64,000 nt of DNA from Methanosphaerula palustris E1-9c (GTDB taxonomy: Archaea; Halobacteriota; Methanomicrobia; Methanomicrobiales; Methanospirillaceae): the NCBI RefSeq assembly GCF_000021965.1, contig NC_011832.1, positions 682,001 through 746,000 of the forward strand. Direction: 5' to 3'. Position numbers and translations under genes: made by a program. Under the pieces are notes generated by a model. It was not told where the DNA came from and did no database searches. It saw only the letters and a list, made by a program, of their open reading frames with translations. Below are positions 1 to 64,000 of this stretch, one piece after another; position 1 is the first letter of the stretch; the number at the start of each line of letters is the position of its first letter.

Positions 1-2
1 AG

Positions 3-1388
3 ATGAAGGGAAATTTGAGAACCAGAATTACAATGAGTGTGGTGCTGGGACTGCTCGTCGCCGGGTTGTTCCTCATCTCTTCAGCATCGGCAGTCGACGT
101 AACTGGACCGGTGGTGATCGACAGCCCTGGGACCTATGAACTGCAGAAGGATATCACCAGCACCAGCGAACCAGTCTGCATTGAGATTCGATCCTCTGAT
201 GTCAAACTTGAAGGAAACGGCCACATAATTTCGGGGAATGATGTCAGCAACTCGTGCGGTGTCCTCGTACACGGCTCGTCCGCCCTGAGCAATGTGACAG
301 TCCGCAATATTGTGGTCAAGGACTGGTACTTCGGTGTCTACTTCTGGAACGTCAAATCGAGTTCCATCCGGAATGTTGACGCCAGAAGCGACTACTTTGG
401 TATCTCCTTAAACCCGGGTACTGGTGTCTCGATCACAGGCAACATCCTGCGCGGCAACACCCACGGGCTTGTGCTCACCTCCTCGACTGGGACGACCATC
501 ACCGATAATCATATCTTTGGGAATGAGGGTGATGGGATCTCCATCGTCTCATCCTCAGGGAACACCATCACCAACAATGAACTGAACAATGCCAAGAATG
601 TCGGGTTCGTCGGGTCGACCGGGTCCAACACCTGGAGTGGATCGGTGACCAGCGGCAGAAATATCATTGGGGGACCAGTTACTGGCGGAAATTACTGGGC
701 AACGCCGGCAGGGGATGGATTCTCCCAGGTCAATGTGGATAAGGAAGAGAACGGTATCTCCACCGTTCCTTACACACTGAAGTCCGGCAATGTGGACCAG
801 TGCCCGCTCGTGATGGAGTCAGAGGACGGTGCTGTATCGAACGTCACTGCAAAGCCGGTCACGACCAAGCCGACCACCACGGCGAATGTCTCTCCGAACA
901 CCACGTCGACCACTTCATCATCTACATTCCAGGTCCCCTATGTCGGACACATTCTCCCGTCCCAGATCGAGGCAGAGGACTATGATATGGGTGGTGAAGG
1001 GGTGGGGTACCACTACTCTGGTTCATCCAACAAGTACAGCATCTACCGTGTTGGTGGGGTGAAGATCGAGCGGAATGCCACTGAAAAGTTCTACTATGTT
1101 TCGAATCTCAAGTACGGTGACTGGTTGAAGTACACCGTGTCTGTTCCCCAGGATGGCACCTATCAACTCACCTTCCGCGCAGCGGCGGTCTCGGACAAGC
1201 AGTACGTAGTCGTCACCGATGATAACGATAAATCGGTCAGTGCCGCGGCCTGGCTCCGGCAGACCCTGAGTATGGACCGTTTCGCTACCTCTCCAGCAGT
1301 GTCGATCCATCTGACCAAGGGCACCCATGTGTTGAAGGTCTTCTCGTACGGGAACGAGAACATCGATTCCTTCACACTCTCCCGTTGA
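3..1388 (+). CDS. Secreted beta-helix (NosD-like) protein with C-terminal CBM
   Basis: Predicted secreted surface protein of 461 residues. Residues 1-30 form a signal peptide (basic start, hydrophobic core, ending SSASA). Residues about 60-215 are Asn/Gly-rich repeats of the right-handed parallel beta-helix type (GNTHGLVLTSSTGTTITDNH and similar turns), as in NosD/PbH1 proteins. A Thr/Ser/Pro linker (about 280-310) leads to a C-terminal domain starting IEAEDYDMGGEGVGYH and containing GDWLKYTVSVPQDGTYQLTFRAA, typical of CBM6/CBM35-type carbohydrate-binding modules. It probably binds or decorates cell-surface polysaccharide; no catalytic role can be assigned. The ATG lies two bases from the window edge, so its promoter is not visible. 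Confidence 0.8.
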   Translation: MKGNLRTRITMSVVLGLLVAGLFLISSASAVDVTGPVVIDSPGTYELQKDITSTSEPVCIEIRSSDVKLEGNGHIISGNDVSNSCGVLVHGSSALSNVTVRNIVVKDWYFGVYFWNVKSSSIRNVDARSDYFGISLNPGTGVSITGNILRGNTHGLVLTSSTGTTITDNHIFGNEGDGISIVSSSGNTITNNELNNAKNVGFVGSTGSNTWSGSVTSGRNIIGGPVTGGNYWATPAGDGFSQVNVDKEENGISTVPYTLKSGNVDQCPLVMESEDGAVSNVTAKPVTTKPTTTANVSPNTTSTTSSSTFQVPYVGHILPSQIEAEDYDMGGEGVGYHYSGSSNKYSIYRVGGVKIERNATEKFYYVSNLKYGDWLKYTVSVPQDGTYQLTFRAAAVSDKQYVVVTDDNDKSVSAAAWLRQTLSMDRFATSPAVSIHLTKGTHVLKVFSYGNENIDSFTLSR

Positions 1389-1517
1389 ACCCCAGGGCTC
1401 TGATGTCCTGCACAATTCTCTCTTTTTGATCGCCCTGCTGATGGTATCTCCTGGTTTTCATCTCCTGCAGGAGCACTAGACATAAACCAGAATACAGACA
1501 AGCAGTATCTGCAGATC

Positions 1518-2300
1518 ATGATGATAATCCCGCTTTTAATCGCGGCAGTGGCGATCGGGTTCACGCTGCTGTACGCTTCGGTTCTCGATATCAGAGATCG
1601 ACGTGTACCGTTTAAGACCTGGTACCCGATGCTGGTCATCTCGGTTCCTGCTGCAGTTCTCTTCTATCTGACTCTGTCGGACTGGACGCTCGGTGGGCGG
1701 TACCTGATCGCAGCCCTGATCTTTTCAGGTTTCTTCTATCTCTGTGCCTCGTTCGGTCTCTTCGGCGGGGCGGATGCCTGGGCTCTGATCTTCATCTCGC
1801 TCTTGATTCCGACTTTTCCGGCCCAGCCGTTGCTTGGTTATACCGCGACTGGCTTCTTCCCGTTCACCGTGCTGGTCAATTCGTTGATCTTCGCTCTGAT
1901 CGCTCCGGTCGGGATCTTTCTCATCAACCGGATCAGGGGGAACAGGGGTCCGCTCATCTGTCAGTTCATGGGATTCCCGGTCAACAGTGCAGATCTGACC
2001 CGGACCTATGGATTTGTGATGGAGGAGTTCTCACTTGAGGGCGGTGCCCTGCAGCGCCGGTATTTCGGGTTCTTTGAGACGCTGAAGATGATGCTCGGGG
2101 GCAGACAGCGGGTCTACACCCGGAACCTTCGTCTTCACCCGGGGGATTATGTCGAGGAGACGCGGCTCTATCGAAAGGCTGGCACTGTCTGGATCTCGTA
2201 TGCAGTTCCGTTCATCGTGCCGATCACGGCAGGGCTGTTGATGTCTCTGACCGTGGGGGATCCTATCTACTGGTTGTTAGCGCGGATGATAGCAGGATGA
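1518..2300 (+). CDS. Type IV prepilin/preflagellin peptidase (A24 family)
   Basis: Integral membrane aspartic protease of the archaeal prepilin/prearchaellin peptidase family (FlaK/PibD/EppA type, 260 aa). The first catalytic Asp is in DIRDRRVP (residues about 23-30), after TM1. The second is in FGGADAWAL (about 81-89), the GxGD-type motif with Ala before Asp. At least six hydrophobic segments are visible, with the last near the C-terminus. A cytoplasmic region of about 80 residues (150-235) separates the membrane halves, as in archaeal members. It would cut class III signal peptides from pilin or archaellin precursors at the inner membrane face. No pilin gene is adjacent. It ends four bases before hisI and probably shares its transcript. 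Confidence 0.8.
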
Positions 2301-2304
2301 GCGT

Positions 2305-2670
2305 ATGAATCCTCACTTCAATGAAGATGGACTGGTCCCGGTGGTTGTCCAGGACCAGAAGACACGGGATGTGTTGATGGTTGCTTATGCGAATGACGAG
2401 GCGGTCAGTCTCACCAGGGAGACCGGGTTCGCTCACTACTTCAGCAGGAGCAGGCAGAAGATCTGGAAAAAAGGGGAAGAAAGTGGTCATCTGCAGCATG
2501 TAAACCGGATTCTGGTGGACTGTGACGAGGATTGTCTCCTCTATCTGGTCGACCAGGAAGGGGCAGCCTGCCACATGGGATACCGATCCTGTTTTTTCAG
2601 AACTATCGATGGTGAACACGTCTTGTCGAAGGTCTTCAATCCAGACAAGGTATATGCTAATAAAGAATAA
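2305..2670 (+). CDS. hisI: Phosphoribosyl-AMP cyclohydrolase
   Basis: Third step of histidine biosynthesis: hydrolysis of the adenine ring of 1-(5-phosphoribosyl)-AMP, in the cytoplasm. The 121-residue length is right for a stand-alone archaeal HisI without a HisE domain. Diagnostic features are [10 protein letters not shown] near residue 27, [19 protein letters not shown] (about 46-64), and the zinc/Mg ligand block [21 protein letters not shown] with its three cysteines. The start follows the prepilin peptidase stop by four bases and has an upstream GATGAG ribosome site. No other his gene is in the window. Confidence 0.95.
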
Positions 2671-2696
2671 TATCCTCTAAATTATGGTGATTTTTT

Positions 2697-4625
2697 ATGA
2701 AACTGGTGCCCGATACGAGCGTCGTTATTGATGGACGCATCACATCTATGATAAAAAAGGGAGAATATGCCGGCGCTACAATAATAATACCCGAAGCGGT
2801 GGTGGCTGAACTTGAGTCGCAGGCGAATCAGGGACGAGAGATCGGGTTCAGTGGATTGACTGAACTCCAGCAACTCTGCAAAATGGCAGAGCAGAAATTG
2901 ATAGAAATACAGTTCGTGGGTGTCAGGCCGACGCTCGAACAGGTGAAACTGGCCAGTGGTGGAGAGATTGATGCAATGATCCGAAACGTGGCAATAGAAC
3001 ATAACGCAAAGTTCATCACCAGTGACAGTGTGCAGTCTGAAGTGGCCAGGGCCAAGGGGCTTGATGTTCAATATATGAAACCGCAGATCGGCGACTTCAC
3101 CCCCCTCGGCATCGACCAGTACTTCGATGAACAGACACTGGCAGTCTACCTCAAGGAACGAGTCCCCCCCTATGCTAGGAAGGGATCGATCACCGAAAAG
3201 CGGCTCGTCCGGATCAGGGATCAGCCATCCAGCGAGTATGAACTGATCGGACTGGCACGAGAGATCCTTGAGCGTGCAAAGCGGGATCCAGATGGATTTG
3301 TGGAATCTGAAGGACGCGGGATCACGGTCGTGCAGATTGGTTCGATGCGGATTGCCATCGCTCGCCGCCCCTTCTCAGATGGGATGGAGATCACGGCGGT
3401 CCGTCCTGTAGTCGATATATCGCTGGAGAATTATCGGAAGGCACACCTTGTAAAGAACAGGCTGGCCGATGAGAAACGGGGTGTACTACTGGCTGGGGAA
3501 CCCGGAGCAGGCAAGACTACGTTGGTTCAGAACATCGCCATTCACCTCTCTGATCGGGGATCCGTAGTCAAGACGATGGAGGCCCCACGGGATATGCAGG
3601 TGCCTGACCTGATCACTCAGTACACAGCCCTGGATGGCAGTATGGAGAAGACAGCCGAGATGCTGTTGCTGCTCAGGCCTGATTATGTGATCTATGACGA
3701 ACTTCGGAAACATGAGGACTTTCGAATCTTCTCAGACATGCGGTTGACCGGGGTCGGGATGATCGGTGTACTCCATGCGGAGAACGTCCACGCCGCCCTG
3801 CAGCGATTTTCGGACCGGGTGGACTTTGGTGTTCTTTCACAGGTAGTGAACTCGATCATCTTTGTCAGTGACGGGGATATCAGTAGCATCTATGACCTGA
3901 GTTTCGGGCTGAAGGTTCCTGCCTCGATGCCGGCGGAGACCCGGCATCTACCGGTGATCACGGTCACCGACGCTGAGACTGGTGGGCTGGTGCTCGAGAT
4001 CTTCAGGACAGAAGGTGAGACGGTCATCATGCCGGTAAACCTCGGTGTTACCCCACAAAAGGAGACGGTCCCCGAACTGGTGGGTCCTCTGGAACCAGTA
4101 GAGGAACCTGTGCTCGAAGAGGCGGAGATCGAGCCGGAGACCTATGAGGAGAAGCCGGCTTGGCGGATGGTCGCCAAGGATATCCAGCGCGAGATCGGCA
4201 GGTACACCGACGGTTCGGTTGAAGTGAAGATGATCAGCGACAGTAAGGCCGTCGTGTACATCGAGGACAAGGACGTTCCTGCGGCGATTGGAAAGGGTGG
4301 AAAGAATGTCGCCTCCATTGTGAACAAGGTCGGTGTCGGGATCGATATCCGGCCCCTGACTGAACTGGAGGTGGCACGTCCGGTGGTGGAAGAGGTTCTC
4401 CCTGTTGAGGGAGGGATCCGGATCCGGACGGATAGAAAGCACCTCTCGATCATCTCGTCTGAGCAGAGCGGGAAGATCGTCGATGTCTTTGCCGGCAAGG
4501 AGTATCTCTTCACAGCGACCGTCAGCGAAGCCGGAGAGATCCACCTGGCCAAGAGCAGCACGATCGCACAGGAGATGCTGAAACGGTACACGAATGGAGA
4601 GATGATACGGATGAGGCCGGTATAA
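2697..4625 (+). CDS. PIN domain - AAA ATPase - KH domain protein
   Basis: Conserved archaeal protein (642 aa) of the PINc/VapC-like ATPase family. Residues 1-125 form a PIN nuclease fold with acidic residues at DTSVVIDG and in EIDAMIRNVA/FITSDS. A secretion-ATPase-like P-loop domain follows, with Walker A GEPGAGKTT near residue 265 and an ATPase core to about 430 (DYVIYDELRKHEDF as the likely Walker B region). An acidic linker leads to a KH RNA-binding domain near 505-560 (AAIGKGGKNVASIVNKVGV carries the GxxG loop). The layout points to an RNA-linked ATPase with possible nuclease activity; the substrate is unknown. It sits between hisI and leuS, 13 bases before the annotated LeuRS start, so the two may be co-transcribed. 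Confidence 0.88.
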   Translation: MKLVPDTSVVIDGRITSMIKKGEYAGATIIIPEAVVAELESQANQGREIGFSGLTELQQLCKMAEQKLIEIQFVGVRPTLEQVKLASGGEIDAMIRNVAIEHNAKFITSDSVQSEVARAKGLDVQYMKPQIGDFTPLGIDQYFDEQTLAVYLKERVPPYARKGSITEKRLVRIRDQPSSEYELIGLAREILERAKRDPDGFVESEGRGITVVQIGSMRIAIARRPFSDGMEITAVRPVVDISLENYRKAHLVKNRLADEKRGVLLAGEPGAGKTTLVQNIAIHLSDRGSVVKTMEAPRDMQVPDLITQYTALDGSMEKTAEMLLLLRPDYVIYDELRKHEDFRIFSDMRLTGVGMIGVLHAENVHAALQRFSDRVDFGVLSQVVNSIIFVSDGDISSIYDLSFGLKVPASMPAETRHLPVITVTDAETGGLVLEIFRTEGETVIMPVNLGVTPQKETVPELVGPLEPVEEPVLEEAEIEPETYEEKPAWRMVAKDIQREIGRYTDGSVEVKMISDSKAVVYIEDKDVPAAIGKGGKNVASIVNKVGVGIDIRPLTELEVARPVVEEVLPVEGGIRIRTDRKHLSIISSEQSGKIVDVFAGKEYLFTATVSEAGEIHLAKSSTIAQEMLKRYTNGEMIRMRPV

Positions 4626-4638
4626 CGAGGCGGTATGA

Positions 4639-7419
4639 ATGAACGGATTTGATATGAACAAACTGGAGAGCGAATGCAGGGAACGGTGGGGGACCCTCTT
4701 TGAGGCGAACCCCTCTGATAAGGAGAAGTTCTATATCACGGTCGCTTACCCGTATCCGAGCGGTGCCATGCATGTGGGGCATGGCCGGACCTATATGGTC
4801 CCGGATGTGATCGCCCGGTTCTGGCGGATGCGGGGAAAGCAGGTACTCTACCCGATGGCGTTCCATGTGACCGGCGCCCCGGTGATTGGGATCTCCAAGC
4901 GGATCGCTCGCGGGGACGAGGCGGCTATTCATCTGTATCGCGACCTGTATCGGGTGCCGCAGCAGGTACTGGACCAGTTCACCGACCCGCTCGCCATCGT
5001 CAACCACTTCAGCAACGAGTACGAGCGGGTGATGCGGATGTGCGGCCTCTCGATCGACTGGCGGCGGCGGTTCACAACGGTCGACCCGACGTACAGCAAG
5101 TTTGTCGAGTGGCAGTTCTCCCATCTTTACAACGACGGTCATGTGGCCAAGGGTGCCCACCCGGTCAGGTACTGCCCGCAGGACGACAATCCGGTTGGCG
5201 ACCACGACCTGCTTGAAGGAGAAAAGGCCGAGGTGATCAAGTTCACGCTGGTGATGTACCAGAGCGAGGAGGGACTGATCCCGACAGCCACCCTGCGTCC
5301 CGAGACGATCTATGGGGTCACGAACCTCTGGGTCAACCCGACGGTCACCTATGTGAAGGCAGAGGTGGATGGGGTCGTCTGGATCGTCAGCCGTGAGGCA
5401 GCGGACAAGCTCGCGATGCAGGATCACGCCGTAAAGGTGATCGGAGAGATCCCGGGCAGTGCCCTGGTCGACCAGATGGTCACCCATCCGCTTGCAGGTC
5501 AGGTCAGAATCCTGCCAGCTGATTTCGTCGACCCGGATATGGCGACCGGTATCGTGATGAGCGTCCCGGCCCATGCCCCGTTCGACTATATTGCGCTCCG
5601 CGACCTGCAGCAGCAGGGGCAGTACACCGATATCGTTCCGGTGCCGCTGATCACGGTCGAGGGCTACGGCAAGGTTCCGGCGAAGGACGCCGTTGAGCGT
5701 GCCAATATCACCAACCAACATGACGTCCGGATGGAGGCGCTGACCCAGGAGGTCTACTCAGCAGAGTTCGCAAAGGGGAAACTGTATCCTGAGTATGGGG
5801 GCGCCCCTGTGCGGGTGGCACGGGATACCGTCGCCGATCTGATGCTCGCCGAGTACGGTTCAGCCGTGATGTACGAGTTCGACCACCGACCGGTGATCTG
5901 CCGGTGCGGCAGCCGGGTCTATGTGAAGATCCTCCACGACCAGTGGTTCCTGAAGTACAGCGACCCGGTCTGGAAGGAGCAGGTCCATGAACACCTGCCA
6001 CGGATCAAACTGGTCCCGACCGAGGTCCGTGCCGAGTTCGAGCGGACCGTGGACTGGTTGAAGGACTGGGCCTGCACTCGCAGGGTCGGGCTCGGGACGA
6101 AAGTTCCTTGGGATCCGACCTGGCTCTTTGAGCCGCTCAGCGACTCCACGATCTACATGGCCTACTATACGATCGCGCACAGGATCCGGGAGATCGATCC
6201 GGCGCTGCTGACGCCGGCGGTCTTTGACTACATCTTCCTTGGGACCGAGTCTCCCGACCTGCCGATCAGGGAGCAGCTGGATGCGCTCAGAGCAGAATTC
6301 ATGTACTGGTATCCGTATGACTTCCGGTTCTCAGCGAAGGACCTGATCTCCAATCACCTGACCTTCCAGGTCTTCCATCATGTCGCGATCTTCCCAGAGC
6401 AGTATCAGCCCAAGGGGATCGTCGTCTTTGGGATGGGATTGCTGAACGGAGCCAAGATGTCCTCCAGCAAGGGGAACGTCTTCCTCCTCGAGGACGCGGT
6501 CCAGGAGTTCGGGGCCGATACGGTCAGAATGTTCCTGATGGGCAGTGCAGAGCCCTGGCAGGACTTTGACTGGCGGAACGAACTGGTCGCCTCAACCAGG
6601 AAACAGATCGAGCGGTTCTATGCGACCGTCACCGAAGGGATGACCGTCACCGGGGATCAGACCCCCATCGACGCCTGGCTGATCAGCCGGCTCCAACGGC
6701 ATATTCAGAAGACCACCGATGCCCTCGAACTCTTCCAGACCCGCCAGGCGCTTCAGGAGTCGTTCTTTGCCATCGAAGCCGACCTGAAGTGGTACTGGCG
6801 CCGGGTGCCCGCAGGATCGGCCTGTAACGCTGCCATCCGGGAACTCTGCCAGGTCTGGGTCAGGCTGCTCGCCCCGTTCATTCCATTCACCTGCGAGGCC
6901 CTCTGGCACCAGATGGGAGAGGAGGGCTTCGTCTCTGTGGCACCCTGGCCGGTCCCCCAGCAGGAGAAGATCCTGCCGTCGGTCGAGCTGGCCGAGGAGT
7001 TGCTCGCCCGAACCGTCGAGGATATCGAGTCGATCATGAAGTTGATCCAGATCACTCCGTCGTCGATCGAGATCGCGGTCGCCCCTGCATGGAAGCAGCA
7101 GGTCTTCGCGCTCATCGCCAGTTCATCAGACCGGAAGGCCGGGGTGGGTGAGGTCATGAAGAACGAGGAGATGCGTGCCAGGGGGAAGGCCGCAGCCGAG
7201 ACGGCTAAACAGTGCATCACCCTGGTCCATCGGCTCCCGCCGCAGCTGATCGAACAGTTGCTCACTGAGGCTCCTGACGAGCTGGCACTCTTCTATGCCG
7301 CACAGGGATTCCTTGAAGAGAGTTTTGGAATTCCCGTGAAGATCGTCGGGGCAGAAGAGAGTGTTCACACAAAGGCAGGATCGGCCCTGCCCTTCAAACC
7401 AGCGATAATTATTGAGTGA
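4639..7419 (+). CDS. leuS: Leucyl-tRNA synthetase
   Basis: Class I aminoacyl-tRNA synthetase that charges tRNA-Leu. At 926 residues it has the archaeal/eukaryotic LeuRS length. The HIGH motif is in [13 protein letters not shown] (near residue 41-53), and the KMSKS motif is [10 protein letters not shown] near residue 605-614. Between them lies the CP1 editing region ([32 protein letters not shown]). A Cys pair in [12 protein letters not shown] and the tryptophan-rich [19 protein letters not shown] follow the archaeal pattern. Met-6 (MNKLESE, ATG at 4654) is an equally good start. The preceding PIN-ATPase gene ends 13 bases upstream. Confidence 0.97.
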
Positions 7420-7429
7420 TATCTTTAGT

Positions 7430-7744
7430 TCACTCAATCTTCTTCGCTTTTTTGACCCGCTCTTTTGACGTGAATCCGGTGACTGCCTGCAGATAGGTAT
7501 TCCGTCTCCTGATCGTATCGAGGATCAACTGATCGTCATCGATCGAAGGGTCCGCCTCGATGTCGACGACGATACTCTTCCCGGCAGAACCCAGCGAGAC
7601 ATCGAACCGCTTCAGGGCCCCGAAGGTGATCGTGTAATGCCCGTCCGCCTCGACAGGCTCAACGTTGAAGCATTCGACCAGCTGCTGGACCATATTTTTA
7701 TCGAGTTCTTTAGTAAATCCACGTTTAATCTGGAATTCTTCCAT
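7430..7744 (-). CDS. Conserved methanogen protein, DUF5611-like
   Basis: Small soluble protein (104 aa) beginning MEEFQIKRGFTKELD, with a mixed alpha/beta pattern and a basic C-terminus (TSKERVKKAKKIE). I associate it with the DUF5611 group of short archaeal proteins, from memory of the family and without a search. It has no catalytic motif, signal peptide or membrane segment. It converges on leuS (10-base gap) and diverges from the PAC2-type gene across a very short intergenic space. A TATA-like TTTAACATA on the minus strand lies about 26 nt from its ATG, so the transcript may be leaderless. Confidence 0.6.
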   Translation of the reverse strand: MEEFQIKRGFTKELDKNMVQQLVECFNVEPVEADGHYTITFGALKRFDVSLGSAGKSIVVDIEADPSIDDDQLILDTIRRRNTYLQAVTGFTSKERVKKAKKIE

Positions 7745-7780
7745 AATACTTTTTAGGAAGATGCACTATGTTAAACTAAT
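7743..7780. promoter_or_regulatory. Overlapping divergent promoters, probably leaderless
   Basis: Only 34 bases separate the two divergent starts at 7744 (minus) and 7779 (plus). On the plus strand an AT-rich ATACTTTTTA box (7747-7756) lies about 26 nt before the ATG at 7779. On the minus strand TTTAACATA (about 7768-7776) lies about 26 nt before the ATG at 7744. Each box falls inside the other gene's start region, so the two promoters must overlap. Placement by distance is inference. Confidence 0.4.
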
Positions 7781-8510
7781 GTCACCAGAAGCCTTGTATG
7801 ATATCAGAATTATCTCAGAGCCCATCTCCGGGGACGGGGCCACAATTCTGATGGGGTTCCCCGGGAGCGGCCTTGTTGGTTCAATCGCCCTTCAGTATCT
7901 GGTCGATCAGAAGGAGTTCAAACAGATCGGGACGATGACCAGCAAATACTTCCCCCCGTTTGCGATGATGGCGAAGGGTTTGATCAATGTGCCGGTCAGG
8001 ATCTATCAGAAGGATGCGATCGTCGCTATCGTTGCCGATATTCCGATCCATCCGATGATCTGTTACGAAGTCGCCAACGGACTGGTGGACTGGCTGATGC
8101 CTTTCCACATCAAGGAGGTGGTGGCCCTGGCAGGGGTTGTCACCACGGACGATCAGAAGAGGGTCTTTGGGATTGCGACCACCGAGGAACTGCTCGAGCG
8201 GATCAAGGATGTGACCGAGTTTCTGCCAGTGGGTTCGATCTCCGGGATCGCCAGCAGTCTGATGACCGAGTGCAAGATCCGCGGCATCCCGGCGATCGGT
8301 CTGCTGGGTGAGACCGTCAACGCCCCCGACCCTCGAGCAGCCGTTGCCTCTCTTGAGGTGTTGAACCACATGTACAACCTTGAGGTGGACATCCAGCCGC
8401 TGCTAGAACAGGCCGATGAGATCGAGGCGACGATGCATAAACTCGCCGAAGAGGTTCAATCCTCTGCTGAAGGGCCTCAGAAGAGAGAAAATCTACCGAT
8501 GTACGGGTGA
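7779..8510 (+). CDS. PAC2-family (proteasome assembly chaperone-like) protein
   Basis: Archaeal member of the PAC2/proteasome-assembly-chaperone-like ATP-grasp-associated family (243 aa from this start). Recognisable features are the N-terminal ILMGFPGSGLVGSIALQYL glycine-rich loop, YFPPFAMMAKGLINVPVRIY, the central VVALAGVVT segment, and ILGLLGET-like AIGLLGETVNAPDPRAA near the C-terminus, followed by a short helical tail. Eukaryotic PAC2 helps assemble 20S proteasome alpha rings. The archaeal role is suggested by homology only. An ATG at 7761 is an alternative start. I prefer 7779 because the TATA-like box lies about 26 nt upstream and the homology begins just after it. It overlaps the next gene's start region. 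Confidence 0.8.
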   Translation: MSPEALYDIRIISEPISGDGATILMGFPGSGLVGSIALQYLVDQKEFKQIGTMTSKYFPPFAMMAKGLINVPVRIYQKDAIVAIVADIPIHPMICYEVANGLVDWLMPFHIKEVVALAGVVTTDDQKRVFGIATTEELLERIKDVTEFLPVGSISGIASSLMTECKIRGIPAIGLLGETVNAPDPRAAVASLEVLNHMYNLEVDIQPLLEQADEIEATMHKLAEEVQSSAEGPQKRENLPMYG

Positions 8511-8515
8511 TCTGG

Positions 8516-8908
8516 ATGAAGTGTGCTGCATTAACCGGAATATCTGCTGAGGTTATCAAAGAACTGAAGCGCGGACGTCCACGCACCCTTGAGGTTCAGA
8601 GTGCGCACAATGTGATCACCGTCTCCGGGGTCGACCCGGGAAGCCATCTCTTCATGACCGATGTGGATCGCGATGACCTTGCTATCGGTGATAACGGGAT
8701 CATTGTCGATGTACTCTCGATCGGGATCACGATGAAGCGGATCATCGAGTTCTCCTATGGTTCTCACTTCGAGGAGCGCGAACGGATGGCGGCCAGAATT
8801 CAGGTCCGGTACTGCGCGAACTCGTCGGTGAAGGAGGTCTCGCCGCTGGAGACGATCCAGCCTACCACAGTAGAAGTCTTAAAAGTCACCTGCTGCCATG
8901 CCGGATGA
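8516..8908 (+). CDS. DUF473 family protein
   Basis: Conserved methanogen protein of the DUF473 type (130 aa from MKCAALTGI). The N-terminal block KELKRGRPRTLEVQSAHNVITV and the DRDDLAIGDNGIIVDVLSIGI segment match my memory of this family. It is predicted to be a small beta-rich cytoplasmic protein with no known activity. Three cysteines lie near the C-terminus (RYCANSS and VTCCHAG), which could bind a metal but are not shown to. The ATG at 8516 follows GGTGAT and lies five bases after the PAC2-type stop, so the genes are probably translated together. Confidence 0.72.
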   Translation: MKCAALTGISAEVIKELKRGRPRTLEVQSAHNVITVSGVDPGSHLFMTDVDRDDLAIGDNGIIVDVLSIGITMKRIIEFSYGSHFEERERMAARIQVRYCANSSVKEVSPLETIQPTTVEVLKVTCCHAG

Positions 8909-8970
8909 GGAAGTCCTCTTCCTCTCTTCGACGGATTAATAAACCGGGACTGCTAATATCAATTATCACG

Positions 8971-9045
8971 GGGCTTGTGGCTTAGCCAGGACATAGCGCC
9001 GGGCTTCTAACCCGGATGTCGGGGGTTCGAATCCCTCCAGGCCCG
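8971..9045 (+). tRNA. tRNA-Arg (anticodon UCU)
   Basis: A complete cloverleaf can be drawn. The acceptor stem is GGGCTTG/CAGGCCC, the anticodon stem CCGGG/CCCGG with loop CTTCTAA (anticodon TCT), and the T-arm has loop TTCGAAT. The discriminator is G, as expected for archaeal tRNA-Arg. No intron and no encoded CCA. It would read AGA and AGG. An AT-rich GATTAATAAA box lies about 30 nt upstream. Confidence 0.95.
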
Positions 9046-9234
9046 TCTTCTTTCTTGTTTTTTCCAGAGATCGCTCTTCCTGTTCAGTGGGATTGTTCTT
9101 CCGGGTACCTTCTCTAAGGGTGATTTGGAACTGATATGTCCTGGAGATTGCTGCATATAAACAGAGGATCTCATGGATTAGGAATAACAACGGTTTTCAC
9201 TACAGACTCAATAAAATAACATGAGACGTTTTTC

Positions 9235-10350
9235 ATGAATCCTGTCGCAGGTTCTGGCCCAGAGGAAGATGCCAAGACAGCCGGAGGCTATCGAGATCTG
9301 TTCGATGGGACGATCACTGAAACTCTCAACCAGGCGCTGCGGATCATTCGGGATGACCCAACCCTCTTGATCGCCGGCACCAACCTGTTCCGATATCAGA
9401 AAAAAGGTGCGCTCCTCCGCAGAAAGAACGAGAGAAAAGGGCTTCTTGTTCCACCAGTGATGATCGTGAGTGTCACCTCGCGATGTAATCTGACCTGTGC
9501 AGGCTGCTATATGAGACAACGGCAGAATTCGGCTGTACCGGAGATGACCCCTGAGGTCCTCCGATCGGTTGTCTTTGAGGCGGCGGATCTTGGCGTATCG
9601 GTCATCGTCCTCGCCGGTGGGGAGCCGCTGATGCGAAGAGCAGAGATCGTCGATCTCGCCCGATCGTTGCCGCAGATCCTCTTCCCGGTCTTCACTAATG
9701 GTCTACTGATCGAGGAAGAGACGGCTGCTTCGCTGGCAGCCCAGAAAAACATCGTCCCGGTCATCAGTATCGAGGGCTTCCGCCAGGAGACGGACTGTCG
9801 ACGAGGTCCTGGGGTCTATGATCGTCTGCTCTCAACCTGCTCGATCCTGAAGTCCAGAAGAGGCTTCACCGGCTGTTCGGTCACCGTGACCAGCAGTACT
9901 ATCGATCAGGTACTTGATGAACGGTTCATCGAATTTTTGCTCGATGCAGGTATCAGAGCCTTTGTATTTGTCGAATATGTTCCGATCGAATCCGGCACCA
10001 GGAATCTTGTATTGACTCCTGATCAGCGGAAGAGACTGAACACTGCCATCCAGTTGTTTTCAGAAAAATATCCGGCACTCTTCATTGAATTCCCCGGCGA
10101 TGAGGATGTCTATGGGGGATGTCTTGCTGCAGGCAGAGGTTTTGTACATGTCAGCCCGTCCGGGGATCTCGAACCCTGCCCGGCATCCCCCTTTTCGGAT
10201 GCCAATCTTGCAACTGTTTCGCTAAAGGAAGGTCTGCGATCGAACTTTCTGCAGAAGATCCGTGAGAACCACTCCAGACTGATTGAGACCGATGGGGGCT
10301 GTGCTCTCTGGACAAATCAGGAATGGGTGAAGGGATTGATGGAGAAATAG
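9235..10350 (+). CDS. Radical SAM protein
   Basis: Radical S-adenosylmethionine enzyme (371 aa). The cluster motif CNLTCAGCY (CxxxCxxC) is at about residues 83-91, followed by the glycine-rich VIVLAGGEPLM. The C-terminal third has further cysteines (VYGGCLAAGRGFVHVSPSGDLEPCP and GGCALW), like the SPASM/twitch region of peptide- and cofactor-modifying enzymes such as PqqE, AlbA or AhbC/AhbD. An N-terminal extension of about 70 residues precedes the barrel. The substrate is unknown, and no precursor peptide gene is evident beside it. A TATA-like GCATATAAACA lies about 80 nt upstream of the ATG. Confidence 0.85.
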   Translation: MNPVAGSGPEEDAKTAGGYRDLFDGTITETLNQALRIIRDDPTLLIAGTNLFRYQKKGALLRRKNERKGLLVPPVMIVSVTSRCNLTCAGCYMRQRQNSAVPEMTPEVLRSVVFEAADLGVSVIVLAGGEPLMRRAEIVDLARSLPQILFPVFTNGLLIEEETAASLAAQKNIVPVISIEGFRQETDCRRGPGVYDRLLSTCSILKSRRGFTGCSVTVTSSTIDQVLDERFIEFLLDAGIRAFVFVEYVPIESGTRNLVLTPDQRKRLNTAIQLFSEKYPALFIEFPGDEDVYGGCLAAGRGFVHVSPSGDLEPCPASPFSDANLATVSLKEGLRSNFLQKIRENHSRLIETDGGCALWTNQEWVKGLMEK

Positions 10351-10418
10351 GGAAAACAGTTCTCTGGTGTTCGGTCCCCAAAGGAAAAAAAGGTTTTTTT
10401 AGAGATGAGTGGAAGAGT

Positions 10419-12410
10419 TTACCGGATCGGTGTCCCCGGCTCGACCGCCTGGTTGGGGGTCAGCAGGGCTGCATTATCGCCGGCCGCCAGGATCATACCC
10501 CTGCTCTCGACGCCGAAGATCGTGACTGGTTGCAGGTTTGCTATCACAACGACACTGGACCCGACCAGGTGCTCGGGATCGTAGAACTTGGCGATCCCGC
10601 TGACGATCTGCCGTCTCTCTGATCCGAGGTCCACGATCAACTTCAGCAGTTTTGAGGATTTTGGGATCTTCTCTGCCGATATGACCGTCCCGACAATCAA
10701 TTTCATCTTTCCAAACTCATCGATGGAGATCAGTTCCTCGGTGGGTTGACCTCGCTTCTCTGCTTCTTCCACTCTCATCATCAGTGTCTTCTCCAGTGTC
10801 GCCACCTCTTTCTCCTCCATCCGTGCGAAGAGGGTGGTGGGGGGGGCGAGTTCGCCGGCTGTCAGAGGCTCTGTTGCCTCGGATGTTCGGTGGTCCCGGA
10901 CCTGGTCCGTCTCTCCCAGCATCATCCAGATCTTCGACGCCGTCTCGGGCATCGTCGGGTCGATCAGCAGGGCCAGGGCCCTGACCAGTTGCAGACAGTT
11001 CCGGATCACCTGAACCGCGGCCGGCCGATCGGTCTTGATCAGTTTCCAGGGGGCCGCGGTCTGAATGTAGTTGTTACCGAAGGCCGCGAGAGTCATCACG
11101 GCGTCGACGGCGTTCTTGAACTCGAATGCATCCATGGCAGTGTCGACTGCCGCGATCGTTTCGTCGATCCGCTGCAGGATCTCCTGGTCTGCGTCCAGGT
11201 CGGGGATCCCGATCCCCTGGGCATGCGCAAAGTGCAGGGTCCGGTGGACGAAGTTTCCGAAGGTGTTCACCAGTTCGTTGTTGACCCGATCGGCGAAGGC
11301 CTGCCACGAGAAGTTCAGTTCCTTGGTGTGGCTGGTGTAGGCGAGCAGGTAATACCGGAGGTAATCGGCCGGCAGACCGAGGTCCAGGTAGTCATCGTTG
11401 GTCCAGACCACGTATCCCCGTGACTTGGAGAACTTGTGGTCGTCGATCTTCAGCATCCCGCTCGCCACGATTGCAGATGGCACGCCATATCCGGCACCCT
11501 TCAGCAGGGCCGGCCAGAAGATGCAGTGGTGATAGGTGATGTCGCCGCCGATGAAGTGGGTGATCTCCCCGTCTCCACACCAGAACTCGCGCCAGTCGCG
11601 CCCATGGGCGGCCGCCCACTCCTCGGTGAAGGCGATGTACCCGACCGGGGCGTCCACCCAGACGTAGACGACGAGGTCGTCCCGTCCAGGGAACTTGACA
11701 CCCCAGTCCAGCGTTCTGGTGATGCACCAGTCATGCAGGTCGTCATTGACCCAGCCCAGTGCGTAGTTTTTTGCGTTGTCGGTACCCCTGACCCCTTTCA
11801 GAAACGTGCCCAGGAACTCTTTAAACGCGCTCAGTTTAAAGAAAAAATGCTCCTGACTCCGCAGTTCTGCTCTGGTCCCGCAGACCTTGCAGACCGGGTC
11901 TCTGATCTCACCCGGTTCGAGGTGCTTGCCGCACCCCTGGTCGCACTCGTCGCCGCGTGCTACAGCCCCGCAGTGCGGACAGATCCCCTCCACATACCGG
12001 TCCGGGAGGAACCTGCTGCAGGTGGTACAGTAACTCTGGCTGACCGTCGCCGAGTAGATGTATCCCTTATCGATCAGTCTCTGCATCATCTCCCTGGTCC
12101 GGTGATGGTTCGCCTTGCCATCGGTCATTCCGAACCGGTCGAATCGGATTCCCATCTTGATGAACGTCTCTTCAAAGTGATGATGATACTTCAGGGAGAG
12201 CTCCTTTGGTGTGACCCCCTGCTCTTCGGCACTGACGACGATCGGAGTGCCGTGGTTGTCTGAACCGCAGACAAAGACCACCTCTTCTCCACGGTGGCGG
12301 AGGTACCGGACATACATATCCCCGGGCACATAGGTCCGGAGGTGGCCCAGGTGGCAGGGTCCGTTGGTGTACGGCAGTCCACAGGTCACCAGTATGGGTC
12401 CTTTACTCAT
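10419..12410 (-). CDS. metG: Methionyl-tRNA synthetase with C-terminal tRNA-binding domain
   Basis: Charges tRNA-Met, including the initiator. The protein has 663 residues. The HIGH-like motif is in TNGPCHLGHLRTYVPGD (about 14-30). A four-knuckle zinc region follows (CTTCSRFLPDRYVEGICPHCG and CDQGCGKHL...CKVCG, about 125-180). The KMSKS equivalent is DDHKFSKSRGY near residue 335. The last 110 residues form an EMAP-II/OB-fold tRNA-binding domain (IVGTVISAEKIPKSSKLLKL...GIAKFYDPEHLVG), fused here and separate in some archaea. The start is divergent from the 12452 gene. A TATA-like box on the minus strand lies about 26 nt before the ATG, so the mRNA is probably leaderless. Confidence 0.97.
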   Translation of the reverse strand: MSKGPILVTCGLPYTNGPCHLGHLRTYVPGDMYVRYLRHRGEEVVFVCGSDNHGTPIVVSAEEQGVTPKELSLKYHHHFEETFIKMGIRFDRFGMTDGKANHHRTREMMQRLIDKGYIYSATVSQSYCTTCSRFLPDRYVEGICPHCGAVARGDECDQGCGKHLEPGEIRDPVCKVCGTRAELRSQEHFFFKLSAFKEFLGTFLKGVRGTDNAKNYALGWVNDDLHDWCITRTLDWGVKFPGRDDLVVYVWVDAPVGYIAFTEEWAAAHGRDWREFWCGDGEITHFIGGDITYHHCIFWPALLKGAGYGVPSAIVASGMLKIDDHKFSKSRGYVVWTNDDYLDLGLPADYLRYYLLAYTSHTKELNFSWQAFADRVNNELVNTFGNFVHRTLHFAHAQGIGIPDLDADQEILQRIDETIAAVDTAMDAFEFKNAVDAVMTLAAFGNNYIQTAAPWKLIKTDRPAAVQVIRNCLQLVRALALLIDPTMPETASKIWMMLGETDQVRDHRTSEATEPLTAGELAPPTTLFARMEEKEVATLEKTLMMRVEEAEKRGQPTEELISIDEFGKMKLIVGTVISAEKIPKSSKLLKLIVDLGSERRQIVSGIAKFYDPEHLVGSSVVVIANLQPVTIFGVESRGMILAAGDNAALLTPNQAVEPGTPIR

Positions 12411-12451
12411 GATACACTATTAGTGGATGATGGCATAAATAGGTACAATAT

Positions 12452-13273
12452 ATGGCAGGAATGGTGCGAATACAGACGAGATCGCTGGGTTCTGAGGTGG
12501 AGACCCCTGACCTTGCCACGCTCTCGACCTGGGTGTCAGAGCGGCCGGTCGGGAGGGAGGCTGATCTGATCACCTATAAACTCGAATCCTCGTTGCGGCC
12601 TCAGATCCTGGCCGGGATCGATCACCCCTCGGCAGGTGGCCGTTTTTATGCAGAACGGGTCCTCTCTTCGTTAAAAGGAATCACCGACAGGGTGGTTCAG
12701 GAGGAGGTGTACGCGGATCCTGCAGAGGTCCGCATGGATGCAACCATCATCACCGGGTTGTACCGGGGTGGCTGGTGCGCCCTTCCCGGTTTATCTGAAT
12801 TGGGACTGACCGATCCCGACCACTGCTACCGGGACGATGATGAGTTCGTGGAAGCACTGACCGGGGTCTACCGGGAACTGATGCGGGCGATGCGGGACGC
12901 CGGGGTGGGCGGTCACTTGGTTCACTGCGGCAGAGATCTGACCGAGTCCGAGGCTGACGGCCTGGCCGGGGGAAAGACCCTCCTCTTCATCGAACACCCC
13001 GACCCTGCAGCCCTCCGCCTCCTCCTCGAACACCAGCCTGTGATCGCGATCCCGCCTGCAGATCTGCCGGTTCTGGTCGATCTGATGGAGGAGTTTACAG
13101 TACGTCAGGTGATCCTGATAGACCCATCATCTGCCGACCTGACCCGTGCCCTCGGGGAGATGGATGCCGACCACCTGGCATCGGGCGGGTACTGCAGCAG
13201 CGGGGACTGCGAAGGCTACTGGAAGGAACGGATTGCGCAGTCTACTGTCCCTGCCCATCCCCGACCGTCCTGA
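12452..13273 (+). CDS. Conserved hypothetical protein
   Basis: A 273-residue soluble protein that I do not recognise. It has no signal peptide or membrane segment. The alternating hydrophobic strands and helices in residues 140-250 (GGHLVHCGRDL, KTLLFIEHPD, QVILIDPSSADL) look like a Rossmann- or TIM-type alpha/beta fold. The C-terminal ASGGYCSSGDCEGYW has two cysteines seven residues apart. The early stretch LRPQILAGIDHPSAGGRFYAERVL may be a binding loop. It starts 41 bp from divergent metG, with room only for back-to-back leaderless promoters. Its 3' end overlaps the end of the HEAT-repeat gene on the other strand by about 32 bp. Confidence 0.75.
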   Translation: MAGMVRIQTRSLGSEVETPDLATLSTWVSERPVGREADLITYKLESSLRPQILAGIDHPSAGGRFYAERVLSSLKGITDRVVQEEVYADPAEVRMDATIITGLYRGGWCALPGLSELGLTDPDHCYRDDDEFVEALTGVYRELMRAMRDAGVGGHLVHCGRDLTESEADGLAGGKTLLFIEHPDPAALRLLLEHQPVIAIPPADLPVLVDLMEEFTVRQVILIDPSSADLTRALGEMDADHLASGGYCSSGDCEGYWKERIAQSTVPAHPRPS

Positions 13274-13868
13274 TCGCCCCGGCGATCGCGGTTTTGACAG
13301 CTGGGTCGGTCTCCCTCTCTGCTGCTCGGTGCAGTGCCGTTCTGGCCTGTTCGTCCCCTCTTCCAACCGCCCCAAGTGCGGTTGCTGCGGACCGCCTGAC
13401 AAACTCGTTGTTGTCGGAGAGGGCATGGATCAATGAACTGATCTCTTCTGGCCCTCCGATTCTGCCGAGCCCCTTTGCTGCCATGTATCGAACATGATCC
13501 TTTTCATCAGAGAGCAGGTGAACCAGTGGCCTGACAGCCCGTGGATCTCCGATCAATCCCAGTGCCTCAACTGCCCTGTACCGGATCACCCAGTGATGGT
13601 CGGAGAGAAGGTCCAGCAACGGATCGACCGCCGGGGTACCGAGGTTTACAAGCGCCTGCATGGCCAGGTTCCGAACCCCCTTCTCGGGATCGTGCAGGGC
13701 TTGAAGCAGGTTCGGCAACGCCCGCTCTTCCCCAGTTCCTCCGAGCAGGTGGGCTGCGTACTGCCGGATATGAGGGTCAGGGCTGTTCTCCAGGGACCCG
13801 GCCAATCCAAGATAACCATCCTGTATCAGTTTCTCTTCATCAATGTTTCTCTTCTGCGGGTCGGTCAT
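13242..13868 (-). CDS. HEAT-repeat (PBS lyase-like) protein
   Basis: Protein of about 208 residues made almost wholly of HEAT-like helical repeats of about 31 residues: PDPHIRQYAAHLLGGTGEE, PEKGVRNLAMQALVNLG, HHWVIRYRAVEALGLIGD, EKDHVRYMAAKGLGRIG and NNEFVRRSAATALGAVG. Such proteins are scaffolds for protein-protein contacts; the partner is unknown. The lyase-like name reflects repeat similarity only. I placed the start at 13868 (MTDPQKRN) because a strong GGGGGAG ribosome site lies 6 nt upstream. The in-frame ATG at 13901 has none. Confidence 0.88.
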   Translation of the reverse strand: MTDPQKRNIDEEKLIQDGYLGLAGSLENSPDPHIRQYAAHLLGGTGEERALPNLLQALHDPEKGVRNLAMQALVNLGTPAVDPLLDLLSDHHWVIRYRAVEALGLIGDPRAVRPLVHLLSDEKDHVRYMAAKGLGRIGGPEEISSLIHALSDNNEFVRRSAATALGAVGRGDEQARTALHRAAERETDPAVKTAIAGAIRTVGDGQGQ

Positions 13869-13973
13869 TGTCGACTCCCCCTGGTGGTGGGAGAGTTCCA
13901 TCTGACGTGTACATGCATACTACAGATCTGGAGGTGAGCAGGAAAAAGGGATCTGTTCAACGAATTCGTTCAA

Positions 13974-14237
13974 CTAATGTTGACATTCAATCTCTTTGAG
14001 CGTCCTATCTGCCAGTTCCTTCATGCGTGCGGAGATCCTGCCTGATGCGGAGAACTCAACGAACTTCATCGCATTGGCCAGTTCGGAGCCGAGGACAAAA
14101 ATAGCATATTTGTGTTCCAGTTTACTCCTCTGCACATGTTTCGGTGTTATTTTCAGGGCATAATACTGGGTGAACATCAGTTCAGGGCTATTCTCTTCAA
14201 AATAGTTCTTGATCTCAGTGAGCATTTGATGGAGCAT
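13974..14237 (-). CDS. UPF0058 family protein
   Basis: An 87-residue, mostly helical euryarchaeal protein of the UPF0058 family. The diagnostic run is KHVQRSKLEHKYAIFVLG, followed by ELANAM and a helical end with RMKELADRTLKEIECQH. The terminal Cys-x-His and the central His residues could bind metal, but the function is unknown. It lies between the HEAT-repeat gene and dnaG, all on the minus strand. An AT-rich stretch (TTTTATTATATATAC, plus-strand view 14287-14305) upstream probably contains its promoter. Confidence 0.85.
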   Translation of the reverse strand: MLHQMLTEIKNYFEENSPELMFTQYYALKITPKHVQRSKLEHKYAIFVLGSELANAMKFVEFSASGRISARMKELADRTLKEIECQH

Positions 14238-14316
14238 GATTAGTTCGTCCTTGTGAATAGTCCCACCTCTTCAGAACAAAATAGTAAGTTTTATTATATA
14301 TACCTGTTCCGCCTGC

Positions 14317-15570
14317 TCACTGGGCGATTTTCATCAGTCGAATCGAGAGCGGACGTTTGATAATTCCATTAAAATCGCGTGCAGCAACGAATTCAACCCC
14401 TTTTCCCACCAGGCGGTCGAGCAGTTTCTGATCCACTACCCGATCGATTACCAGGCCGGACACCTCGGTGGTCATCTGATCGATAGCCATTTCGACATCG
14501 TCAGCTCTGGTCTCGTTCAGGATTGTAAACTCGGGTGAGAGAAATCGTGCGATCAGGTGCCCGCTTACCCGCTCCATGTGATCATGCAGGGTAACTGGAG
14601 GAGCTGGCTCTGATATAGGTTCAAAAGAGGTGGGTGTGGATTCGTTTTCATTCTCCACATTCTCCTTCTTTATTGAGTTCTGCTCGCTAGCCCCGGGCTT
14701 TTGAGGTCGGAGATCCTGTGTCCGCTTCTCCCCCGGCACATCCCCGTAGAACTGATCCCTGACATACTCCACTGGGACCTTGTTCCGAAGGGCTTTGATG
14801 ATCTCTTTACGCGCCATATCCTCGACGCTCTTTCCCCGTGGGGAGAAGGCGACGTAGTCGATGTCTGCGACCTGGAGCAGTTCCCGGAGGATCAATTCTC
14901 CGCCCCGATCCCCGTCGAGGAAAGCCGTCGCGGTCTTCTTATCGGCGAGGTCGACGATCTGAGCGGGGACGTTGGTCCCTTCGACGGCGACCGCATTCTT
15001 GATTCCATACTTGAGCAGGTTGATCACATCAGCCCTGCCTTCGACGATGATGATGGCGTCGGAGTCCATCACATTCGGCCCTGCAGGGATCTTCTCATCC
15101 CCGAGTGAACCGATCTTCTCGACTCTGATCGCCTCCCGCACCTCATCGAGCAGTTCATAACTGTCGATGCTGCCGTCCTCGAAGTGATCGAGCAGCAGTT
15201 CTTTGGCACGATCGACAATCTTTCTCCGCTTGGTGACCCGGATGTCTTCGATCCCCTCAACCACCACATGGGCGACACAGGGACCGACCCGGTCGATTGT
15301 CTCAAGTGAAGCAGCCAGTATCGCGGTTTCAGCACGATCAAGGGAGGAGGAGATCAGAATGTCTCCTTTCGTCTCCCCCCTTTTGCTGCTGATCTGGACA
15401 TCAATCCTTCCAACCCGTCCCGTTCTCTGAAGATCACGCAGATCGAGGTCTTCGCCGAGCAACCCTTCAGTCTGGCCAAATATGGCCCCAACTACATCGG
15501 GTTTCTCGACCACCCCCTCTGCCTGAAGATTAAGGTGAATAAGGTACTTGGTAGTATCTGGTGAATACAA
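14317..15570 (-). CDS. dnaG: Archaeal DnaG-type primase
   Basis: Archaeal DnaG homologue (417 aa), an exosome-associated protein with primase activity reported in some archaea. The N-terminal domain begins [38 protein letters not shown]. The TOPRIM domain spans about 165-250, with catalytic Glu in [10 protein letters not shown] and the DGDRGGELI acidic motif. A Gln/Glu/Asn-rich linker and a C-terminal [15 protein letters not shown]...[10 protein letters not shown] region follow. The start codon is TTG with a GGGGGTG ribosome site 7 nt upstream; no in-frame ATG fits better. A TATA-like TTATAAATATT lies about 65 nt upstream. Confidence 0.95.
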
Positions 15571-15900
15571 GGCATAACACCCCCATGCATCTTGCTTTTG
15601 AATAATCGCTTGATCATAGGTACACTAATATTTATAATGTGACATTACTTAAAGGAGACACCTGTGCAAGGAAATTGAGGATCTATGCGGATCAACGGGC
15701 AATTTACGCCCTTTTGAAAAACGGCAGATCTGCCCCCGATCCCTCAGTTTTCCCCCAGAGGTTGGGGGTGTCGGTCTCTCCATCTCGGTGGTTTTTTTGC
15801 GGGATCGCCCGGGTTGTGATCCGCGCTTGTTTATGATCATATTACCTTCAGATCAGCTCTGACGTCAGCATGGCCCGGCATAGATCTCTGCACTCCCCTT
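15571..15900. other. Intergenic stretch upstream of dnaG
   Basis: About 330 bases between the dnaG start and the duplicated promoter of the first Thr-rich membrane gene. The dnaG promoter (TATA-like at about 15626-15640, minus strand) is at its left end. A 65-codon frame at 15639-15836 has neither a ribosome site nor protein-like composition, and I do not accept it. I see nothing else supportable. Confidence 0.5.
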
Positions 15901-15945
15901 GTCGCTGGGAGTATTTATATCTGGATGGACGATAGAGTACATTTC
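15901..15945 (+). promoter_or_regulatory. Promoter of Thr-rich membrane protein A
   Basis: TATA box TTTATAT at 15914-15920 inside a block (TCGCTGGGAG...TATATCTGG...GATAGAGTAC) that recurs almost unchanged at 17846-17884 before the paralogue. By archaeal spacing the transcript would start near 15943, about 100 nt before the start codon. The block belongs to the tandem duplication. Confidence 0.65.
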
Positions 15946-16037
15946 AGGTAATATCTCTGTTTAGATCAAGACAGATCACGAGGATATTCTGTGTCTGTCC
16001 GAGTGGAATTCAGTTCTGAATCCTGGATTTAAATGGT

Positions 16038-17429
16038 ATGGAGACAATGATGAAATTTCAAACAATTATGGTGATTCTGGTATTTCTCCTGATCGGGGTT
16101 GCATCAGGGTCACTGCTGGTGACAGTATCTGCGGCAGCTCCCCTCTCTTTGTATGCGCAAGCCGAGAACTCAACCACCGTCCCTACATTCATCGAAGGCC
16201 TGACGACGGTGCCGACAGTGCCTGTGACATCTTTGACTGCGACAGCCTCGCTGACTGCAACGGCCTCATTGACCACACTTACGACGGCCCCGACGACATC
16301 TGCAGTTACCACGTCTTCGACATTACCAACGACAACGGTAACCACCACAACCCAGACGACGGCCCCGACCACCACAGTCCAACCCACAACCCAGACGACT
16401 GTTCAGACCACTGCAACAACAGTGACAACCCAGACAACGACTCCGATCACTACCATCGTCTCGACTCCTATTACCACGGTGGTCACCCCAACGACGGTGC
16501 CGACCTCGTTCATTACGATTGTGACTTATCAGAGCCAGACTCTGCCGGTTTCGATCGTTCAGACCGTGAATCCGAACTACACCCCGACCACTTATCCGAT
16601 CGATACCGTGGTGTCCCGGACTCCTGATCTCGATGCAGGGATGCAACCATATGACGGTCCGATCCCCACTATCACCACGATTGCCCAGGCGGTGATATCG
16701 ACCAGTTCAAGCACGCTGGTGACCGTAGTACCGGTGAATACATCGGTTGGGGCCCCGGTTCAGTCTGTTGAACAGGTTGCAAACATCTCCAATGTAAGCC
16801 CGTACCAGACCTATACGCCGGTTCCAACCCCGAAGAACCCCCTGGGATCAAATCCTTTCAATCTTCTGCTCCTTGCAGTGCTTGTCATTGCAGGAGGGGG
16901 TGGCATCGCTCTCCTGAGCAGGTACTATCGTGGTCGGCAGGAGGAACCTGAAGAAGACGTCTCCGCAACCTCGGACCATGGTGCGAACCCAAAGACGGGG
17001 GAAAGCGCGGCTGCTGCAGGTTTTGTCTCTGCCGGGGGGCATACTACTCTCGATCAGATCGCAGATTATGATCCTGCGACCACCGAGGTCGACCACCTGA
17101 TGCAGATCTTGAATAATATGGTCAAACACTCGCAGAAATCCCTCAATAATCCATCGATCCGGCTTGATACCATGGTCCGCCTCTCTGGAATCCCGACTCT
17201 GCCGATTCCAGAAAGGGTCGCCCAGTGGGGTTCTGATCATGGATACGTAGTCGTTTCGAGGGATTTCCAGAATGAAGCGCTCCTCTTCCGACAGATTCAT
17301 GTACCGGGGGAACCAGATTTGGGAATCATGTATGTGGGGGACATTATGGCAGATAATGAGATTCAACCTGAACCTAAAGACCCCGACACATCGAGGGATC
17401 GTCTGGATGAATGGGAAGGGACACGATAA
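16038..17429 (+). CDS. Thr-rich single-pass surface protein A (duplicated)
   Basis: Cell-surface protein of 463 residues. A signal peptide (MKFQTIMVILVFLLIGVASG; the third ATG at 16050 best fits the GGAG ribosome site) is followed by a Thr/Pro/Val stalk of about 220 residues, probably O-glycosylated. A segment FNLLLLAVLVIAGGGGIALL (about 274-293) is the membrane anchor. The C-terminal region of about 165 residues is predicted to be cytoplasmic. Its conserved block (LDQIADYDPAT, SQKSLNNPSIRLD, IPERVAQWGSDHGYVVVSRDF, LFRQIHVPGEPDLGIMYVGD) matches the neighbour at 17978 closely, although the stalks have diverged. I recognise no named domain in the C-terminal part. A D12 methylase remnant follows. 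Confidence 0.85.
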   Translation: METMMKFQTIMVILVFLLIGVASGSLLVTVSAAAPLSLYAQAENSTTVPTFIEGLTTVPTVPVTSLTATASLTATASLTTLTTAPTTSAVTTSSTLPTTTVTTTTQTTAPTTTVQPTTQTTVQTTATTVTTQTTTPITTIVSTPITTVVTPTTVPTSFITIVTYQSQTLPVSIVQTVNPNYTPTTYPIDTVVSRTPDLDAGMQPYDGPIPTITTIAQAVISTSSSTLVTVVPVNTSVGAPVQSVEQVANISNVSPYQTYTPVPTPKNPLGSNPFNLLLLAVLVIAGGGGIALLSRYYRGRQEEPEEDVSATSDHGANPKTGESAAAAGFVSAGGHTTLDQIADYDPATTEVDHLMQILNNMVKHSQKSLNNPSIRLDTMVRLSGIPTLPIPERVAQWGSDHGYVVVSRDFQNEALLFRQIHVPGEPDLGIMYVGDIMADNEIQPEPKDPDTSRDRLDEWEGTR

Positions 17430-17477
17430 CCTATCTCTCATTTTTTGTAGGATCCCCGCCTTCTTGATGCACCGGTC

Positions 17478-17821
17478 CGATTGAGTAGACCGGATAGATA
17501 CGCTAAAGGGTCTGCGGTAATGCCGGCGGCGCGTTTTTTCCTGCGATGACCTTAAAGACCAGAAAATCAGGATCTGTTCATATGAGTCTGCCCGGTGAGA
17601 TCATGCTTCCCCCAGAGCCCTTCACCGGCGGTGATGCTGTTTTCTTTGTGATTACCTGGCAAAACACCTTCGAATGCTCTGCTCTCTTCGACATCAAAGA
17701 GGAGATTGTTCCTGTCACTGCTGTCTTCAAATATGATCGAGAGGAGCAGGTCGAGGTGCCTGGAGAGAGGAAGGTGATGTTCTCTGTCCCGGACAGACCC
17801 CGATCAGTCAAGGGATTTTAG
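17478..17821 (+). pseudogene. Remnant of a D12 class adenine DNA methylase
   Basis: Degraded copy of the methylase at 19621-20607. The readable frame (17546-17821) retains LPGEI, EPFTGGDAVFFVI (motif I, with GGD replacing GGG), FECSALFDIKEE and a VFKYDREEQVEV region. These line up in order with LPGEI, EPFVGGGAVFFAI, FECSDICDINEE and VVKRDVEALIEV of the intact gene. The FLKWAGGK start is missing, and everything after about 80 residues, including the DPPY catalytic motif, is gone. Nucleotide similarity to the region before the intact gene extends left to about 17478. It occupies the position behind protein A that the intact methylase holds behind protein B. Confidence 0.78.
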
Positions 17822-17845
17822 CATTGCTCTCTGCTCCCCAGAGAT

Positions 17846-17884
17846 CGCTGGGAGAATTTATATCTGGGTTGATGATAGAGTACT
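17846..17884 (+). promoter_or_regulatory. Promoter of Thr-rich membrane protein B
   Basis: TATA box TTTATAT at 17857-17863 in the second copy of the duplicated promoter block (compare 15901-15940). The sequence up to the start codon is less conserved, but the GGAGACAATGATGAAATTTC ribosome/start region is identical to that of gene A. Confidence 0.65.
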
Positions 17885-17986
17885 ATTCAGGTATTTTATC
17901 AGGTCAGCGGTGATACAGATCACAAGAGCGATCTTTGGATATGTTCATCAGGGTGGCTTTAGCCGGATTTCCCTGACTTGGATTTT

Positions 17987-19561
17987 ATGGAGACAATGAT
18001 GAAATTTCAAACAATTACGGTGATTCTGATATTTCTCCTGATCGGGGTTGCATCAGGGTCACTGGTTGTGGCGGTCTCAGCGGGAGTTCCACTCTCTTCG
18101 AATGCACAGGCAGAGAGCTCAACCACGGTACAGACCACACCTGCAACGTCTCTGGATTCAACAGCATCGCTTGCTTCAACGGCTTCGCTGTCCACCACCG
18201 TGCCGACGGTTCTGACAACCACCCAGACGACAGTTCAGGGCGGTCATTCAACCGGCACGCTCTCCTGGGCAGGCACCGGTTACTATGCCTCCGATCTCTT
18301 CACCCTCTCACCGGGGCTTGCAAAACTGAGTGTTACGGGTGATCAGATCACCGGGGTGTACGTGAAAGACAGTACTGGACAGACAATTGGCTCCACCTCG
18401 GCGGGCCCACAGCCAGGTTCGAGTTCTATTACGATCCCAACAGCCGGCTCGTATTTGATCGATGTGATCAGTTCAGGGACCTGGACGGCCTCGGTCAGCA
18501 TGATCTCCACCCAGACCTTAACCCCGATCACGACGATACTAACGACGATCCCGACAACAACTCTTACGACGATCTCAACCTCGATCCCAACCTCGATTCC
18601 AACGATCATCCCTACAACAAATATAACGACACTTCCAACGACGATCCCAACCACCATTCCGACCGTGTTCATCACGAATGTGACCTTCCTGACCCCGACC
18701 GTCGAAACCCTGAACCCGAACTACACCCCGGCCACCTATCCGATCGATACCTCGACGTCTCGAACTCCCGATATCGATACCGGGATGCCGGCATATGACG
18801 GACCGGTTCCCACCCCGACCACAGTGGTTCAGACGGTGACGCCGACCAACTCCAGCACGTCGGGGATCGTGGTCCCGGTGAACACGTCAGTTGACGTTCC
18901 GGTGCGGACCGTCGAACGGCTTGAGAACATCTCCAACGCCAGCCCGTACCAGACCTATACGCCGGCCCCGACACCGGCGCCGGCCAAGGGTCCGGACTAC
19001 CTGAAGATCCTGCTCCTTGTGGTGCTTGCTATAGTGGGCGGGGGCGGGATCGCCCTGTTGAGCAGGTATTATCGTGGCCGACAGCAGGCGTTAGGAGAGG
19101 TTGTTCCAGGGACCGAGGATGGGGGAGCGATCCCCGTGGTTAAAGATGGAACGGATGCTGTCGGGGAAGCCGCACCAGAAGGACAGATCCTCCTCGACCA
19201 GATCGCAGATTATGACCCGGCAACCAGTGAGATAGAAAACCTGATGCAGATGCTGAACAAACTGGTTCAGAACTCACAGAAATCCCTCCATAACCCCTCG
19301 ATCCGGCTCGATGATCTGATCCGCCTCTCTGGGATCTCAACCCTGCAGATTCCCGAACGGGTCGCTCAGTGGGGTGCCGATCATGGCTACGTCGTCGTCT
19401 CAAGGGATTTCAAGAATGAGGCGCTCCTCTTCCGGCAGCTTCCGGTGCCGGGTGAACCCGACCTTGGGATCATGTATATCGGGGATCTCATCAGGGACAA
19501 TGAGATTCCTCCTGCACCCAGTAAACCGGGATTATCAGAGGACGTTCCTGATAGCCGGTAA
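17987..19561 (+). CDS. Thr-rich single-pass surface protein B (duplicated)
   Basis: Paralogue of the 16038 protein with the same layout: signal peptide (MKFQTITVILIFLLIGVASG), Thr-rich stalk, TM anchor (LKILLLVVLAIVGGGGIALL, about residue 345-364) and a conserved cytoplasmic tail (LDQIADYDPATSEIENLMQM, IPERVAQWGADHGYVVVSRD). It differs by an insert of about 85 residues after the signal peptide (GTLSWAGTGYYASDLFTLSPG...GSYLIDVISSGTWTASV). That insert resembles a prepeptidase C-terminal-like beta-sandwich. The ATG at 17999 has the best ribosome site; a TTG at 17978 would only lengthen the start. The intact methylase follows 59 bases downstream, so the two are probably co-transcribed. Confidence 0.85.
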   Translation: METMMKFQTITVILIFLLIGVASGSLVVAVSAGVPLSSNAQAESSTTVQTTPATSLDSTASLASTASLSTTVPTVLTTTQTTVQGGHSTGTLSWAGTGYYASDLFTLSPGLAKLSVTGDQITGVYVKDSTGQTIGSTSAGPQPGSSSITIPTAGSYLIDVISSGTWTASVSMISTQTLTPITTILTTIPTTTLTTISTSIPTSIPTIIPTTNITTLPTTIPTTIPTVFITNVTFLTPTVETLNPNYTPATYPIDTSTSRTPDIDTGMPAYDGPVPTPTTVVQTVTPTNSSTSGIVVPVNTSVDVPVRTVERLENISNASPYQTYTPAPTPAPAKGPDYLKILLLVVLAIVGGGGIALLSRYYRGRQQALGEVVPGTEDGGAIPVVKDGTDAVGEAAPEGQILLDQIADYDPATSEIENLMQMLNKLVQNSQKSLHNPSIRLDDLIRLSGISTLQIPERVAQWGADHGYVVVSRDFKNEALLFRQLPVPGEPDLGIMYIGDLIRDNEIPPAPSKPGLSEDVPDSR

Positions 19562-19620
19562 GAGGTGATACCTCTTTCTCTCTCTTTGATTTATTGTAGA
19601 TTCCGATATTTCCCTTCTGG

Positions 19621-20607
19621 ATGAAACCCATGCGACCGAGTAAACCTGGAACGTGCATTATCCGGCCGGCGGTAAAACCGACAGCAAAGCCAATGGCACG
19701 GCCATTTTTAAAATGGGCAGGGGGAAAGACCCAACTCCTTGATCAGCTCCAGCGACGTCTGCCCGGAGAGATCCAGCAGGGCGAGATCACCCATTACCTT
19801 GAACCCTTCGTCGGCGGAGGTGCAGTCTTCTTTGCGATCAACCAGTGTTACTCCTTTGAATGCTCTGATATCTGCGATATCAACGAGGAACTCGTCCTCG
19901 CCTATACTGTCGTCAAACGCGATGTCGAGGCTCTGATCGAAGTGCTCGACAGAATGGAGACGGAATATTATGCTCTGGACGAGGCCGGCCGGTCAGGTTA
20001 CTTCTACCAGGTCAGGGAGATCTTCAATGCAGAGAAGGAGGGCACTTGTTTTGATCGGTATACCCGATCATGGGTCGATCGGGCTGCTCTGTTGATCTTT
20101 TTGAACCATACCTGCTTCAACGGGCTGTACCGGGTCAACGCCAAAGGTCACTTCAATGTTCCGTTCGGCAGGTACCGGTCTCCACGGATCCTGGATGCAG
20201 AGAACCTCAGGCTGGTATCAAAGGTGCTCGAGAGGACCGCGATCCATCACGGCGACTTCACCGGCTGCGAAGGAATGGTGAATGAGCGGACCTTTGTCTA
20301 TCTTGACCCTCCATACCGCCCCCTGAACAGCACCGCCCAGTTCACTGGTTATTACCGGGCCGGCTTTAATGAGGGGGACCAGGTCAGGCTGGCCGAGTTC
20401 ATCGGGACCCTGGATCGACGGGGGGCAAAGATCATGCTCTCCAACTCGGACCCCTGCAATGAGGATCCCGATGATACCTTCTTCGATACCCTCTATGTAG
20501 GGTACACGATCGATCGGGTCTCTGCAAAGCGGACGATCAACAGCAATGCCGGACGGCGCGGTGCGATATCTGAACTGGTCATCACCAACTATCCTCCCGT
20601 CATATGA
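19621..20607 (+). CDS. D12 class N6-adenine DNA methyltransferase (Dam-like)
   Basis: DNA methylase of the Dam/DpnM (D12) type, transferring methyl from S-adenosylmethionine to adenine N6. The order of motifs is FLKWAGGKTQLL (about residue 29-40), the SAM site EPFVGGGAVFF (about 62-72), the catalytic DPPY in TFVYLDPPYRP (about 230), and a C-terminal NSNAGRRGAISELVITNY. The 328-residue length includes about 28 extra N-terminal residues; a start at 19693 (MARPFLKW) is possible. I see no restriction endonuclease nearby, so it is either an orphan regulatory methylase or a remnant of a lost restriction-modification set. The GC skew and codon use are not clearly foreign. Confidence 0.93.
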   Translation: MKPMRPSKPGTCIIRPAVKPTAKPMARPFLKWAGGKTQLLDQLQRRLPGEIQQGEITHYLEPFVGGGAVFFAINQCYSFECSDICDINEELVLAYTVVKRDVEALIEVLDRMETEYYALDEAGRSGYFYQVREIFNAEKEGTCFDRYTRSWVDRAALLIFLNHTCFNGLYRVNAKGHFNVPFGRYRSPRILDAENLRLVSKVLERTAIHHGDFTGCEGMVNERTFVYLDPPYRPLNSTAQFTGYYRAGFNEGDQVRLAEFIGTLDRRGAKIMLSNSDPCNEDPDDTFFDTLYVGYTIDRVSAKRTINSNAGRRGAISELVITNYPPVI

Positions 20608-20719
20608 ATGATCTGTCTGGTGCAGAACACCCTTGTGACGTATCTCTCCTCTGCCCTCACCGATTCAATCGTTACCTTTGAGGAATAAGGGGGGGCCTGT
20701 GATATGGAGTGTTTGAGAT

Positions 20720-20810
20720 ACAGAATCTCCACGCACGCGTGGGGGATCGTCGCAATGTGGGATGAATCGCTGAAAAAGAGACAGAATCTCCACGCACGCG
20801 TGGGGGATCG
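20720..20810 (+). repeat. Two copies of a CRISPR-like 30-bp repeat, 61-bp period
   Basis: A 30-bp sequence occurs twice without mismatch, at 20720-20749 and 20781-20810, separated by 31 bp of unrelated sequence. Each copy contains the hairpin CCACGC-AC-GCGTGG, extended by G-T and G-C pairs on both sides. A repeat of about 29-30 nt with a central short-loop hairpin and a 61-bp period is what type I-E CRISPR arrays show. With only two repeats and no cas gene in the window, it is at best an orphan or relic mini-array. It could also be an unrelated local duplication. Confidence 0.45.
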
Positions 20811-21042
20811 GGAGATTCTTCATGATGTCACACTCACGGTCGGGACTGAACTCTCGCATGAAGCAGCCGTGGGTAAGATCGCCCGGGACGAGATCGATTA
20901 TCTGGTCTCCCGCGGACTCGATGAAGAGGTCGCGACAGCGACGATCATCCGGGGATTCCTGGATGTGAAGATCCAGGGGCTTCCCGACGCTCTGCAACAG
21001 CAGATCGAAGCTGCCATCGACGTGGCCGAGCAGGGATTCTGA
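20811..21042 (+). pseudogene. C-terminal fragment of a SufB/SufD iron-sulfur assembly protein
   Basis: The frame ending here encodes ELSHEAAVGKIARDEIDYLV, SRGLDEEVATATIIRGF and then a helical end (LPDALQQQIEAAI). This is the characteristic C-terminal part of SufB/SufD scaffold proteins, which are normally 300-400 or more residues long. Only about 70 residues are left. Upstream the homology stops, and the frame runs through the two CRISPR-like repeats, so the open frame from 20704 is a chimera with no plausible start. The fragment probably arose by a rearrangement that removed the 5' part. Expression is unlikely. Confidence 0.65.
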
Positions 21043-21079
21043 TCCCGGTATGGCAGTGATGTAAAGAGGGACTTGTCCC

Positions 21080-21307
21080 TCATACTTCTACTGTGATGAT
21101 CTCGACTGGACACGAGTCCGCCGCGTCCTGTGCACAGGCGAGAAGTTCTGTGGACACTTTTCCTTCAGCAGGGTTCCCGCCGGTGCTGAATGCTTCAGTT
21201 ATTCTGCTCTTCCCATCCTTGGGATCTTCTTCAAAGACTTCCGGGCAGGTCTCCCAGCAACTGGTGCAACTGGTACACTCTTCTCTGTTGATTGTGACTG
21301 TCGGCAT
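21080..21307 (-). CDS. Single-cluster ferredoxin
   Basis: A small (75 aa), acidic, cytoplasmic electron carrier. The binding pattern ECTSCTSCWETCPEVFEED (residues about 10-28) with a distal Cys in DSCPVEIITVEV matches single [4Fe-4S] ferredoxins of the Fer4_15/Desulfovibrio type. A second cysteine (LLACAQDAADSC) may form the internal disulfide known in that group. A long insert between the two Cys clusters replaces a second iron-sulfur site. It is transcribed away from the SufB/SufD fragment and lies upstream of the antiporter gene. No specific partner can be inferred. Confidence 0.88.
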   Translation of the reverse strand: MPTVTINREECTSCTSCWETCPEVFEEDPKDGKSRITEAFSTGGNPAEGKVSTELLACAQDAADSCPVEIITVEV

Positions 21308-21354
21308 GATTGGAACAGGGGTCGTTCTGGTAAAAAAACGTATTTATCTGATCC

Positions 21355-22572
21355 TCAGTCTCCTGAATTGATGCAGGCCCCGCTGGCATCATAGGTGCCG
21401 TATTCTCCTCTGTAGAACCAGTTCCGATAGATGATGGGGGTGATCACCGTCGTGAGCAGACTCATGATCACGAGGACGACATACACTCCCTGATCGATGA
21501 TGCCGGCGTTGAGCCCGATCAGTGCCACGATCATCGCCACCTCCCCACGGGGTGCCATCCCGAAACCGATGATCAGGGAGTCCTTCCTGTTCATTCCTCC
21601 GAGCCGGGCGGGAAGTCCGCACCCGATGACCTTGCTGATGATCGCTACGATCGTCAGCGCCACGAGGAAGACCAGGATCTCCGGGGTGACTGCCCGGAGG
21701 TCAACAAGGACCCCCAGCGAGACAAAGAAGATCGATGCAAAGATGATCTGGAGATACTCGGCCCCTTCCTTGAGACTTTTACTCTGGTTCAACTCCACAT
21801 CCTTGAACGAGACACCGGCGATGAATGCGCCGATGATCGTTGAGAGCCCGACCATCTCGGCGCAGATGGCATAGAAGAAGGCGAACATCATGGCAAAGAT
21901 GAAGATGAACTCGGGGAACCTCTTCACAAAATCGGTCCTGTCGAGGCGGACGAGATATCTGCCGATCACCAGGGTTCCGAACGCGGCGCCGATGACGATG
22001 AACAGCAGTGCTTTTATTGTGATCAGGGCGATTCCCCAGTATGAGAACGAGCCGTTGACGACGGCGGTACTGATGGCGAGGACGATCAGGGCGAGGACGT
22101 CATCGATGACCGCAGCCCCGATGATCGCTTTGGCTGCCGCGGTATGAAGTTTATCCAACTCTCTGAGCACATTCGCCGTGATGGCGATGCTGGTGGCGGT
22201 CAGGGCGGTGCCGATGAAGATCGCACTGGCTGAACTGTAGCCGAAGAGGATGGCAAGCTCCCAACCGCAGAACCATGGCACGATCACCCCCACCAGGGCG
22301 ATGGCAAAGTTACGGGGGTGTATGATCTCGCGAAGGTTGAACTCAAACCCGATGACAAAGAGGAGTATGACCGCTCCGAGGTGGGCGAGGCTCTGGATAA
22401 AGTCTGTGTAGGTGATCCAGCCCAGGACGCTGGGGCCGACGAGGATCCCGACGAGGATCAACCCGATCACCGCGGACTGGTTGATGCGTGATGCAATAAG
22501 ATACCCCCCGAGGGCCACAAACAACAGGAGGCTCATCTGGAATTCCGGCGAAATAAAGAGGTCTTCCATCAA
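21355..22572 (-). CDS. CPA2-family cation/proton antiporter (Kef/NapA type)
   Basis: Integral membrane protein (405 aa) with about 12 hydrophobic segments. It has the CPA2 hallmarks: LFVIGFEFNLREI (about 75-87), the AIIGAAVIDDVLALIVLA double-Asp ion-binding helix (about 150-167), and FFVSLGVLVDLRAV near 290. It ends soon after the last membrane helix, so it lacks the TrkA-N/RCK regulatory domain of KefB/KefC. It probably exchanges Na+ or K+ for protons. The start at 22572 follows the family N-terminus. It stands alone, separated by about 75 bp from the next minus-strand gene. Confidence 0.9.
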   Translation of the reverse strand: MMEDLFISPEFQMSLLLFVALGGYLIASRINQSAVIGLILVGILVGPSVLGWITYTDFIQSLAHLGAVILLFVIGFEFNLREIIHPRNFAIALVGVIVPWFCGWELAILFGYSSASAIFIGTALTATSIAITANVLRELDKLHTAAAKAIIGAAVIDDVLALIVLAISTAVVNGSFSYWGIALITIKALLFIVIGAAFGTLVIGRYLVRLDRTDFVKRFPEFIFIFAMMFAFFYAICAEMVGLSTIIGAFIAGVSFKDVELNQSKSLKEGAEYLQIIFASIFFVSLGVLVDLRAVTPEILVFLVALTIVAIISKVIGCGLPARLGGMNRKDSLIIGFGMAPRGEVAMIVALIGLNAGIIDQGVYVVLVIMSLLTTVITPIIYRNWFYRGEYGTYDASGACINSGD

Positions 22573-22647
22573 AACAACTGGGAGATAACTCTACATATCC
22601 TTTCCGCTTCTTCTCCTTATCCTCAGGAACGATGAGTGTTGATGGTT

Positions 22648-23391
22648 CTACCGGATGATGACCGAGGCCGACTCATCGAATGGATTTCTCCGCAACTCAA
22701 GGCTGAAGAGGTAGGGATACTGCTCCTTGAGATACTCCATGTATACGACCCATTCCGGGAGCACCAGTGAATAGACCCGCACGATGTCGGTTGTGAGATG
22801 GGCTATGTCTGAAGATGGCAGTGCAGTCAGGTCGTCCCGGGCTTTTACTTCCTCGGTCAGGTGGTTGATAGCGAGGATCAGGTCGGTGAACGATTCATGT
22901 TCAAGGATCACCGGATTTTCAACAAGCCTGAGCAGAAAATCCTCCTGATTCACCAGGAATTCACGCAGATCCTCCATCTGGATTTGGTCCATGACAATGC
23001 TGGACGTGTGGGTCTTCAGATAGGTCTGTACCTCCTGAAACATCCTCGTGTTCCATTCGGTGCCGAAAACAAGCCGATCTTTGATCTGCCCGATGGTTGG
23101 GTCGGCGCTGGCCACCACCCTGAGGAGGGGTGTTCCCACCGTTGAAAAGAAGGTACCGATGACCATCTTCACCTTCTCCATCCGTTGCTTCCTCTCGCGT
23201 GATTCGAGCATCTGGTTGAGGATCAGGGTGACGACCAGCATTTCGATCGGGATGAAGGCCAGATCCCCTACAAAATAGAAGAGCAGGTTGTGAAGATCCT
23301 GGAAGATCAGATAATCGGCACCATAGAGCATAAGGGATACTATGAGCAGCCCGGTCCCCACAATGATCATCCATCGGGTATCCGCTTTCAT
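22648..23391 (-). CDS. Hypothetical two-TM membrane protein
   Basis: A 247-residue protein I do not recognise. Residues 8-30 and 38-62 are hydrophobic (IIVGTGLLIVSLMLYGADYL and DLAFIPIEMLVVTLILNQML). A basic, coiled-coil-prone stretch follows (ESRERKQRMEKVKMVIGTFF), and then a mainly helical cytoplasmic domain of about 175 residues with many Glu/Leu pairs and no catalytic motif. The layout (two TM helices, helical cytosolic domain) resembles small membrane-anchored sensor or scaffold proteins. It is the only gene between the antiporter and the lactate-permease-type gene, same strand, with about 80 bp to each. Confidence 0.75.
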   Translation of the reverse strand: MKADTRWMIIVGTGLLIVSLMLYGADYLIFQDLHNLLFYFVGDLAFIPIEMLVVTLILNQMLESRERKQRMEKVKMVIGTFFSTVGTPLLRVVASADPTIGQIKDRLVFGTEWNTRMFQEVQTYLKTHTSSIVMDQIQMEDLREFLVNQEDFLLRLVENPVILEHESFTDLILAINHLTEEVKARDDLTALPSSDIAHLTTDIVRVYSLVLPEWVVYMEYLKEQYPYLFSLELRRNPFDESASVIIR

Positions 23392-23471
23392 CGTGGATCA
23401 CTCTTGGCGATACAGAAAATAAAACATATACTCTGCTCTTCAGATCAGAGGTCTTGTAAAAAAGGGAGAGA

Positions 23472-25055
23472 TCAGAGTGCCAGCAGCACGATCAGCATCG
23501 CGCCGGTGATCAGGGTTAACAGGATGGCGATCACTGCGGACTTTCTGATCACCTCGCCCTCGATCCCGATCTGATCGATCACCGCCGCTGCGTTGACGAT
23601 CTTTGCCGGGGCGATAGAAGACGCGATCCCGCCTGATACACAGTGAGCTGCGTAGACCTTGATGAAGTCCAGGTTCAAGACATCAGTCGACTTCTTCAGG
23701 ATTCCGTGGAACATCACGTTCGAGGAGGCTTCACTCCCGGATACGAAGGTGCCCAGCAGGCCGAGGAGCGGGCTGATCGCAGGAAATGCGACCCCAAACG
23801 TCATTGCGAGGGTCAGGCCGATGATGGCGTTCATGTTCAGGTCAGCCGCCCCGGGGGCAAAGGTCAGCGTGTTGTTGATGACACTCTGCGCAGACCAGTC
23901 CATCACGTAGGCTATCGCAAAAAAGACCATCGCTGCGAGGGTGGGGGCCCATGCCCGCCTGGCCCAGGTTTTGAGGATCTCCTCGGCCTGTGCCCTGCTT
24001 TTCACCAGCACTGGGGCCGCGAGCAGGGTACTGATCATCACCCAGAAGTAGGCCTGATTCAGTAATTTCAGGTCCACGATCTTATCTGCGATCACCTGGA
24101 TCTTCTGGGCGTTCCCGAGGGTGGCATAGAGGCCGGCCTGGATGATCGGGATGCTGATCGCGACACAGAAGATCACCAGCAGCAGCCAGGGCAGTGAGGC
24201 CTTCCAGAGCGGCATGATCGGTGTTCCGTCGTCCGTCTTCATCCTCTGGAGATCCTCGTTCTTTGCAATGATCGGCTTGCCTTTGATGTACCTGAGGAGG
24301 AAGAGGACCGCGATCGTGACCAGCCCGGAGAAGACCCCGACCAGTCCGATGGCCGAGGCCGGCAGCACCCTCACAAAGATGTTGCAGGAGATCCCGAGGG
24401 TGACCCCTGCGATGATTCCGGGGACCAGCCCTTTTTTGACCCCGGCCATGCCGTCTGCGATCCAGAGCATCCCGAGGGCGAACCCGGTGGAGATCACCGG
24501 CAGGAAGAGTGCGATCGTCCCCCCGAGGAGGCTGACATCGATGTTGAAGACCGAGGCCGGCAGGGTGATCGGAACCGCCAGCAGGGAGAAGGAAGTGAGC
24601 GGGTCATATCCGAGGCAGGGGAGCGCCACGGCTGCGAGTGGCGAGAACCCGAGGGCCAGCATGATCGGCGGCAGCATCGTCACCGGGGTTGCGCCGATCG
24701 AGACCAGGAACGAGCCGAAACCCACGTTCAGAATCATGATCTGTTCGTATCGTTCTGCCGCGATCACCTTGATGTAGGCGGTGATGCTGGTGATCGCCCC
24801 GGTCACGTCCATCATCGTGACCTGGAGGATGGTGAAGAGCACCATCAGAGAGATACCGAATGAGGAGAGTACCCCTGATTCGGAAGCAGAGAGTGCGATC
24901 CGTGGCGATGTCCCGAAGAAGAGCACGGCCAGTACGACGGTGAGTACCCAACCGATGATCCCCATTAGCGTTCCCGATTTATTTAAAAAGACGAGCCCGA
25001 CGAAGATTACGATGATAGGGAGAACTGCCAGTAGAAAGGAGAATATCAGATCCAA
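23472..25055 (-). CDS. LctP (L-lactate permease) family transporter
   Basis: Membrane transporter of 527 residues with 12 or more hydrophobic helices. Its conserved runs are typical of the lactate permease family (TC 2.A.14): NVGFGSFLVSIGATPVTMLP, PCLGYDPLTSFSLLAVPI, FPAISPLLGLLGTFVSGSEA and the Ser/Gly-rich end IASSIAPAKIVNAAAVI. In bacteria these carry L-lactate or glycolate with protons. Here a carboxylate substrate is likely but not proven. A methanogen of this group could use it for uptake or export of a small organic acid. No lactate dehydrogenase gene is nearby. Confidence 0.88.
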   Translation of the reverse strand: MDLIFSFLLAVLPIIVIFVGLVFLNKSGTLMGIIGWVLTVVLAVLFFGTSPRIALSASESGVLSSFGISLMVLFTILQVTMMDVTGAITSITAYIKVIAAERYEQIMILNVGFGSFLVSIGATPVTMLPPIMLALGFSPLAAVALPCLGYDPLTSFSLLAVPITLPASVFNIDVSLLGGTIALFLPVISTGFALGMLWIADGMAGVKKGLVPGIIAGVTLGISCNIFVRVLPASAIGLVGVFSGLVTIAVLFLLRYIKGKPIIAKNEDLQRMKTDDGTPIMPLWKASLPWLLLVIFCVAISIPIIQAGLYATLGNAQKIQVIADKIVDLKLLNQAYFWVMISTLLAAPVLVKSRAQAEEILKTWARRAWAPTLAAMVFFAIAYVMDWSAQSVINNTLTFAPGAADLNMNAIIGLTLAMTFGVAFPAISPLLGLLGTFVSGSEASSNVMFHGILKKSTDVLNLDFIKVYAAHCVSGGIASSIAPAKIVNAAAVIDQIGIEGEVIRKSAVIAILLTLITGAMLIVLLAL

Positions 25056-25204
25056 TACAATCGACCATCCTGGTTTTGCAGTACTATGTCATGCTATAGC
25101 ATAACATGAAGTTTGCGGAATCTATCCGGAGATAGACTGGGGTGCGCCTGACGGTGGCATGGGTCTGAGTATTCACAAAAAAAGAATGTGGGAGACTTAT
25201 TCGT

Positions 25205-26611
25205 TCAGAACCCTTCGATATCGGCTTTTTCCCATCGGGGATAACTGCGCCTGACGAGGAACGCTGCCGGGATGAAGAGGAGCACCGCCGCGAGCGGATA
25301 GAGCGGGTTCATGAAGGAGAGGACGATCAGCGGGACGATCACGACGGCCATGCTGATCAGGTAGGTGACGAGCACCTTCGCGTCGTAGATCAGCACGTTC
25401 GGTGAGAGACCGGTCAGATAGACCGTGACTGCGAGGCCGAAGAACGAGATGGCGAGGCCGAGCACCAGCACTGAAGGCAGGTACTGGCCGGCCCCGGTGG
25501 TGAGGGCGAGGATCGCAAGGAAGACCACCGGGATCACCTGCAACAGGGAGAAGGTGCAGATCTTGCTGAAGATGATCGTCCTGACCGCTATCGGGAGGCA
25601 TCCATAGGAACCGACTGTATCGAATGCGGTGATCCAGGTGTACATCGTCGAGGCGAGTACCCCCGTCAGGATCGCAAAGAGAAGCAGCAGCGCGGCGTGC
25701 GGTAAGAACGAACCTATCAACGAGAGGAAGAACCACATGAGGCCGAGCGGGAGCAGAAACGAGAAGATCGTCTGTCCCACGGCAGCCCCGGTTCTCATGA
25801 GGTCGAGCAGATCCTTGGCAGCGAGGTAGGGATACGGGAAGAACGAGAGGCGCTTCATCAGGGGGGTGAGCCTGTCCGGGTAGCGTTTCGTTGCGTCCGC
25901 CTGTTCTGTGGTGAAGGTCTGGACTGCGATGACGAACGGGACGATGATCAGGAGCAGGGCCTCGATCAACACCACTGGTGAGAAGGCCTCGAAGAGGGCG
26001 AGCGGAGGAAACATTCTGAGCAGATCGACCCCAAAGAAGAGGTACGTCCCTCCGAAGACCGCGACCAGAAACAGACCGGCCAGAGCAAGCCCACGCTTGG
26101 AACGGGCATAGATCGTCGAGAGGAGGAAGACCCAGGCGAGACCGGTCAGGAATGTCAGGGTCAGCGTCAACAGCAGTGACAGCGGGTACAGTAGCGATAT
26201 CCCGAGGATCGGGGCAGCGATGCCGAACCCTGCGACGAATGGGAAGACCCAGAGGATGAAGTAGTAGACCGTGTCTTTGATGACGAAGTTCAGGAAGATG
26301 AACCGTTCAGAGAGCGGCAGTGTCCGTGCCGAGTACGCCAGCAGGCTGGCCTGCCCGAACCGCCTGTTCATCACCTCGTTACCGAGCAGCCCAAACCCGC
26401 CGACCATCACCCCGAGCAGCAGAAAGAGGGCATGGGTGATCAGGATCAACTGTACGATCGGAATCACGGTCCCGAAGAGCGGCAGGAGAAAGGTGCTCAT
26501 AAACGCGATGCCGGCGATCATCACTGGGAAGAGGGCGAAGCTGAGGGATCCGAAGATCGTCGAATGGATTCGCCACTCCTCCTTCATCATGCTCGTGAAG
26601 AGTTCAAACAT
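25205..26611 (-). CDS. ABC-2 type transporter permease
   Basis: Membrane subunit of an ABC exporter (468 aa from MFELFTSMMKEEWRI). About 12 hydrophobic segments are visible, in pairs around longer loops. The N-terminal amphipathic stretch before TM1 is typical of ABC-2 permeases, and the size suggests a fused double-length permease. The start at 26611 overlaps the last 8 bases of the upstream ATPase gene, the usual translational coupling; an in-frame ATG at 26779 lies inside that ATPase and is rejected. The substrate is unknown. Confidence 0.85.
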   Translation of the reverse strand: MFELFTSMMKEEWRIHSTIFGSLSFALFPVMIAGIAFMSTFLLPLFGTVIPIVQLILITHALFLLLGVMVGGFGLLGNEVMNRRFGQASLLAYSARTLPLSERFIFLNFVIKDTVYYFILWVFPFVAGFGIAAPILGISLLYPLSLLLTLTLTFLTGLAWVFLLSTIYARSKRGLALAGLFLVAVFGGTYLFFGVDLLRMFPPLALFEAFSPVVLIEALLLIIVPFVIAVQTFTTEQADATKRYPDRLTPLMKRLSFFPYPYLAAKDLLDLMRTGAAVGQTIFSFLLPLGLMWFFLSLIGSFLPHAALLLLFAILTGVLASTMYTWITAFDTVGSYGCLPIAVRTIIFSKICTFSLLQVIPVVFLAILALTTGAGQYLPSVLVLGLAISFFGLAVTVYLTGLSPNVLIYDAKVLVTYLISMAVVIVPLIVLSFMNPLYPLAAVLLFIPAAFLVRRSYPRWEKADIEGF

Positions 26612-27323
26612 GGTTGTCCTGCCTGACCCTCGTGAGGAAGAACTCGGAGAGGTGTTCATCGCCGATATCGTCGATGGCTCCGGTATAGAGGAGGTGCCCG
26701 TTATGCAGGATCGCAAAGTCAGAACAGATCTCCTCTGCGATCTCAAGGATATGGGTGCTGATGAAGACCGTGCCGCCATCCTTCACATAGGTCTGCAGGA
26801 AGTCCTTCACCTTCATCTGCATGATCGGATCGAAGTTGATCAGGGGTTCATCGATCAGGGCCAGCACCGGTCGGTGGATGAAGGCCTGGGTGAACATCAG
26901 TTTCTGTCTGGTTCCCCTGGAGAGGTCCTTGCAGAGTACGTCTCGCTTGTCCTTAAACTCCAGGAAGTCGAACCACCAGTCCGCCCTCTCGTCGAGGTCG
27001 GGGATCCCTCTGACAGCCCCGACGAAGTGGAGGTACTCCTCGGCTGAGAGAAAACTGGGCGGGGTCTCCTGTTCTGGAATGATCCCGATCCGCTCCCTGA
27101 CGGTGATGGGATCCTTCTCTACATCCAGGTCGAGGACGGTGGCCGACCCGCCGGTCGGGCGGACCTGCCCGGTCAGCATCTTGATCATCGTCGTCTTTCC
27201 CGAGCCGTTCGGGCCCAGAAGGCCAAAGAGCGCGCCTTTCTGGACTGAAAGGGATACACCGTCCACAGCGATCGTACTCCCATAGGTCTTTGAGAGGTTC
27301 ATCGCTTCCAGTAATGCTGCCAT
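26604..27323 (-). CDS. ABC-2 type transporter ATP-binding protein
   Basis: ATPase subunit of 239 residues. Walker A is GLLGPNGSGKTTMIKML (about 34-50), the Q-loop is near IGIIPEQETPPSFLS, the signature is KDLSRGTRQKLMFTQAF (about 135-151) and Walker B is PVLALIDEPLINFDP (about 155-169), with the switch His in FISTHILEIAEE. The signature has SRGTR in place of LSGGQ, a common form in ABC-2 exporters. It drives the permease encoded directly downstream, with which it overlaps by 8 bp. The promoter region (27324-27370) is AT-rich with TTTAAAGG. Confidence 0.93.
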   Translation of the reverse strand: MAALLEAMNLSKTYGSTIAVDGVSLSVQKGALFGLLGPNGSGKTTMIKMLTGQVRPTGGSATVLDLDVEKDPITVRERIGIIPEQETPPSFLSAEEYLHFVGAVRGIPDLDERADWWFDFLEFKDKRDVLCKDLSRGTRQKLMFTQAFIHRPVLALIDEPLINFDPIMQMKVKDFLQTYVKDGGTVFISTHILEIAEEICSDFAILHNGHLLYTGAIDDIGDEHLSEFFLTRVRQDNHV

Positions 27324-27523
27324 TATGGTACTGATCCTCTCCCTGCCATTTAAAGGTATGTTATTGGGGAACTGCCGTTACTTGCATTATTCGAGAATTC
27401 CCGGTCCCTGTTCCGTCTCATTGGATAGATCATGATTGGGTGTGGGTGCCAGGTTCTATGATATTCTCTCCAGACATTCTCTCGATGGTTGTCGTCTCCT
27501 ATCAGGTGAATGGGTGATGAATA

Positions 27524-27769
27524 TCAGGTACAGAGATCACGTACTTTTTCGATAGGTATCTTCAGTACCTTCCCGAGCTCGCGGAGTTCATCATCACTGA
27601 ACTCGATCGATTCGCCTGCCGGTTTATCGCGGCTCTCCTTGATCAGGGTGTCGGCGATACTCTGGAATGACTCTGCTGAACGTTTCTGTGATGCCCTGGC
27701 GATCCGTTGACTGAAGGTCTCGGCGGGAGGAACTATCTGAGCAGGATCTTCTTCGGCGCTCATCTTCAT
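27524..27769 (-). CDS. Small hypothetical protein
   Basis: An acidic protein of 81 residues that I do not recognise. It is hydrophilic and mainly helical (FSQRIARASQKRSAESFQSI; FSDDELRELGKVLKIPIEKV), ending RDLCT. The second half looks like a small helical bundle. A start at 27763 (MSAEED) is also possible. Amino-acid composition and codon use look genuine, and the antisense frame at the same place does not. It stands alone with no clear operon partner. Confidence 0.55.
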   Translation of the reverse strand: MKMSAEEDPAQIVPPAETFSQRIARASQKRSAESFQSIADTLIKESRDKPAGESIEFSDDELRELGKVLKIPIEKVRDLCT

Positions 27770-27894
27770 GTATTCTTGCGTGTGATCATTATTGAGCTAT
27801 CTCCTCTCCAGATAATGTCTCTGATCACAGACCGGGGGTTTGATCTGGGTTTGGGTGTGAGGACTGGTTGGATCTCATAGTTTGACCGTAAAAA

Positions 27895-27940
27895 TTAAGA
27901 AAACTATTTATATCATTAGTGTTATGTAGATATTTGGTAG
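27895..27940 (+). promoter_or_regulatory. TATA-type promoter of a small open frame
   Basis: TTTATAT at 27906-27912, in an A-rich upstream setting (AAAATTAAGAAAAC), gives one of the clearest promoter matches in the window. The predicted transcript start near 27936 leaves a leader of about 60 nt before the ATG at 27997. Confidence 0.5.
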
Positions 27941-27996
27941 CGTCTTTGGAAGGGCTTCATCTCATCGATCGTTTTGATCATCATAAAGGTGAACTG

Positions 27997-28101
27997 ATGA
28001 TTTCGATCTCTGAGCATCCGGAAAGTACGGATGAAGCGCGTAAGCACTTCAGCGCTACCGCCTCTTCCCGACGTTTTGATGTTCGATCCTCTTCTTATTA
28101 A
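27997..28101 (+). CDS. Putative 34-residue small protein
   Basis: A short open frame (MISISEHPESTDEARKHFSA..., 34 codons, TAA stop) with an AGGTGA ribosome site 7 nt upstream of the ATG and a strong TATA box about 90 nt upstream. It is hydrophilic, rich in Ser and Arg, with no signal peptide or membrane helix. I know of no family. The promoter, ribosome site and clean stop argue that it is translated. The leader could instead be part of a small non-coding RNA. Confidence 0.35.
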   Translation: MISISEHPESTDEARKHFSATASSRRFDVRSSSY

Positions 28102-28374
28102 AACCGTGTGATGGATCAGAGATTATCCGAATCCCTCTTCTGGTATTGTGAGTGCCAGTTTCCTCACCCGTTGGCCGTGGTCCTCAACGAGGTGTTCCCT
28201 CTTGGGAGAGGAGGGTTTTTGCCTAGATCATTTATGATGCCGGTGGTGATCTGGTCCAGAAGATCCCGGACATCCATGAATTTCAGACAAAGGTCCACAG
28301 ACTGACATGGGTCTGAAGACTGAAGTTTTGAGAAATCCTTTTGAGATAGCATGACCTCTCTGAAAGAGAGAACA

Positions 28375-28857
28375 ATGAACGTGATCACCATATTCCATTC
28401 CTACTCCGGTATCACCCGTGGTGTGGCTGAAAAGGTGAAGACCGCCTGCGGTGGCGATCTCATCGAAGTAAAACCAAAAGAGAAGTATTCGTCGCTGAGT
28501 GCCTATTCGCTCGGTTGTTTTCGTGCGTTGAGGGAGGAAGGGGAACCGATCGATCCGGAGACGATTGATGTCGCTGCCTATGACCTGATCGTGATCGGGA
28601 CGCCAGTCTGGGCCTGGAAAGCGACTCCGCCGATCAATGCAGCGATCGCCGCTCTCAAAAACTGCAAAGGAAAACGGGCGGTGCTCTATGCAACCTGCGG
28701 GTCATCGGCACGTGATACGCTGTCGATCCTCAAAAAAGCCCTTGTAGCGAAGAGTGTCGACGTGACCGGGGAGTTCGTCCTCTCCAGGAAGGATATCGAC
28801 GAGGGGACGAAGATTGCAGACCTGATCGCCGGGGTGAATGCAGCACAGTCGTTGTAA
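28375..28857 (+). CDS. Flavodoxin family protein
   Basis: FMN-binding electron carrier of about 160 residues. The phosphate loop is IFHSYSGITRGVAEKV (near residue 5-20 from the ATG at 28375). The second flavin loop is VIGTPVWAWKATPPI, and YATCGSSARDT forms the third. The DxxD-rich region is typical of the flavodoxin/WrbA-like fold. The in-frame ATG at 28351 lacks a ribosome site, whereas GAGAG precedes 28375. It probably works as an electron carrier in place of or beside ferredoxin. No partner gene is directly adjacent. Confidence 0.88.
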   Translation: MNVITIFHSYSGITRGVAEKVKTACGGDLIEVKPKEKYSSLSAYSLGCFRALREEGEPIDPETIDVAAYDLIVIGTPVWAWKATPPINAAIAALKNCKGKRAVLYATCGSSARDTLSILKKALVAKSVDVTGEFVLSRKDIDEGTKIADLIAGVNAAQSL

Positions 28858-29044
28858 CGGTCTCGCTGCAACCACCGCCTGCTTTAGGGACAGTGCCGGC
28901 ATGCTGATCGTTTCATCTCCCTTTTTTCCAGAACATCCTCGCAGGCATCTTCCTGGAGAGGCTGGAGATGAATACCCTACTCAGATCTAGGTCGATGGGG
29001 ATACTGTTCAGCAGTCATTAAATGGTGAAGATGCCATTGGGAGG

Positions 29045-29902
29045 ATGAGAATGAAGAGAAAAATTATCACGATCGATGAGGAGCGGTGCACTGGCTGTGG
29101 ACTCTGTATACCTGATTGTCCGGAAGGAGCGCTTCAGATCATCGAAGGGAAGGCGCGGTTGGTGAGCGATCTCTTCTGTGACGGGCTCGGCGCATGTATC
29201 GGTACCTGCCCGGAAGGGGCGATAAGAGTCATTGAACGGGAAGCGGGTGCGTACGATGAGACGGCCGTGATGGAGACGATCGCGCCACAGGGGGCTGCTG
29301 TCATCAAGGCACATCTTGAGCATCTCAATAGCCATGGGCAGATCCCTCTGTATAATGAGGCGATCGAGTACCTGATCGAACACACTATCCAGATCCCTGA
29401 CCATCAGGTCACCAAACCTCGGGCAGCGCCTGCGAAACAGACCCTCAATTCGTTTGCAGGTTGTCCGGGAGCCGCAGCTCGAAGTATTGAAAGGGAGGAT
29501 CAGAATGCCGGCGATGGCAAGCCTGGGGGATCAGCATCAGAACTGCGCCAGTGGCCTGTGCAGTTGAAGTTGCTGAACCCTGCGGCGCCATACTTTGACA
29601 ACGCCGATCTCTTAATAGCCGCTGACTGCGTTCCTTTTGCCTACGCCGGTTTTCACCAGGACTTTCTTCGTGGGAAGATCGTGATCATCTTCTGTCCGAA
29701 GCTGGATGCCGACATCGAGGGGTATATCTCCAAACTCGCCGAGATCCTCACCCTGCACACAATCCCCTCGATCACGGTCATCCACATGGAAGTTCCCTGC
29801 TGCAGTGGCGTGAAGTATGTTGTCGACCAGGCCTTGGAGAGGGCAGGGAAGAAGGTCCCGGTGAAGGATATCACCATATCCTTACAGGGAGCGATCCTGT
29901 AG
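29045..29902 (+). CDS. Iron-sulfur (2x[4Fe-4S]) protein
   Basis: A 285-residue cytoplasmic protein found in many anaerobes. The N-terminus carries two cluster motifs, CTGCGLCIPDCPEGAL (about 15-30) and a variant CDGLGACIGTCPEGAI (about 45-60, with the second Cys replaced by Leu-Gly). A low-complexity linker (120-175) contains FAGCPGAAARSI. The second half has CVPFAYAGFHQDFLRGKIVIIFCPKL and EVPCCSGVKYVVDQAL, with conserved cysteines that could hold a further metal site. It is a likely electron-transfer or regulatory protein; the partner is unknown. The start at 29045 (MRMKRK) follows GGGAGG. Confidence 0.85.
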   Translation: MRMKRKIITIDEERCTGCGLCIPDCPEGALQIIEGKARLVSDLFCDGLGACIGTCPEGAIRVIEREAGAYDETAVMETIAPQGAAVIKAHLEHLNSHGQIPLYNEAIEYLIEHTIQIPDHQVTKPRAAPAKQTLNSFAGCPGAAARSIEREDQNAGDGKPGGSASELRQWPVQLKLLNPAAPYFDNADLLIAADCVPFAYAGFHQDFLRGKIVIIFCPKLDADIEGYISKLAEILTLHTIPSITVIHMEVPCCSGVKYVVDQALERAGKKVPVKDITISLQGAIL

Positions 29903-30059
29903 ACCTGGACTCACATCATCATTGATACAGGAGTTTCGATGACCGCCGTTGCGGTGGGACCCGCAGCTGGCTGTCGCTCTGAGGACGAGATTGTGAAGAG
30001 GATCTCGCTGTCCTGTGAGATCATCAGGCAGATCATCTCCGGATATAAGATTTGATCTG

Positions 30060-31994
30060 TCATCTACTCCCGGCGAACCGATAATTCCTCTTCGGAATGG
30101 TGATCTCGAACCGGACACCTTCTCCTTCGATGCCGGTCTCCCTGATCGTGATGCCGGTTAGGGAGAGGATCTCCCTGACTAAAAAGAGTCCGAGACCTGT
30201 ATTCTTTCCATACCCACGAATAAAGATCTGGTCTTTTTCATTGATGGGGATGCCAACTCCGTCATCCTCCCATACTATTGTCAGGTTCTCTCCTTCCTGC
30301 CTGGACGATACCTGTATCCTGGTCACCTGCTGGCCGTGCCTGATCGAATTATCGAGCAGGTTGAAGAGGGCCTTTTCGAGCATCGGATCGGCGTTGACTT
30401 CGATACCCTGCAGACCTATGGTCAGTGTGATCTGGGGAGGGATCTGTAACTTGGAGAGAATCGCTTCTAGCCTCTGCCACTGCGGCTCGTTGGTTCCAAG
30501 GTCCTGGTAGATCCTGGTGAATCCAATCTGCGCCTGAATTGCGCGTGTGGCCAGTTTCATCTTCTTCAGGTACTTCTCCAGATCCGGGTCTGTGCATTTT
30601 ACTTCTGCCATCCCCAGGTATCCGAGGATGACTGTGACATTGTTGAGGATGTCATGCCGGGTGATGCCGGAGAGTAGGGAGAGCTGCCGGTTCGCCTGTC
30701 GCAGGGCAATCTCAGTCTTCCTCCGGCCCGTGATATCGGCATTTATTCCGATCACCCTGGTCACGTTCCCCTCCTCGTCCCATTCGATTGCCTTTCCGCG
30801 GGCATCTATCCAGCGTTCGTCACCATCTTTTGTTCTAGCCCGGTATTCGATCTCAAAGGTAGATCTTCGCTCTTTTATCTGCTTCAAAAGGTCAGACGTG
30901 ACCTTATACTGTTCATCCGGATGGATCAGGGAAGTCCAGGACTCAAAGGTTGGTGGAAAGTCTCTGGGTTCGAATCCGAGCATCGTATAATACTGTAAAC
31001 TGAAGTACGCGTTACCAGAGGGGATATACCAGTCCCAGAGCCCCTCGCCAGCACCATCAAGGGCAAGGTGAAGCCGGTTCTCACTCTCTCTGAGTGAGGC
31101 TTCTGCCCTTCGCTGTTTTATGATCTGCCACAGCCCCTTGGTCAATAGCGAGAGTTCGCGAAGATCCCGTTCATCGTAATCAGACCGTTTATTCCCCACA
31201 CCTGCGACCATCACGATGTGGTCATCGTCTATGATGGGGATATTCATGTGCCGGATGATGGGGATATGGCCCTCTGGATATCCCTTCTTCTGGGGGTTGG
31301 GGACTGCGTAATCGTTGGTGATCACCGGACGGCGCTGCCGGACGGCCTCCCCCCATAACCCGGTTGAGGCGACTGAATATCTGATCGGTTTCTCACGGAT
31401 GGTGCACTGGTTCATCGCCTCCGATGACCAGGCATACATCGTCATCATCGTCTCCTCCTCCTCGACAAAAGCGAGGTATCCGATGGTACTGGCGGTGATC
31501 TTCACCAAAATCTCAATGGCACGGGTCATCAGTTCCCTGAGCGGCGCATCGACCATCTGGTAGAAGGAGACGAGCGTTTCGAGCCGGCTTTCGTCCTGTT
31601 TCAGTGCGTCGGCGGCACGTTTCCGTTCCACCCCTTTTTTGATCATATGTGCAAGTTCGGCAAACTCCGATGTCGGGTCCCCCCCTTTCTGAAGGTATGC
31701 ATCGACACCGTTGTTGATGGCCTCGATGACCACATCCTCGCGTCCTCTCCCGGTGAAGAGGATGAAGGGGAGATCCTCATAGGTCACTCGGATCTCTTTG
31801 AGAAGTTGGATTCCGTCCATCAGAGGCATATGGTAGTCGGAGACGACGGCATCAAAAGGAACCGATTCCATGATGGCCAGTGCCTCGGGTGCGGAGGTGA
31901 TCGTTGTGATGAAAAACTCCCCGGTCTCTTCGAGGATCAGTTTTGCGATCGCAAGGAGCATCGGTTCGTCATCGACAAAGAGCACGTGATACAT
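30060..31994 (-). CDS. Hybrid sensor histidine kinase (REC-GAF-PAS-HK)
   Basis: Signal-transduction kinase of 644 residues (start at MYHVLFVDDEP, 31994). The N-terminal receiver domain has FVDDEP and the phospho-acceptor VSDYHMP (about residue 48-54). A GAF domain (about 150-310) and a PAS_3-type sensor domain (YYTMLGFEPRDF, about 340-440) follow. The H-box is GITRHDILNNVTVILGYL (about 455-472), and the HATPase domain has LLDNSIRHG, WEDDGVGIP and GLGLFLVREI. There is no membrane segment, so it senses cytosolic signals, perhaps redox or ligand via GAF. No separate response regulator lies next to it. An upstream ATG at 32141 would add an unstructured stretch and is rejected. Confidence 0.92.
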   Translation of the reverse strand: MYHVLFVDDEPMLLAIAKLILEETGEFFITTITSAPEALAIMESVPFDAVVSDYHMPLMDGIQLLKEIRVTYEDLPFILFTGRGREDVVIEAINNGVDAYLQKGGDPTSEFAELAHMIKKGVERKRAADALKQDESRLETLVSFYQMVDAPLRELMTRAIEILVKITASTIGYLAFVEEEETMMTMYAWSSEAMNQCTIREKPIRYSVASTGLWGEAVRQRRPVITNDYAVPNPQKKGYPEGHIPIIRHMNIPIIDDDHIVMVAGVGNKRSDYDERDLRELSLLTKGLWQIIKQRRAEASLRESENRLHLALDGAGEGLWDWYIPSGNAYFSLQYYTMLGFEPRDFPPTFESWTSLIHPDEQYKVTSDLLKQIKERRSTFEIEYRARTKDGDERWIDARGKAIEWDEEGNVTRVIGINADITGRRKTEIALRQANRQLSLLSGITRHDILNNVTVILGYLGMAEVKCTDPDLEKYLKKMKLATRAIQAQIGFTRIYQDLGTNEPQWQRLEAILSKLQIPPQITLTIGLQGIEVNADPMLEKALFNLLDNSIRHGQQVTRIQVSSRQEGENLTIVWEDDGVGIPINEKDQIFIRGYGKNTGLGLFLVREILSLTGITIRETGIEGEGVRFEITIPKRNYRFAGSR

Positions 31995-32124
31995 CAGGGG
32001 CACCAGAACGTAATGCGGTATCTCTGTCAGGGAATTTAAAATAATGGTTCGTGGTGATGTCGTCCCGACACGGTGACCATCATCTCTCCAGTTGGTCGTC
32101 CTGACCCGACCGGATGATCTCTCT

Positions 32125-32403
32125 TCACCAGGTCCATCCAATCAGCAGGAGGAAGCCGGCAACCTGCATCAGGAGAAAGAGTGGAATAGAGAGGAGGAAG
32201 ATGGTCTTCTTTGTCTTGTGCCGGAAGAACTGCATGCCGGCGAAGGCACCAAAGGGGCCGGCGATCGATGAGAGGAGGAGCACCCGCTCGGAGATCCGCC
32301 ACTCGCGTCGTTGTGCCTGTTGCTTGTCATAGCCATAGAGGAGGAACACGATCGTATTGATAGCAAAGACGGCAGTTATGAGCAGAGGATCCTGGGCTGT
32401 CAT
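32125..32403 (-). CDS. DUF1294 membrane protein
   Basis: A 92-residue integral membrane protein of the DUF1294 family. Three hydrophobic segments are visible: LLITAVFAINTIVFLLYGYD, VLLLSSIAGPFGAFAGMQFF and IFLLSIPLFLLMQVAGFLLL. The characteristic YDKQQAQRREWRISE loop lies after TM1, and HKTKK before TM3. The function is unknown. The ATG at 32403 lies just after the stop of the upstream methyltransferase gene on the same strand, and the two are likely co-transcribed. An in-frame start at 32424 would overlap that gene. Confidence 0.85.
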   Translation of the reverse strand: MTAQDPLLITAVFAINTIVFLLYGYDKQQAQRREWRISERVLLLSSIAGPFGAFAGMQFFRHKTKKTIFLLSIPLFLLMQVAGFLLLIGWTW

Positions 32404-32405
32404 GG

Positions 32406-33122
32406 TCACTGGCGGGACGCCCACACTTGGTCTTCTTCAGAGTCACTCTTCTTGCTGCCGGTCAACACCACAAAGGTCCTGTTCCGGTAGATCACATCGA
32501 CATTGGAAAACCCGCTCGTTTTGAGCCAGGTGAGCTGGTCGCCAAGGTTTGCACTCTGATCGAGGGTATCGCGCCGCGTTCTGATCACCGCCTGTTCTGC
32601 GGGGGTCAACGGCCCGTCGGAGAGGAACGCATCCCAGTATTCTATGAATCGCCGGTCCAGGGCGGGAGTATCCCCTCTGGCCTGATCTGCGTTCACAAAG
32701 ACTCCGCCCGGGTTCAGGGCGTCGTATATCCGGTGGTACAGGCCGGCCTTCTCCTCGTCCGGAAGGTGATGGATGGAGAGGGCAGAGCAGATCAGGTCGT
32801 ATCCTCCGCAGAGGTCCACGTCCCGGTAGTCGCCGGTGATGTAGCGCAGATCCGTCCTGCCGGCGAATCGTTCCCTGGCTACATTGAGCATCTGCTCTGC
32901 AAAGTCGAGGAGGGTCAGGTGCGCCTTCGGGTACTTCTCCTGCAGGAGGGCGGAGAGCAGTCCTGTTCCGGCTCCGATATCCAGGATTTTGGGTGTATCT
33001 CCCTTCCACTCGGCCGCCCAGACTGCGGCGCTGTAGAATGCATCTATGTCCGGGATGATCCATCGCCGCTGGGCATCATACTCTCCGGCGATCGTATCAA
33101 AGGCTCTGCGAATATGTTCCAT
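32406..33122 (-). CDS. Class I SAM-dependent methyltransferase
   Basis: A 238-residue cytosolic methyltransferase with a Rossmann fold. Motif I is ILDIGAGTGLLSALL (about 45-59), motif II is LTLLDFAEQML, and motif III/IV is DLICSALSIHHLPDEEK (about 110-126), followed by GGVFVNADQARGD. These are typical of Methyltransf_11/25 enzymes acting on small molecules or protein/lipid targets. The substrate is unknown. It is divergent from the NapH-like gene at 33283, and its start (MEHIRRAFDTIAGEYD) matches the family's usual beginning. Confidence 0.92.
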   Translation of the reverse strand: MEHIRRAFDTIAGEYDAQRRWIIPDIDAFYSAAVWAAEWKGDTPKILDIGAGTGLLSALLQEKYPKAHLTLLDFAEQMLNVARERFAGRTDLRYITGDYRDVDLCGGYDLICSALSIHHLPDEEKAGLYHRIYDALNPGGVFVNADQARGDTPALDRRFIEYWDAFLSDGPLTPAEQAVIRTRRDTLDQSANLGDQLTWLKTSGFSNVDVIYRNRTFVVLTGSKKSDSEEDQVWASRQ

Positions 33123-33239
33123 GCTTTTATGCAGGTTGGAAGTATTGGGTATTCAATGCGATGGGGATACGGGACCCCCGTTGTCCTGTTGATCGGAGTT
33201 CTGCCGGGTTCTGGCCCTTGTGTGTTGTTAAACTACCAT

Positions 33240-33285
33240 AATGACATAATAATTTAACAAAATGTTAGTTTTATTGCTCTAAATG
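33240..33285. promoter_or_regulatory. AT-rich divergent promoter region with small inverted repeat
   Basis: The 160 bp between the methyltransferase and NapH-like genes contain AATTTAAC/ATTTTGT AT-rich boxes. A 5-bp inverted repeat TAACA-AAA-TGTTA lies at 33255-33267, and a longer-range GTTAAA...TTTAAC pair surrounds it. It could be an operator for either gene; the short arms make this weak. Confidence 0.3.
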
Positions 33286-34596
33286 AAACTTTTAAATGGC
33301 AAAATGTCAGATAGAATCTGTGGAACAAGACAGATCTGTCGAAAGATCATGACATCACGAGAGAGTATACGTAAAGGTCTGGGGGTTCTGATCGGGGCCG
33401 CCGGGCTTGCATACCCCGTCTGTGCTGCCGTCTGCCCGCGGGGAAAAGGGGATTGCCCGTATCCGGGCAAGTGCTTCCTGTATACTGATATGGATACCAA
33501 CTCGATCTGTGATTATACCCGGTCGTCGACATCGTCTTCGGGTAGCAGCAGTTCGGTTGCTGTCCAGACAACCTCGGCGACCCCAACCCCCGGGGTGACA
33601 ACGGCAACGACAACGACAACGACCACTTCGGTTCCGGTCTCTCCTGGCCCGAACACCCTCGGTCTCCTCCCATTCAGTGCCTTACTGGCCGGCGTGCTCG
33701 CCTTCATCGTCGCGACAGCCGTCCTCTTCATCGGATTACGTTCGGGACGTTTTGGGGGTCGTACTCCGGGCCCGGGCCCTGCTCTTGCGCTCTCATCGTT
33801 CTTCGGCCTCGGGGCCGCCGAGATCGTAACGTACCTGCTGATGGACCAGAACACATCGGCTTCGCTCTTCGCAGCCGTCTACCTGCTCGCGGGTACCGTG
33901 TTGACTGCATACGCCTGGAGGGGCGGGGCCCTGTCGCGGACTATCGTGCTGGGGCTCGCGGTCATGAGCGTGCTCTTCGGTTTTGTCTTCCTTGCCCCAC
34001 TGATGCCGATCGAGTTCGTCGGACTCGTCGGGCTTGTCACCGGCACCCAGACCCTGACGCCCGGGATCATCGGTATCCTTGGAGGAATCGGTCTCGCCCT
34101 GATCACCGGCAGGACGTTCTGCGGGCATATCTGTCCGGTTGGGTCGATCCAGGAACTGGCCTATACCGTGCCAGTGAAGAAGATCACCAGTCTCCAGGGC
34201 CGGTACCTTGAGATCCTGCGGGGCGTGATCGCCGTCGCATCGGTAGTGGCTGGTATGTTCCTGGTCAGCATCATGGAGTACACTGGGGTCTACGACTTCT
34301 TCTCGCTGACCCTGTCGACGGGCTTCCTCGTCTTCGCAGGGCTCCTGATCATCTCAGCATTCATATACCGGCCGGTCTGTCGGGGACTCTGTCCGTTCGG
34401 CCTGATCTTCTCCATCCCGTCCCATTTCAGCCGGTACCGGTTGAGGCGAACCGGGTCGTGTATCACCTGTAAAAAATGTGAGAAGGTCTGTCCTGCCCAG
34501 GTCGCCGGCAGGGACGCCTCCAGGCGAGAGTGCTACCTCTGCGGCAGGTGTTCGGATGTCTGCCCGGTGGAGGGTGCGCTTGTCTACTCGGCTTAA
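33283..34596 (+). CDS. NapH/NosR-like membrane iron-sulfur protein
   Basis: Membrane-bound polyferredoxin of 437 residues. After a Cys-rich N-terminal domain (CAAVCPRGKGDCPYPGKC, about 47-64) there is a Ser/Thr stalk and about nine hydrophobic helices. Between the helices lie CGHICPVGSIQELAY (about 285) and CRGLCPFGLIFSIPSH (about 367), the paired CxxxCP motifs of the NapH/NosR/RdxA family. Two classical [4Fe-4S] sites end the protein (CITCKKCEKVCP and CYLCGRCSDVCP). It probably passes electrons between the membrane and a soluble partner; quinone-dependent roles in bacteria cannot be carried over directly. A start at MSDRICG (33304) or MTSRESIRKG (33349) would also fit. Confidence 0.88.
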   Translation: MKLLNGKMSDRICGTRQICRKIMTSRESIRKGLGVLIGAAGLAYPVCAAVCPRGKGDCPYPGKCFLYTDMDTNSICDYTRSSTSSSGSSSSVAVQTTSATPTPGVTTATTTTTTTSVPVSPGPNTLGLLPFSALLAGVLAFIVATAVLFIGLRSGRFGGRTPGPGPALALSSFFGLGAAEIVTYLLMDQNTSASLFAAVYLLAGTVLTAYAWRGGALSRTIVLGLAVMSVLFGFVFLAPLMPIEFVGLVGLVTGTQTLTPGIIGILGGIGLALITGRTFCGHICPVGSIQELAYTVPVKKITSLQGRYLEILRGVIAVASVVAGMFLVSIMEYTGVYDFFSLTLSTGFLVFAGLLIISAFIYRPVCRGLCPFGLIFSIPSHFSRYRLRRTGSCITCKKCEKVCPAQVAGRDASRRECYLCGRCSDVCPVEGALVYSA

Positions 34597-34775
34597 ACGA
34601 TTCGTTGGAATTCATCAGGAATGCCAATCCATTGAACTATTGGATGGTAGGAACCTCTCTTCGAGGATCATACCACCAGTAACATAAATGCCTGTGCCGT
34701 AATACTGGTTATGACTGCTCGTTCGTATGGATTCTCCCCAGCCCCCTGTTCCCTGGAATCGATTTCGATTTTGTC

Positions 34776-35750
34776 GTGGTCGACGGGATGGAATCCATGA
34801 CAACGCAGGGCAGTTCTACCATCGCGGTCGTCGCGGCTATTACCGGCAACCTGATCATCGCAATCATAAAATTCGCTGCGGCGGCTATCACTGGCTCCTC
34901 GGCCATGATCTCAGAAGGCATCCATTCGCTCGTCGATACGGGAAACGGCGGTCTCGTGCTACTGGGGATGAACCGTGCCAGGCAGCCTGCCGATGAGAGT
35001 CACCCATTCGGTCACGGCAAGTCGCTCTACTTCTGGACGCACGTCGTGGCGGTCTCCATCTTCGGTATCGGTGGTGGTATGTCGCTCTATGAGGGTATCA
35101 TACACATCCTCCACGTCACGCCAGCCGCCGAGCTGGGTGACCCCACCGTGGCCTATATCGTGCTCGCCATCTCGTTCCTCGTCGAGGGCGGATCATTTTC
35201 GGTGGCCATGAAGCAGTTCCTGCAGGCCAAAGGAAATAAGGGGGCCTGGCAGTTCATCAATCAGTCAAAGGATCCGAGTATCTACACAGTCGTGCTCGAG
35301 GACAGTGCTGCCTTGCTGGGTCTCATCTTCGCATTCCTTGGGATCTTCTTCGGTCATCTCTTCAACAACGCGTATCTCGACGGGGTGGCATCGATTGCAA
35401 TCGGTCTGCTGCTGATGAGTGTGGCCGGTTTTCTCGCGTCGCGAACGAGGGGTCTGCTGCTGGGGGAGGGCGTGAACCCCGACGAGCTCGCGGACATCCG
35501 GCGGCGGGTGGAGTCAGATCCGGCAGTCGAGAGTGCCGGTGATATCCTTACCATGTATATGGGTCCGCACGATCTGCTCGTGAACATGGGGGTGCGGTTC
35601 ACCCCTGGTACCACCGCCGAGCAGATGCACGAGGCGATCCGTCGCATTGAAGCCGACCTGCACAGTGCATATCCGGAGACCAACCGCGTCTACATCGAAG
35701 CCGAATCGCTGCCGGCGACCGGGGTTCAGCAGCGCCTACCGAAAGTGTGA
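34776..35750 (+). CDS. Cation diffusion facilitator (CDF) transporter
   Basis: Divalent-metal/proton antiporter (about 324 aa). The CDF hallmarks are the metal-binding HSLVDTGNGGLVLLG (TM2), the ESHPFGHGKSLYFWTHVV loop with its His/Asp pairs, and VLEDSAALLGLIFAFLGIFFG (TM5, Asp). The cytosolic C-terminal domain (about 230-320) carries DILTMYMGPHDLLVNMGVRF. It probably exports Zn2+, Fe2+ or Mn2+. Three starts are possible (GTG 34776, ATG 34788, ATG 34797). The first TM segment follows all of them. It stands alone and converges with the HxlR gene. Confidence 0.93.
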   Translation: MVDGMESMTTQGSSTIAVVAAITGNLIIAIIKFAAAAITGSSAMISEGIHSLVDTGNGGLVLLGMNRARQPADESHPFGHGKSLYFWTHVVAVSIFGIGGGMSLYEGIIHILHVTPAAELGDPTVAYIVLAISFLVEGGSFSVAMKQFLQAKGNKGAWQFINQSKDPSIYTVVLEDSAALLGLIFAFLGIFFGHLFNNAYLDGVASIAIGLLLMSVAGFLASRTRGLLLGEGVNPDELADIRRRVESDPAVESAGDILTMYMGPHDLLVNMGVRFTPGTTAEQMHEAIRRIEADLHSAYPETNRVYIEAESLPATGVQQRLPKV

Positions 35751-35801
35751 GATGGCCTGCTCGGTCGAGGAGGGGCCCGTACTCTCGCTGGCATCGAATC
35801 A

Positions 35802-36239
35802 TCAGCCCAGGTCTTTTAGTGAGTGTATCTGGGGATAGATTTCATCCAGATCACGTGCTCGCTGATCCATAAAGACTTCATCTGGATACCACCTGGCGCT
35901 AAAGGCGATGAAGCTCATGAGGATCGGTATGGTATCCATCCCTTTGTCAGTGAGTTCCCACTCGACAATCCGTGCGGTATCGTGTATCATGACCGCCCGT
36001 ATGAGTCCTTCTGCTTCGAGTTCGTGCAGTCTCAGGGTGAGGACACGGGGTGTGAGACCTGGAAGAGAGCGGAGGATCTGGTTGAATCGATTGATCTTTA
36101 AAAGCCCGATATCCCGGAGAATCAGGAGAGTCCACTTCTTTCCGAGAATCCCGACACTGATGAGGATGGGACAATTTCTGTAGGGTACGGCGGGAGTCAG
36201 GGGCTTCCTGGTATCTGCTGTTTGTATCCCTGGGTGCAT
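35802..36239 (-). CDS. HxlR family transcriptional regulator
   Basis: A 145-residue winged-helix DNA-binding protein. The family pattern CPILISVGILGKKWTLLILRDIG (about 23-45) with the conserved N-terminal Cys, RFNQILRSLPGLTPRVLTLRL (helix-turn-helix and recognition helix) and ELEAEGLIRA (wing) is complete. VEWELTDKG is also typical. HxlR proteins respond to redox, aldehyde or other small signals, often through the N-terminal Cys seen here. It converges on the CDF gene. Two GTATAC-centred palindromes in its promoter suggest autoregulation. Confidence 0.93.
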   Translation of the reverse strand: MHPGIQTADTRKPLTPAVPYRNCPILISVGILGKKWTLLILRDIGLLKINRFNQILRSLPGLTPRVLTLRLHELEAEGLIRAVMIHDTARIVEWELTDKGMDTIPILMSFIAFSARWYPDEVFMDQRARDLDEIYPQIHSLKDLG

Positions 36240-36300
36240 AGTATACTTCTGGTTCCTGCCTGATTAAAGTAGTATTATTAGTATACTAGTTTTATCAAAA
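36236..36300 (-). promoter_or_regulatory. HxlR promoter with two palindromes
   Basis: A perfect 10-bp palindrome TAGTATACTA lies at 36279-36288, and a second AGTATACT at 36240-36247, directly before the HxlR start codon. They are about 40 bp apart, four helical turns. One copy may overlap the TATA box. They are candidate binding sites of the HxlR product or of the basal transcription apparatus. Confidence 0.4.
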
Positions 36301-36521
36301 ATACCTGATATTTCATCCAATAATTTGGATATTCGGATCGATGAACAGGCATCTGATTGTCATCAGATCTGCCGGAAGATGACCGCATTACACTGAAAAC
36401 TTCAAGATAACATATGATGGGGTTCACAAGGGACACTTCTCATCCCCACATTGTGGAGTCTGAAACATGAAATCCAGATCAGAGAAAAATGGAATGAGTA
36501 TGACAGGACCGGGTATAGCCG

Positions 36522-37457
36522 ATGTCTCCGACTGATATCACCCCTAATGAAGAGAAGCCCATTCATCAGGATCTGCAGATGGCGAATGACGATGTGGCTC
36601 TCTGGCTGGAACGGATTATCAAGGAGTACTGGATGCACTCTCCTGAAAACCGAATGGGAGACGGAGGGGAAGAGAAGGCCTTTGATGAACCGCTGCTCGG
36701 CTTTTCAAATGGTGACGATCCCCTCTACCGGGAGATCCAGGCAGATGTCGGCTCTCCATGTCTGACTCCTGTAGAGGTCTTTGAACGGGCCTTTCCTGGC
36801 TGTGCGATCGCTCCTGACGAACTCACCGTGATCAGCTGGGTGCTGCCCCAGAACCGGGCGACCAGGAAGGATAACAAGAAGGAGACCTTCTACCCGTCAG
36901 AGCGGTGGATTCGTGCCAAACATTTTGGAAAAGAGTTCAATATCCACCTCTCCCAGTATGTGGTACAGGCTCTGCACGATGCCGGCTCAGATGCGGTTGT
37001 TCCAACCCAGACTCCGTTCTTCACCATCGAAATGACTCAAAAATACGGGCTGGCATCCAGCTGGTCTGATCGGCATGCTGCGTATGTCTCTGGCCTCGGG
37101 ACATTCGGTCTCTGTGACGGTCTGATAACCCCTCGAGGCAAGGCGATGATCTGTGGGTCGGTCATCGCCAGACTATCGATTCCCCCGACTCCCCGGCCGT
37201 ATCAGGATCACCATGCCTATTGTCTGTACTTCTCCCAGGGGACCTGCGGTCTCTGTATGAGGCGATGCCCGGTGAATGCGATCTCAGATCATGGCCATGA
37301 CAAGAACCGGTGCAGGGTGCACTGTTTTGAGGTCGCTCAGCCGTATGCGAGGGAGAGATTCGGGATCGACGAGTATGGCTGCGGGCTCTGTCAGACCGGC
37401 GTTCCCTGTGAATCCGGAATTCCTGTTCGTCGTCGGTCATCTGATAGCAGGCTATGA
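36522..37457 (+). CDS. QueG-like iron-sulfur reductase homologue
   Basis: A 311-residue cytosolic protein related to epoxyqueuosine reductase. The central region has SERWIRAKHFGKEFN and the family block AAYVSGLGTFGLCDGLITPRG (about 185-205). The C-terminal third has the two cluster motifs, CGLCMRRCPVNAI (about 245-257) and a later CGLCQTGVPCESGIP. The cobalamin-binding pocket of QueG is only partly recognisable. Because archaea make archaeosine and not queuosine, a different reductive or dehalogenase-like role is likely. It overlaps the next gene by 4 bp (ATGA), so they form an operon. Confidence 0.82.
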   Translation: MSPTDITPNEEKPIHQDLQMANDDVALWLERIIKEYWMHSPENRMGDGGEEKAFDEPLLGFSNGDDPLYREIQADVGSPCLTPVEVFERAFPGCAIAPDELTVISWVLPQNRATRKDNKKETFYPSERWIRAKHFGKEFNIHLSQYVVQALHDAGSDAVVPTQTPFFTIEMTQKYGLASSWSDRHAAYVSGLGTFGLCDGLITPRGKAMICGSVIARLSIPPTPRPYQDHHAYCLYFSQGTCGLCMRRCPVNAISDHGHDKNRCRVHCFEVAQPYARERFGIDEYGCGLCQTGVPCESGIPVRRRSSDSRL

Positions 37458-37915
37458 ACGGCTCAGATCTGTTACTCCGGATTCAATCTGATCTTGAAGA
37501 GATTTCCGGTTACACCTCCCGGATAGCAGTGGAGATCCCGCTTCGGTCAGAAGAACCCTCGACGATCATCAGCCGGCTTGCTGTGTATAATTACCAGACC
37601 TATCTCGAGATCCGATCTCTTTCTGGGATTGCACCAGATTTTGAGATTGACGAGAAACGACTTGGTCAGATGTACAGCGTTCTGGCTCACTATCTGGATC
37701 GTTATGCTCCGGGGAACGAGGATCTCCATTGCTATGTGACGGCGATCTCGATCTATCTCACCTTTATTGCGCACAAACCACTGCATCCCCCGGGTTCCTT
37801 CTCCGAGGAGATTCAGATCGTTCGGCGGGGGTCCCTCTATTACTGTAGCGGGAGACGGAAATTCATCCGGGATAACCCCTCGCTCTGCCGGTTCTGTGTT
37901 TGCCAGCCGGCATGA
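37454..37915 (+). CDS. DUF2115 / UPF0305 family protein
   Basis: A 153-residue protein of the methanogen-typical UPF0305 (DUF2115) family. The diagnostic end is the PPGSFSEEIQIVRRGSLYYC stretch, followed by GRRKFIRDNPSLCRFCVC, a cysteine-rich segment with four Cys (CSGR...CRFCVC) that might coordinate a metal. The N-terminal half is helical. The start codon overlaps the stop of the QueG-like gene, indicating translational coupling and perhaps a shared redox role. No activity is known. Confidence 0.82.
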   Translation: MNGSDLLLRIQSDLEEISGYTSRIAVEIPLRSEEPSTIISRLAVYNYQTYLEIRSLSGIAPDFEIDEKRLGQMYSVLAHYLDRYAPGNEDLHCYVTAISIYLTFIAHKPLHPPGSFSEEIQIVRRGSLYYCSGRRKFIRDNPSLCRFCVCQPA

Positions 37916-38043
37916 ATGTGGGGATATGGACTCTCCTCCCTGAGAGATGACTGAGTTCTCCATCACCGTCTTGGTCCTGCAGAGGGGAGGCCAAACCCTT
38001 ATGTGGGCCCGTTTCCAGTATTTTTACATCCAGGTGAATTCCT

Positions 38044-38643
38044 ATGCGAGAGCTTGTGACCATTCTGTATGATGAGTTTGAAACACTGGACGTATTTGGA
38101 CCGATTGAGATTCTCGGCAGGTTGTCCGATCATTTCAACCCGCGGTTTTATTCTCTGACCGGGGGAATCGTCACCAGTTCCCAGCAGGTTCCGGTGATGA
38201 CCGGGTCTCTGTCTGATCTGACCTCCACCCGGTATGTTCTCCTGATCCCAGGCGGGACGGGGGCGAGGGATCTGGTGAACGATGAGACGTTCATCTCATC
38301 TCTTGGATCCCTGGCGGAGCATGCCGAGTTCATTCTGACCGTCTGTACCGGTTCGATCCTCCTCTCCCGGACCGGTATTCTGAATGGGAGGCGTGCCACC
38401 TCAAACAAACGGGTGTTCGCCTGGACGAAGACCGCACCTGGGGTGACCTGGGAAGAGAAAGCCCGGTGGGTCAGAGACGGGACCATCTATACCAGTTCGG
38501 GTGTCAGCGCCGGCATGGACATGGCTCTGGGTTTTGTAGCAGACCTGCTGGGGTCTTCGCTCGCTCACCAGGTGGGCCGGGAGATCGAATATGAATGGAA
38601 CGAGGATTCCGGCCATGATCCGTTCTCTGCTCTCTGCCAGTGA
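38044..38643 (+). CDS. DJ-1/PfpI family protein
   Basis: A 199-residue single-domain protein of the DJ-1/PfpI/ThiJ superfamily. The N-terminal VTILYDEFETLDVFGPIEIL carries the Asp/Glu of the active site, and the nucleophile elbow is LTVCTGSILLSRTG with Cys about residue 102. YTSSGVSAGMDMALGFV gives the C-terminal helix. The layout matches the isonitrile-hydratase/AraC-N-terminal-like subgroup better than proteases. It could act as a stress-related deglycase, hydratase or chaperone. A TATA-like box lies at about 38020-38027 (ATTTTTAC). It is monocistronic. Confidence 0.9.
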   Translation: MRELVTILYDEFETLDVFGPIEILGRLSDHFNPRFYSLTGGIVTSSQQVPVMTGSLSDLTSTRYVLLIPGGTGARDLVNDETFISSLGSLAEHAEFILTVCTGSILLSRTGILNGRRATSNKRVFAWTKTAPGVTWEEKARWVRDGTIYTSSGVSAGMDMALGFVADLLGSSLAHQVGREIEYEWNEDSGHDPFSALCQ

Positions 38644-38745
38644 TGGGGCTGGGTTCTCAAAAATAAAATTTAGGGGGAAATTTTCCCCGATTCCCTGTTC
38701 TTTCAGTACCTCTTCTTTATTCACATCATAATACCTGGGCCGGTG

Positions 38746-39837
38746 TTACGTCGTTGGGTTCATGATGCTGTCCACATCGCTGTCACTCAGGTCATACCCA
38801 AAGAATGTCTGATAGAAACTCTTTGTCTCATTGTTGATATCCAGGAATCGGAACTTATCCGGGTACAGGGTCTTGGCTGCTCACTGGATCTGCAGGGCTT
38901 CTTCTGCACCGTAGCGATCCCAGAGAAACGCTCCCTTCGGGTTCACGTAGACTCTGCCATTCTGAACGGCCTTCGTCTGTTTCCAGATCGTGTCGTTCAT
39001 GATTGTGGCCCTGTCCTGTACCGTTCCGCCTACGATGATCACATCCGGATTCCACTTCTGGATACTCTCCATCGAGGAGACGGGTTGCATGTTGCCCGAT
39101 ATGTCCTGCCTTACAGCGTTCACACCGCCGGCAGTTTGGATCCATGTGTCGATGAGCGTGTTGTTGCCATCCACCTGGAGCGGCGACAGGCTCGACAGGT
39201 GCAACACCCTGACCTTCTGATCGGCGGGAATGGTCGACGTCGTCTCGTTGAGCATGGCGAGCTTCGAATCCAGATAACTGTTATACACCAGTGCTTTTTT
39301 CAGTTCGCTGTCGCCGAGTATAGAGCCGGTGAACAGGAAGCACTGCTTGAGCTGGTCAAAGGTCGTAAAGGCCAGCGTCACAACCGGGAGACCGGTCTGT
39401 GTCAGCTTCGCACTGGTGGCATTGGTGCTCGTAGAGATGAAGACGATGTCTGGAGACGTATTCAGGAGGACCTCGGTATTCGCATCAGAGGCGGTGAACG
39501 CGGCCGGCGCTGTTTCAATACTCGGATCGATCTTTTTGAACCATTCCAATCCTTTTATCGTCGTGGTCGTGGCGACAATCTTTTTTCCGTCGCCAGCATG
39601 AGCACGACTTCGTTATGAGCATGCCACCCGTCTGCTATTCGATTGATCGTCGTCGGTATTGTGACTGTGGCGCCGCTCATATCCGTTATCGTCCTTGTCG
39701 TATTCTGCGACGATGAGGCCGCCGCTGTGGCAGACGTCGACGAATGCTGTGTTGTGCATCCCGCGAAGGCGGTGGCAAGTAACAGGATCGCAATCACCGC
39801 TATCAGACCGATCATCCAAAATTTTTTCTGGTTTCAT
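38746..39837 (-). pseudogene. Decayed periplasmic metal/siderophore-binding protein (FepB/BtuF-like)
   Basis: Degraded gene for an ABC substrate-binding lipoprotein. After the ATG at 39837 (with a GAGGT ribosome site) the first codons run MKPEK before the lipoprotein signal frame (MIGLIAVIAILLLATAFAGC, then ITDMSGATVTIP), shifted by one base at an A6 run (plus-strand 39822-39827). A second one-base shift is at another A6 run (39581-39586); restoring one A gives VVLMLATEKKIVATTTT. The binding domain then reads on (ANTEVLLNTSPDIVFIS, SIQKWNPDVIIVGG) to a TGA at 38881-38883 where the family has Trp (IQ-W-AAKTLYP). Past it 44 more codons stay open to TAA at 38746. No permease or ATPase lies nearby. 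Confidence 0.85.
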
Positions 39838-40471
39838 GGTATACCTCATCGTTAATCATGCGATAAATCCCTAAAATTTATTTATCTCTGAAAATATTCC
39901 AAATCCTGTGAAAAAAGATGTTTGTCAACCAGAATGGTTCTTATTCATTACGGGGAAAAGTATTGGATACAAGCACCACAACAAGTTGACAAATTAAAAT
40001 TGTTAATAATTAAATTTAAACATTTTGGCTCTGTAGAAATTCCACCATTCCCGGGGGAAATGTCAGATTATAAAAGGAATGATCATTACTTAACAAATTG
40101 TACTCGATGTTTTTTCTTTTCATCAGCGTTTCTCGTTTTTTTCGGTTATCCCTGGTTCTTGTGGCTAGATATTTTCCGCACGACCAGTACAGTTCATCGC
40201 AGGGTCTCTCTGATCGGCACCAGGAACTGATCAAACAGAACGCGCAGTTCCTGGATCCTGTTTCATGGATGAGAATCGTATCTCACGCGTCGTCATCCGG
40301 CGGTTCTAAAGAAAAAGAGATGATATGGGTTTAGAATCGGTTCCTCAGATTGCACATCAGGTACGTCGACTCGATTCTATATCCATATCGAGAGGTTCCA
40401 TGGATCCGCTGGGAATTCCAGAAGATGCCATGTATCACCTACTCAGTGTTTCGAAATGCTCTCACTGGTTT
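39838..40471. other. AT-rich intergenic region
   Basis: About 630 bases with lower GC than the surroundings. Both strands hold short frames, but none has a convincing ribosome site or protein-like composition. On the minus strand near 40200-40260 about 20 codons (QELRVLFDQFLVPIRETL) look like the tail of a lost gene. The region right of 39838 should hold the promoter of the decayed binding protein. No repeat or RNA gene is seen. Confidence 0.4.
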
Positions 40472-41239
40472 TCATGAAAATTCCAATAACTCGTTATCCT
40501 CGGGGATAAAGAATTTTTTAACACCAATTTCTGCAAGCCGTGCAGGTGTAAAATATTCATGCAGGTCTTCCCGTGTCTCGATACAGTGATTGAATGTGTC
40601 GAGATGGACGATGATAAAGGTGAGATTGGGATCGATTCTGAGCGTCTCTTCAACATCGATGATGTTCATCACAATATGACTGCTGTTCAGGAATTTGGGA
40701 GAGCCTGCATTTATTATTAAAATATCTGGATGGAATTTTTCGATGGTTTCCGAAATCGATTCATGAAAGACTGTATCTCCTGTGATGTACAGGGTCGGTT
40801 CATTCTTCGATGATAGGATATACCCACTGCTGGGTCCCATAATCTCTCCTGTAACTCCCGTTCCATGGTGTGCTTTGACCCGGGTGATCTCGATATTTCT
40901 GATCGTTATAGATTCATCAACAGGGATGATGTTTTGAAATCCAGATGAACCCAATGTCTTCACATCTTCAGGCTGACAGATGAGTTCAATTTTTTTATCC
41001 AGCAGTTCTCGTGCCCGATCGTCGAAATGATCCCCGTGCGTATGGGTGGAGAGAACCATATCAACATCCAGCAACTTATCCATTGGAGTATTCAGGTCGA
41101 CAAGTGGATTTCTTCTCCTGTTCGGTGTTAATGGAATCGGGGGATACTGTTCTTTTTCGCTGAAAACCGGATCGGTGAGAATCCTAGAACCCGCATAGGT
41201 CAGTAGGGACGTAGCATGTCGTACATGTAATATTTTCAT
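40472..41239 (-). CDS. MBL-fold metal-dependent hydrolase (UlaG-like)
   Basis: A 255-residue metallo-beta-lactamase-fold hydrolase. The metal site is VLSTHTHGDHFDD (about residue 62-74), and later ligands are LYITGDTVFHES and the end segment FIIVHLDTFNHC. The N-terminal LHVRHATSLLTYAGSRILTDPVFSE is typical of the UlaG/RomA-like branch that acts on phosphodiesters or lactones; the substrate is unknown. Codon use is more AT-rich than in the neighbours, in line with recent acquisition. A fragment of a second copy lies at 43995-44272. It is near the TetR/MFS pair, but joint function is not shown. Confidence 0.88.
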   Translation of the reverse strand: MKILHVRHATSLLTYAGSRILTDPVFSEKEQYPPIPLTPNRRRNPLVDLNTPMDKLLDVDMVLSTHTHGDHFDDRARELLDKKIELICQPEDVKTLGSSGFQNIIPVDESITIRNIEITRVKAHHGTGVTGEIMGPSSGYILSSKNEPTLYITGDTVFHESISETIEKFHPDILIINAGSPKFLNSSHIVMNIIDVEETLRIDPNLTFIIVHLDTFNHCIETREDLHEYFTPARLAEIGVKKFFIPEDNELLEFS

Positions 41240-41556
41240 TGGAGCCTCCTCTTCATTTTTCTAAGTTTTTTTTGGCACATTATTGCAGTCTTTTGAAAAC
41301 CTTGATTCATTCCTATCACACGATCCTAAATCATCATCCGTTTTAAGCACAGAACTACCGAATCATCCATTTTTTTTCTGCTCATTTGGGGAGATGATGA
41401 GTGCTGGGTCTCATTATTTAGTGCATGAACACCCAGTTCAGATTTGTGTATTCCAGTACGGCGATACTCGCTGATGTTGTTATCATCTGGTGGCGAGAAA
41501 AATTTTGTAGTGGAGTAGCCCGGGTACCTGATTATATATTTCGAATGAATTGAAGT
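41240..41556. other. Intergenic region between MBL and TetR genes
   Basis: About 317 AT-rich bases. The promoter of the MBL gene should be at its left end (TTTTTCTAAGTTTTTTTTGG at 41254-41275 is AT-rich). A 63-codon frame at 41283-41474 on the plus strand lacks a ribosome site and I do not support it. Nothing else is visible. Confidence 0.4.
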
Positions 41557-42168
41557 TCACGCATCTGTCGACGAGACCTCGGAATCATCAAAACCCAGGA
41601 TCACCTTACCCATCTCATGATACCGGGCTCTGATCTCTTCCCTGCTCATCCCTTTTAGGATGAGATTGGTTACACCGTTCATCAGGAATATCATTGATAT
41701 CGCGAGGGTCTTCGCGTCAACATCCTGCCTCGCCTTTCCTTTTTTCTGTAAGCAGATGATCCCGAACGTTGCTCGTTCAATTACGGCGTTCATGTGTTCT
41801 TCATAGTTGATCCGGAGAACCTCGCTTCGCGTGACTAGGGCAAGGATGTCGAAGTTTAAACCGATACGGTTTAAGTCCCATTTTAAGAACAGGTCCAGGA
41901 GACCTGTATAGGCATCAAGGGTTGATTCGGTATGAAAAAGATCAATCGCAGTATCCTGGATCTTCTGGTGAACATCCTTGACGATCTCCACCACCAGATC
42001 ATCCTTATTTTTAAAATATAGATAGAGTGTTGTTTTACTGACACCGACATAACCGGCGATATCATCCATGGTGGTGGTTTGATATCCCTTTTTAGACATC
42101 ACCTCGAGACCAGCAGCGATGATCTTCTTTCTCGCTTGTTCATGGTACTCGGGAAGTACTTTCGGCAT
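41557..42168 (-). CDS. TetR/AcrR family transcriptional repressor
   Basis: A 203-residue one-component regulator. The N-terminal helix-turn-helix is complete: KKIIAAGLEVMSKKGYQTTTMDDIAGYVGVSKTTLYLYFKNKDDL (residues 13-57). The C-terminal helical ligand-binding domain is divergent, as usual. It is divergent from an MFS multidrug-type exporter with a strong palindrome between them, the classic arrangement in which the repressor controls both itself and the pump and is released by the pump's substrate. Confidence 0.95.
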   Translation of the reverse strand: MPKVLPEYHEQARKKIIAAGLEVMSKKGYQTTTMDDIAGYVGVSKTTLYLYFKNKDDLVVEIVKDVHQKIQDTAIDLFHTESTLDAYTGLLDLFLKWDLNRIGLNFDILALVTRSEVLRINYEEHMNAVIERATFGIICLQKKGKARQDVDAKTLAISMIFLMNGVTNLILKGMSREEIRARYHEMGKVILGFDDSEVSSTDA

Positions 42169-42211
42169 TTTATCACTAGTGTTCGGTTCGGGAGGGATAT
42201 AATAATAGTCC

Positions 42212-42237
42212 TAAAACTTACTCAAAAGTAAGTTTTA
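42212..42237. promoter_or_regulatory. Probable TetR operator
   Basis: A perfect inverted repeat with 10-bp arms, TAAAACTTAC (42212-42221) and GTAAGTTTTA (42228-42237), and a 6-bp centre. It lies 44 bp upstream of the TetR start codon, between the divergent TetR and MFS genes. AT-rich stretches on both sides (ATATAATAATAG; TTTTAATTAATAATTAG) supply TATA elements for the two promoters. Size and position are typical for TetR-family operators. Confidence 0.75.
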
Positions 42238-42417
42238 ATACTTTTAATTAATAATTAGTTCTAATGGGACTTAATAGTAATTTTGACGAATTTTCTCATA
42301 TTCTCCAGATTCCTGTGAAATTTGAAGATATTTTAGAGAATGTGAATGAAATGGATCGAGAAGATTGGGGGAAATTCGGTGCGTCAAACGGAACACCCTG
42401 GAATTCGGGAGCAGTCT

Positions 42418-43848
42418 ATGTCTGATGCTGAACCGGTGCGGAACGTCCCGATGATCATGGGAAGCGTGATGCTCGGTCTCTTCCTTTCAGCGATGGACGG
42501 AACGATCGTCAGTACCGTGATGCCGACGATTGCACATCAACTTCAGGGGATGGACCTCTATGTCTGGCCGTTTACGGTCTACATGCTTGCATCGACCGTT
42601 GCCATCATCATCTTTGGAAAGATATCGGATATATTTGGACGAAAACCAGTGTATCTCCTGGGAATCGGAATATTTCTCGCTGGGTCCATGCTATCCGGTT
42701 TGTCGGCCACGATGAGTGAAATGATCCTCTGTCGGGGAATTCAGGGAGTTGGAGGAGGGATCATTGTTGCCATCTCGTTCGTCATGGTCTCTGAAATATT
42801 CCCTGTCTGGGAGCGGGGGAAGTATCTTGGGATCCTGGCATCGGTATTCGGGATAGCGAGTATCATCGGCCCGATCCTCGGCGGTGTGATCACGGAGACG
42901 ATTGGATGGCCCTGGGTTTTTTATCTGAATATTCCGATAGGTCTCCTCTCTGCAGTCCTCATCAAAACAAAGTTCCCGAATATGCCGGCTGTTTCCCCTT
43001 CAGGAGATATCGATTATCGAGGGATCATCTGTTTTATCGCTCTGATGATCCCGCTCTTCCTCGGTCTCTCCCTGGCCGGTGTGGTCTATCCCTGGGTCTC
43101 TCTTGAAATTATCGGTCTCCTCGGGTTGTCTGTTCTCCTCCTCTTCATCTTCATCAGGATAGAACGAAACGCCAGACATCCGATCCTTCCCATCGATCTC
43201 TATAAAAACCGTGTATTCCAGATCTCGATGGGGGCAGTGTTCCTTGGGAACTCGCTCTTCTATGCCGGCATCATCTATCTCCCCCTCTTCGTCCAGGATG
43301 TGATCAAGACTACCGCCAGTGGAGCCGGCCTGGTCATCACACCGATGATCATCTCACTGATCCTCTCGGCGAACATCACCGGACGGCTGATAGCACGGAC
43401 CCGACGGTATAAATACCTCGCATTATCGGGATTCCTGTTCCTGGGGATCGCTATCTCCATCCTTACTATGGTCCGGATCGATACGCCGATCACGGTACTG
43501 ATCCTCGCCTCGATCCTCCTCGGGTACGGGATGGGAGTTATGTTTCCAACTTTCTCGGTAGCGGCCCAGAATGCCTTTTCTGTAAAGGAGATCGGGGTGA
43601 TCACCTCCTCCCTCCAGTTCTCCCAGAACATGGGGGCTACCTTGATCACCCCGCTGTTCGGCATTATCATCTCCACTGCTCTGAACTCGTCAAAGAAACT
43701 GACCGATTATTCTCTCGTGCCGGCTGACCTGCTCAGCCATGCTATATCACTGGTCTTCGACGCCTGTCTTGGTATTGTGATTCTGGCGATTCTGGTCACA
43801 CTTCTATTGAAGAATGACCTTATCGCGCCACGCAGTCCTCAGGCATGA
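42418..43848 (+). CDS. MFS transporter, DHA2 (14-TM) drug-exporter family
   Basis: Proton-driven exporter (476 aa from MSDAEPVRN). Fourteen hydrophobic helices can be counted. The DHA2 motifs are LFLSAMDGTIVSTVMPTIA (TM1, motif D1), GKISDIFGRKPVYLLG (motif A), CRGIQGVGGGIIVAISF (motif B) and ASVFGIASIIGPILGGVI (motif C, antiporter signature). It resembles QacA/EmrB pumps for hydrophobic cations or other toxic compounds. I use ATG 42418 because GGGAG precedes it; the frame is open to an ATG at 42346. It is paired with the divergent TetR repressor. Confidence 0.93.
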   Translation: MSDAEPVRNVPMIMGSVMLGLFLSAMDGTIVSTVMPTIAHQLQGMDLYVWPFTVYMLASTVAIIIFGKISDIFGRKPVYLLGIGIFLAGSMLSGLSATMSEMILCRGIQGVGGGIIVAISFVMVSEIFPVWERGKYLGILASVFGIASIIGPILGGVITETIGWPWVFYLNIPIGLLSAVLIKTKFPNMPAVSPSGDIDYRGIICFIALMIPLFLGLSLAGVVYPWVSLEIIGLLGLSVLLLFIFIRIERNARHPILPIDLYKNRVFQISMGAVFLGNSLFYAGIIYLPLFVQDVIKTTASGAGLVITPMIISLILSANITGRLIARTRRYKYLALSGFLFLGIAISILTMVRIDTPITVLILASILLGYGMGVMFPTFSVAAQNAFSVKEIGVITSSLQFSQNMGATLITPLFGIIISTALNSSKKLTDYSLVPADLLSHAISLVFDACLGIVILAILVTLLLKNDLIAPRSPQA

Positions 43849-43994
43849 ATTATCGATGGTTCCTCAGATAAACCGGGGAGATCGAATGCCGGGGTGCCGG
43901 GACGGGACGACCCTGACCGGTACCCGGTCTTCACGGTTGGATCCCAGCGATCCTCTCCACCGGTCTGGACCGGGAGGAGGTGCGTGAATCCCCG

Positions 43995-44272
43995 GCCTTC
44001 GAAGGTCTCTCAGTCTGCCGGCTGACAGACGAGATCGATCGTCTTATCCAGCATCTCTCGCGCCCGACCGTTGAAGTGGTCCTGGTGCGTATGGGTGGAG
44101 AGGATCAGATCGATATTCAGCAGCGTCTCCAGCGGGAGTGCAAAGATCGATGAGCGGGTTATTCCTCTGGCTGGATGTCAGTGGGATCGGTGAGAACCGC
44201 CCTCTGAATGCGAACGACGCCACCGGGATCACGATCAGAGATCGTGCGGGTCCTGCTCGTCATCTCGATCCC
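43995..44272 (-). pseudogene. Fragment of a second MBL-fold hydrolase
   Basis: Degraded paralogue of the 40472-41239 gene. In shifting minus-strand frames it keeps AVLTDP (compare RILTDP), IPLTSSQRNNPLIDL (compare IPLTPNRRRNPLVDL), then LLNIDLILSTHTHQDHFNGR, followed by AREMLDKTIDLVCQPAD and a stop (compare LLDVDMVLSTHTHGDHFDDRARELLDKKIELICQPED). Residues between the first two blocks are deleted, at least two frameshifts occur, and the C-terminal half is missing. The stretch 43849-43994 to its left holds nothing I can identify. Confidence 0.8.
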
Positions 44273-44857
44273 TTACAGGATTTCTGCCCGATATCTCTCC
44301 ACCGTCTCAAGAAGTTCAGAGACCACCGCCTCGTGACTGGCCGATCGGATGTCCACGACGACCTGACTGGTCATCGGCCATCTCTCAGCGATCGCATCCA
44401 CCAGACTGCGCCTCACCGTCCAGATCATGGGAGGATAGGGCATCGTGACGATACGATCGATTGAGTCCGCCCAGACTGCCCCTCTGAGTTCGAACCGCCC
44501 CACCTCGTCGATGACGAGGAGGTCGGTGGTTTCACGGGGATCGAGGTGGAGCGCCCGGTGTCCGAGAGAGAGCCCGTCGGGTCGAAAATAAAACCGTCCG
44601 AGATGTTCAGACTCAAAAGAGGGGATCACCGAACAGAGTTCCCTGGAGATTCCCGTCCCCAGATCCTGAATCGTGAAACCCGACCGGCGACCATTGCAGA
44701 TATGGCCAGGGGCTGCGATCCCTCTGATCTGCAGACCTTCTGCGGAGAGGACTGCCAGAACCCTCATGAGAAAACTGGTCTTTCCCTCACCCGGGTCGCC
44801 GGTGATGATGAATACCGGCGGTCTCTGGTCGACCGATCCTGGAGATCCGTTCGTCAT
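44273..44857 (-). CDS. THEP1-like nucleoside-triphosphatase
   Basis: P-loop NTPase of 194 residues, resembling the THEP1/NTPase_1 group. Walker A is FIITGDPGEGKTSFL (about 16-30) and Walker B is LLVIDEVGRFELRG (about 112-125). Between them lies GFTIQDLGTGISRELCS. The family hydrolyses nucleoside triphosphates in vitro; its cellular role is unclear. It is the last gene of the import operon and overlaps the upstream ABC ATPase gene by 4 bp, so it is made together with the transporter. It might process or sense the imported cargo or control importer output; both are inference. Confidence 0.82.
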   Translation of the reverse strand: MTNGSPGSVDQRPPVFIITGDPGEGKTSFLMRVLAVLSAEGLQIRGIAAPGHICNGRRSGFTIQDLGTGISRELCSVIPSFESEHLGRFYFRPDGLSLGHRALHLDPRETTDLLVIDEVGRFELRGAVWADSIDRIVTMPYPPMIWTVRRSLVDAIAERWPMTSQVVVDIRSASHEAVVSELLETVERYRAEIL

Positions 44858-45711
44858 GCCCTCACCTCAACCCAGTGACCAGGGTGCACCTCGACCATCT
44901 CGGGCATTCCGCCAGAGGGAGACTCCGGGAGAGATGGGGGAACATCGGCATCTCTGGTCGATGCGGCAACGAGTCGACGAGTGTACCAGTGGCAGGGGTG
45001 ATCGAGGACGTCTGAGGTCGGTCCGATCTCCACGATCCTCCCCTTCACCATGATGGCGACCTGATCGCTCATCGCCCTGATGACGCCGATGTCGTGAGAG
45101 ATGAAGAGGCAGGTCGTATCGCAATCCCGTGCCAGTGCGCGAAAGAGCGTGAGGATCTGGGCCTGAACCGAGACGTCGAGGCTCGAGGTGGGTTCGTCTG
45201 CCACGATGAAATCGGGTTCCAGGGAGAGAATGCGGGCCAGGACCACCCGCTGGTTCTGCCCCCCTGAGAGCTCGTACGGTCTGCGGTTCAAGAGGTCCTC
45301 GTTCAGCCCGACCCTTGCGATCAGTTCTCTCACCCGTCGATCGATACCTGCCCGGTCCCCGCGTTTCATAAGTCTGAGCGGCTCTGCGATACTGTCGTAC
45401 ATGCGTATCCTCGGGTTGAGCGAGGCGTAGGCATCCTGGAAGATCATCTGCATCCTCGGTCTGAACCTGCGAAGTTCTGAACGAGAGAGCCCCGTGATCT
45501 CGACCCCGTCGATGAAGACCTGCCCATCAGTGGGTTCGATCAGGCGGAGAAGGGAACGACCGAGGGTCGTCTTCCCGCATCCGCTCTCTCCGACCAGTCC
45601 GAGGGTCGTTCCCTTCTCAATCTCCAACGAGACCCCGTCGACCGCCCGAACCTCAGTCCGGCGGAGAATTCCTGACGAATAATACGTCCTTAAATTACGA
45701 ACCTCTATCAT
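44854..45711 (-). CDS. Opp/Dpp-type ABC importer ATPase (OppF/DppF-like)
   Basis: Second ATP-binding subunit of the importer (285 aa from MIEVRNLRTYY). Walker A is GLVGESGCGKTTLGRSLL, the Q-loop is in MQMIFQDAYASLNPR, the signature is YELSGGQNQRVVLARIL and Walker B is PDFIVADEPTSSLDV, with switch His in FISHDIGV. The N-terminal SSGILRRTEVRAVDGVSLEI and the C-terminal extension (CHWYTRRLVAA) are OppF hallmarks. The C-terminus lacks the usual four-Cys iron-sulfur motif seen in its partner. The start overlaps the partner gene by 17 bp. Confidence 0.93.
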   Translation of the reverse strand: MIEVRNLRTYYSSGILRRTEVRAVDGVSLEIEKGTTLGLVGESGCGKTTLGRSLLRLIEPTDGQVFIDGVEITGLSRSELRRFRPRMQMIFQDAYASLNPRIRMYDSIAEPLRLMKRGDRAGIDRRVRELIARVGLNEDLLNRRPYELSGGQNQRVVLARILSLEPDFIVADEPTSSLDVSVQAQILTLFRALARDCDTTCLFISHDIGVIRAMSDQVAIMVKGRIVEIGPTSDVLDHPCHWYTRRLVAASTRDADVPPSLPESPSGGMPEMVEVHPGHWVEVRA

Positions 45712-46654
45712 AGTAAACCAGACACCGTGCAAACTGACCTGAGCCGATCTCGATGAGTTCGGGATGTTCTCTCTCACATCGTCTACCCGCGCAGGAACAC
45801 CGGGGGGAGAACCTGCACCCGGTCGGGAGATGGAGAGAGGAGGGAGCTGATCCCGGGATCGGCTGCATACCCCTCTCGGGTAAGGATGCCAGGAGACCGC
45901 GGGTGTACGGATGTGCAGGGGCGGTGAGGACCGCATCGACCGGCCCGAGCTCGACGATCTCTCCGGCGTACATCACCGCGACACGCGAGGCGATGGTCGC
46001 GGCGGCATCAATGTCATGGGTGATGAAGAGGACCGAACGGTCCTGATTGATCTCTCCAAACAGACCGAGAATCTCCCGTTTTGTCACCGGGTCCAGTCCC
46101 CGCGTCGGCTCGTCAGCGATCAGGACGGACGGACTGCAGGCGAGTGCGAGGGCGATGAGCGCACGTTCCTGCATTCCGCCGCTGAGCCGATGCGGATACG
46201 CTCGGGCAGTGCTGGTGGGATCTGAGATCTGTGCGGCACGGAGGAGATGTAACGCCGCCGCATCTGCGTCTGTCCTGTCCAGTGTGCAATGAAGCATGAT
46301 CGCCTCGGCGATCTGGTCGCCGACCCTGAGCACCGGGTTGAGCGATGTTCCTGAATTCTGGAGAACCACGGCGATCTCCTTCCCCCTGATCTTCTCCATC
46401 TCCCTCTCGGAGACGGAGAGAAGGTCTCTGCCGCGGAACAGGATCTCCCCTTCGATCCGGGTGTTCGGCTGGAGAAGACGGGGAATCGCCATGCCAAGCA
46501 CCGTCTTCCCCGATCCCGTCTCACCGAGAAGCGCGAGCGTCTCTCCTGCCCGGATCGTGAGATCGACCGTATCGGATGCCATCACCAGGCCGTCGATGGT
46601 GGGAAAACCGATCTTCAGTCCTCTGATCTGGAGGAGGGGATCGTCGGGGGTCAT
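45695..46654 (-). CDS. Opp/Dpp-type ABC importer ATPase (OppD/DppD-like)
   Basis: First ATP-binding subunit (319 aa from MTPDDPLLQIRGL). Walker A is ALLGETGSGKTVLGMAI, the signature is HRLSGGMQERALIALAL and Walker B is PSVLIADEPTRGLDP, with FITHDIDAAATI. The C-terminal cysteine-rich segment TGCRFSPRCSCAGRRCEREHPEL carries the CxRCxxxxxxC-type [4Fe-4S] or oligopeptide/dipeptide C-terminal motif of OppD/DppD/NikD. It overlaps the upstream permease gene by 4 bp and the next ATPase by 17 bp. Confidence 0.93.
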   Translation of the reverse strand: MTPDDPLLQIRGLKIGFPTIDGLVMASDTVDLTIRAGETLALLGETGSGKTVLGMAIPRLLQPNTRIEGEILFRGRDLLSVSEREMEKIRGKEIAVVLQNSGTSLNPVLRVGDQIAEAIMLHCTLDRTDADAAALHLLRAAQISDPTSTARAYPHRLSGGMQERALIALALACSPSVLIADEPTRGLDPVTKREILGLFGEINQDRSVLFITHDIDAAATIASRVAVMYAGEIVELGPVDAVLTAPAHPYTRGLLASLPERGMQPIPGSAPSSLHLPTGCRFSPRCSCAGRRCEREHPELIEIGSGQFARCLVYYDRGS

Positions 46655-47427
46655 ATTCGCATCACCTGGAGATGTGGATTCATCTCGTCCTCCAGAGCAT
46701 AGGCGAACCATGCAAGGGCGAGGGATATGCCCGTCACAGCCAGGCCCGGCGGGATCAGCCACCACCAGAGACCGAGGGTGATCCCGCCGTTCGTGCTCGC
46801 CCTCTCGATCATCTGCCCCCAGTCCACGACATTCGGATCTGCCATGCCGAGGAAACCCAGTCCGATTCCGACGAGCATGAAATGTTGAGCCGACGTCACG
46901 AACTTCATGCCGACGAGGGGGAGAATGTTCGGGAGGATGTGCCGGACCATGATATATCCGTCGCGGGCACCGAGCGCCTTCGTTCCGATGATGAAATCGG
47001 CTGCGGCAAGGGAGAGGGTCTGGGCCCTGATGATCCGCACACAATTGAAACTGCCAAGAAGACCCATGATCACCGCGGTCAGATAAATCCCTGGACTGAA
47101 GAAGAAGGTGAGGAGGAGCAGGAGTGGGAACGAGGGAATGGTCATGATCACGTCGAGAATCCGCATGATCACTTCGTCGGTCCAGCCCCGGTAATACCCG
47201 GTGACGATGCCGACGGTCGTACCGAGGGCGGTCGAGACCACGGCGCCGAGAAAACCGAGGATCAGCGTCGCTCTCGTACCCCAGATCAGCATACTGAAGA
47301 TATCCTGGGCAAGATCGTTTGTTCCGAGGAGATGTGTGGCGTCCGGATGGACCAGAGGCAGGTCTGAACTTGCTAGGGGATCGAAGGGGGCGATCACTGG
47401 CGCAAAGAGGGCCACCGCACAGTACAC
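46651..47427 (-). CDS. Opp/Dpp-type ABC importer permease (OppC/DppC-like)
   Basis: Membrane subunit (258 aa). The typical HPDATHLLGTNDLAQDIFSMLIWGTRATLILGF block follows a first TM helix, and the EAA loop is GARDGYIMVRHILPNILPLV near residue 150. About five or six helices are seen. The only start in frame is a GTG (47427) that cuts into the first hydrophobic segment. Upstream codons remain open (hydrophobic LSLSLSLGIVLV) without ATG, GTG or TTG, so a non-standard start or a shortened TM1 must be assumed. Confidence 0.9.
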   Translation of the reverse strand: MYCAVALFAPVIAPFDPLASSDLPLVHPDATHLLGTNDLAQDIFSMLIWGTRATLILGFLGAVVSTALGTTVGIVTGYYRGWTDEVIMRILDVIMTIPSFPLLLLLTFFFSPGIYLTAVIMGLLGSFNCVRIIRAQTLSLAAADFIIGTKALGARDGYIMVRHILPNILPLVGMKFVTSAQHFMLVGIGLGFLGMADPNVVDWGQMIERASTNGGITLGLWWWLIPPGLAVTGISLALAWFAYALEDEMNPHLQVMRI

Positions 47428-47461
47428 AAGAACAATGCCGAGGCTGAGGGAGAGGGAGAGG

Positions 47462-48448
47462 TTATGGTTGGAGATCGTCCCCCACCTCCACGCGTGGATC
47501 GATGTACGGATAGATCAGATCGACACAGATGTTGGCAACAATGATGATCAGCGTGTCGATGAGCAGGATCCCCTGGAGCAGGGGGAGGTCGCGAACCTTG
47601 AGGGATTCATAGGTGAGCAGTCCGAGACCCGGCCAGGAGAAGATCGTCTCGATAAAGATGCTCCCGCCGATCATCCCGGCACACTGTAAGGCGACCATCG
47701 TCATCATCGGGAGCAGGGCGTTTCTCAGGGCATGACGCCGAAGTATCTGCTGGTTGTTCAGGCCCTTCGCCCGGGCCGTGGTGATGTAATCCTCCCCGGC
47801 CGTCATCAGTATCGAGTTTCGCATCAGATAGTACGTCCCGGTCACCGAGAAGAGGAAGAGCGTGAGGATCGGCAGAGCGGCGTGAGTCAGCACGTTGAGG
47901 GGATCGATCCCCGTGTTGAGGGCGCTGAGACTCACATACCCTCCGAGCGGAAAGAGCTTGAGGTAAAAGGCGAAGATCAGGAGGATCATGAGAGCGAGCC
48001 AGTATGAGGGGATCGCTCTGAGAAAGATCATCCCGTTCAGGAGGGCGATATCGGCCTTTGAACCACGTCTCCATCCAGAATAAGCTCCGATCGCAATGCC
48101 GGCGATGCTGGAGAGGACTGTCGCCGGTAGCAGGATCACCAGCGTCCAGATCAGTTTCTCATCGATCACATCCAGAACCGGCCTGTCGTAACTGAGAGAA
48201 TATCCCCAGTCTCCCTGAAATACACCAAGAAGATAACTGAAGTACTGGTCGATGAGCGGACGGTCCAGACCGTAGGCGTGGTTGTATGCAGTGACGACCT
48301 CAGGCGGCGCAATCACGTAGAACGCCTTCAGGTACTGGGTGATGAAGTCCCCCGGAATGAGGTGGAGGATGACAAAGGTGATCGTGATGCTGACACCAAA
48401 GGCAAGCCCTGAGTACAGAAGCCTTCGCAGAAGATATGACGCTCTCAT
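47462..48448 (-). CDS. Opp/Dpp-type ABC importer permease (OppB/DppB-like)
   Basis: Membrane subunit of 328 residues. N-terminal RRLLYSGLAFGVSITITFVILHLIPGD is the TM1 block of DppB/NikB/OppB. The periplasmic LDRPLIDQYFSYLLGVFQGDWGYSLSYDRPV is typical. The EAA motif (TTARAKGLNNQQILRRHALRNALLPMM) precedes the last helices. It overlaps nothing, lying 34 bp before the next permease and 101 bp after the binding-protein gene. Confidence 0.93.
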   Translation of the reverse strand: MRASYLLRRLLYSGLAFGVSITITFVILHLIPGDFITQYLKAFYVIAPPEVVTAYNHAYGLDRPLIDQYFSYLLGVFQGDWGYSLSYDRPVLDVIDEKLIWTLVILLPATVLSSIAGIAIGAYSGWRRGSKADIALLNGMIFLRAIPSYWLALMILLIFAFYLKLFPLGGYVSLSALNTGIDPLNVLTHAALPILTLFLFSVTGTYYLMRNSILMTAGEDYITTARAKGLNNQQILRRHALRNALLPMMTMVALQCAGMIGGSIFIETIFSWPGLGLLTYESLKVRDLPLLQGILLIDTLIIIVANICVDLIYPYIDPRVEVGDDLQP

Positions 48449-48549
48449 GGCTGTCGGTTCGACGCAGGTGCTTCTCCTCCAGTTCGGAGATGAACCTGGA
48501 GAAGGGAGAACTGGAAATAGACCATCTCGCCCCCTTCAGGTGTCGCTGT

Positions 48550-50334
48550 CTACCTGTTCACCTCCGTACTCGCAGGCTTGACATGTGAGAAGATGTTGAT
48601 ATCGCCCCCGTCCTTATGTATCAGGGAATCGAAACCGTAGAACCGGTCGGAACGGTAGGCATCGAAGGCGTCCATCGAACAGACCGGTATGCAGGGGATC
48701 TGCTCGACGAGGATCTCCTGAAGCTGGTCTCCTATCGCCTTTCTCTGTGACTCCTCCACGGTATTCTGGAGGGTGTCGATCAGTTCGTTGAAGGATCCGT
48801 TGTCGAAGTGGTAGTAATTCTTGCCAAGCGGACTCGACTGGAAATTATTCAGGCGGGCGATGTCGTCGTGGAAGTAACTCGGCATGCCGTCGATACGGAC
48901 TGCGTCTCCGTCGATCCGTTTGTCATACTGATCGTCATCGGCCTTGAGGTTCTCGACGGTGAGTGTGATGCCGAGCGCTGTCTCCCAGTCCTCCTTGAGC
49001 ACCTGGACGATCTTCTCGTCGACACCGTTGGCCGAGGCTTTGCCGCCGAGCGGGATGGTGATCGTGACCACCTGGCTGTCCGGTCCGTAGAGGATGTTCT
49101 TCCCGTTCTCGGTCTTTAGGGTGAAGCCGGCCTGGGCGAGCAGCGCTTTTGCTGCGGTGAGGTCGTAGCCGTACCTGTCGTTCGTGGCGTTGTTCACCTG
49201 GTCGCCGGCGAGGGCGGGGATCAGAAATGCCGTACTGGTCGCCTCGGTTGCCTGCCGGTCGATCAGCTGACACATCCTGTCCCTGTTCACAGCATGGCTG
49301 AGAGCCTCCCGAAAGAGCGTGTTGTTCGCCGGATAGATGTCGAGGTTGAACGCGACTTCGAAGGACTTACCTCCGGCGGGAATTGTCGTCACTCCTATCC
49401 CGTTCACTCCCTGGAGCGAGTGGGCGGTGGCCGGAGCCAGATCTGATACGAAGTCGACATCCCCGTTCTTCAGGGCAAGGACCCTGGTATCTTCAGAGGA
49501 GTAGAGTTTTCGAACAATCGTGTTGACATACGGTACCGATCCATGATACCCCCGATATGCTTCAAGTTTGTAGGAATCTCCTGAGATGCTCGAATTGTAC
49601 ATGAAAGGACCGGAACCGATGTAATCAGGATCAGATTCCTTATTTGGATTTGAGATGGACGACCAGATATGTTCCGGGAAGATCGCAATGCCCGGTCCGG
49701 TCGCAAGAAGGTCGGGGAACTGCGGCATGCAGATATCCAGGGAATAGACCACGGTCGTGTTGTTGAGAGCCGTCACATTGGTGACATTCGACAGGACGTT
49801 CCTGTTCTTGAGTCCCTTATCGTTGAGATACTGGTATGAGAAGACAGCGTCGTTCGCGGTGACGGGAACGCCGTCCTGCCAGGTTGACCCTGACGGGATA
49901 TGAAACGTCCAGGTTTTTCCATCGGCAGAGTGCTCCCACGAAGACGCCAGCCAGCCGAGATCTTCCTTGTCACGCGCTCTGGTAACGAACCCCTCATAGA
50001 TGAGAGAATCTTCTGGAACCCCTTTTTCATCGATATATGCCCTCGGCAGGAGTTCATTTTCGCTGTCGACCGCTACGACGAGTTGGCCGTACGGGATGTG
50101 CAGGGTGTTGTGAGCCGCGAGGGAGAGATCTGCCTTATCGAGCGTGGCGGGACCGGCCGCAGAGGGTGCGTTCAGATAATCCAGAATTCCTGTCGAGAGT
50201 TCGTCCTCAGAGACAACCCCGTCGCCATTCGTATCGCACGGGATCCCGGCGGAGACTGGCATGCAGCAGATGAGGATCAGAAACAGGATCGAACAGCAGA
50301 CGAAGAACGCACTGGGTCCTCTTCTTTCACTCAT
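48550..50334 (-). CDS. ABC substrate-binding protein (SBP_bac_5) with N-terminal EF-hand
   Basis: Secreted cargo receptor of the importer (594 aa). A signal peptide (residues 1-29) is followed by a Ca2+-loop CDTNGDGVVSEDELSTGILDYL (about 33-54), matching an EF-hand/dockerin half-module. The family-5 fold runs from about 80: SLIYEGFVTRA, TWTFHIPSGSTWQDGVPVTANDAVFSY, IGSGPFMYNS, REALSHAVNRD and the C-terminal INIFSHVKPAS. Cluster C SBPs bind peptides, nickel chelates, sugars or heme, so the cargo cannot be named. No lipobox is seen, so how it is held near the membrane is unclear; its EF-hand may do so. The start overlaps the upstream surface-protein stop by 4 bp. Confidence 0.92.
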   Translation of the reverse strand: MSERRGPSAFFVCCSILFLILICCMPVSAGIPCDTNGDGVVSEDELSTGILDYLNAPSAAGPATLDKADLSLAAHNTLHIPYGQLVVAVDSENELLPRAYIDEKGVPEDSLIYEGFVTRARDKEDLGWLASSWEHSADGKTWTFHIPSGSTWQDGVPVTANDAVFSYQYLNDKGLKNRNVLSNVTNVTALNNTTVVYSLDICMPQFPDLLATGPGIAIFPEHIWSSISNPNKESDPDYIGSGPFMYNSSISGDSYKLEAYRGYHGSVPYVNTIVRKLYSSEDTRVLALKNGDVDFVSDLAPATAHSLQGVNGIGVTTIPAGGKSFEVAFNLDIYPANNTLFREALSHAVNRDRMCQLIDRQATEATSTAFLIPALAGDQVNNATNDRYGYDLTAAKALLAQAGFTLKTENGKNILYGPDSQVVTITIPLGGKASANGVDEKIVQVLKEDWETALGITLTVENLKADDDQYDKRIDGDAVRIDGMPSYFHDDIARLNNFQSSPLGKNYYHFDNGSFNELIDTLQNTVEESQRKAIGDQLQEILVEQIPCIPVCSMDAFDAYRSDRFYGFDSLIHKDGGDINIFSHVKPASTEVNR

Positions 50335-52091
50335 TCGTCCCTCTCCGTCGCTGTCTTCTTATCTCCACGATGTCGCACGACGCCGGCACCGCCGACTGCA
50401 CCCAGACCGGCAAAGGCCGGAAGTAGATCGAATCCGGGTGTTGAGGTCGTTTGTGCCGGTGCCGCCCTTCCTCCTCCGTTCTCTCCTGACGTGGAGCCGA
50501 CTGCGACCTGACTGTCAGGGATCACGCCGTCGGTCATATCGACGGCATTGTTCCAGGTTCCCGTGAAGGTCCAGGAACTGCCCGTCCTGGCCTGAACGTC
50601 ATAGGTGATCGTGCTCGTATTGATCACCGAGAACAGGACTTTCTGCCCGGATACACGGTATCGATCTGTTGGATAGTCTGTCTTGGCGAAGGTGAACCCC
50701 TCAGGGATCGTCTCCACAACGCCGCCGGCCTGAATTCCCCTGATCGAGAGTGTCACGCTCAGGTCTTCGCCTCCTCTGATCGAGGTGGAAGAGAGGGTCC
50801 GTGTCACGCCAGCGTCCACCGGCGTCGTCGGGGCTACAGTCCTGTTGATTGATCTGGTCGTGGTCCCCCCGGTTGTACCATGGGAGGTCTGATTCCCTGC
50901 AGCCCCCGGGATGGAGACGTGGCCGCGGATCACGGCCTCAGCATCCTTGAATGCGCCGTCCTTGACACCATAGTAGAATTCCACCAGATCCCCGTCGTCC
51001 ACCTGGTAGACGCTGATCCCCTCGTTCCCGGAGAAGTCGTTCTTCCAGACTCCGTTCACCCGGTAAGCCCAGGCCAATTTAGGGTCGGTGCTGCCGGAGT
51101 AGTTGAATCCGCCTGCGTCGTCGAGCAGGAAGGTCCCATAGGCGGGGTCGTCCCATTTCTTGTCGGTCACGTCATAGGTGAAGTGTCCGGCCTTCGAGGC
51201 GAGTTCCAGGAACCCCTGAGGGGTCAGGTTCTGGACCTGATGGGTTGCTCCTGAGTTGTAGGCATAACATGGGTAGGTGCCGTCCGTCAATGTCAGATTG
51301 CCGTCGAAGAGGACGACCGGTTCTGTTCCGGAGGTCTGCTGAGGGGCCGGAGTAACGGTGGAGGTCACTGTGGGTGTCGAGGTGGCGGTATCACGTGCTG
51401 AACCAGTTCCGTTGGTCGAGGAAACCGGGACGATCTCAATCTTTGCGATCCATTTGTTCGAGAGCTGCGCTGCATTCGGCAGCGCGTCCTTGCCACCGAA
51501 CCAGCTCCAGTACTTCTCATCGAAGGTCTCCTTCATGTCCTGATTGCCGAAGACATGGAGCCCCCATGGGTTCGTTGAGGTGTCGGCACCGAAGAAGAGC
51601 CGGATCCCGTCCGAGTAGCTGTACCCCTGGCGGGCCGTCCACCATGCGAGGACGATCGGGCCCTGACGGGGCTGGGGGTTGTAGACGTTTTCGTAGGGGA
51701 AGGTCTTGGTGAAGTTGTCAGAGGCAATCGTCCTGACCTCGTCGCCGGGCTGCATCCCGCCGACGAGGTTGCAGAGATCGATGAGTCTGGTTCCCCTGAT
51801 CGTCTCGTTCACCTTGTCGATGCTGGTGTCCTCAGCAGGGTTCCACTTCGCAGGATCGCTATAGTTGGTGATGTTCAGCATCGGTCCCTGAAGGAGGTAG
51901 GGGGTGGCTCCGTCCCCGAAGACGGGGAGGTTACTCTCCATCCAGGAGACGTTCACGGTGGTCTGGTTCGCAACGGTCGTGCCATCGCTCGCGTAGCAGA
52001 TCACCTGTACCTCGGTTGTCTGTGCGGCGGCCACGGGGGCAGCCATGAACATGACGAGGATAAGGAGCAACAGAACATTGGTTGATCTCAT
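50331..52091 (-). CDS. Surface protein 1: shared N-domain, DUF4430-like domain, PGF-type C-terminus
   Basis: First gene of the importer operon (586 aa). It has a signal peptide (MRSTNVLLLLILVMFMAAPVAA). The shared N-terminal domain (about 24-225) contains VNVSWMESNLPVFGDGATPY, LIDLCNLVGGMQPGDEV and TNPWGLHVFGNQDM. A Thr linker leads to a DUF4430/transcobalamin-C-like domain (LFDGNLTLTDGTYPCYAYNS...WAYRVNGVWKNDF; about 265-385). A beta-rich region, and then GFDLLPAFAGLGAVGGAGVV with flanking RHRGDKK, resemble the PGF-CTERM anchor cut by archaeosortase A. It overlaps the binding-protein gene by 4 bp, linking surface protein and importer directly. Confidence 0.85.
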   Translation of the reverse strand: MRSTNVLLLLILVMFMAAPVAAAQTTEVQVICYASDGTTVANQTTVNVSWMESNLPVFGDGATPYLLQGPMLNITNYSDPAKWNPAEDTSIDKVNETIRGTRLIDLCNLVGGMQPGDEVRTIASDNFTKTFPYENVYNPQPRQGPIVLAWWTARQGYSYSDGIRLFFGADTSTNPWGLHVFGNQDMKETFDEKYWSWFGGKDALPNAAQLSNKWIAKIEIVPVSSTNGTGSARDTATSTPTVTSTVTPAPQQTSGTEPVVLFDGNLTLTDGTYPCYAYNSGATHQVQNLTPQGFLELASKAGHFTYDVTDKKWDDPAYGTFLLDDAGGFNYSGSTDPKLAWAYRVNGVWKNDFSGNEGISVYQVDDGDLVEFYYGVKDGAFKDAEAVIRGHVSIPGAAGNQTSHGTTGGTTTRSINRTVAPTTPVDAGVTRTLSSTSIRGGEDLSVTLSIRGIQAGGVVETIPEGFTFAKTDYPTDRYRVSGQKVLFSVINTSTITYDVQARTGSSWTFTGTWNNAVDMTDGVIPDSQVAVGSTSGENGGGRAAPAQTTSTPGFDLLPAFAGLGAVGGAGVVRHRGDKKTATERDE

Positions 52092-52403
52092 AGAAAGTTC
52101 CCAGTCCAGCGCGGTCTGATGGATTCGACCACGGACGTATTCATTAGATTCTCAGATTGGTGGAGGTAAATATGTTCTCATTTTATTTGTTAAATATTAA
52201 CAAAAACGGATTTACTTCTCCCCCGGCCAGGGCGGAGAGATGATATATCAGGATCATGACAGCGACCTCGATTCCTGGGATTCGGTCGTCCCGGAGCGCT
52301 CGAATCCCAAAGTTCTGACGCAGAGCGGTCAGATCCCCAGACGCGCGACGGAGAGAGGAAAGATGAGCCCCCTCTCTCATGACAGGAACATAATAATCGT
52401 GAC
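52092..52403. other. Promoter and intergenic region of the importer operon
   Basis: About 312 bp between the two minus-strand surface genes. It contains the family promoter core (minus-strand ACATATTTAC at 52166-52175) 75 nt before the 52091 start. The rest has short frames of no clear coding quality and no repeat or RNA gene that I can identify. Confidence 0.5.
52166..52175 (-). promoter_or_regulatory. Surface-regulon promoter core, copy 1
   Basis: ACATATTTAC on the minus strand, 75 nt before the ATG of surface protein 1 and thus of the seven-gene importer operon. The same ten bases occur at copies 2-4. The leader after it ends with GGACTGGGAAC before the start codon, like the other leaders. 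Confidence 0.6.
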
Positions 52404-52640
52404 TCAGACCCTGGTGAAGAGCCAGACGACGTCGTTGAAGTCGATCTCCCCGTTCCCATTGTAATCAAAGAGCGAAATGGGCTCATTATCGGCGATCCAG
52501 TCCATCTGGTTGAAATAGAGAACTACATCATTGAAGTCGAGCACCCCGTCGCCGTTGATGTCTTCACACAGCCCATCACCATCGATATCTGTCGGTACCT
52601 TTGAACTGCCGGGCACTGCGAGCGCACGCGGTGCCGGAAG
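52404..52640 (-). repeat. Dockerin inverted repeat, left arm
   Basis: About 230 bp encoding PRALAVPGSSKVPTDIDGDG through the stop of surface protein 2. It matches the right arm at 54358-54586 on the opposite strand with only about a dozen base differences, far closer than the upstream halves of the two genes. This suggests recent copying of the dockerin module or gene conversion. Confidence 0.75.
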
Positions 52641-53300
52641 AATCTCAACCTTCGCGATCCACTTGCAGGAGATCTGTGCAGCCGAAGGCAACGCATCCTT
52701 GCCACCGAACCAGCTCCAGTAATCCTCATCGAAGGCCTCCTTCATGTCCTGGTTGCCGAAGATATGGAGCCCCCATGGGTTCGTCGAGTTGTCGGCACCG
52801 AAGAAGAGCCGGATCCCGTCCGAGTAGCTGTACCCCTGGCGGGCTGTCCACCATGCGAGGATGATCGGGCCCTGACGGGGTTGGGGGGTATAGACGTTTT
52901 TATAGGGGAAGGTCTTGGTGAAGCCATCTGAGGCCCGGATTCTGACCAGATCCCCAGGGTGCATCCCACCGACGAGGTTGCAGAGGTCGATGAGTCTGGT
53001 TCCCCTGATCGTCTCGTTCACCTTGTCGATGTTGGTGTCCTCGGCAATGTTCCACTTTGCAGGGTCGCTATAGTTGGTGATGTTCAGGATCGGTCCCTGT
53101 AAGAGATAGGGTGTGACGCCATCCCCGAAGACGGGGAGGCTATTCTCCATCCAGGAGACGTTCACGGTCTGTGACTCCTCAACTGTCTTGTTGTCCCAGC
53201 CATACCTGATCACGGTGAGGTCGGTCGTCTGGGCGGCCGCCGCAGGGAGGACAAGCATCAGGAGCAGGGCGAGGATCAGCAGCGTATTGGTCGATCTCAT
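52404..53300 (-). CDS. Surface protein 2: shared N-domain with C-terminal dockerin
   Basis: Secreted 298-residue protein. After the signal peptide, residues 24-225 are the shared N-terminal domain (VNVSWMENSLPVFGDGVTPY, LIDLCNLVGGMHPGDLV, DGIRLFFGADNSTNPWGLHI). Residues about 235-298 form a dockerin: two 12-residue Ca2+ loops (DINGDGVLDFNDVV and DYNGNGEIDFNDVV) after an initial DIDGDGLCED. Dockerins bind cohesins in cellulosomes; none is seen in the window. The last 230 bp are almost identical to the end of the divergent gene at 53702-54586. Its own promoter is copy 2. Confidence 0.88.
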   Translation of the reverse strand: MRSTNTLLILALLLMLVLPAAAAQTTDLTVIRYGWDNKTVEESQTVNVSWMENSLPVFGDGVTPYLLQGPILNITNYSDPAKWNIAEDTNIDKVNETIRGTRLIDLCNLVGGMHPGDLVRIRASDGFTKTFPYKNVYTPQPRQGPIILAWWTARQGYSYSDGIRLFFGADNSTNPWGLHIFGNQDMKEAFDEDYWSWFGGKDALPSAAQISCKWIAKVEILPAPRALAVPGSSKVPTDIDGDGLCEDINGDGVLDFNDVVLYFNQMDWIADNEPISLFDYNGNGEIDFNDVVWLFTRV

Positions 53301-53376
53301 GGGTTATCTCCAGTCCGGTGCTGGCATATGATCATTGCAGCGGACGTATACACACAAGATCCTCTGATGGGTTGTA

Positions 53377-53386
53377 GTAAATATGT
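53377..53386 (-). promoter_or_regulatory. Surface-regulon promoter core, copy 2
   Basis: ACATATTTAC on the minus strand, 77 nt before the ATG of surface protein 2 (53300). It is followed by a leader that contains TACGTCCG and CCGGACTGGAGA as in copy 4. Confidence 0.6.
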
Positions 53387-53615
53387 TTTGGTATTCTTTT
53401 CTTAAAAATAAAATCATTACATTGACCTGCACCTCTGGTCGGATCGATAGGGTATCGATGAGCAATCAGCCTCGACGAACCTGCACGTTTGTCAATCGAG
53501 GAAGTAGAAGCATCGGAAACATCCTTGCAGTCATGGTCGGGTATTTTTCCACCTTTTGATCGGATCGGGGGGTTGTAAACTACTTTATGTTATGATTGTG
53601 GGAAAGAACACCACA

Positions 53616-53625
53616 ACATATTTAC
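53616..53625 (+). promoter_or_regulatory. Surface-regulon promoter core, copy 3
   Basis: ACATATTTAC on the plus strand, 77 nt before the ATG of surface protein 3 (53702). The leader has CATCAGAAGATC, TACGTCTG and ACCGGAGA before the start, matching the leaders of copies 1, 2 and 4. Confidence 0.6.
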
Positions 53626-53701
53626 AATTCCCCATCAGAAGATCATCTGGAAATACGTCTGTATCTGTGATTCTGTGACGGTGTCAGACCGGAGATCCTC
53701 T

Positions 53702-54586
53702 ATGAAACCGACCATTGTTCTGCTGTTATTGCTCCTCGTCCTGATCGTGGCCGTTCCTGCAGCTTCCGCGCAGACGACCAACCTCACTGTGATCAGGTAT
53801 GGCTGGGACAACAAGACAGTTGAGGAGTCACAGACCGTGAACGTCTCCTGGATGGAGAACAACCTCCCTGTCTATGGGGACGGCGCCACGCCCTATCTCC
53901 TTCAGGGTCCGACCCTCAACCTGACCAATCTCTGGGATCCTGCCGAGGATACGAACCTCGACAAGATCAACGAGACGTTGAAGGGGACGTCCATCCGTGA
54001 TCTGGTCGACCTCGTCGGCGGGATGCAGCCTGGAGATGAGGTCCAGGTGAGGGCTGTGGACGGATTGAAGAAGCGGCTGAACTACACGAACATCTATAAA
54101 CCGCAGGCGCGGCAGGGGCCGGCCGTCGTCGCCTGGTGGAACGCCCGGAACGGTTATGCATGGCCCGAATCGATGCGTCTCTTCTTCCTCGCCGACAACT
54201 CGACGAATCCCCAAGGGGTTCACGTCTTTGGCAACGAGGATATGCGCCAGTGCCTCGCGGAAAAATACTGGACTTATCAATATGACTGGGGGATCTATTA
54301 TCCGTCATCTGCCAGCCTCTCGGTGAAGTATGTCGCCTATCTCGAGATCTACCCAGGGCCGCGGGCGCTCGCGGTGCCCGGCAGTTCAAAGGTACCGACA
54401 GATATCGACGGTGATGGGCTGTGTGAAGACATCAACGGCGATGGGGTGCTCGACTTCAATGATGTGGTCCTCTATTTCAACCAGATGGACTGGATCGCCG
54501 ATAATGAGCCCGTTTCGCTCTTTGATTACAATGGGAACGGGGAGATCGATTTCAACGACGTCATCTGGCTCTTTAACAGGGTCTGA
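53702..54586 (+). CDS. Surface protein 3: shared N-domain with C-terminal dockerin
   Basis: Secreted 294-residue protein, inverted relative to its paralogues. Signal peptide MKPTIVLLLLLLVLIVAVPAASA. Shared N-terminal domain (VNVSWMENNLPVYGDGATPY, LVDLVGGMQPGDEVQ, PESMRLFFLADNSTNPQGVH). It is shorter in the middle than protein 2 because the loop NYSDPAKWN is missing. The C-terminal dockerin (about 235-294) is almost the same as in protein 2. The start is 53702, not the upstream ATG at 53675, because GGAGATCC precedes it. Confidence 0.88.
   Translation: MKPTIVLLLLLLVLIVAVPAASAQTTNLTVIRYGWDNKTVEESQTVNVSWMENNLPVYGDGATPYLLQGPTLNLTNLWDPAEDTNLDKINETLKGTSIRDLVDLVGGMQPGDEVQVRAVDGLKKRLNYTNIYKPQARQGPAVVAWWNARNGYAWPESMRLFFLADNSTNPQGVHVFGNEDMRQCLAEKYWTYQYDWGIYYPSSASLSVKYVAYLEIYPGPRALAVPGSSKVPTDIDGDGLCEDINGDGVLDFNDVVLYFNQMDWIADNEPVSLFDYNGNGEIDFNDVIWLFNRV
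54358..54586 (+). repeat. Dockerin inverted repeat, right arm
   Basis: The partner of the 52404-52640 arm, ending surface protein 3. The two arms flank about 1.7 kb, so recombination between them would flip the divergent promoter region and the N-terminal parts of both genes, giving new N-domain/dockerin pairings. Confidence 0.75.
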
Positions 54587-54900
54587 AAGACGGGAACCTG
54601 AAGGGAAATGAGTTGATCCCCCATTTTTCTATCCAATGGCGGCAGGGTTGACTTCGATGATGTCGAGAAGAAGATCCACCACCATCTCTTACCGCTTATA
54701 TCCAGAGGGATTGGATGTATACCACCATCGGCCGGCCCTCTCGATCCCATGCTTGCCAGAGGATAACGAATAACTCGATGTTGATCCTTCTCCGGGCCGG
54801 TTCATCCGGGTGACGGGGTCGAGGGAGTGGAACGTTGTTTTTTCACTGGAAATATCTGGTCGGGAGTGATCGTCGCGACCTAAAAAAAGGTGGGTCTGGT
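54587..54900. other. Convergent intergenic region with a dockerin remnant
   Basis: About 314 bp between the ends of surface proteins 3 and 4. At 54635-54664 the plus strand reads NGGRVDFDDV followed by an in-frame helix (EKKIHHHLL). This closely resembles the second Ca2+ loop of a dockerin (DYNGNGEIDFNDV). It lies outside any gene and its first loop is gone, so it is a relic. The rest is not interpretable. Confidence 0.45.
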
Positions 54901-56784
54901 TCATTCTCTGTTCTGTTCATCCTTCTGTTCCTTCTCCCTTCGTTGCCGCAGGTACAGGATCCCGGCCAGTGCCAGGAGCAGGAGGAGAACTATGATGATC
55001 AGCCCTGCAAAGATCAGCAGGATGAAGAGCAGTGCCACCGCGATCAGCAGGAAGATACTCAGGTCTGACGACGAGAGGCGGTCGATGGCCGACTGTATCG
55101 TGGAGAGGAAGTTCTTGGTAGAGGTCTGTCCTCCAGACGAGGATTTTGAGTTCGAACCTCCGGGAAGGATCAGCGGCGAGTATTCGTCCTGACTTCCTGT
55201 GTCGAGAACTGGTGGGGTCGACGTTGTCGTCACTGGAGTGCTGGTATTTACCTGGGTCGGAGTGGGCGTTGCATTTCCAGTCGGTGTATGAGGTGTAGTT
55301 ACAGTTGTGATCGCCGTCGTTGCGGTCGTTGTGTTTGTCCCACCGACGCCGGTATAGTCGTCGCTCGATGAGTCTGAAGATGAATCTCCGGTTGAGACGG
55401 GGGCTCCTCCAGAAGAACTGGCTGTCTGAACTGAAGACCTGCTCGTGGCTGTGATGATCGGTGCGATGGTTCCTGCACTGGATGTCGTCGAGGACTGGAT
55501 ACCGGTGCTGGTGATGTCTGGAGCTGGAACGACGGTCTGCTCGTGGGAGGGTAAGAGCGTATTCATACCTGATAGGGAGATCGAGGGTACTGGACTCGTG
55601 GTTGAGGGGGACGATATGACCGGGGCGAGTGCTGTTGTGGTCTGTGGTATTGTGGATACCGCAGGGGCGGTGCTGGCTGTTACGACCGGGGTGGATCTGG
55701 TAGTCACTCCGGTATCGATGGTTCTGACTGTGGTTATCGACGGGGTGGTCGCCACCGTCGTGGGGGAGACCTGTTCGATCGTCCCCACAGTCGTCGGCAC
55801 CGTCGTTCCGGTGACAGAGACCGTCGGGATGATCGTGAGTGTCGTGGTGGTCGCTGTGGGTGTCTGGGTCTGAGTGACGGATGGGGTTGCAGTGTTTGTC
55901 GACGTTGGTGTGGTGTTTATGGTCGTGACGACCACTGTCGGCTGCTCGGTCTGGGTGTCAGTCGGGGTTGCTGTGGTTGTCGACGTCGGCGTGGTGTTTA
56001 TAGTCGTAACGACCACCGTTGGCAGCTCGGTCTGGGTGTCGGTTGGGGTTGTTGTGGGCGTTAGTGTCGGTGTCGCGGAGGTGGTCGTCTCAGTGGTTGT
56101 GGGCGCCTGCTGAGTCGAGACGATCCGGAGTTCGTTCACATACATGGCCGAGAGCCCGGTCGTGGTCGGGTAGATGTCAAAGAAGTTCCATTCGTTCGAG
56201 GGCATCGAAGCCTTCATGTCGCTGAGGCCGAAGACGTGATAGCCCCAGGGGTTCACGGAGGTGTCGGCGAAGAATACGATCCGCATGCCGTTCGAGTACG
56301 ACGGGACGTACCCTTCGTCGCCCCTGTACCAGGTCAGGACGAGCGGACCCTCCCGAGCTGGGGGAGTATAGATGGTATTGTACGAGAATCGCTTCGAGAA
56401 GCCGTCTGAGGCCTTGACGACAAGCGTATCGTCGGATTGCATTCCCCCCACGAGGTCGCAGATATCGCGGAGATCGGTCCCTTTCAGGGCGCCCATATCC
56501 TTCTCCTCGACGTTCACCGACTCGGTGGGATCCCACACATCGCCGTCGAAGACGGGGCCCTGGAGGTAGTAGTGGGTGACGCCGTCACCGAGCACGGGCA
56601 GGTTTGATTCGAGCCATTGGTAGTCGACGGTCCGTTCGGCGAGGACGGTGCTGCCGTCGGCCGCGGTCTTCACCACATGAACCTCGGTTGTGGCGGCTGA
56701 AACTGCGCTGACCAGCAGGACAAGGCAGATCAGGAGACTGCAGACACGGAAAAGAGAGTGAGTGAAGAGAGTATGGGACTCCAT
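54901..56784 (-). CDS. Surface protein 4: shared N-domain, Thr-rich stalk, C-terminal TM anchor
   Basis: Membrane-anchored surface protein of 627 residues (start MESHTLFTHS at 56784; GGGAGG ribosome site). The signal peptide is followed by the shared N-domain in a diverged form (YQWLESNLPVLGDGVTHYYL, LRDICDLVGGMQSDDTL, VNPWGYHVFGLSDMKA). Then comes a Thr/Ser/Pro stalk of about 350 residues with internal repeats. The end has two long hydrophobic stretches (FLLIAVALLFILLIFAGLII and IVLLLLLALAGILYL) and a charged tail. No promoter core of its own is seen; it starts 10 bp after the stop of protein 5 and is probably co-transcribed with it. Confidence 0.85.
   Translation of the reverse strand: MESHTLFTHSLFRVCSLLICLVLLVSAVSAATTEVHVVKTAADGSTVLAERTVDYQWLESNLPVLGDGVTHYYLQGPVFDGDVWDPTESVNVEEKDMGALKGTDLRDICDLVGGMQSDDTLVVKASDGFSKRFSYNTIYTPPAREGPLVLTWYRGDEGYVPSYSNGMRIVFFADTSVNPWGYHVFGLSDMKASMPSNEWNFFDIYPTTTGLSAMYVNELRIVSTQQAPTTTETTTSATPTLTPTTTPTDTQTELPTVVVTTINTTPTSTTTATPTDTQTEQPTVVVTTINTTPTSTNTATPSVTQTQTPTATTTTLTIIPTVSVTGTTVPTTVGTIEQVSPTTVATTPSITTVRTIDTGVTTRSTPVVTASTAPAVSTIPQTTTALAPVISSPSTTSPVPSISLSGMNTLLPSHEQTVVPAPDITSTGIQSSTTSSAGTIAPIITATSRSSVQTASSSGGAPVSTGDSSSDSSSDDYTGVGGTNTTTATTAITTVTTPHTPTGNATPTPTQVNTSTPVTTTSTPPVLDTGSQDEYSPLILPGGSNSKSSSGGQTSTKNFLSTIQSAIDRLSSSDLSIFLLIAVALLFILLIFAGLIIIVLLLLLALAGILYLRQRREKEQKDEQNRE
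55898..56059 (-). repeat. 81-bp tandem repeats in the stalk
   Basis: Two copies of an 81-bp (27-codon) unit encoding TDTQTE(L/Q)PTVVVTTINT... with a few base changes, period 81 from 55898 to 55979. Such repeats can change stalk length by slippage without breaking the frame. Confidence 0.75.
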
Positions 56785-56794
56785 AACCTCCCCT

Positions 56795-59428
56795 CTATTG
56801 GACCGTGATGTAGTTCGCCAGCTCGACGGTATCTGTCGATCCATCGGTGTAGGTGATCTTCACGAGCGGCGTGTAGGTCCCCTTCGCAGGGTAGAAGAAC
56901 GTCGGGTTGATGTCACGCGAGTTCCAGGTGCCATAGTGATTGACTCTATCAAAGGTCCACCAGGTCGAGCGGATCGTCTTCCCGGCCGCTGGAGTCACGG
57001 TGAATTTGATTGCTTCCCCGTATGATGTCGCCTGGGGGATACCGGAGAACGATGCGCCAGTAACCGGCTCGGTCGGCGTGACTGAGGGCGTGGGTGTGGG
57101 AACTGTTGTCGTCGCTGTCACGGTTGGCGTGGTTGCCGGCACGGTGATAGAGACTGTCTTCACCGAGGTACCGACAGCATTGGTCGCGGTCAGCGTGATT
57201 GTGTAGGTCCCGGGTGCCCAGTAGTAATACCGGAAGTTCCGGTAGGCGGTGCTCGTGCCGTCGCCGAGGTCGTACCTGATCGAGGTGGCATTCGTTGTAT
57301 TATCGATGATCATGATCTCCATCGGGGACGGGGTGGTCAGCGTGAAGTCAGGCACCGGATAATCCCCGATGGTGGGGGGTACTGTCGGTGTCGGCGTCAG
57401 CGTGGGTGACGTGGGTGTGACCGTCGGCTTCTCTGGTGTCAGACCGATGAGGTCGATGGTTGTGATCATCCGGACTGACAGGTAGGATGGTATGGATGGC
57501 CCGACGAGGCGGAGCGGCCATCCCGTCTCGTCGAGCGGCACTCCGTTCAACCGGTCGACGACGATGCAGTTGTTGTTCCGTGCGATGAGGCTCGAGTTCA
57601 GGGACTGGTTAAAGCCATCACTGCCGGTGATCTTCACCTGGTAATTCTGGGCCGCGAGCGTGTCGTTGAAGGTTGCGGGGTCGCCGTCATCGACGAGTCC
57701 GACGAGGCGCCAGAGCGGGATGCCCGACCAGGTGCCCGAGATGTCGGTGTATTCGACCCGGTTTCCGGAGGCTTCGAAGTCGGCCTTGGAGAACGTAGCC
57801 GATTGTGCACCGTTGAGCGTGAGCGTGAAGTTGACGTCGTTCGCGACAAAGACCCGAATCCGGACAACGGCCGTCGCCGCGTCGAGGCTGGCGCCCTTGA
57901 CCCCGTAGTAGAAGACGAGGTTGTCACCGTTTTTGACCTGCTGGACGCTGATCCCCTGGTTTGCCGAGAAATCGTTCATGACGACGCCGTTTTGGGTGTA
58001 GGCCCACGTCAGGTTCTGAGTCTTGTTATAGGTCGAGACTCCATCGAGCAGGACCGTGCCGAGATCGTTCCACTTCTTATCGGTTGCGATGTAGGTGAAC
58101 CCGCCCTTCTCAGCTGTTGCCTCAAGGGCCCCCTGGACGGTCAGGTTTCCGACGTTATGGGTTGTCCCCGAGTTGTAGGCATAGAACGGGAAGGTTCCAT
58201 TCATCAGGGTCACTGACCCGTCGAAGATCGTCGTCGGTTCCCGGATGGAGATGCGTATCCGGATCACGGCCTCTGCGTCCTTGAACGCGCCGCCATTGAC
58301 GCCATAGTAGTATTCGACCAGATCGCCGTCGTTGAGCCGATAGGTGCTGATCCCCTCGCTGCTGGAAAAGTCGTTCTTCCAGACTCCGTTCACCCGGTAT
58401 GCCCAGGCCTTCTTCGCGGCAGAGTTGTCGTAATTGAACCCGCCTGCGTTGTCGAGCATGAAGGTGCCCAGCGTCGACCACTTCTTGTCGGTTGCATCGT
58501 AGGTGAAGTTAGCAGCCTTTGAGGCGAGTTCCAGGGCCCCGTGGGGGGTCAGGTTCTGGACCTGATGGGTCGCTCCCGAGTTGTAGGCATAGCCCGGGAA
58601 GGTGCCGTCCGTCAGCGTCAGGTTGCCGTCGAAGAGGACGACCGGCCCGGAGGTCTGCGTGGCTGTTGGGGTCGGGGTGACGGTCGTCGTGTTTGTCCAG
58701 TTGAGCGTGGCTGTTGGGGTCGGGGTGACGGTCGTCGCGTTTGTCCAGTTGCTTGAAGACGTCGGGACGATCTCGACCTTCGCGATCCACTTGTTCGAGA
58801 GCTGCGCCGCATTCGGCAGGGCGTCAGTACCGCCATACCAGGCCCAGTACTTCTCGTCAAGGGTATTCTTCATGTCCTGGTTACCGTAGACATGAAGCCC
58901 CCACGGGTTCGTCGAGGTGTCGGCACCGAAGAAGAGTCGGATCCCGTCAGAGTAGTCGTATCCCTGGCGGGCCGTCCACCAGGCGAGGACCATCGGACCC
59001 TGCCGGGCCTGGGGGTTGTAGACGTTTTCGTAGGGGAAGGTCTTGGTGAAGCCGTCTGAGGCGATGATCTTGACCTCGTCGCCGGGATGCATCCCGCCGA
59101 CGAGGTTGCAGAGATCAACGAGTTTGGTCCCCTTGATCATCTCATCCACCTTATCGATGTTGGTGTCCTCGGCGGGGTTCCACTTAGCAGGATCGCTATA
59201 GTTGGTGATGTTCAGCATCGGCCCCTGGAGGAGGTAGGGTGTGGCTCCATCCCCGAAGACGGGGAGGTTGCTCTCCATCCAGGAGACGTTCACGGTCTCC
59301 TGGTTTGCGACTGTCGTGCCGTCGCCTGCATAATGGATCACCTGCACATCGGTCGTCTGTGCTGCGGCCACCGGAGCGGCCAGGACCAGAACGAGAACGA
59401 GGAGGAGCAGAGCATAGGTTGATCTCAT
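56795..59428 (-). CDS. Surface protein 5: shared N-domain, two DUF4430-like, SUOX-like and PKD domains
   Basis: The largest paralogue (877 aa). Order: signal peptide; shared N-domain (about 24-225, VNVSWMESNLPVFGDGATPY, LVDLCNLVGGMHPGDEV); a Thr/Pro linker with 16-residue repeats; two DUF4430/transcobalamin-like domains (FDGNLTLTDGTFPGYAYNSG and FDGSVTLMNGTFPFYAYNSG, about 265-500); a domain resembling the sulfite-oxidase molybdopterin fold (YTDISGTWSGIPLWRLVGLV, GVPLDETGWPLRLVGP, about 510-650), without the Cys of real enzymes; then PKD-type domains (YDLGDGTSTAYRNFRYYYWA and FFYPAKGTYTPLVKITYTDG). No membrane anchor is seen, so retention at the surface must be by other means. It starts at 59428; longer N-terminal starts lack a ribosome site. 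Confidence 0.86.
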   Translation of the reverse strand: MRSTYALLLLVLVLVLAAPVAAAQTTDVQVIHYAGDGTTVANQETVNVSWMESNLPVFGDGATPYLLQGPMLNITNYSDPAKWNPAEDTNIDKVDEMIKGTKLVDLCNLVGGMHPGDEVKIIASDGFTKTFPYENVYNPQARQGPMVLAWWTARQGYDYSDGIRLFFGADTSTNPWGLHVYGNQDMKNTLDEKYWAWYGGTDALPNAAQLSNKWIAKVEIVPTSSSNWTNATTVTPTPTATLNWTNTTTVTPTPTATQTSGPVVLFDGNLTLTDGTFPGYAYNSGATHQVQNLTPHGALELASKAANFTYDATDKKWSTLGTFMLDNAGGFNYDNSAAKKAWAYRVNGVWKNDFSSSEGISTYRLNDGDLVEYYYGVNGGAFKDAEAVIRIRISIREPTTIFDGSVTLMNGTFPFYAYNSGTTHNVGNLTVQGALEATAEKGGFTYIATDKKWNDLGTVLLDGVSTYNKTQNLTWAYTQNGVVMNDFSANQGISVQQVKNGDNLVFYYGVKGASLDAATAVVRIRVFVANDVNFTLTLNGAQSATFSKADFEASGNRVEYTDISGTWSGIPLWRLVGLVDDGDPATFNDTLAAQNYQVKITGSDGFNQSLNSSLIARNNNCIVVDRLNGVPLDETGWPLRLVGPSIPSYLSVRMITTIDLIGLTPEKPTVTPTSPTLTPTPTVPPTIGDYPVPDFTLTTPSPMEIMIIDNTTNATSIRYDLGDGTSTAYRNFRYYYWAPGTYTITLTATNAVGTSVKTVSITVPATTPTVTATTTVPTPTPSVTPTEPVTGASFSGIPQATSYGEAIKFTVTPAAGKTIRSTWWTFDRVNHYGTWNSRDINPTFFYPAKGTYTPLVKITYTDGSTDTVELANYITVQ
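58659..58754 (-). repeat. 48-bp tandem repeats in the linker
   Basis: Two copies of a 48-bp (16-codon) unit (NWTN(A/T)TTVTPTPTAT) with period 48 starting at 58659 and 58707. Like the 81-bp repeats it is a length-variable Thr/Pro linker. Confidence 0.7.
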
Positions 59429-59502
59429 AGGAAGTCTCCAGTCCGGCGCAACCATTAGGGTACGGCTGCGGAGGAATACGGAAAAACCTCTGCTCGGTGA
59501 TG

Positions 59503-59512
59503 GTAAATATGT
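59503..59512 (-). promoter_or_regulatory. Surface-regulon promoter core, copy 4
   Basis: ACATATTTAC on the minus strand, 75 nt before the ATG of surface protein 5 (59428). The leader includes GCGCCGGACTGGAGAC and ends TTCCT before ATGAG, close to copies 1-3. Confidence 0.6.
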
Positions 59513-60060
59513 TATCATTTTTTTTCGATCTTTGTTCATCTAAAAAAGTTAACAACACTCCGATTCCAGTCAGAGCGACAAAGAACGCGGCTGTGATATC
59601 GACGTTGATTTCGGGGTCTCCATCGTCCACGGGCAGATCGAACTCAAATATGCAGGATGATGAGTGATCTGAGGCATCCCCGTGCGGTGTGATGGGAGGA
59701 GACCCGTTCCTCCTCTCTTCTGGTGGTGATGGAGGTTCTGATCGCTCTCCGTATCTCTCTAATTCCTCGGCGGTGACGAAATAGGAACAGGGCTGCTGGC
59801 CGGCGTTCTGATCGTTTCCGGCAGGTCGCCGGGAACTGTTTGGCATCAGGTGTATGTGGGGGATTCTCGGGTTGAGTTCGTTGACGAGCAGGACAGGGCC
59901 GCAATCACAGGGATTTCAACGCTCGTTTTGGGTGATCCCGGTCATTATGGAAAAACGGTGCGCGTTTCGTGAATCTTTACAATTCAGCAAGAGAATGTCG
60001 CAGAACCTAGTATAAACAACCTGATTGAAAAACTCAAAAACAGGGATTATGCCCTTCCAA
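59513..60060. other. Intergenic region upstream of surface protein 5
   Basis: About 550 bp up to tRNA-Thr. On the minus strand a frame (about 59530-59846) has codon quality only near 59540-59660, where IFEFDLPVDDGDPEINVDIT leads into the hydrophobic AAFFVALTGIGVLLTFL. This could be the end of a decayed or tiny membrane protein. No start with a ribosome site is found. I leave it unassigned. Confidence 0.35.
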
Positions 60061-60132
60061 AGCCTCAGGCGAGAATCGAACTCGCGACCTCGTCCTTACC
60101 AAGGACGCGCTATACCGCTAAGCCACTGAGGC
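60061..60132 (-). tRNA. tRNA-Thr (anticodon GGU)
   Basis: On the minus strand the acceptor stem is GCCTCAG/CTGAGGC, the anticodon stem CGTCC/GGACG with loop TTGGTAA (anticodon GGT), and the T-arm has GCGAG-TTCGATT-CTCGC. The discriminator is U, as expected for archaeal tRNA-Thr. No CCA is encoded and there is no intron. Confidence 0.95.
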
Positions 60133-60232
60133 GTTGTTGTATCATAAAGTTGGAAGTACAGTGATTAAAAGATTCCGGCAGATCGGCCGAAAATTGGTCC
60201 AATTCTGGGGGTCGAGACCCCTTCCTCGCGGA

Positions 60233-60979
60233 TCAGAGCCCTTTGAGCGCCTCGATGCTGGTAAGGACCCCTTCGTACGTTCCAACTTCTATGATCGGCC
60301 GGACATTGTTTCTCCGGACCGAGGCCATCACGGCTGAGAAGTCGATCGTCCCGTCACCGAAGGCCGCATGCTGATCCTCCTTCCCGTTGTTGTCATGGAG
60401 GTGGAAGTGACCGATCGTCCGGGAGAGGAATCCTTTCAGGCAGTGGTTCAGGTTGGCATGCCCCACATCGAGGGCCAGCCCGATCCCGTCGGGGAGCGGA
60501 AGTTCCGAGGGGATCCGGATGAAGAAGTAGTCCCAGTTGCCCATATTCTCGATGAAGAAGGTGACCCCGTGCTCCTCGGAGAGATGGATCAGATCGTTGA
60601 CCGAGGTCTCGAACTGCCTGGCGGCTGCTTCATACTCCTGTGTCCAGGCGAAGTACCCGGGGTGGACCACCACCGGGGCGTTCACCTCGGCTGCGATGGC
60701 GAAGCAGTCCCCGAGCACCTCGACACTCGCCTGCCGGATCGGCTCAAGCAGACTCGCGATGTTCACCCCTCGGGATGGGGCATGGAGGGCATACTTCAGC
60801 GAGAAACTCTCCAGCGGCTCTGCACTGGCGATCAGGTGAGGGCCGTCGTCCATCACCTCGACATAGTTGGTGATCGTCGACAACTGTTCGAGTGCCTGCG
60901 TAAGCGGCAGGCTGTGGAGGCAGTAGGACGAGATGCCATACTGGCTGCTCTGTTCGGGTTGCATGGTGACGGGTTCCAC
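60233..60979 (-). CDS. TIM-barrel sugar-phosphate isomerase/AP-endonuclease-2-like protein
   Basis: A 248-residue cytosolic protein of the xylose-isomerase-like TIM-barrel superfamily. Repeated strand motifs are visible: GISSYCLHSLPLTQAL, APVVVHPGYFAWT (metal-binding His), VTFFIENMGNWDYF (Glu/Asn), GIGLALDVGHANLNHCL (Asp, His), IGHFHLHDNNGKEDQHAAFG (His, Asp) and RPIIEVGTYEGVL (Glu). These give the usual metal ligands, so it should be an active isomerase, epimerase or endonuclease; the substrate is unknown. An ATG at 60964 (MQPEQ) is an alternative start. It lies upstream of, and on the same strand as, the tRNA-Thr gene. Confidence 0.85.
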   Translation of the reverse strand: MEPVTMQPEQSSQYGISSYCLHSLPLTQALEQLSTITNYVEVMDDGPHLIASAEPLESFSLKYALHAPSRGVNIASLLEPIRQASVEVLGDCFAIAAEVNAPVVVHPGYFAWTQEYEAAARQFETSVNDLIHLSEEHGVTFFIENMGNWDYFFIRIPSELPLPDGIGLALDVGHANLNHCLKGFLSRTIGHFHLHDNNGKEDQHAAFGDGTIDFSAVMASVRRNNVRPIIEVGTYEGVLTSIEALKGL

Positions 60980-61040
60980 TCCTGGCAGGCGGAGGCTGCG
61001 TTGAGAGAAGATGGGGAGGCCGACTATTTACCAGTATAGA

Positions 61041-62414
61041 TTAGAGCCGGCGATAGGCCGCTCCGGCTTGGACCAGCCCTTCGGCAAAGGTTCTGGAGAA
61101 GTAGGCGTGGGTGTAGCATCCGGTCGTCTCCTGCTCGTAGAGCCCGTCCTTTCCCCGATCGATCCCTTTCCCCCGTGTGAGGGCGATCGCGAACCGTCCG
61201 TCCGGGTCGGGGACCAGCCGGGAGTAATGGAACTCGTGGCCGCTCACCGGGGAGCCGGGTGCGGCGTATCCGACCTCGCCCTTCCAGATCCCCTGCACAT
61301 ACCCGAGCCCCTGGAAATGTGAGGTCATCGTTGCTGTTGCCGGAAGGACGCCGGCCATTCGGTAACCGTGATTGCCGGCGGAGAGCGATTCGGTCAGGTA
61401 GGTGAGGCCGCCGCATTCGGCATAGATTGGCATCCCGGCCATGGCAGCCGAACGGATCTGATCTCTGCAGGGGGAGGTCTCCAGAGCCTCGGCGTGCAGT
61501 TCGGGGTACCCGCCGCCCAGGTACAGACCATCAACCTTCGGGAGAGGGTCGGTCATCGGACTGAAGAAGACCAGCCCTGCCCCTGCTGCCCTGAGTCGAT
61601 CCAGGTTGTCCTGATAATAGAAGCAGAACGCCGGGTCCATCGCGACCCCGATCGTGGCCTTCTCCTGCTGGTCGGCAGGGGCCGGCTGCCGTGTCGCCTC
61701 CAGCGGGCTGGCACTTCCAGCCACCGACTCGATCTGTTCCAGTGCGCAGTGCTCCTGCATGACCGCCCCGAACGAAGCGGCCCGATCCGATTCGTGAGCC
61801 ATCGAGAGGCCCAGGTGCCGGGACTCGATCATCAGGTCCTGCTGCTTTGGGATCCAGCCGAGGGCCGGGACGGTCAGCCCTTTCTCGATCAACTGCCGGT
61901 GACGGGGACTGCCGATCCGATTGAAGATCACGCCGGCGATGTTGATCGTCCGGTCATAGGTGCAGATCCCGTTGATCAGGGCGTGGACCGTCGACGACAT
62001 CCCCTTGGCATCGACGACGAGCACCACCGGAGCCCCGAGCAGTCTGGCCACATGGGCCGTGGAGGCGCATCCGGTTCCGTCGACTCCGTCGTAGAGCCCC
62101 ATCACCCCTTCGATCACAGCGATATCGGCGCCGGTCGAGGCCCTGGCGAAGGTCTCGATCACCTGCTCCTCGCCCATCATGAACGGGTCCAGGTTCCGTG
62201 AGGGCCGGCCGCAGGTCAGCGTGTGATGGGTCGGGTCGATGAAGTCGGGACCGACCTTGAACGGCTGTACCGTCCGTCCCATCCCGGTCAATGCGGCCAT
62301 CAGCCCGCTCGCGACTGTCGTCTTGCCACACCCGCTCCAGGTGCCTGCGATCACCACCCGGGGAATCGTCACCTCATCAGAATCGTCTCTGCCCGTTCGC
62401 TGCATACTCTTCAC
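61041..62414 (-). CDS. cfbB: CfbB/CbiA-type a,c-diamide synthase
   Basis: ATP-dependent glutamine amidotransferase (457 aa). In methanogens the CbiA homologue CfbB makes Ni-sirohydrochlorin a,c-diamide in coenzyme F430 synthesis; the cobyrinate a,c-diamide synthase role is an alternative for cobamide synthesis, and the two cannot be told apart by motifs alone. Walker A is IAGTWSGCGKTTVASGLMAAL (about 20-40), and later come EGVMGLYDG and a class I glutaminase-like domain with YLGGGYPELH and the nucleophile ECGGLTYL (about 335). The C-terminal GHEFHYSRL is also typical. The longer N-terminus (MKSMQRT) is uncertain; 62402 (MQRTG) is possible. Confidence 0.88.
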   Translation of the reverse strand: MKSMQRTGRDDSDEVTIPRVVIAGTWSGCGKTTVASGLMAALTGMGRTVQPFKVGPDFIDPTHHTLTCGRPSRNLDPFMMGEEQVIETFARASTGADIAVIEGVMGLYDGVDGTGCASTAHVARLLGAPVVLVVDAKGMSSTVHALINGICTYDRTINIAGVIFNRIGSPRHRQLIEKGLTVPALGWIPKQQDLMIESRHLGLSMAHESDRAASFGAVMQEHCALEQIESVAGSASPLEATRQPAPADQQEKATIGVAMDPAFCFYYQDNLDRLRAAGAGLVFFSPMTDPLPKVDGLYLGGGYPELHAEALETSPCRDQIRSAAMAGMPIYAECGGLTYLTESLSAGNHGYRMAGVLPATATMTSHFQGLGYVQGIWKGEVGYAAPGSPVSGHEFHYSRLVPDPDGRFAIALTRGKGIDRGKDGLYEQETTGCYTHAYFSRTFAEGLVQAGAAYRRL

Positions 62415-62507
62415 TACTGTGGTCTGCAGATCCTGATAAAAACGTGTATGGCGTGCAGGGGCGGTTCTTCTCGGACCATCTCTCCTAAAAAATAGATGAA
62501 CGAATGT

Positions 62508-63311
62508 TCACTCGTTCCGGTTGTCCGGTGACCTGGTGGGATCTGATGTGAGTCCCCTGACGGCGCCCATGAACAGGCATTCGTCGGCGGCGATCCCTTC
62601 GATCCCGACCTCGTCGGTGATGGGGATCCCGAGTCCACGGACCAGGACGCCCGGGGTGCACTCGTCCGCCTCGCCCATCAGCAGTTCGGCTGCCGATACG
62701 ATGTTGTCGGCGACCGCCCGTTTGGTCACCTCAAGTTTCCGTCCGAAGAGGTCGTCTCTGCCGCGCTCGTCGACCACCGCCGTAATGCCTGCACAGCCGA
62801 TGGCGACTCCTCCGCAGCCGAGCCGCATTGCATGGGTTCTGCTGTCTGCGATCAGCACCCCGATCCTCGCCCCTGAACGAGCCAGGATCGCTGCTTTGAT
62901 CGCTGCTGCGCTCTGGTCGGGGTCTGCTGGCAGCGGAACCACGCATCCCAGTGGTGCGTTGGATCCATCCACGCCGGCGTTTGGAAGGAGTGTCCCCTGC
63001 TTCTCACAGAGGAGGAACCCTGGGATTCCGCCGACGATCCGGTCGCTCTCCCGGATCACCACCTCGGCGACGCGGGGGTCCATATGGTACTGTGCTGCGA
63101 GACGCACCGCCTCGCTCCTGGGGGTTACCGATGCGAGTTCCACTGCCCGTCCCTCGGAGGTCGCGAGCGCCGACTCGGCGATTACCAGCAGGTCTCCGTC
63201 CCGGAACCCGTCGGCCACCTCGTCGGCTGTCCTGGAGAGGATGGCAGCCATATCGTCACCGGCCAGAATCACCCGGGTCTTCAGGCCGAAGACGGTGAAT
63301 GCGGCAGTCAT
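62508..63311 (-). CDS. cofE: Coenzyme F420-0:L-glutamate ligase
   Basis: Adds the gamma-linked glutamates to F420-0 in the methanogen redox cofactor F420, using GTP. The 267-residue protein has the CofE sequence pattern: GDLLVIAESALATSEGR, ESDRIVGGIPGFLLCEKQG, NAGVDGSN, LIADSRTHAMRLG and RDLFGRKLEVTKRAVADN. The stop and start are embedded in neighbours: it overlaps the DHPS-like gene by 4 bp (ATGA at 63308-63311), so the two are translated together. The downstream gene cfbB follows after about 95 bp. Confidence 0.96.
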   Translation of the reverse strand: MTAAFTVFGLKTRVILAGDDMAAILSRTADEVADGFRDGDLLVIAESALATSEGRAVELASVTPRSEAVRLAAQYHMDPRVAEVVIRESDRIVGGIPGFLLCEKQGTLLPNAGVDGSNAPLGCVVPLPADPDQSAAAIKAAILARSGARIGVLIADSRTHAMRLGCGGVAIGCAGITAVVDERGRDDLFGRKLEVTKRAVADNIVSAAELLMGEADECTPGVLVRGLGIPITDEVGIEGIAADECLFMGAVRGLTSDPTRSPDNRNE

Positions 63312-64000
63312 GCCTTCTCTCCCATCTTCTGATGAACGGCGATCAGATCTCTGGTCTCCGGGACGTCATGAGCCCGCACTATCGCGGCCCCTGCTCGGAG
63401 TAACTGCATCGTGACGGCCAGCGTCCCTGCCAGCCGCCCCTCTGCCGGTTCATTGAGGAGATCCCCGATGAAGGTCTTGCGGGAGACGGCCGCGAGCACC
63501 GGGTAGTCGAGGGCCGTGAACGATGCGAAGTGCGTGCAGAGCGCCCAATCATCCTCGACCGTCCGTTCTGCAGTCCAGAGCCCGACGGCCGGATCGAGGA
63601 TCACATCGTTGATTCCGGCCAGTTCACATCGGTCGATCACCGTCTCCAGCGCCTGCAGGGTGGCCGGCACCCCTTTCGGGTCGCCGGGGAGGTGATTCGC
63701 TGCCATCGCGATCACCGGCAGTCCTGCATCGGCAGCGAGGGATGCGAGAGCCGGGTCGGTGAGCCCCCCAATATCGTTCAGGGCATGGACATCATGCCGC
63801 AGGCATGCCTCCAGCACGGCCGGGTACATCGTGTCGACTGACACCGTGATCCCGCTTCCGTCCAGCTGGTTGAGTGCCGCCTCGACCCGCCCGATCTCCT
63901 CTTCGATCGAAAGGAACGGACAACCCGGAGCGGTGGACCGTGCACCGAGATCGATCAGGTCGGCTCCGTCACCGATCATCTGCTCGGCCCGGCGCCGTAT
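63308..64000 (-). CDS. folP: Dihydropteroate synthase homologue (5' end outside window)
   Basis: C-terminal part (231 residues visible) of a DHPS-fold TIM barrel. The frame stays open to the right edge (RRRAEQMIGDGADLIDLG), so the start is cut off. DLGARSTAPG is the pterin/phosphate signature, and SVDTMYPAVLEACLRHDVHALNDIGG, NDVILDPAVGLW and AVSRKTFIGDLL (with the SRKTF-type phosphate loop) match the family. In methanogens the DHPS homologue is thought to act in tetrahydromethanopterin synthesis. It is the gene before cofE and overlaps it by 4 bp. Confidence 0.9.
   Translation of the reverse strand: MRRRAEQMIGDGADLIDLGARSTAPGCPFLSIEEEIGRVEAALNQLDGSGITVSVDTMYPAVLEACLRHDVHALNDIGGLTDPALASLAADAGLPVIAMAANHLPGDPKGVPATLQALETVIDRCELAGINDVILDPAVGLWTAERTVEDDWALCTHFASFTALDYPVLAAVSRKTFIGDLLNEPAEGRLAGTLAVTMQLLRAGAAIVRAHDVPETRDLIAVHQKMGEKA

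Follow-up and report, generated by a model that had tools for sequence, protein, structure and literature searches.

Beside an ABC importer operon, Methanosphaerula palustris E1-9c encodes a group of secreted proteins that share one N-terminal domain, which raises the question of what these proteins capture outside the cell and what the importer takes up. The window analyzed in this study is a stretch of 64,000 nt (NC_011832.1, positions 682,001-746,000, forward strand; GCF_000021965.1). A first-pass annotation had described a minus-strand importer operon with short gaps and overlaps, preceded by the gene of one of five secreted paralogues, which it proposed to gather or dock a ligand at the S-layer for handover to the importer. 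Every gene proved to be in its place. The genes, in window positions, are as follows.

56795..59428, minus strand: protein E, with a signal peptide, the N-domain (58763-59356), two copies of DUF4430, a SUOX-type domain PF00174 (about 57449-57784) and PKD (about 57140-57322), all on the same strand
54901..56784, minus strand: protein D, with the N-domain (56116-56691, minus), a Thr/Pro-rich stalk and a C-terminal membrane anchor, the last two read from sequence
53702..54586, plus strand, opposite to A, B, D and E: protein C, with the N-domain (53774-54355, plus) and a dockerin-like tail
52404..53300, minus strand: protein B, with the N-domain (52635-53228, minus) and a dockerin-like tail
50331..52091, minus strand: protein A, with the N-domain (51426-52019, minus), a DUF4430-like region, a C-module and a C-terminal hydrophobic segment
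48550..50334, minus strand: family-5 substrate-binding protein SBP_bac_5 (E 3e-61)
47462..48448, minus strand: Opp/Nik-type permease B
46651..47427, minus strand: Opp/Nik-type permease C
45695..46654, minus strand: ATPase D, OppD-type, with an oligo_HPY domain
44854..45711, minus strand: ATPase F, OppF/DppF-type
44273..44857, minus strand: NTPase_1, a THEP1-type P-loop NTPase (E 7e-19)

Gene A overlaps the SBP_bac_5 gene by 4 bp, as described before. Gaps of 101 bp and 34 bp follow before permeases B and C, respectively, and the ATPase D gene overlaps the permease C gene by 4 bp. The most likely start of ATPase F (45711) gives a 17-bp overlap with the ATPase D gene, and the NTPase_1 gene overlaps the ATPase F gene by 4 bp. 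Genes E and D form one unit, the best start of D (56784) lying 10 nt past the stop of E. The best start of C is the ATG at 53702.

The N-domain, a secreted domain of about 198 residues, is common to proteins A to E. The copies in B to E share 48-88% identity with the one in A, and a genome-wide profile search found exactly five N-domain proteins, all at this locus, with E-values of 2e-95 to 3e-119. The five-member set is therefore not due to chance. Among the C-terminal modules, DUF4430, the SUOX-type domain and PKD in E were confirmed, and the stalk and anchor of D are seen in its sequence, whereas the dockerin-like tails of B and C fell narrowly below the Pfam cut-off, and DUF4430, clear in E, was sub-threshold in A. 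The 'VETIP' C-module of protein A was considered as a cohesin, and this assignment was dropped because the module has no Pfam match and the cohesin matches of the genome, one of them above the cut-off (34 bits), are located away from the locus. The same C-module was also found in a partner protein of Opp operons that have no N-domain.

A promoter-like element of 25 bp precedes these genes at four positions.

59489..59513, minus strand: 60 nt ahead of E
53615..53639, plus strand: 62 nt ahead of C
53363..53387, minus strand: 62 nt ahead of B
52152..52176, minus strand: 60 nt ahead of A and the importer operon

These are the only perfect matches in the genome, and each stands before an N-domain gene. 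The fifth such gene, D, has no match of its own and sits behind E in one operon. The N-domain genes and the importer operon may be co-expressed. A search that allowed up to one mismatch did not recover the core of the element in six genomes (L108, L109, L111, L112, L113 and L036), so that the element may be lineage-specific. Flanking synteny with the nearest relatives was limited to matches to one flanking gene.

The N-domain matches no Pfam family. Its structure model (pLDDT 96.5) has the SUOX-type fold of the sulfite-oxidase family (PF00174), and its best structural matches in the PDB were PruR with neopterin (7RKB, E 3.8e-5; 7KOM, TM by target 0.72), Moco domains ranking after PruR. PruR is a periplasmic pterin-binding protein with a sulfite-oxidase fold, solved with neopterin. 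At the sequence level, the N-domain profile did not find PruR among all PDB sequences. It matched a SUOX-fold lipoprotein linked to WtpA (97.3% probability, E 2e-11), the model of which itself matches PruR (1.7e-7). In an alignment of 64 N-domains, no Cys residue was invariant or near-invariant. Cys83, present in 55 of the 64, lies outside the expected Mo-ligand segment, as placed by alignment with the SUOX lipoprotein and not by structure. The possibility that the N-domain is a molybdoenzyme was dropped, since a conserved Mo-ligating Cys is not apparent. Trp126 is invariant and Tyr109 and Tyr113 are near-invariant, as judged from this alignment and not from superposition on the pterin contacts of PruR. 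With its sulfite-oxidase/PruR fold, the N-domain would be a divergent ligand-binding domain. This fold of the N-domain, missed by the first-pass annotation, points away from the peptides and sugars which it had listed among the ligands of family-5 importers.

The partner of the N-domain was then compared across genomes. Within the order, 93 of 232 genomes, from 26 of 40 genera, encode the family. Its range takes in methanogens and ANME-type archaea as well as a small number of bacteria, with several members from syntrophic groups. Linkage was analyzed in 25 other genomes with the N-domain, from 14 other genera. In all 25, an N-domain lies 772-916 bp from a WtpA (tungstate-type) binding protein, a count which shared ancestry inflates. 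A PruR/SUOX-fold lipoprotein usually lies between the two in relatives, and a secreted metallophosphoesterase is often present at such loci. Family-5 binding proteins were found in only 7 of the 25 genomes, never within 30 kb of an N-domain. The expectation that the N-domain always adjoins Opp-type importers therefore failed; linkage to Opp is the less common arrangement, with at least five genomes, M. palustris among them, showing it. The idea that the paralogues serve an importer, on the other hand, held in that an importer gene adjoined the N-domain in every sampled genome, the partner normally being Wtp and not Opp. Beside the N-domain in bacteria are TupA, ECF-type genes and a DUF364 protein, the pairing with ECF/TupA genes being that of syntrophic bacteria.

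In the N-domain tree, A, B, E and C cluster with Wtp-linked N-domains of related Methanoregulaceae, and the Opp-linked N-domains of other genomes fall into a clade of their own. The five N-domains descend from a Wtp-linked locus, and the second clade apparently joined Opp importers independently. Chance linkage of N-domain and importer is unlikely, given the constant gap in the sampled genomes and the joining of a different importer type to two separate clades, an argument which shared ancestry does not affect. The N-domain-linked WtpA is missing from the M. palustris genome, and no Wtp genes, metallophosphoesterase or SUOX lipoprotein are present at the window locus. A separate TupA-WtpA is retained elsewhere in the genome; plain tungstate uptake therefore would not need the N-domain locus. 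The N-domain-linked WtpAs of relatives pass the WtpA equivalog model and keep the Asp column, and the column of the Glu that binds tungstate in characterized WtpA is changed to Ser. Because this Glu is lost, their ligand may differ, and plain tungstate as the ligand is weakened.

We propose that the PruR-fold N-domains and the importer would form one surface capture-and-uptake system, the ligand of which would most likely be a pterin or a tungsten or molybdenum species, such as a metal-pterin cofactor or its breakdown products. The N-domains would be displayed outside the cell on varied stalks and anchors and would hand the ligand over to the binding protein. In the widespread form, the importer is a Wtp-type ABC importer, usually with the PruR/SUOX-fold lipoprotein, and the metallophosphoesterase could strip phosphates from the cofactor. 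In M. palustris, the Wtp module is gone from the locus, and the family-5 (Opp/Nik-type) importer would have replaced it under the shared element. We regard this explanation as nearly an even chance. The earlier idea of capture and import is thus strengthened, with its ligand redirected towards a pterin or tungsten/molybdenum species. A more specific version, in which this is a prokaryotic system dedicated to salvage of the tungsten/molybdenum-pterin cofactor or of free reduced pterins at the archaeal surface, is unlikely: the PruR-fold heads would bind, the phosphoesterase would trim, and exchangeable importers (Wtp, Opp, possibly ECF) would take up the metal, the pterin or both.

Importers of family 5 (Opp/Nik-type) can transport larger ligands, either organic compounds or metal chelates. 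The window operon contains a complete set: SBP_bac_5, two BPD_transp_1 permeases and two ABC ATPases. The SBP_bac_5 protein is the only one in the genome and has an EF-hand/dockerin-like N-terminus. Its closest characterized kin are nickel and peptide binders (NikA/DppA-type), as would be expected if the importer carried a peptide, a chelate of nickel or another metal, heme or a sugar, captured by N-domains whose SUOX/PruR fold is an inherited scaffold. This alternative also gains from related Opp operons that occur without the N-domain, and from the related operon of genome G088, where genes for a methyltransferase and a P-loop ATPase of the ParA/MinD type lie between the binding-protein and permease genes, which could fit metal handling. 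The importer, however, scores far below every equivalog cut-off, OppA and NikA (105 bits against 393) included, and peptide, heme or sugar ligands leave the constant pairing with a tungstate-type importer unexplained. We consider this alternative rather improbable.

Still less probable is that the resemblance to a pterin-binding fold is coincidental and that what the N-domains bind, and concentrate for uptake, is the oxyanion itself (tungstate or molybdate) or a small chelate. While linkage to Wtp and TupA-type binding proteins and to the DUF364 protein, a putative heavy-metal-chelation protein, would agree with this, the linked WtpA lacks one tungstate ligand, the family-5 importer is to our knowledge not a known oxyanion carrier, and the N-domain is structurally similar to pterin binders. 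The least probable alternative, that the N-domains are PruR-like pterin sensors or adhesion and cell-contact proteins of methanogen-syntroph consortia, with the importer a mere neighbor, agrees with the signalling role of PruR (PMC13259868), with the display-type modules of N-domain proteins (PEGA, PKD, DUF3344, beta-helix, dockerin) and with the range of the family, but not with the binding-protein gene of an importer lying at a constant 0.8 kb, the two apparent joinings to Opp importers or the lack of a GGDEF or kinase domain (DcpA/DTB-type regulator) among the window neighbors scanned.

The reading of the ligand as a pterin or metal-pterin has points against it as well. These are the Glu-less WtpAs, the PruR pocket, described as too small for Moco (PMC13259868), the lack of a sequence match between the N-domain and PruR, the nickel- and peptide-binding kin of SBP_bac_5, the separate TupA-WtpA, and the missing metallophosphoesterase and SUOX lipoprotein.

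Methanogens, ANME archaea and syntrophs rely on tungsten/molybdenum-pterin enzymes, for example formylmethanofuran and formate dehydrogenases. In the openly accessible literature searched, neither an uptake system for such cofactors nor the N-domain-importer system was described, and a system for pterin efflux has yet to be identified according to the PruR review. Since the N-domain family is tied to a tungstate-type importer and is structurally closest to pterin binders, extracellular capture of pterin or metal can be tested directly in a methanogen that grows in culture. Importers have apparently been exchanged more than once around one capture domain, which is a natural experiment on ligand identity.

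Compared with known systems, the window importer has the same complete gene set as NikABCDE and OppABCDF, but differs in the dockerin-like N-terminus of its binding protein and in the N-domain protein that leads the operon. The N-domain-linked importer of relatives resembles the WtpABC tungstate/molybdate importer in passing the WtpA model, but differs in the change of Glu to Ser. In ANME archaea, NikA/OppA-type ABC binding proteins that carry dockerin modules likewise suggest docking at the surface via these modules; the section on them is silent on the N-domain, its fold and a tungstate importer (PMC9012536). PruR (7RKB, 7KOM, 7KOS, 7KP2) is, like the N-domain, secreted and of the SUOX-type fold with no conserved Mo-ligating Cys. 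The N-domain, however, is about 50 residues longer and is carried on multidomain surface proteins, and whereas PruR is tied to DcpA-type regulators, the N-domain is tied to importers.

Both the family-5 (Opp/Nik-type) importer operon and the five paralogous secreted proteins, A to E, were found in the window (G000:C1:682001-746000; the genome, one contig of 2,922,917 bp, is akin to Methanoregulaceae/Methanomicrobiales) as the first-pass annotation had described. Three starts were corrected: the most likely start is 45711 for ATPase F, the ATG at 53702 for protein C, which lies on the plus strand, and 56784 for protein D. With the last of these, E-D becomes a single unit. The N-domains of the five proteins, 48-88% identical to that of A, are the only copies in the whole genome, and the SBP_bac_5 protein of the importer is likewise the sole one. 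Besides its N-domain, protein E has a further domain of SUOX type (PF00174, E 3e-6). Other features of the window were as follows.

16038-17429 and 17978-19561: adjacent pair of Thr/Pro-rich, membrane-anchored paralogues
38881-39549: Peripla_BP_2 (PF01497) frame without the first ~40 profile positions and with no partner genes of an importer around it, perhaps a truncated remnant
60061-60132: tRNA-Thr, between the N-domain locus and the CbiA/CobB-like gene
61041-62414: CbiA/CobB-like amidotransferase near the locus, possibly CfbB of the F430 pathway

No Pfam match was found for the N-domain. An AlphaFold model based on 64 diverse homologues (pLDDT 96.5, pTM 0.91) gave as top PDB matches pterin-binding proteins of the PruR type (7RKB, crystallised with neopterin, E 3.8e-5; 7KOM, TM by target 0.72), ahead of the yeast nitrate reductase Moco domain and two oxidoreductases (1XDQ, 1XDY). 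The 64-homologue alignment contained no invariant cysteine. Trp126 is invariant, and Tyr109 and Tyr113 are near-invariant in the alignment.

The N-domain occurs in 93 of 232 genomes and 26 of 40 genera within the order, mostly in multiple copies, and in 47 of 393 genomes of a phylum-wide sample, 10 of these outside the order. Named loci beyond the order belong to Methanophagales and Methanosarcinales/ANME-2c and, in bacteria, to Pelotomaculum, Desulfotomaculaceae, Syntrophomonadaceae and Dehalococcoidia; many named loci are metagenome bins, in which a host label ('Clostridiaceae' for L051, for example) may reflect erroneous binning.

The usual order in relatives is a long N-domain protein, an N-domain protein, a metallophosphoesterase, a membrane-anchored N-domain protein (~280 aa), a SUOX-fold lipoprotein (~190 aa), the tungstate-type binding protein WtpA, a permease and an ATPase, individual genes being missing from some loci. 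Among 51 named loci, many of them cut by contig ends, genes of the WtpA cluster, which includes some TupA-type proteins, were present in 26 and those of the metallophosphoesterase cluster in 25. The two linked WtpAs tested passed TIGR03730 (343-345 bits; cut-off 242.75). Matches of the lipoprotein to PF00174, the sulfite-oxidase profile, the PruR structure (1.7e-7) and the N-domain profile (97.3%) indicate that it has the fold of the N-domain.

Twenty-six genomes were searched in full. In all 25 besides the window genome, an N-domain and WtpA lay 772-916 bp apart, the chance expectation being about 0.8% per genome for random placement with phylogeny ignored. Of these 25, 7 have a family-5 binding protein, never closer than 30 kb to an N-domain. 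The importer association sought by the first-pass annotation was therefore borne out, but its constant Opp-type partner was not. WtpA exceeded the cut-off in 7 of 12 sampled N-domain-free genomes, always in frames of 633-755 codons, comparable to the 637-aa TupA-WtpA fusion that is the sole WtpA of the window genome and lies, unlinked, outside the window. The linked WtpA frames are shorter (327-400, once 516).

Tungstate is held in WtpA by Asp and Glu carboxylates, numbered Asp160 and Glu218 (PMC4139814, PMC10221389). In the linked WtpAs, with both columns assigned by alignment, the Asp is retained and the Glu of RSxE is replaced by Ser; most have gained an acidic residue near the lost Glu. 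The spacing in AF_0094 fits this pair only under its own numbering, which we take to be Asp153/Glu218. Since the Glu is lost to Ser, the ligand of these proteins may differ from plain tungstate.

In related Methanoregulaceae, the genes after the N-domain genes encode an N-domain protein of ~286 aa, the SUOX lipoprotein and WtpA; in some loci, permease and ATPase genes adjoin them (L112, L113, L108). None of these, from the ~286-aa protein to the Wtp permease and ATPase, is present at the window locus, where the family-5 importer is found instead. In the N-domain tree, the bootstrap values of which are not fully settled, A, B and E cluster together (98/100) and fall with the long N-domain of these relatives, C pairs with their 297-aa N-domain (100/98), and D is closest to their 531-aa N-domain at a fork lacking resolution. 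In four further genomes (L101, L102, L103, L107/L053), an N-domain gene immediately precedes the gene for a related family-5 binding protein, and these N-domains form a separate, fully supported clade (100/100). By pairwise identity, these binding proteins are about 50-57% identical to that of the window, and the nearest relatives (L099, L100, L090) are 69% identical and N-domain-free; a protein that looks like protein A's C-terminal module stands upstream of the latter. The simplest reading of these sequences would be that Opp joined N-domain loci at least twice.

Two related loci had further features. Downstream of an N-domain-free Opp operon with NTPase is a radical SAM protein that carries a fused periplasmic-binding-protein-like domain (PF01497; L104:13496-15193). 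In a related Opp operon, a ParA/MinD-type P-loop ATPase and an O-methyltransferase-like protein, possibly a metal-related pair, lie between the binding-protein and permease genes (L106:9553-11467, G088).

A 25-bp element, AACATATTTAC-N5-CC-N-A-N-C-N-GA, matches perfectly at exactly four sites in 2.9 Mb, located 60-62 nt upstream of A, B, C and E; the runner-up matches have three mismatches. Because C, encoded on the strand opposite to the other N-domain genes, is an old paralogue, recent duplication alone is insufficient to explain the sharing. A copy of its 11-bp core with one mismatch was found upstream of the N-domain gene in two related Methanoregulaceae loci (L110, L037), and no such copy in the remaining ones checked. 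The natural reading is that E-D, C, B and A-importer-NTPase would be regulated together.

Two bacterial loci have another gene set.

L082:615-6266: N-domain locus, Desulfotomaculaceae
L083:708-5291: N-domain locus, Pelotomaculum

In both, the N-domain is near a PF09819 protein, ABC ATPases in tandem and an EcfT-like protein; the PF09819 protein, which is fused there to a SUOX domain, and the EcfT-like one were tested in L082. TupA-like binding proteins are additionally encoded in L082, and a putative heavy-metal-chelation DUF364 protein in L083. These sets suggest a third importer type using the same N-domain heads. Beside the N-domain in L083 is a surface protein (15014-18346) that combines SLH repeats with a SUOX domain and a hemoglobin-interacting domain similar to that of Shr (PF07550).

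The N-domain fold, the missing conserved Mo cysteine, the genomic coupling to importers and the shared element were established by computation. By comparison with established families, stalks, membrane anchors and dockerin-like tails would display the N-domain proteins outward. The phosphoesterase would trim the ligand, which would pass to the binding protein of the importer. Pterin or W/Mo-pterin would be the first choice of ligand, nickel or another chelate or peptide the second, and W/Mo oxyanion the third. The earlier proposal, that the paralogues gather a ligand for the Opp-type importer, is strengthened in outline and redirected in its ligand.

One cohesin above the cut-off (34 bits; G000:C1:2725550-2725933, outside the window) could pair with the dockerin-like tails of B and C; in ANME archaea, dockerins are reported on NikA/OppA-type binding proteins (PMC9012536). 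The N-domain was classed neither as a molybdoenzyme, the conserved Mo cysteine being absent, nor as PruR itself; the tested defining features failed in both cases. PruR, a SUOX-fold protein of the periplasm that lacks the Mo-ligating cysteine, binds reduced pterins in a pocket likely unable to hold Moco; Trp160 and Tyr104 (A. tumefaciens numbering) are associated with the binding (PMC13259868). The N-domain likewise lacks a conserved cysteine, has conserved Trp and Tyr residues that may correspond to those of PruR, and plausibly acts as a binder in a similar way.
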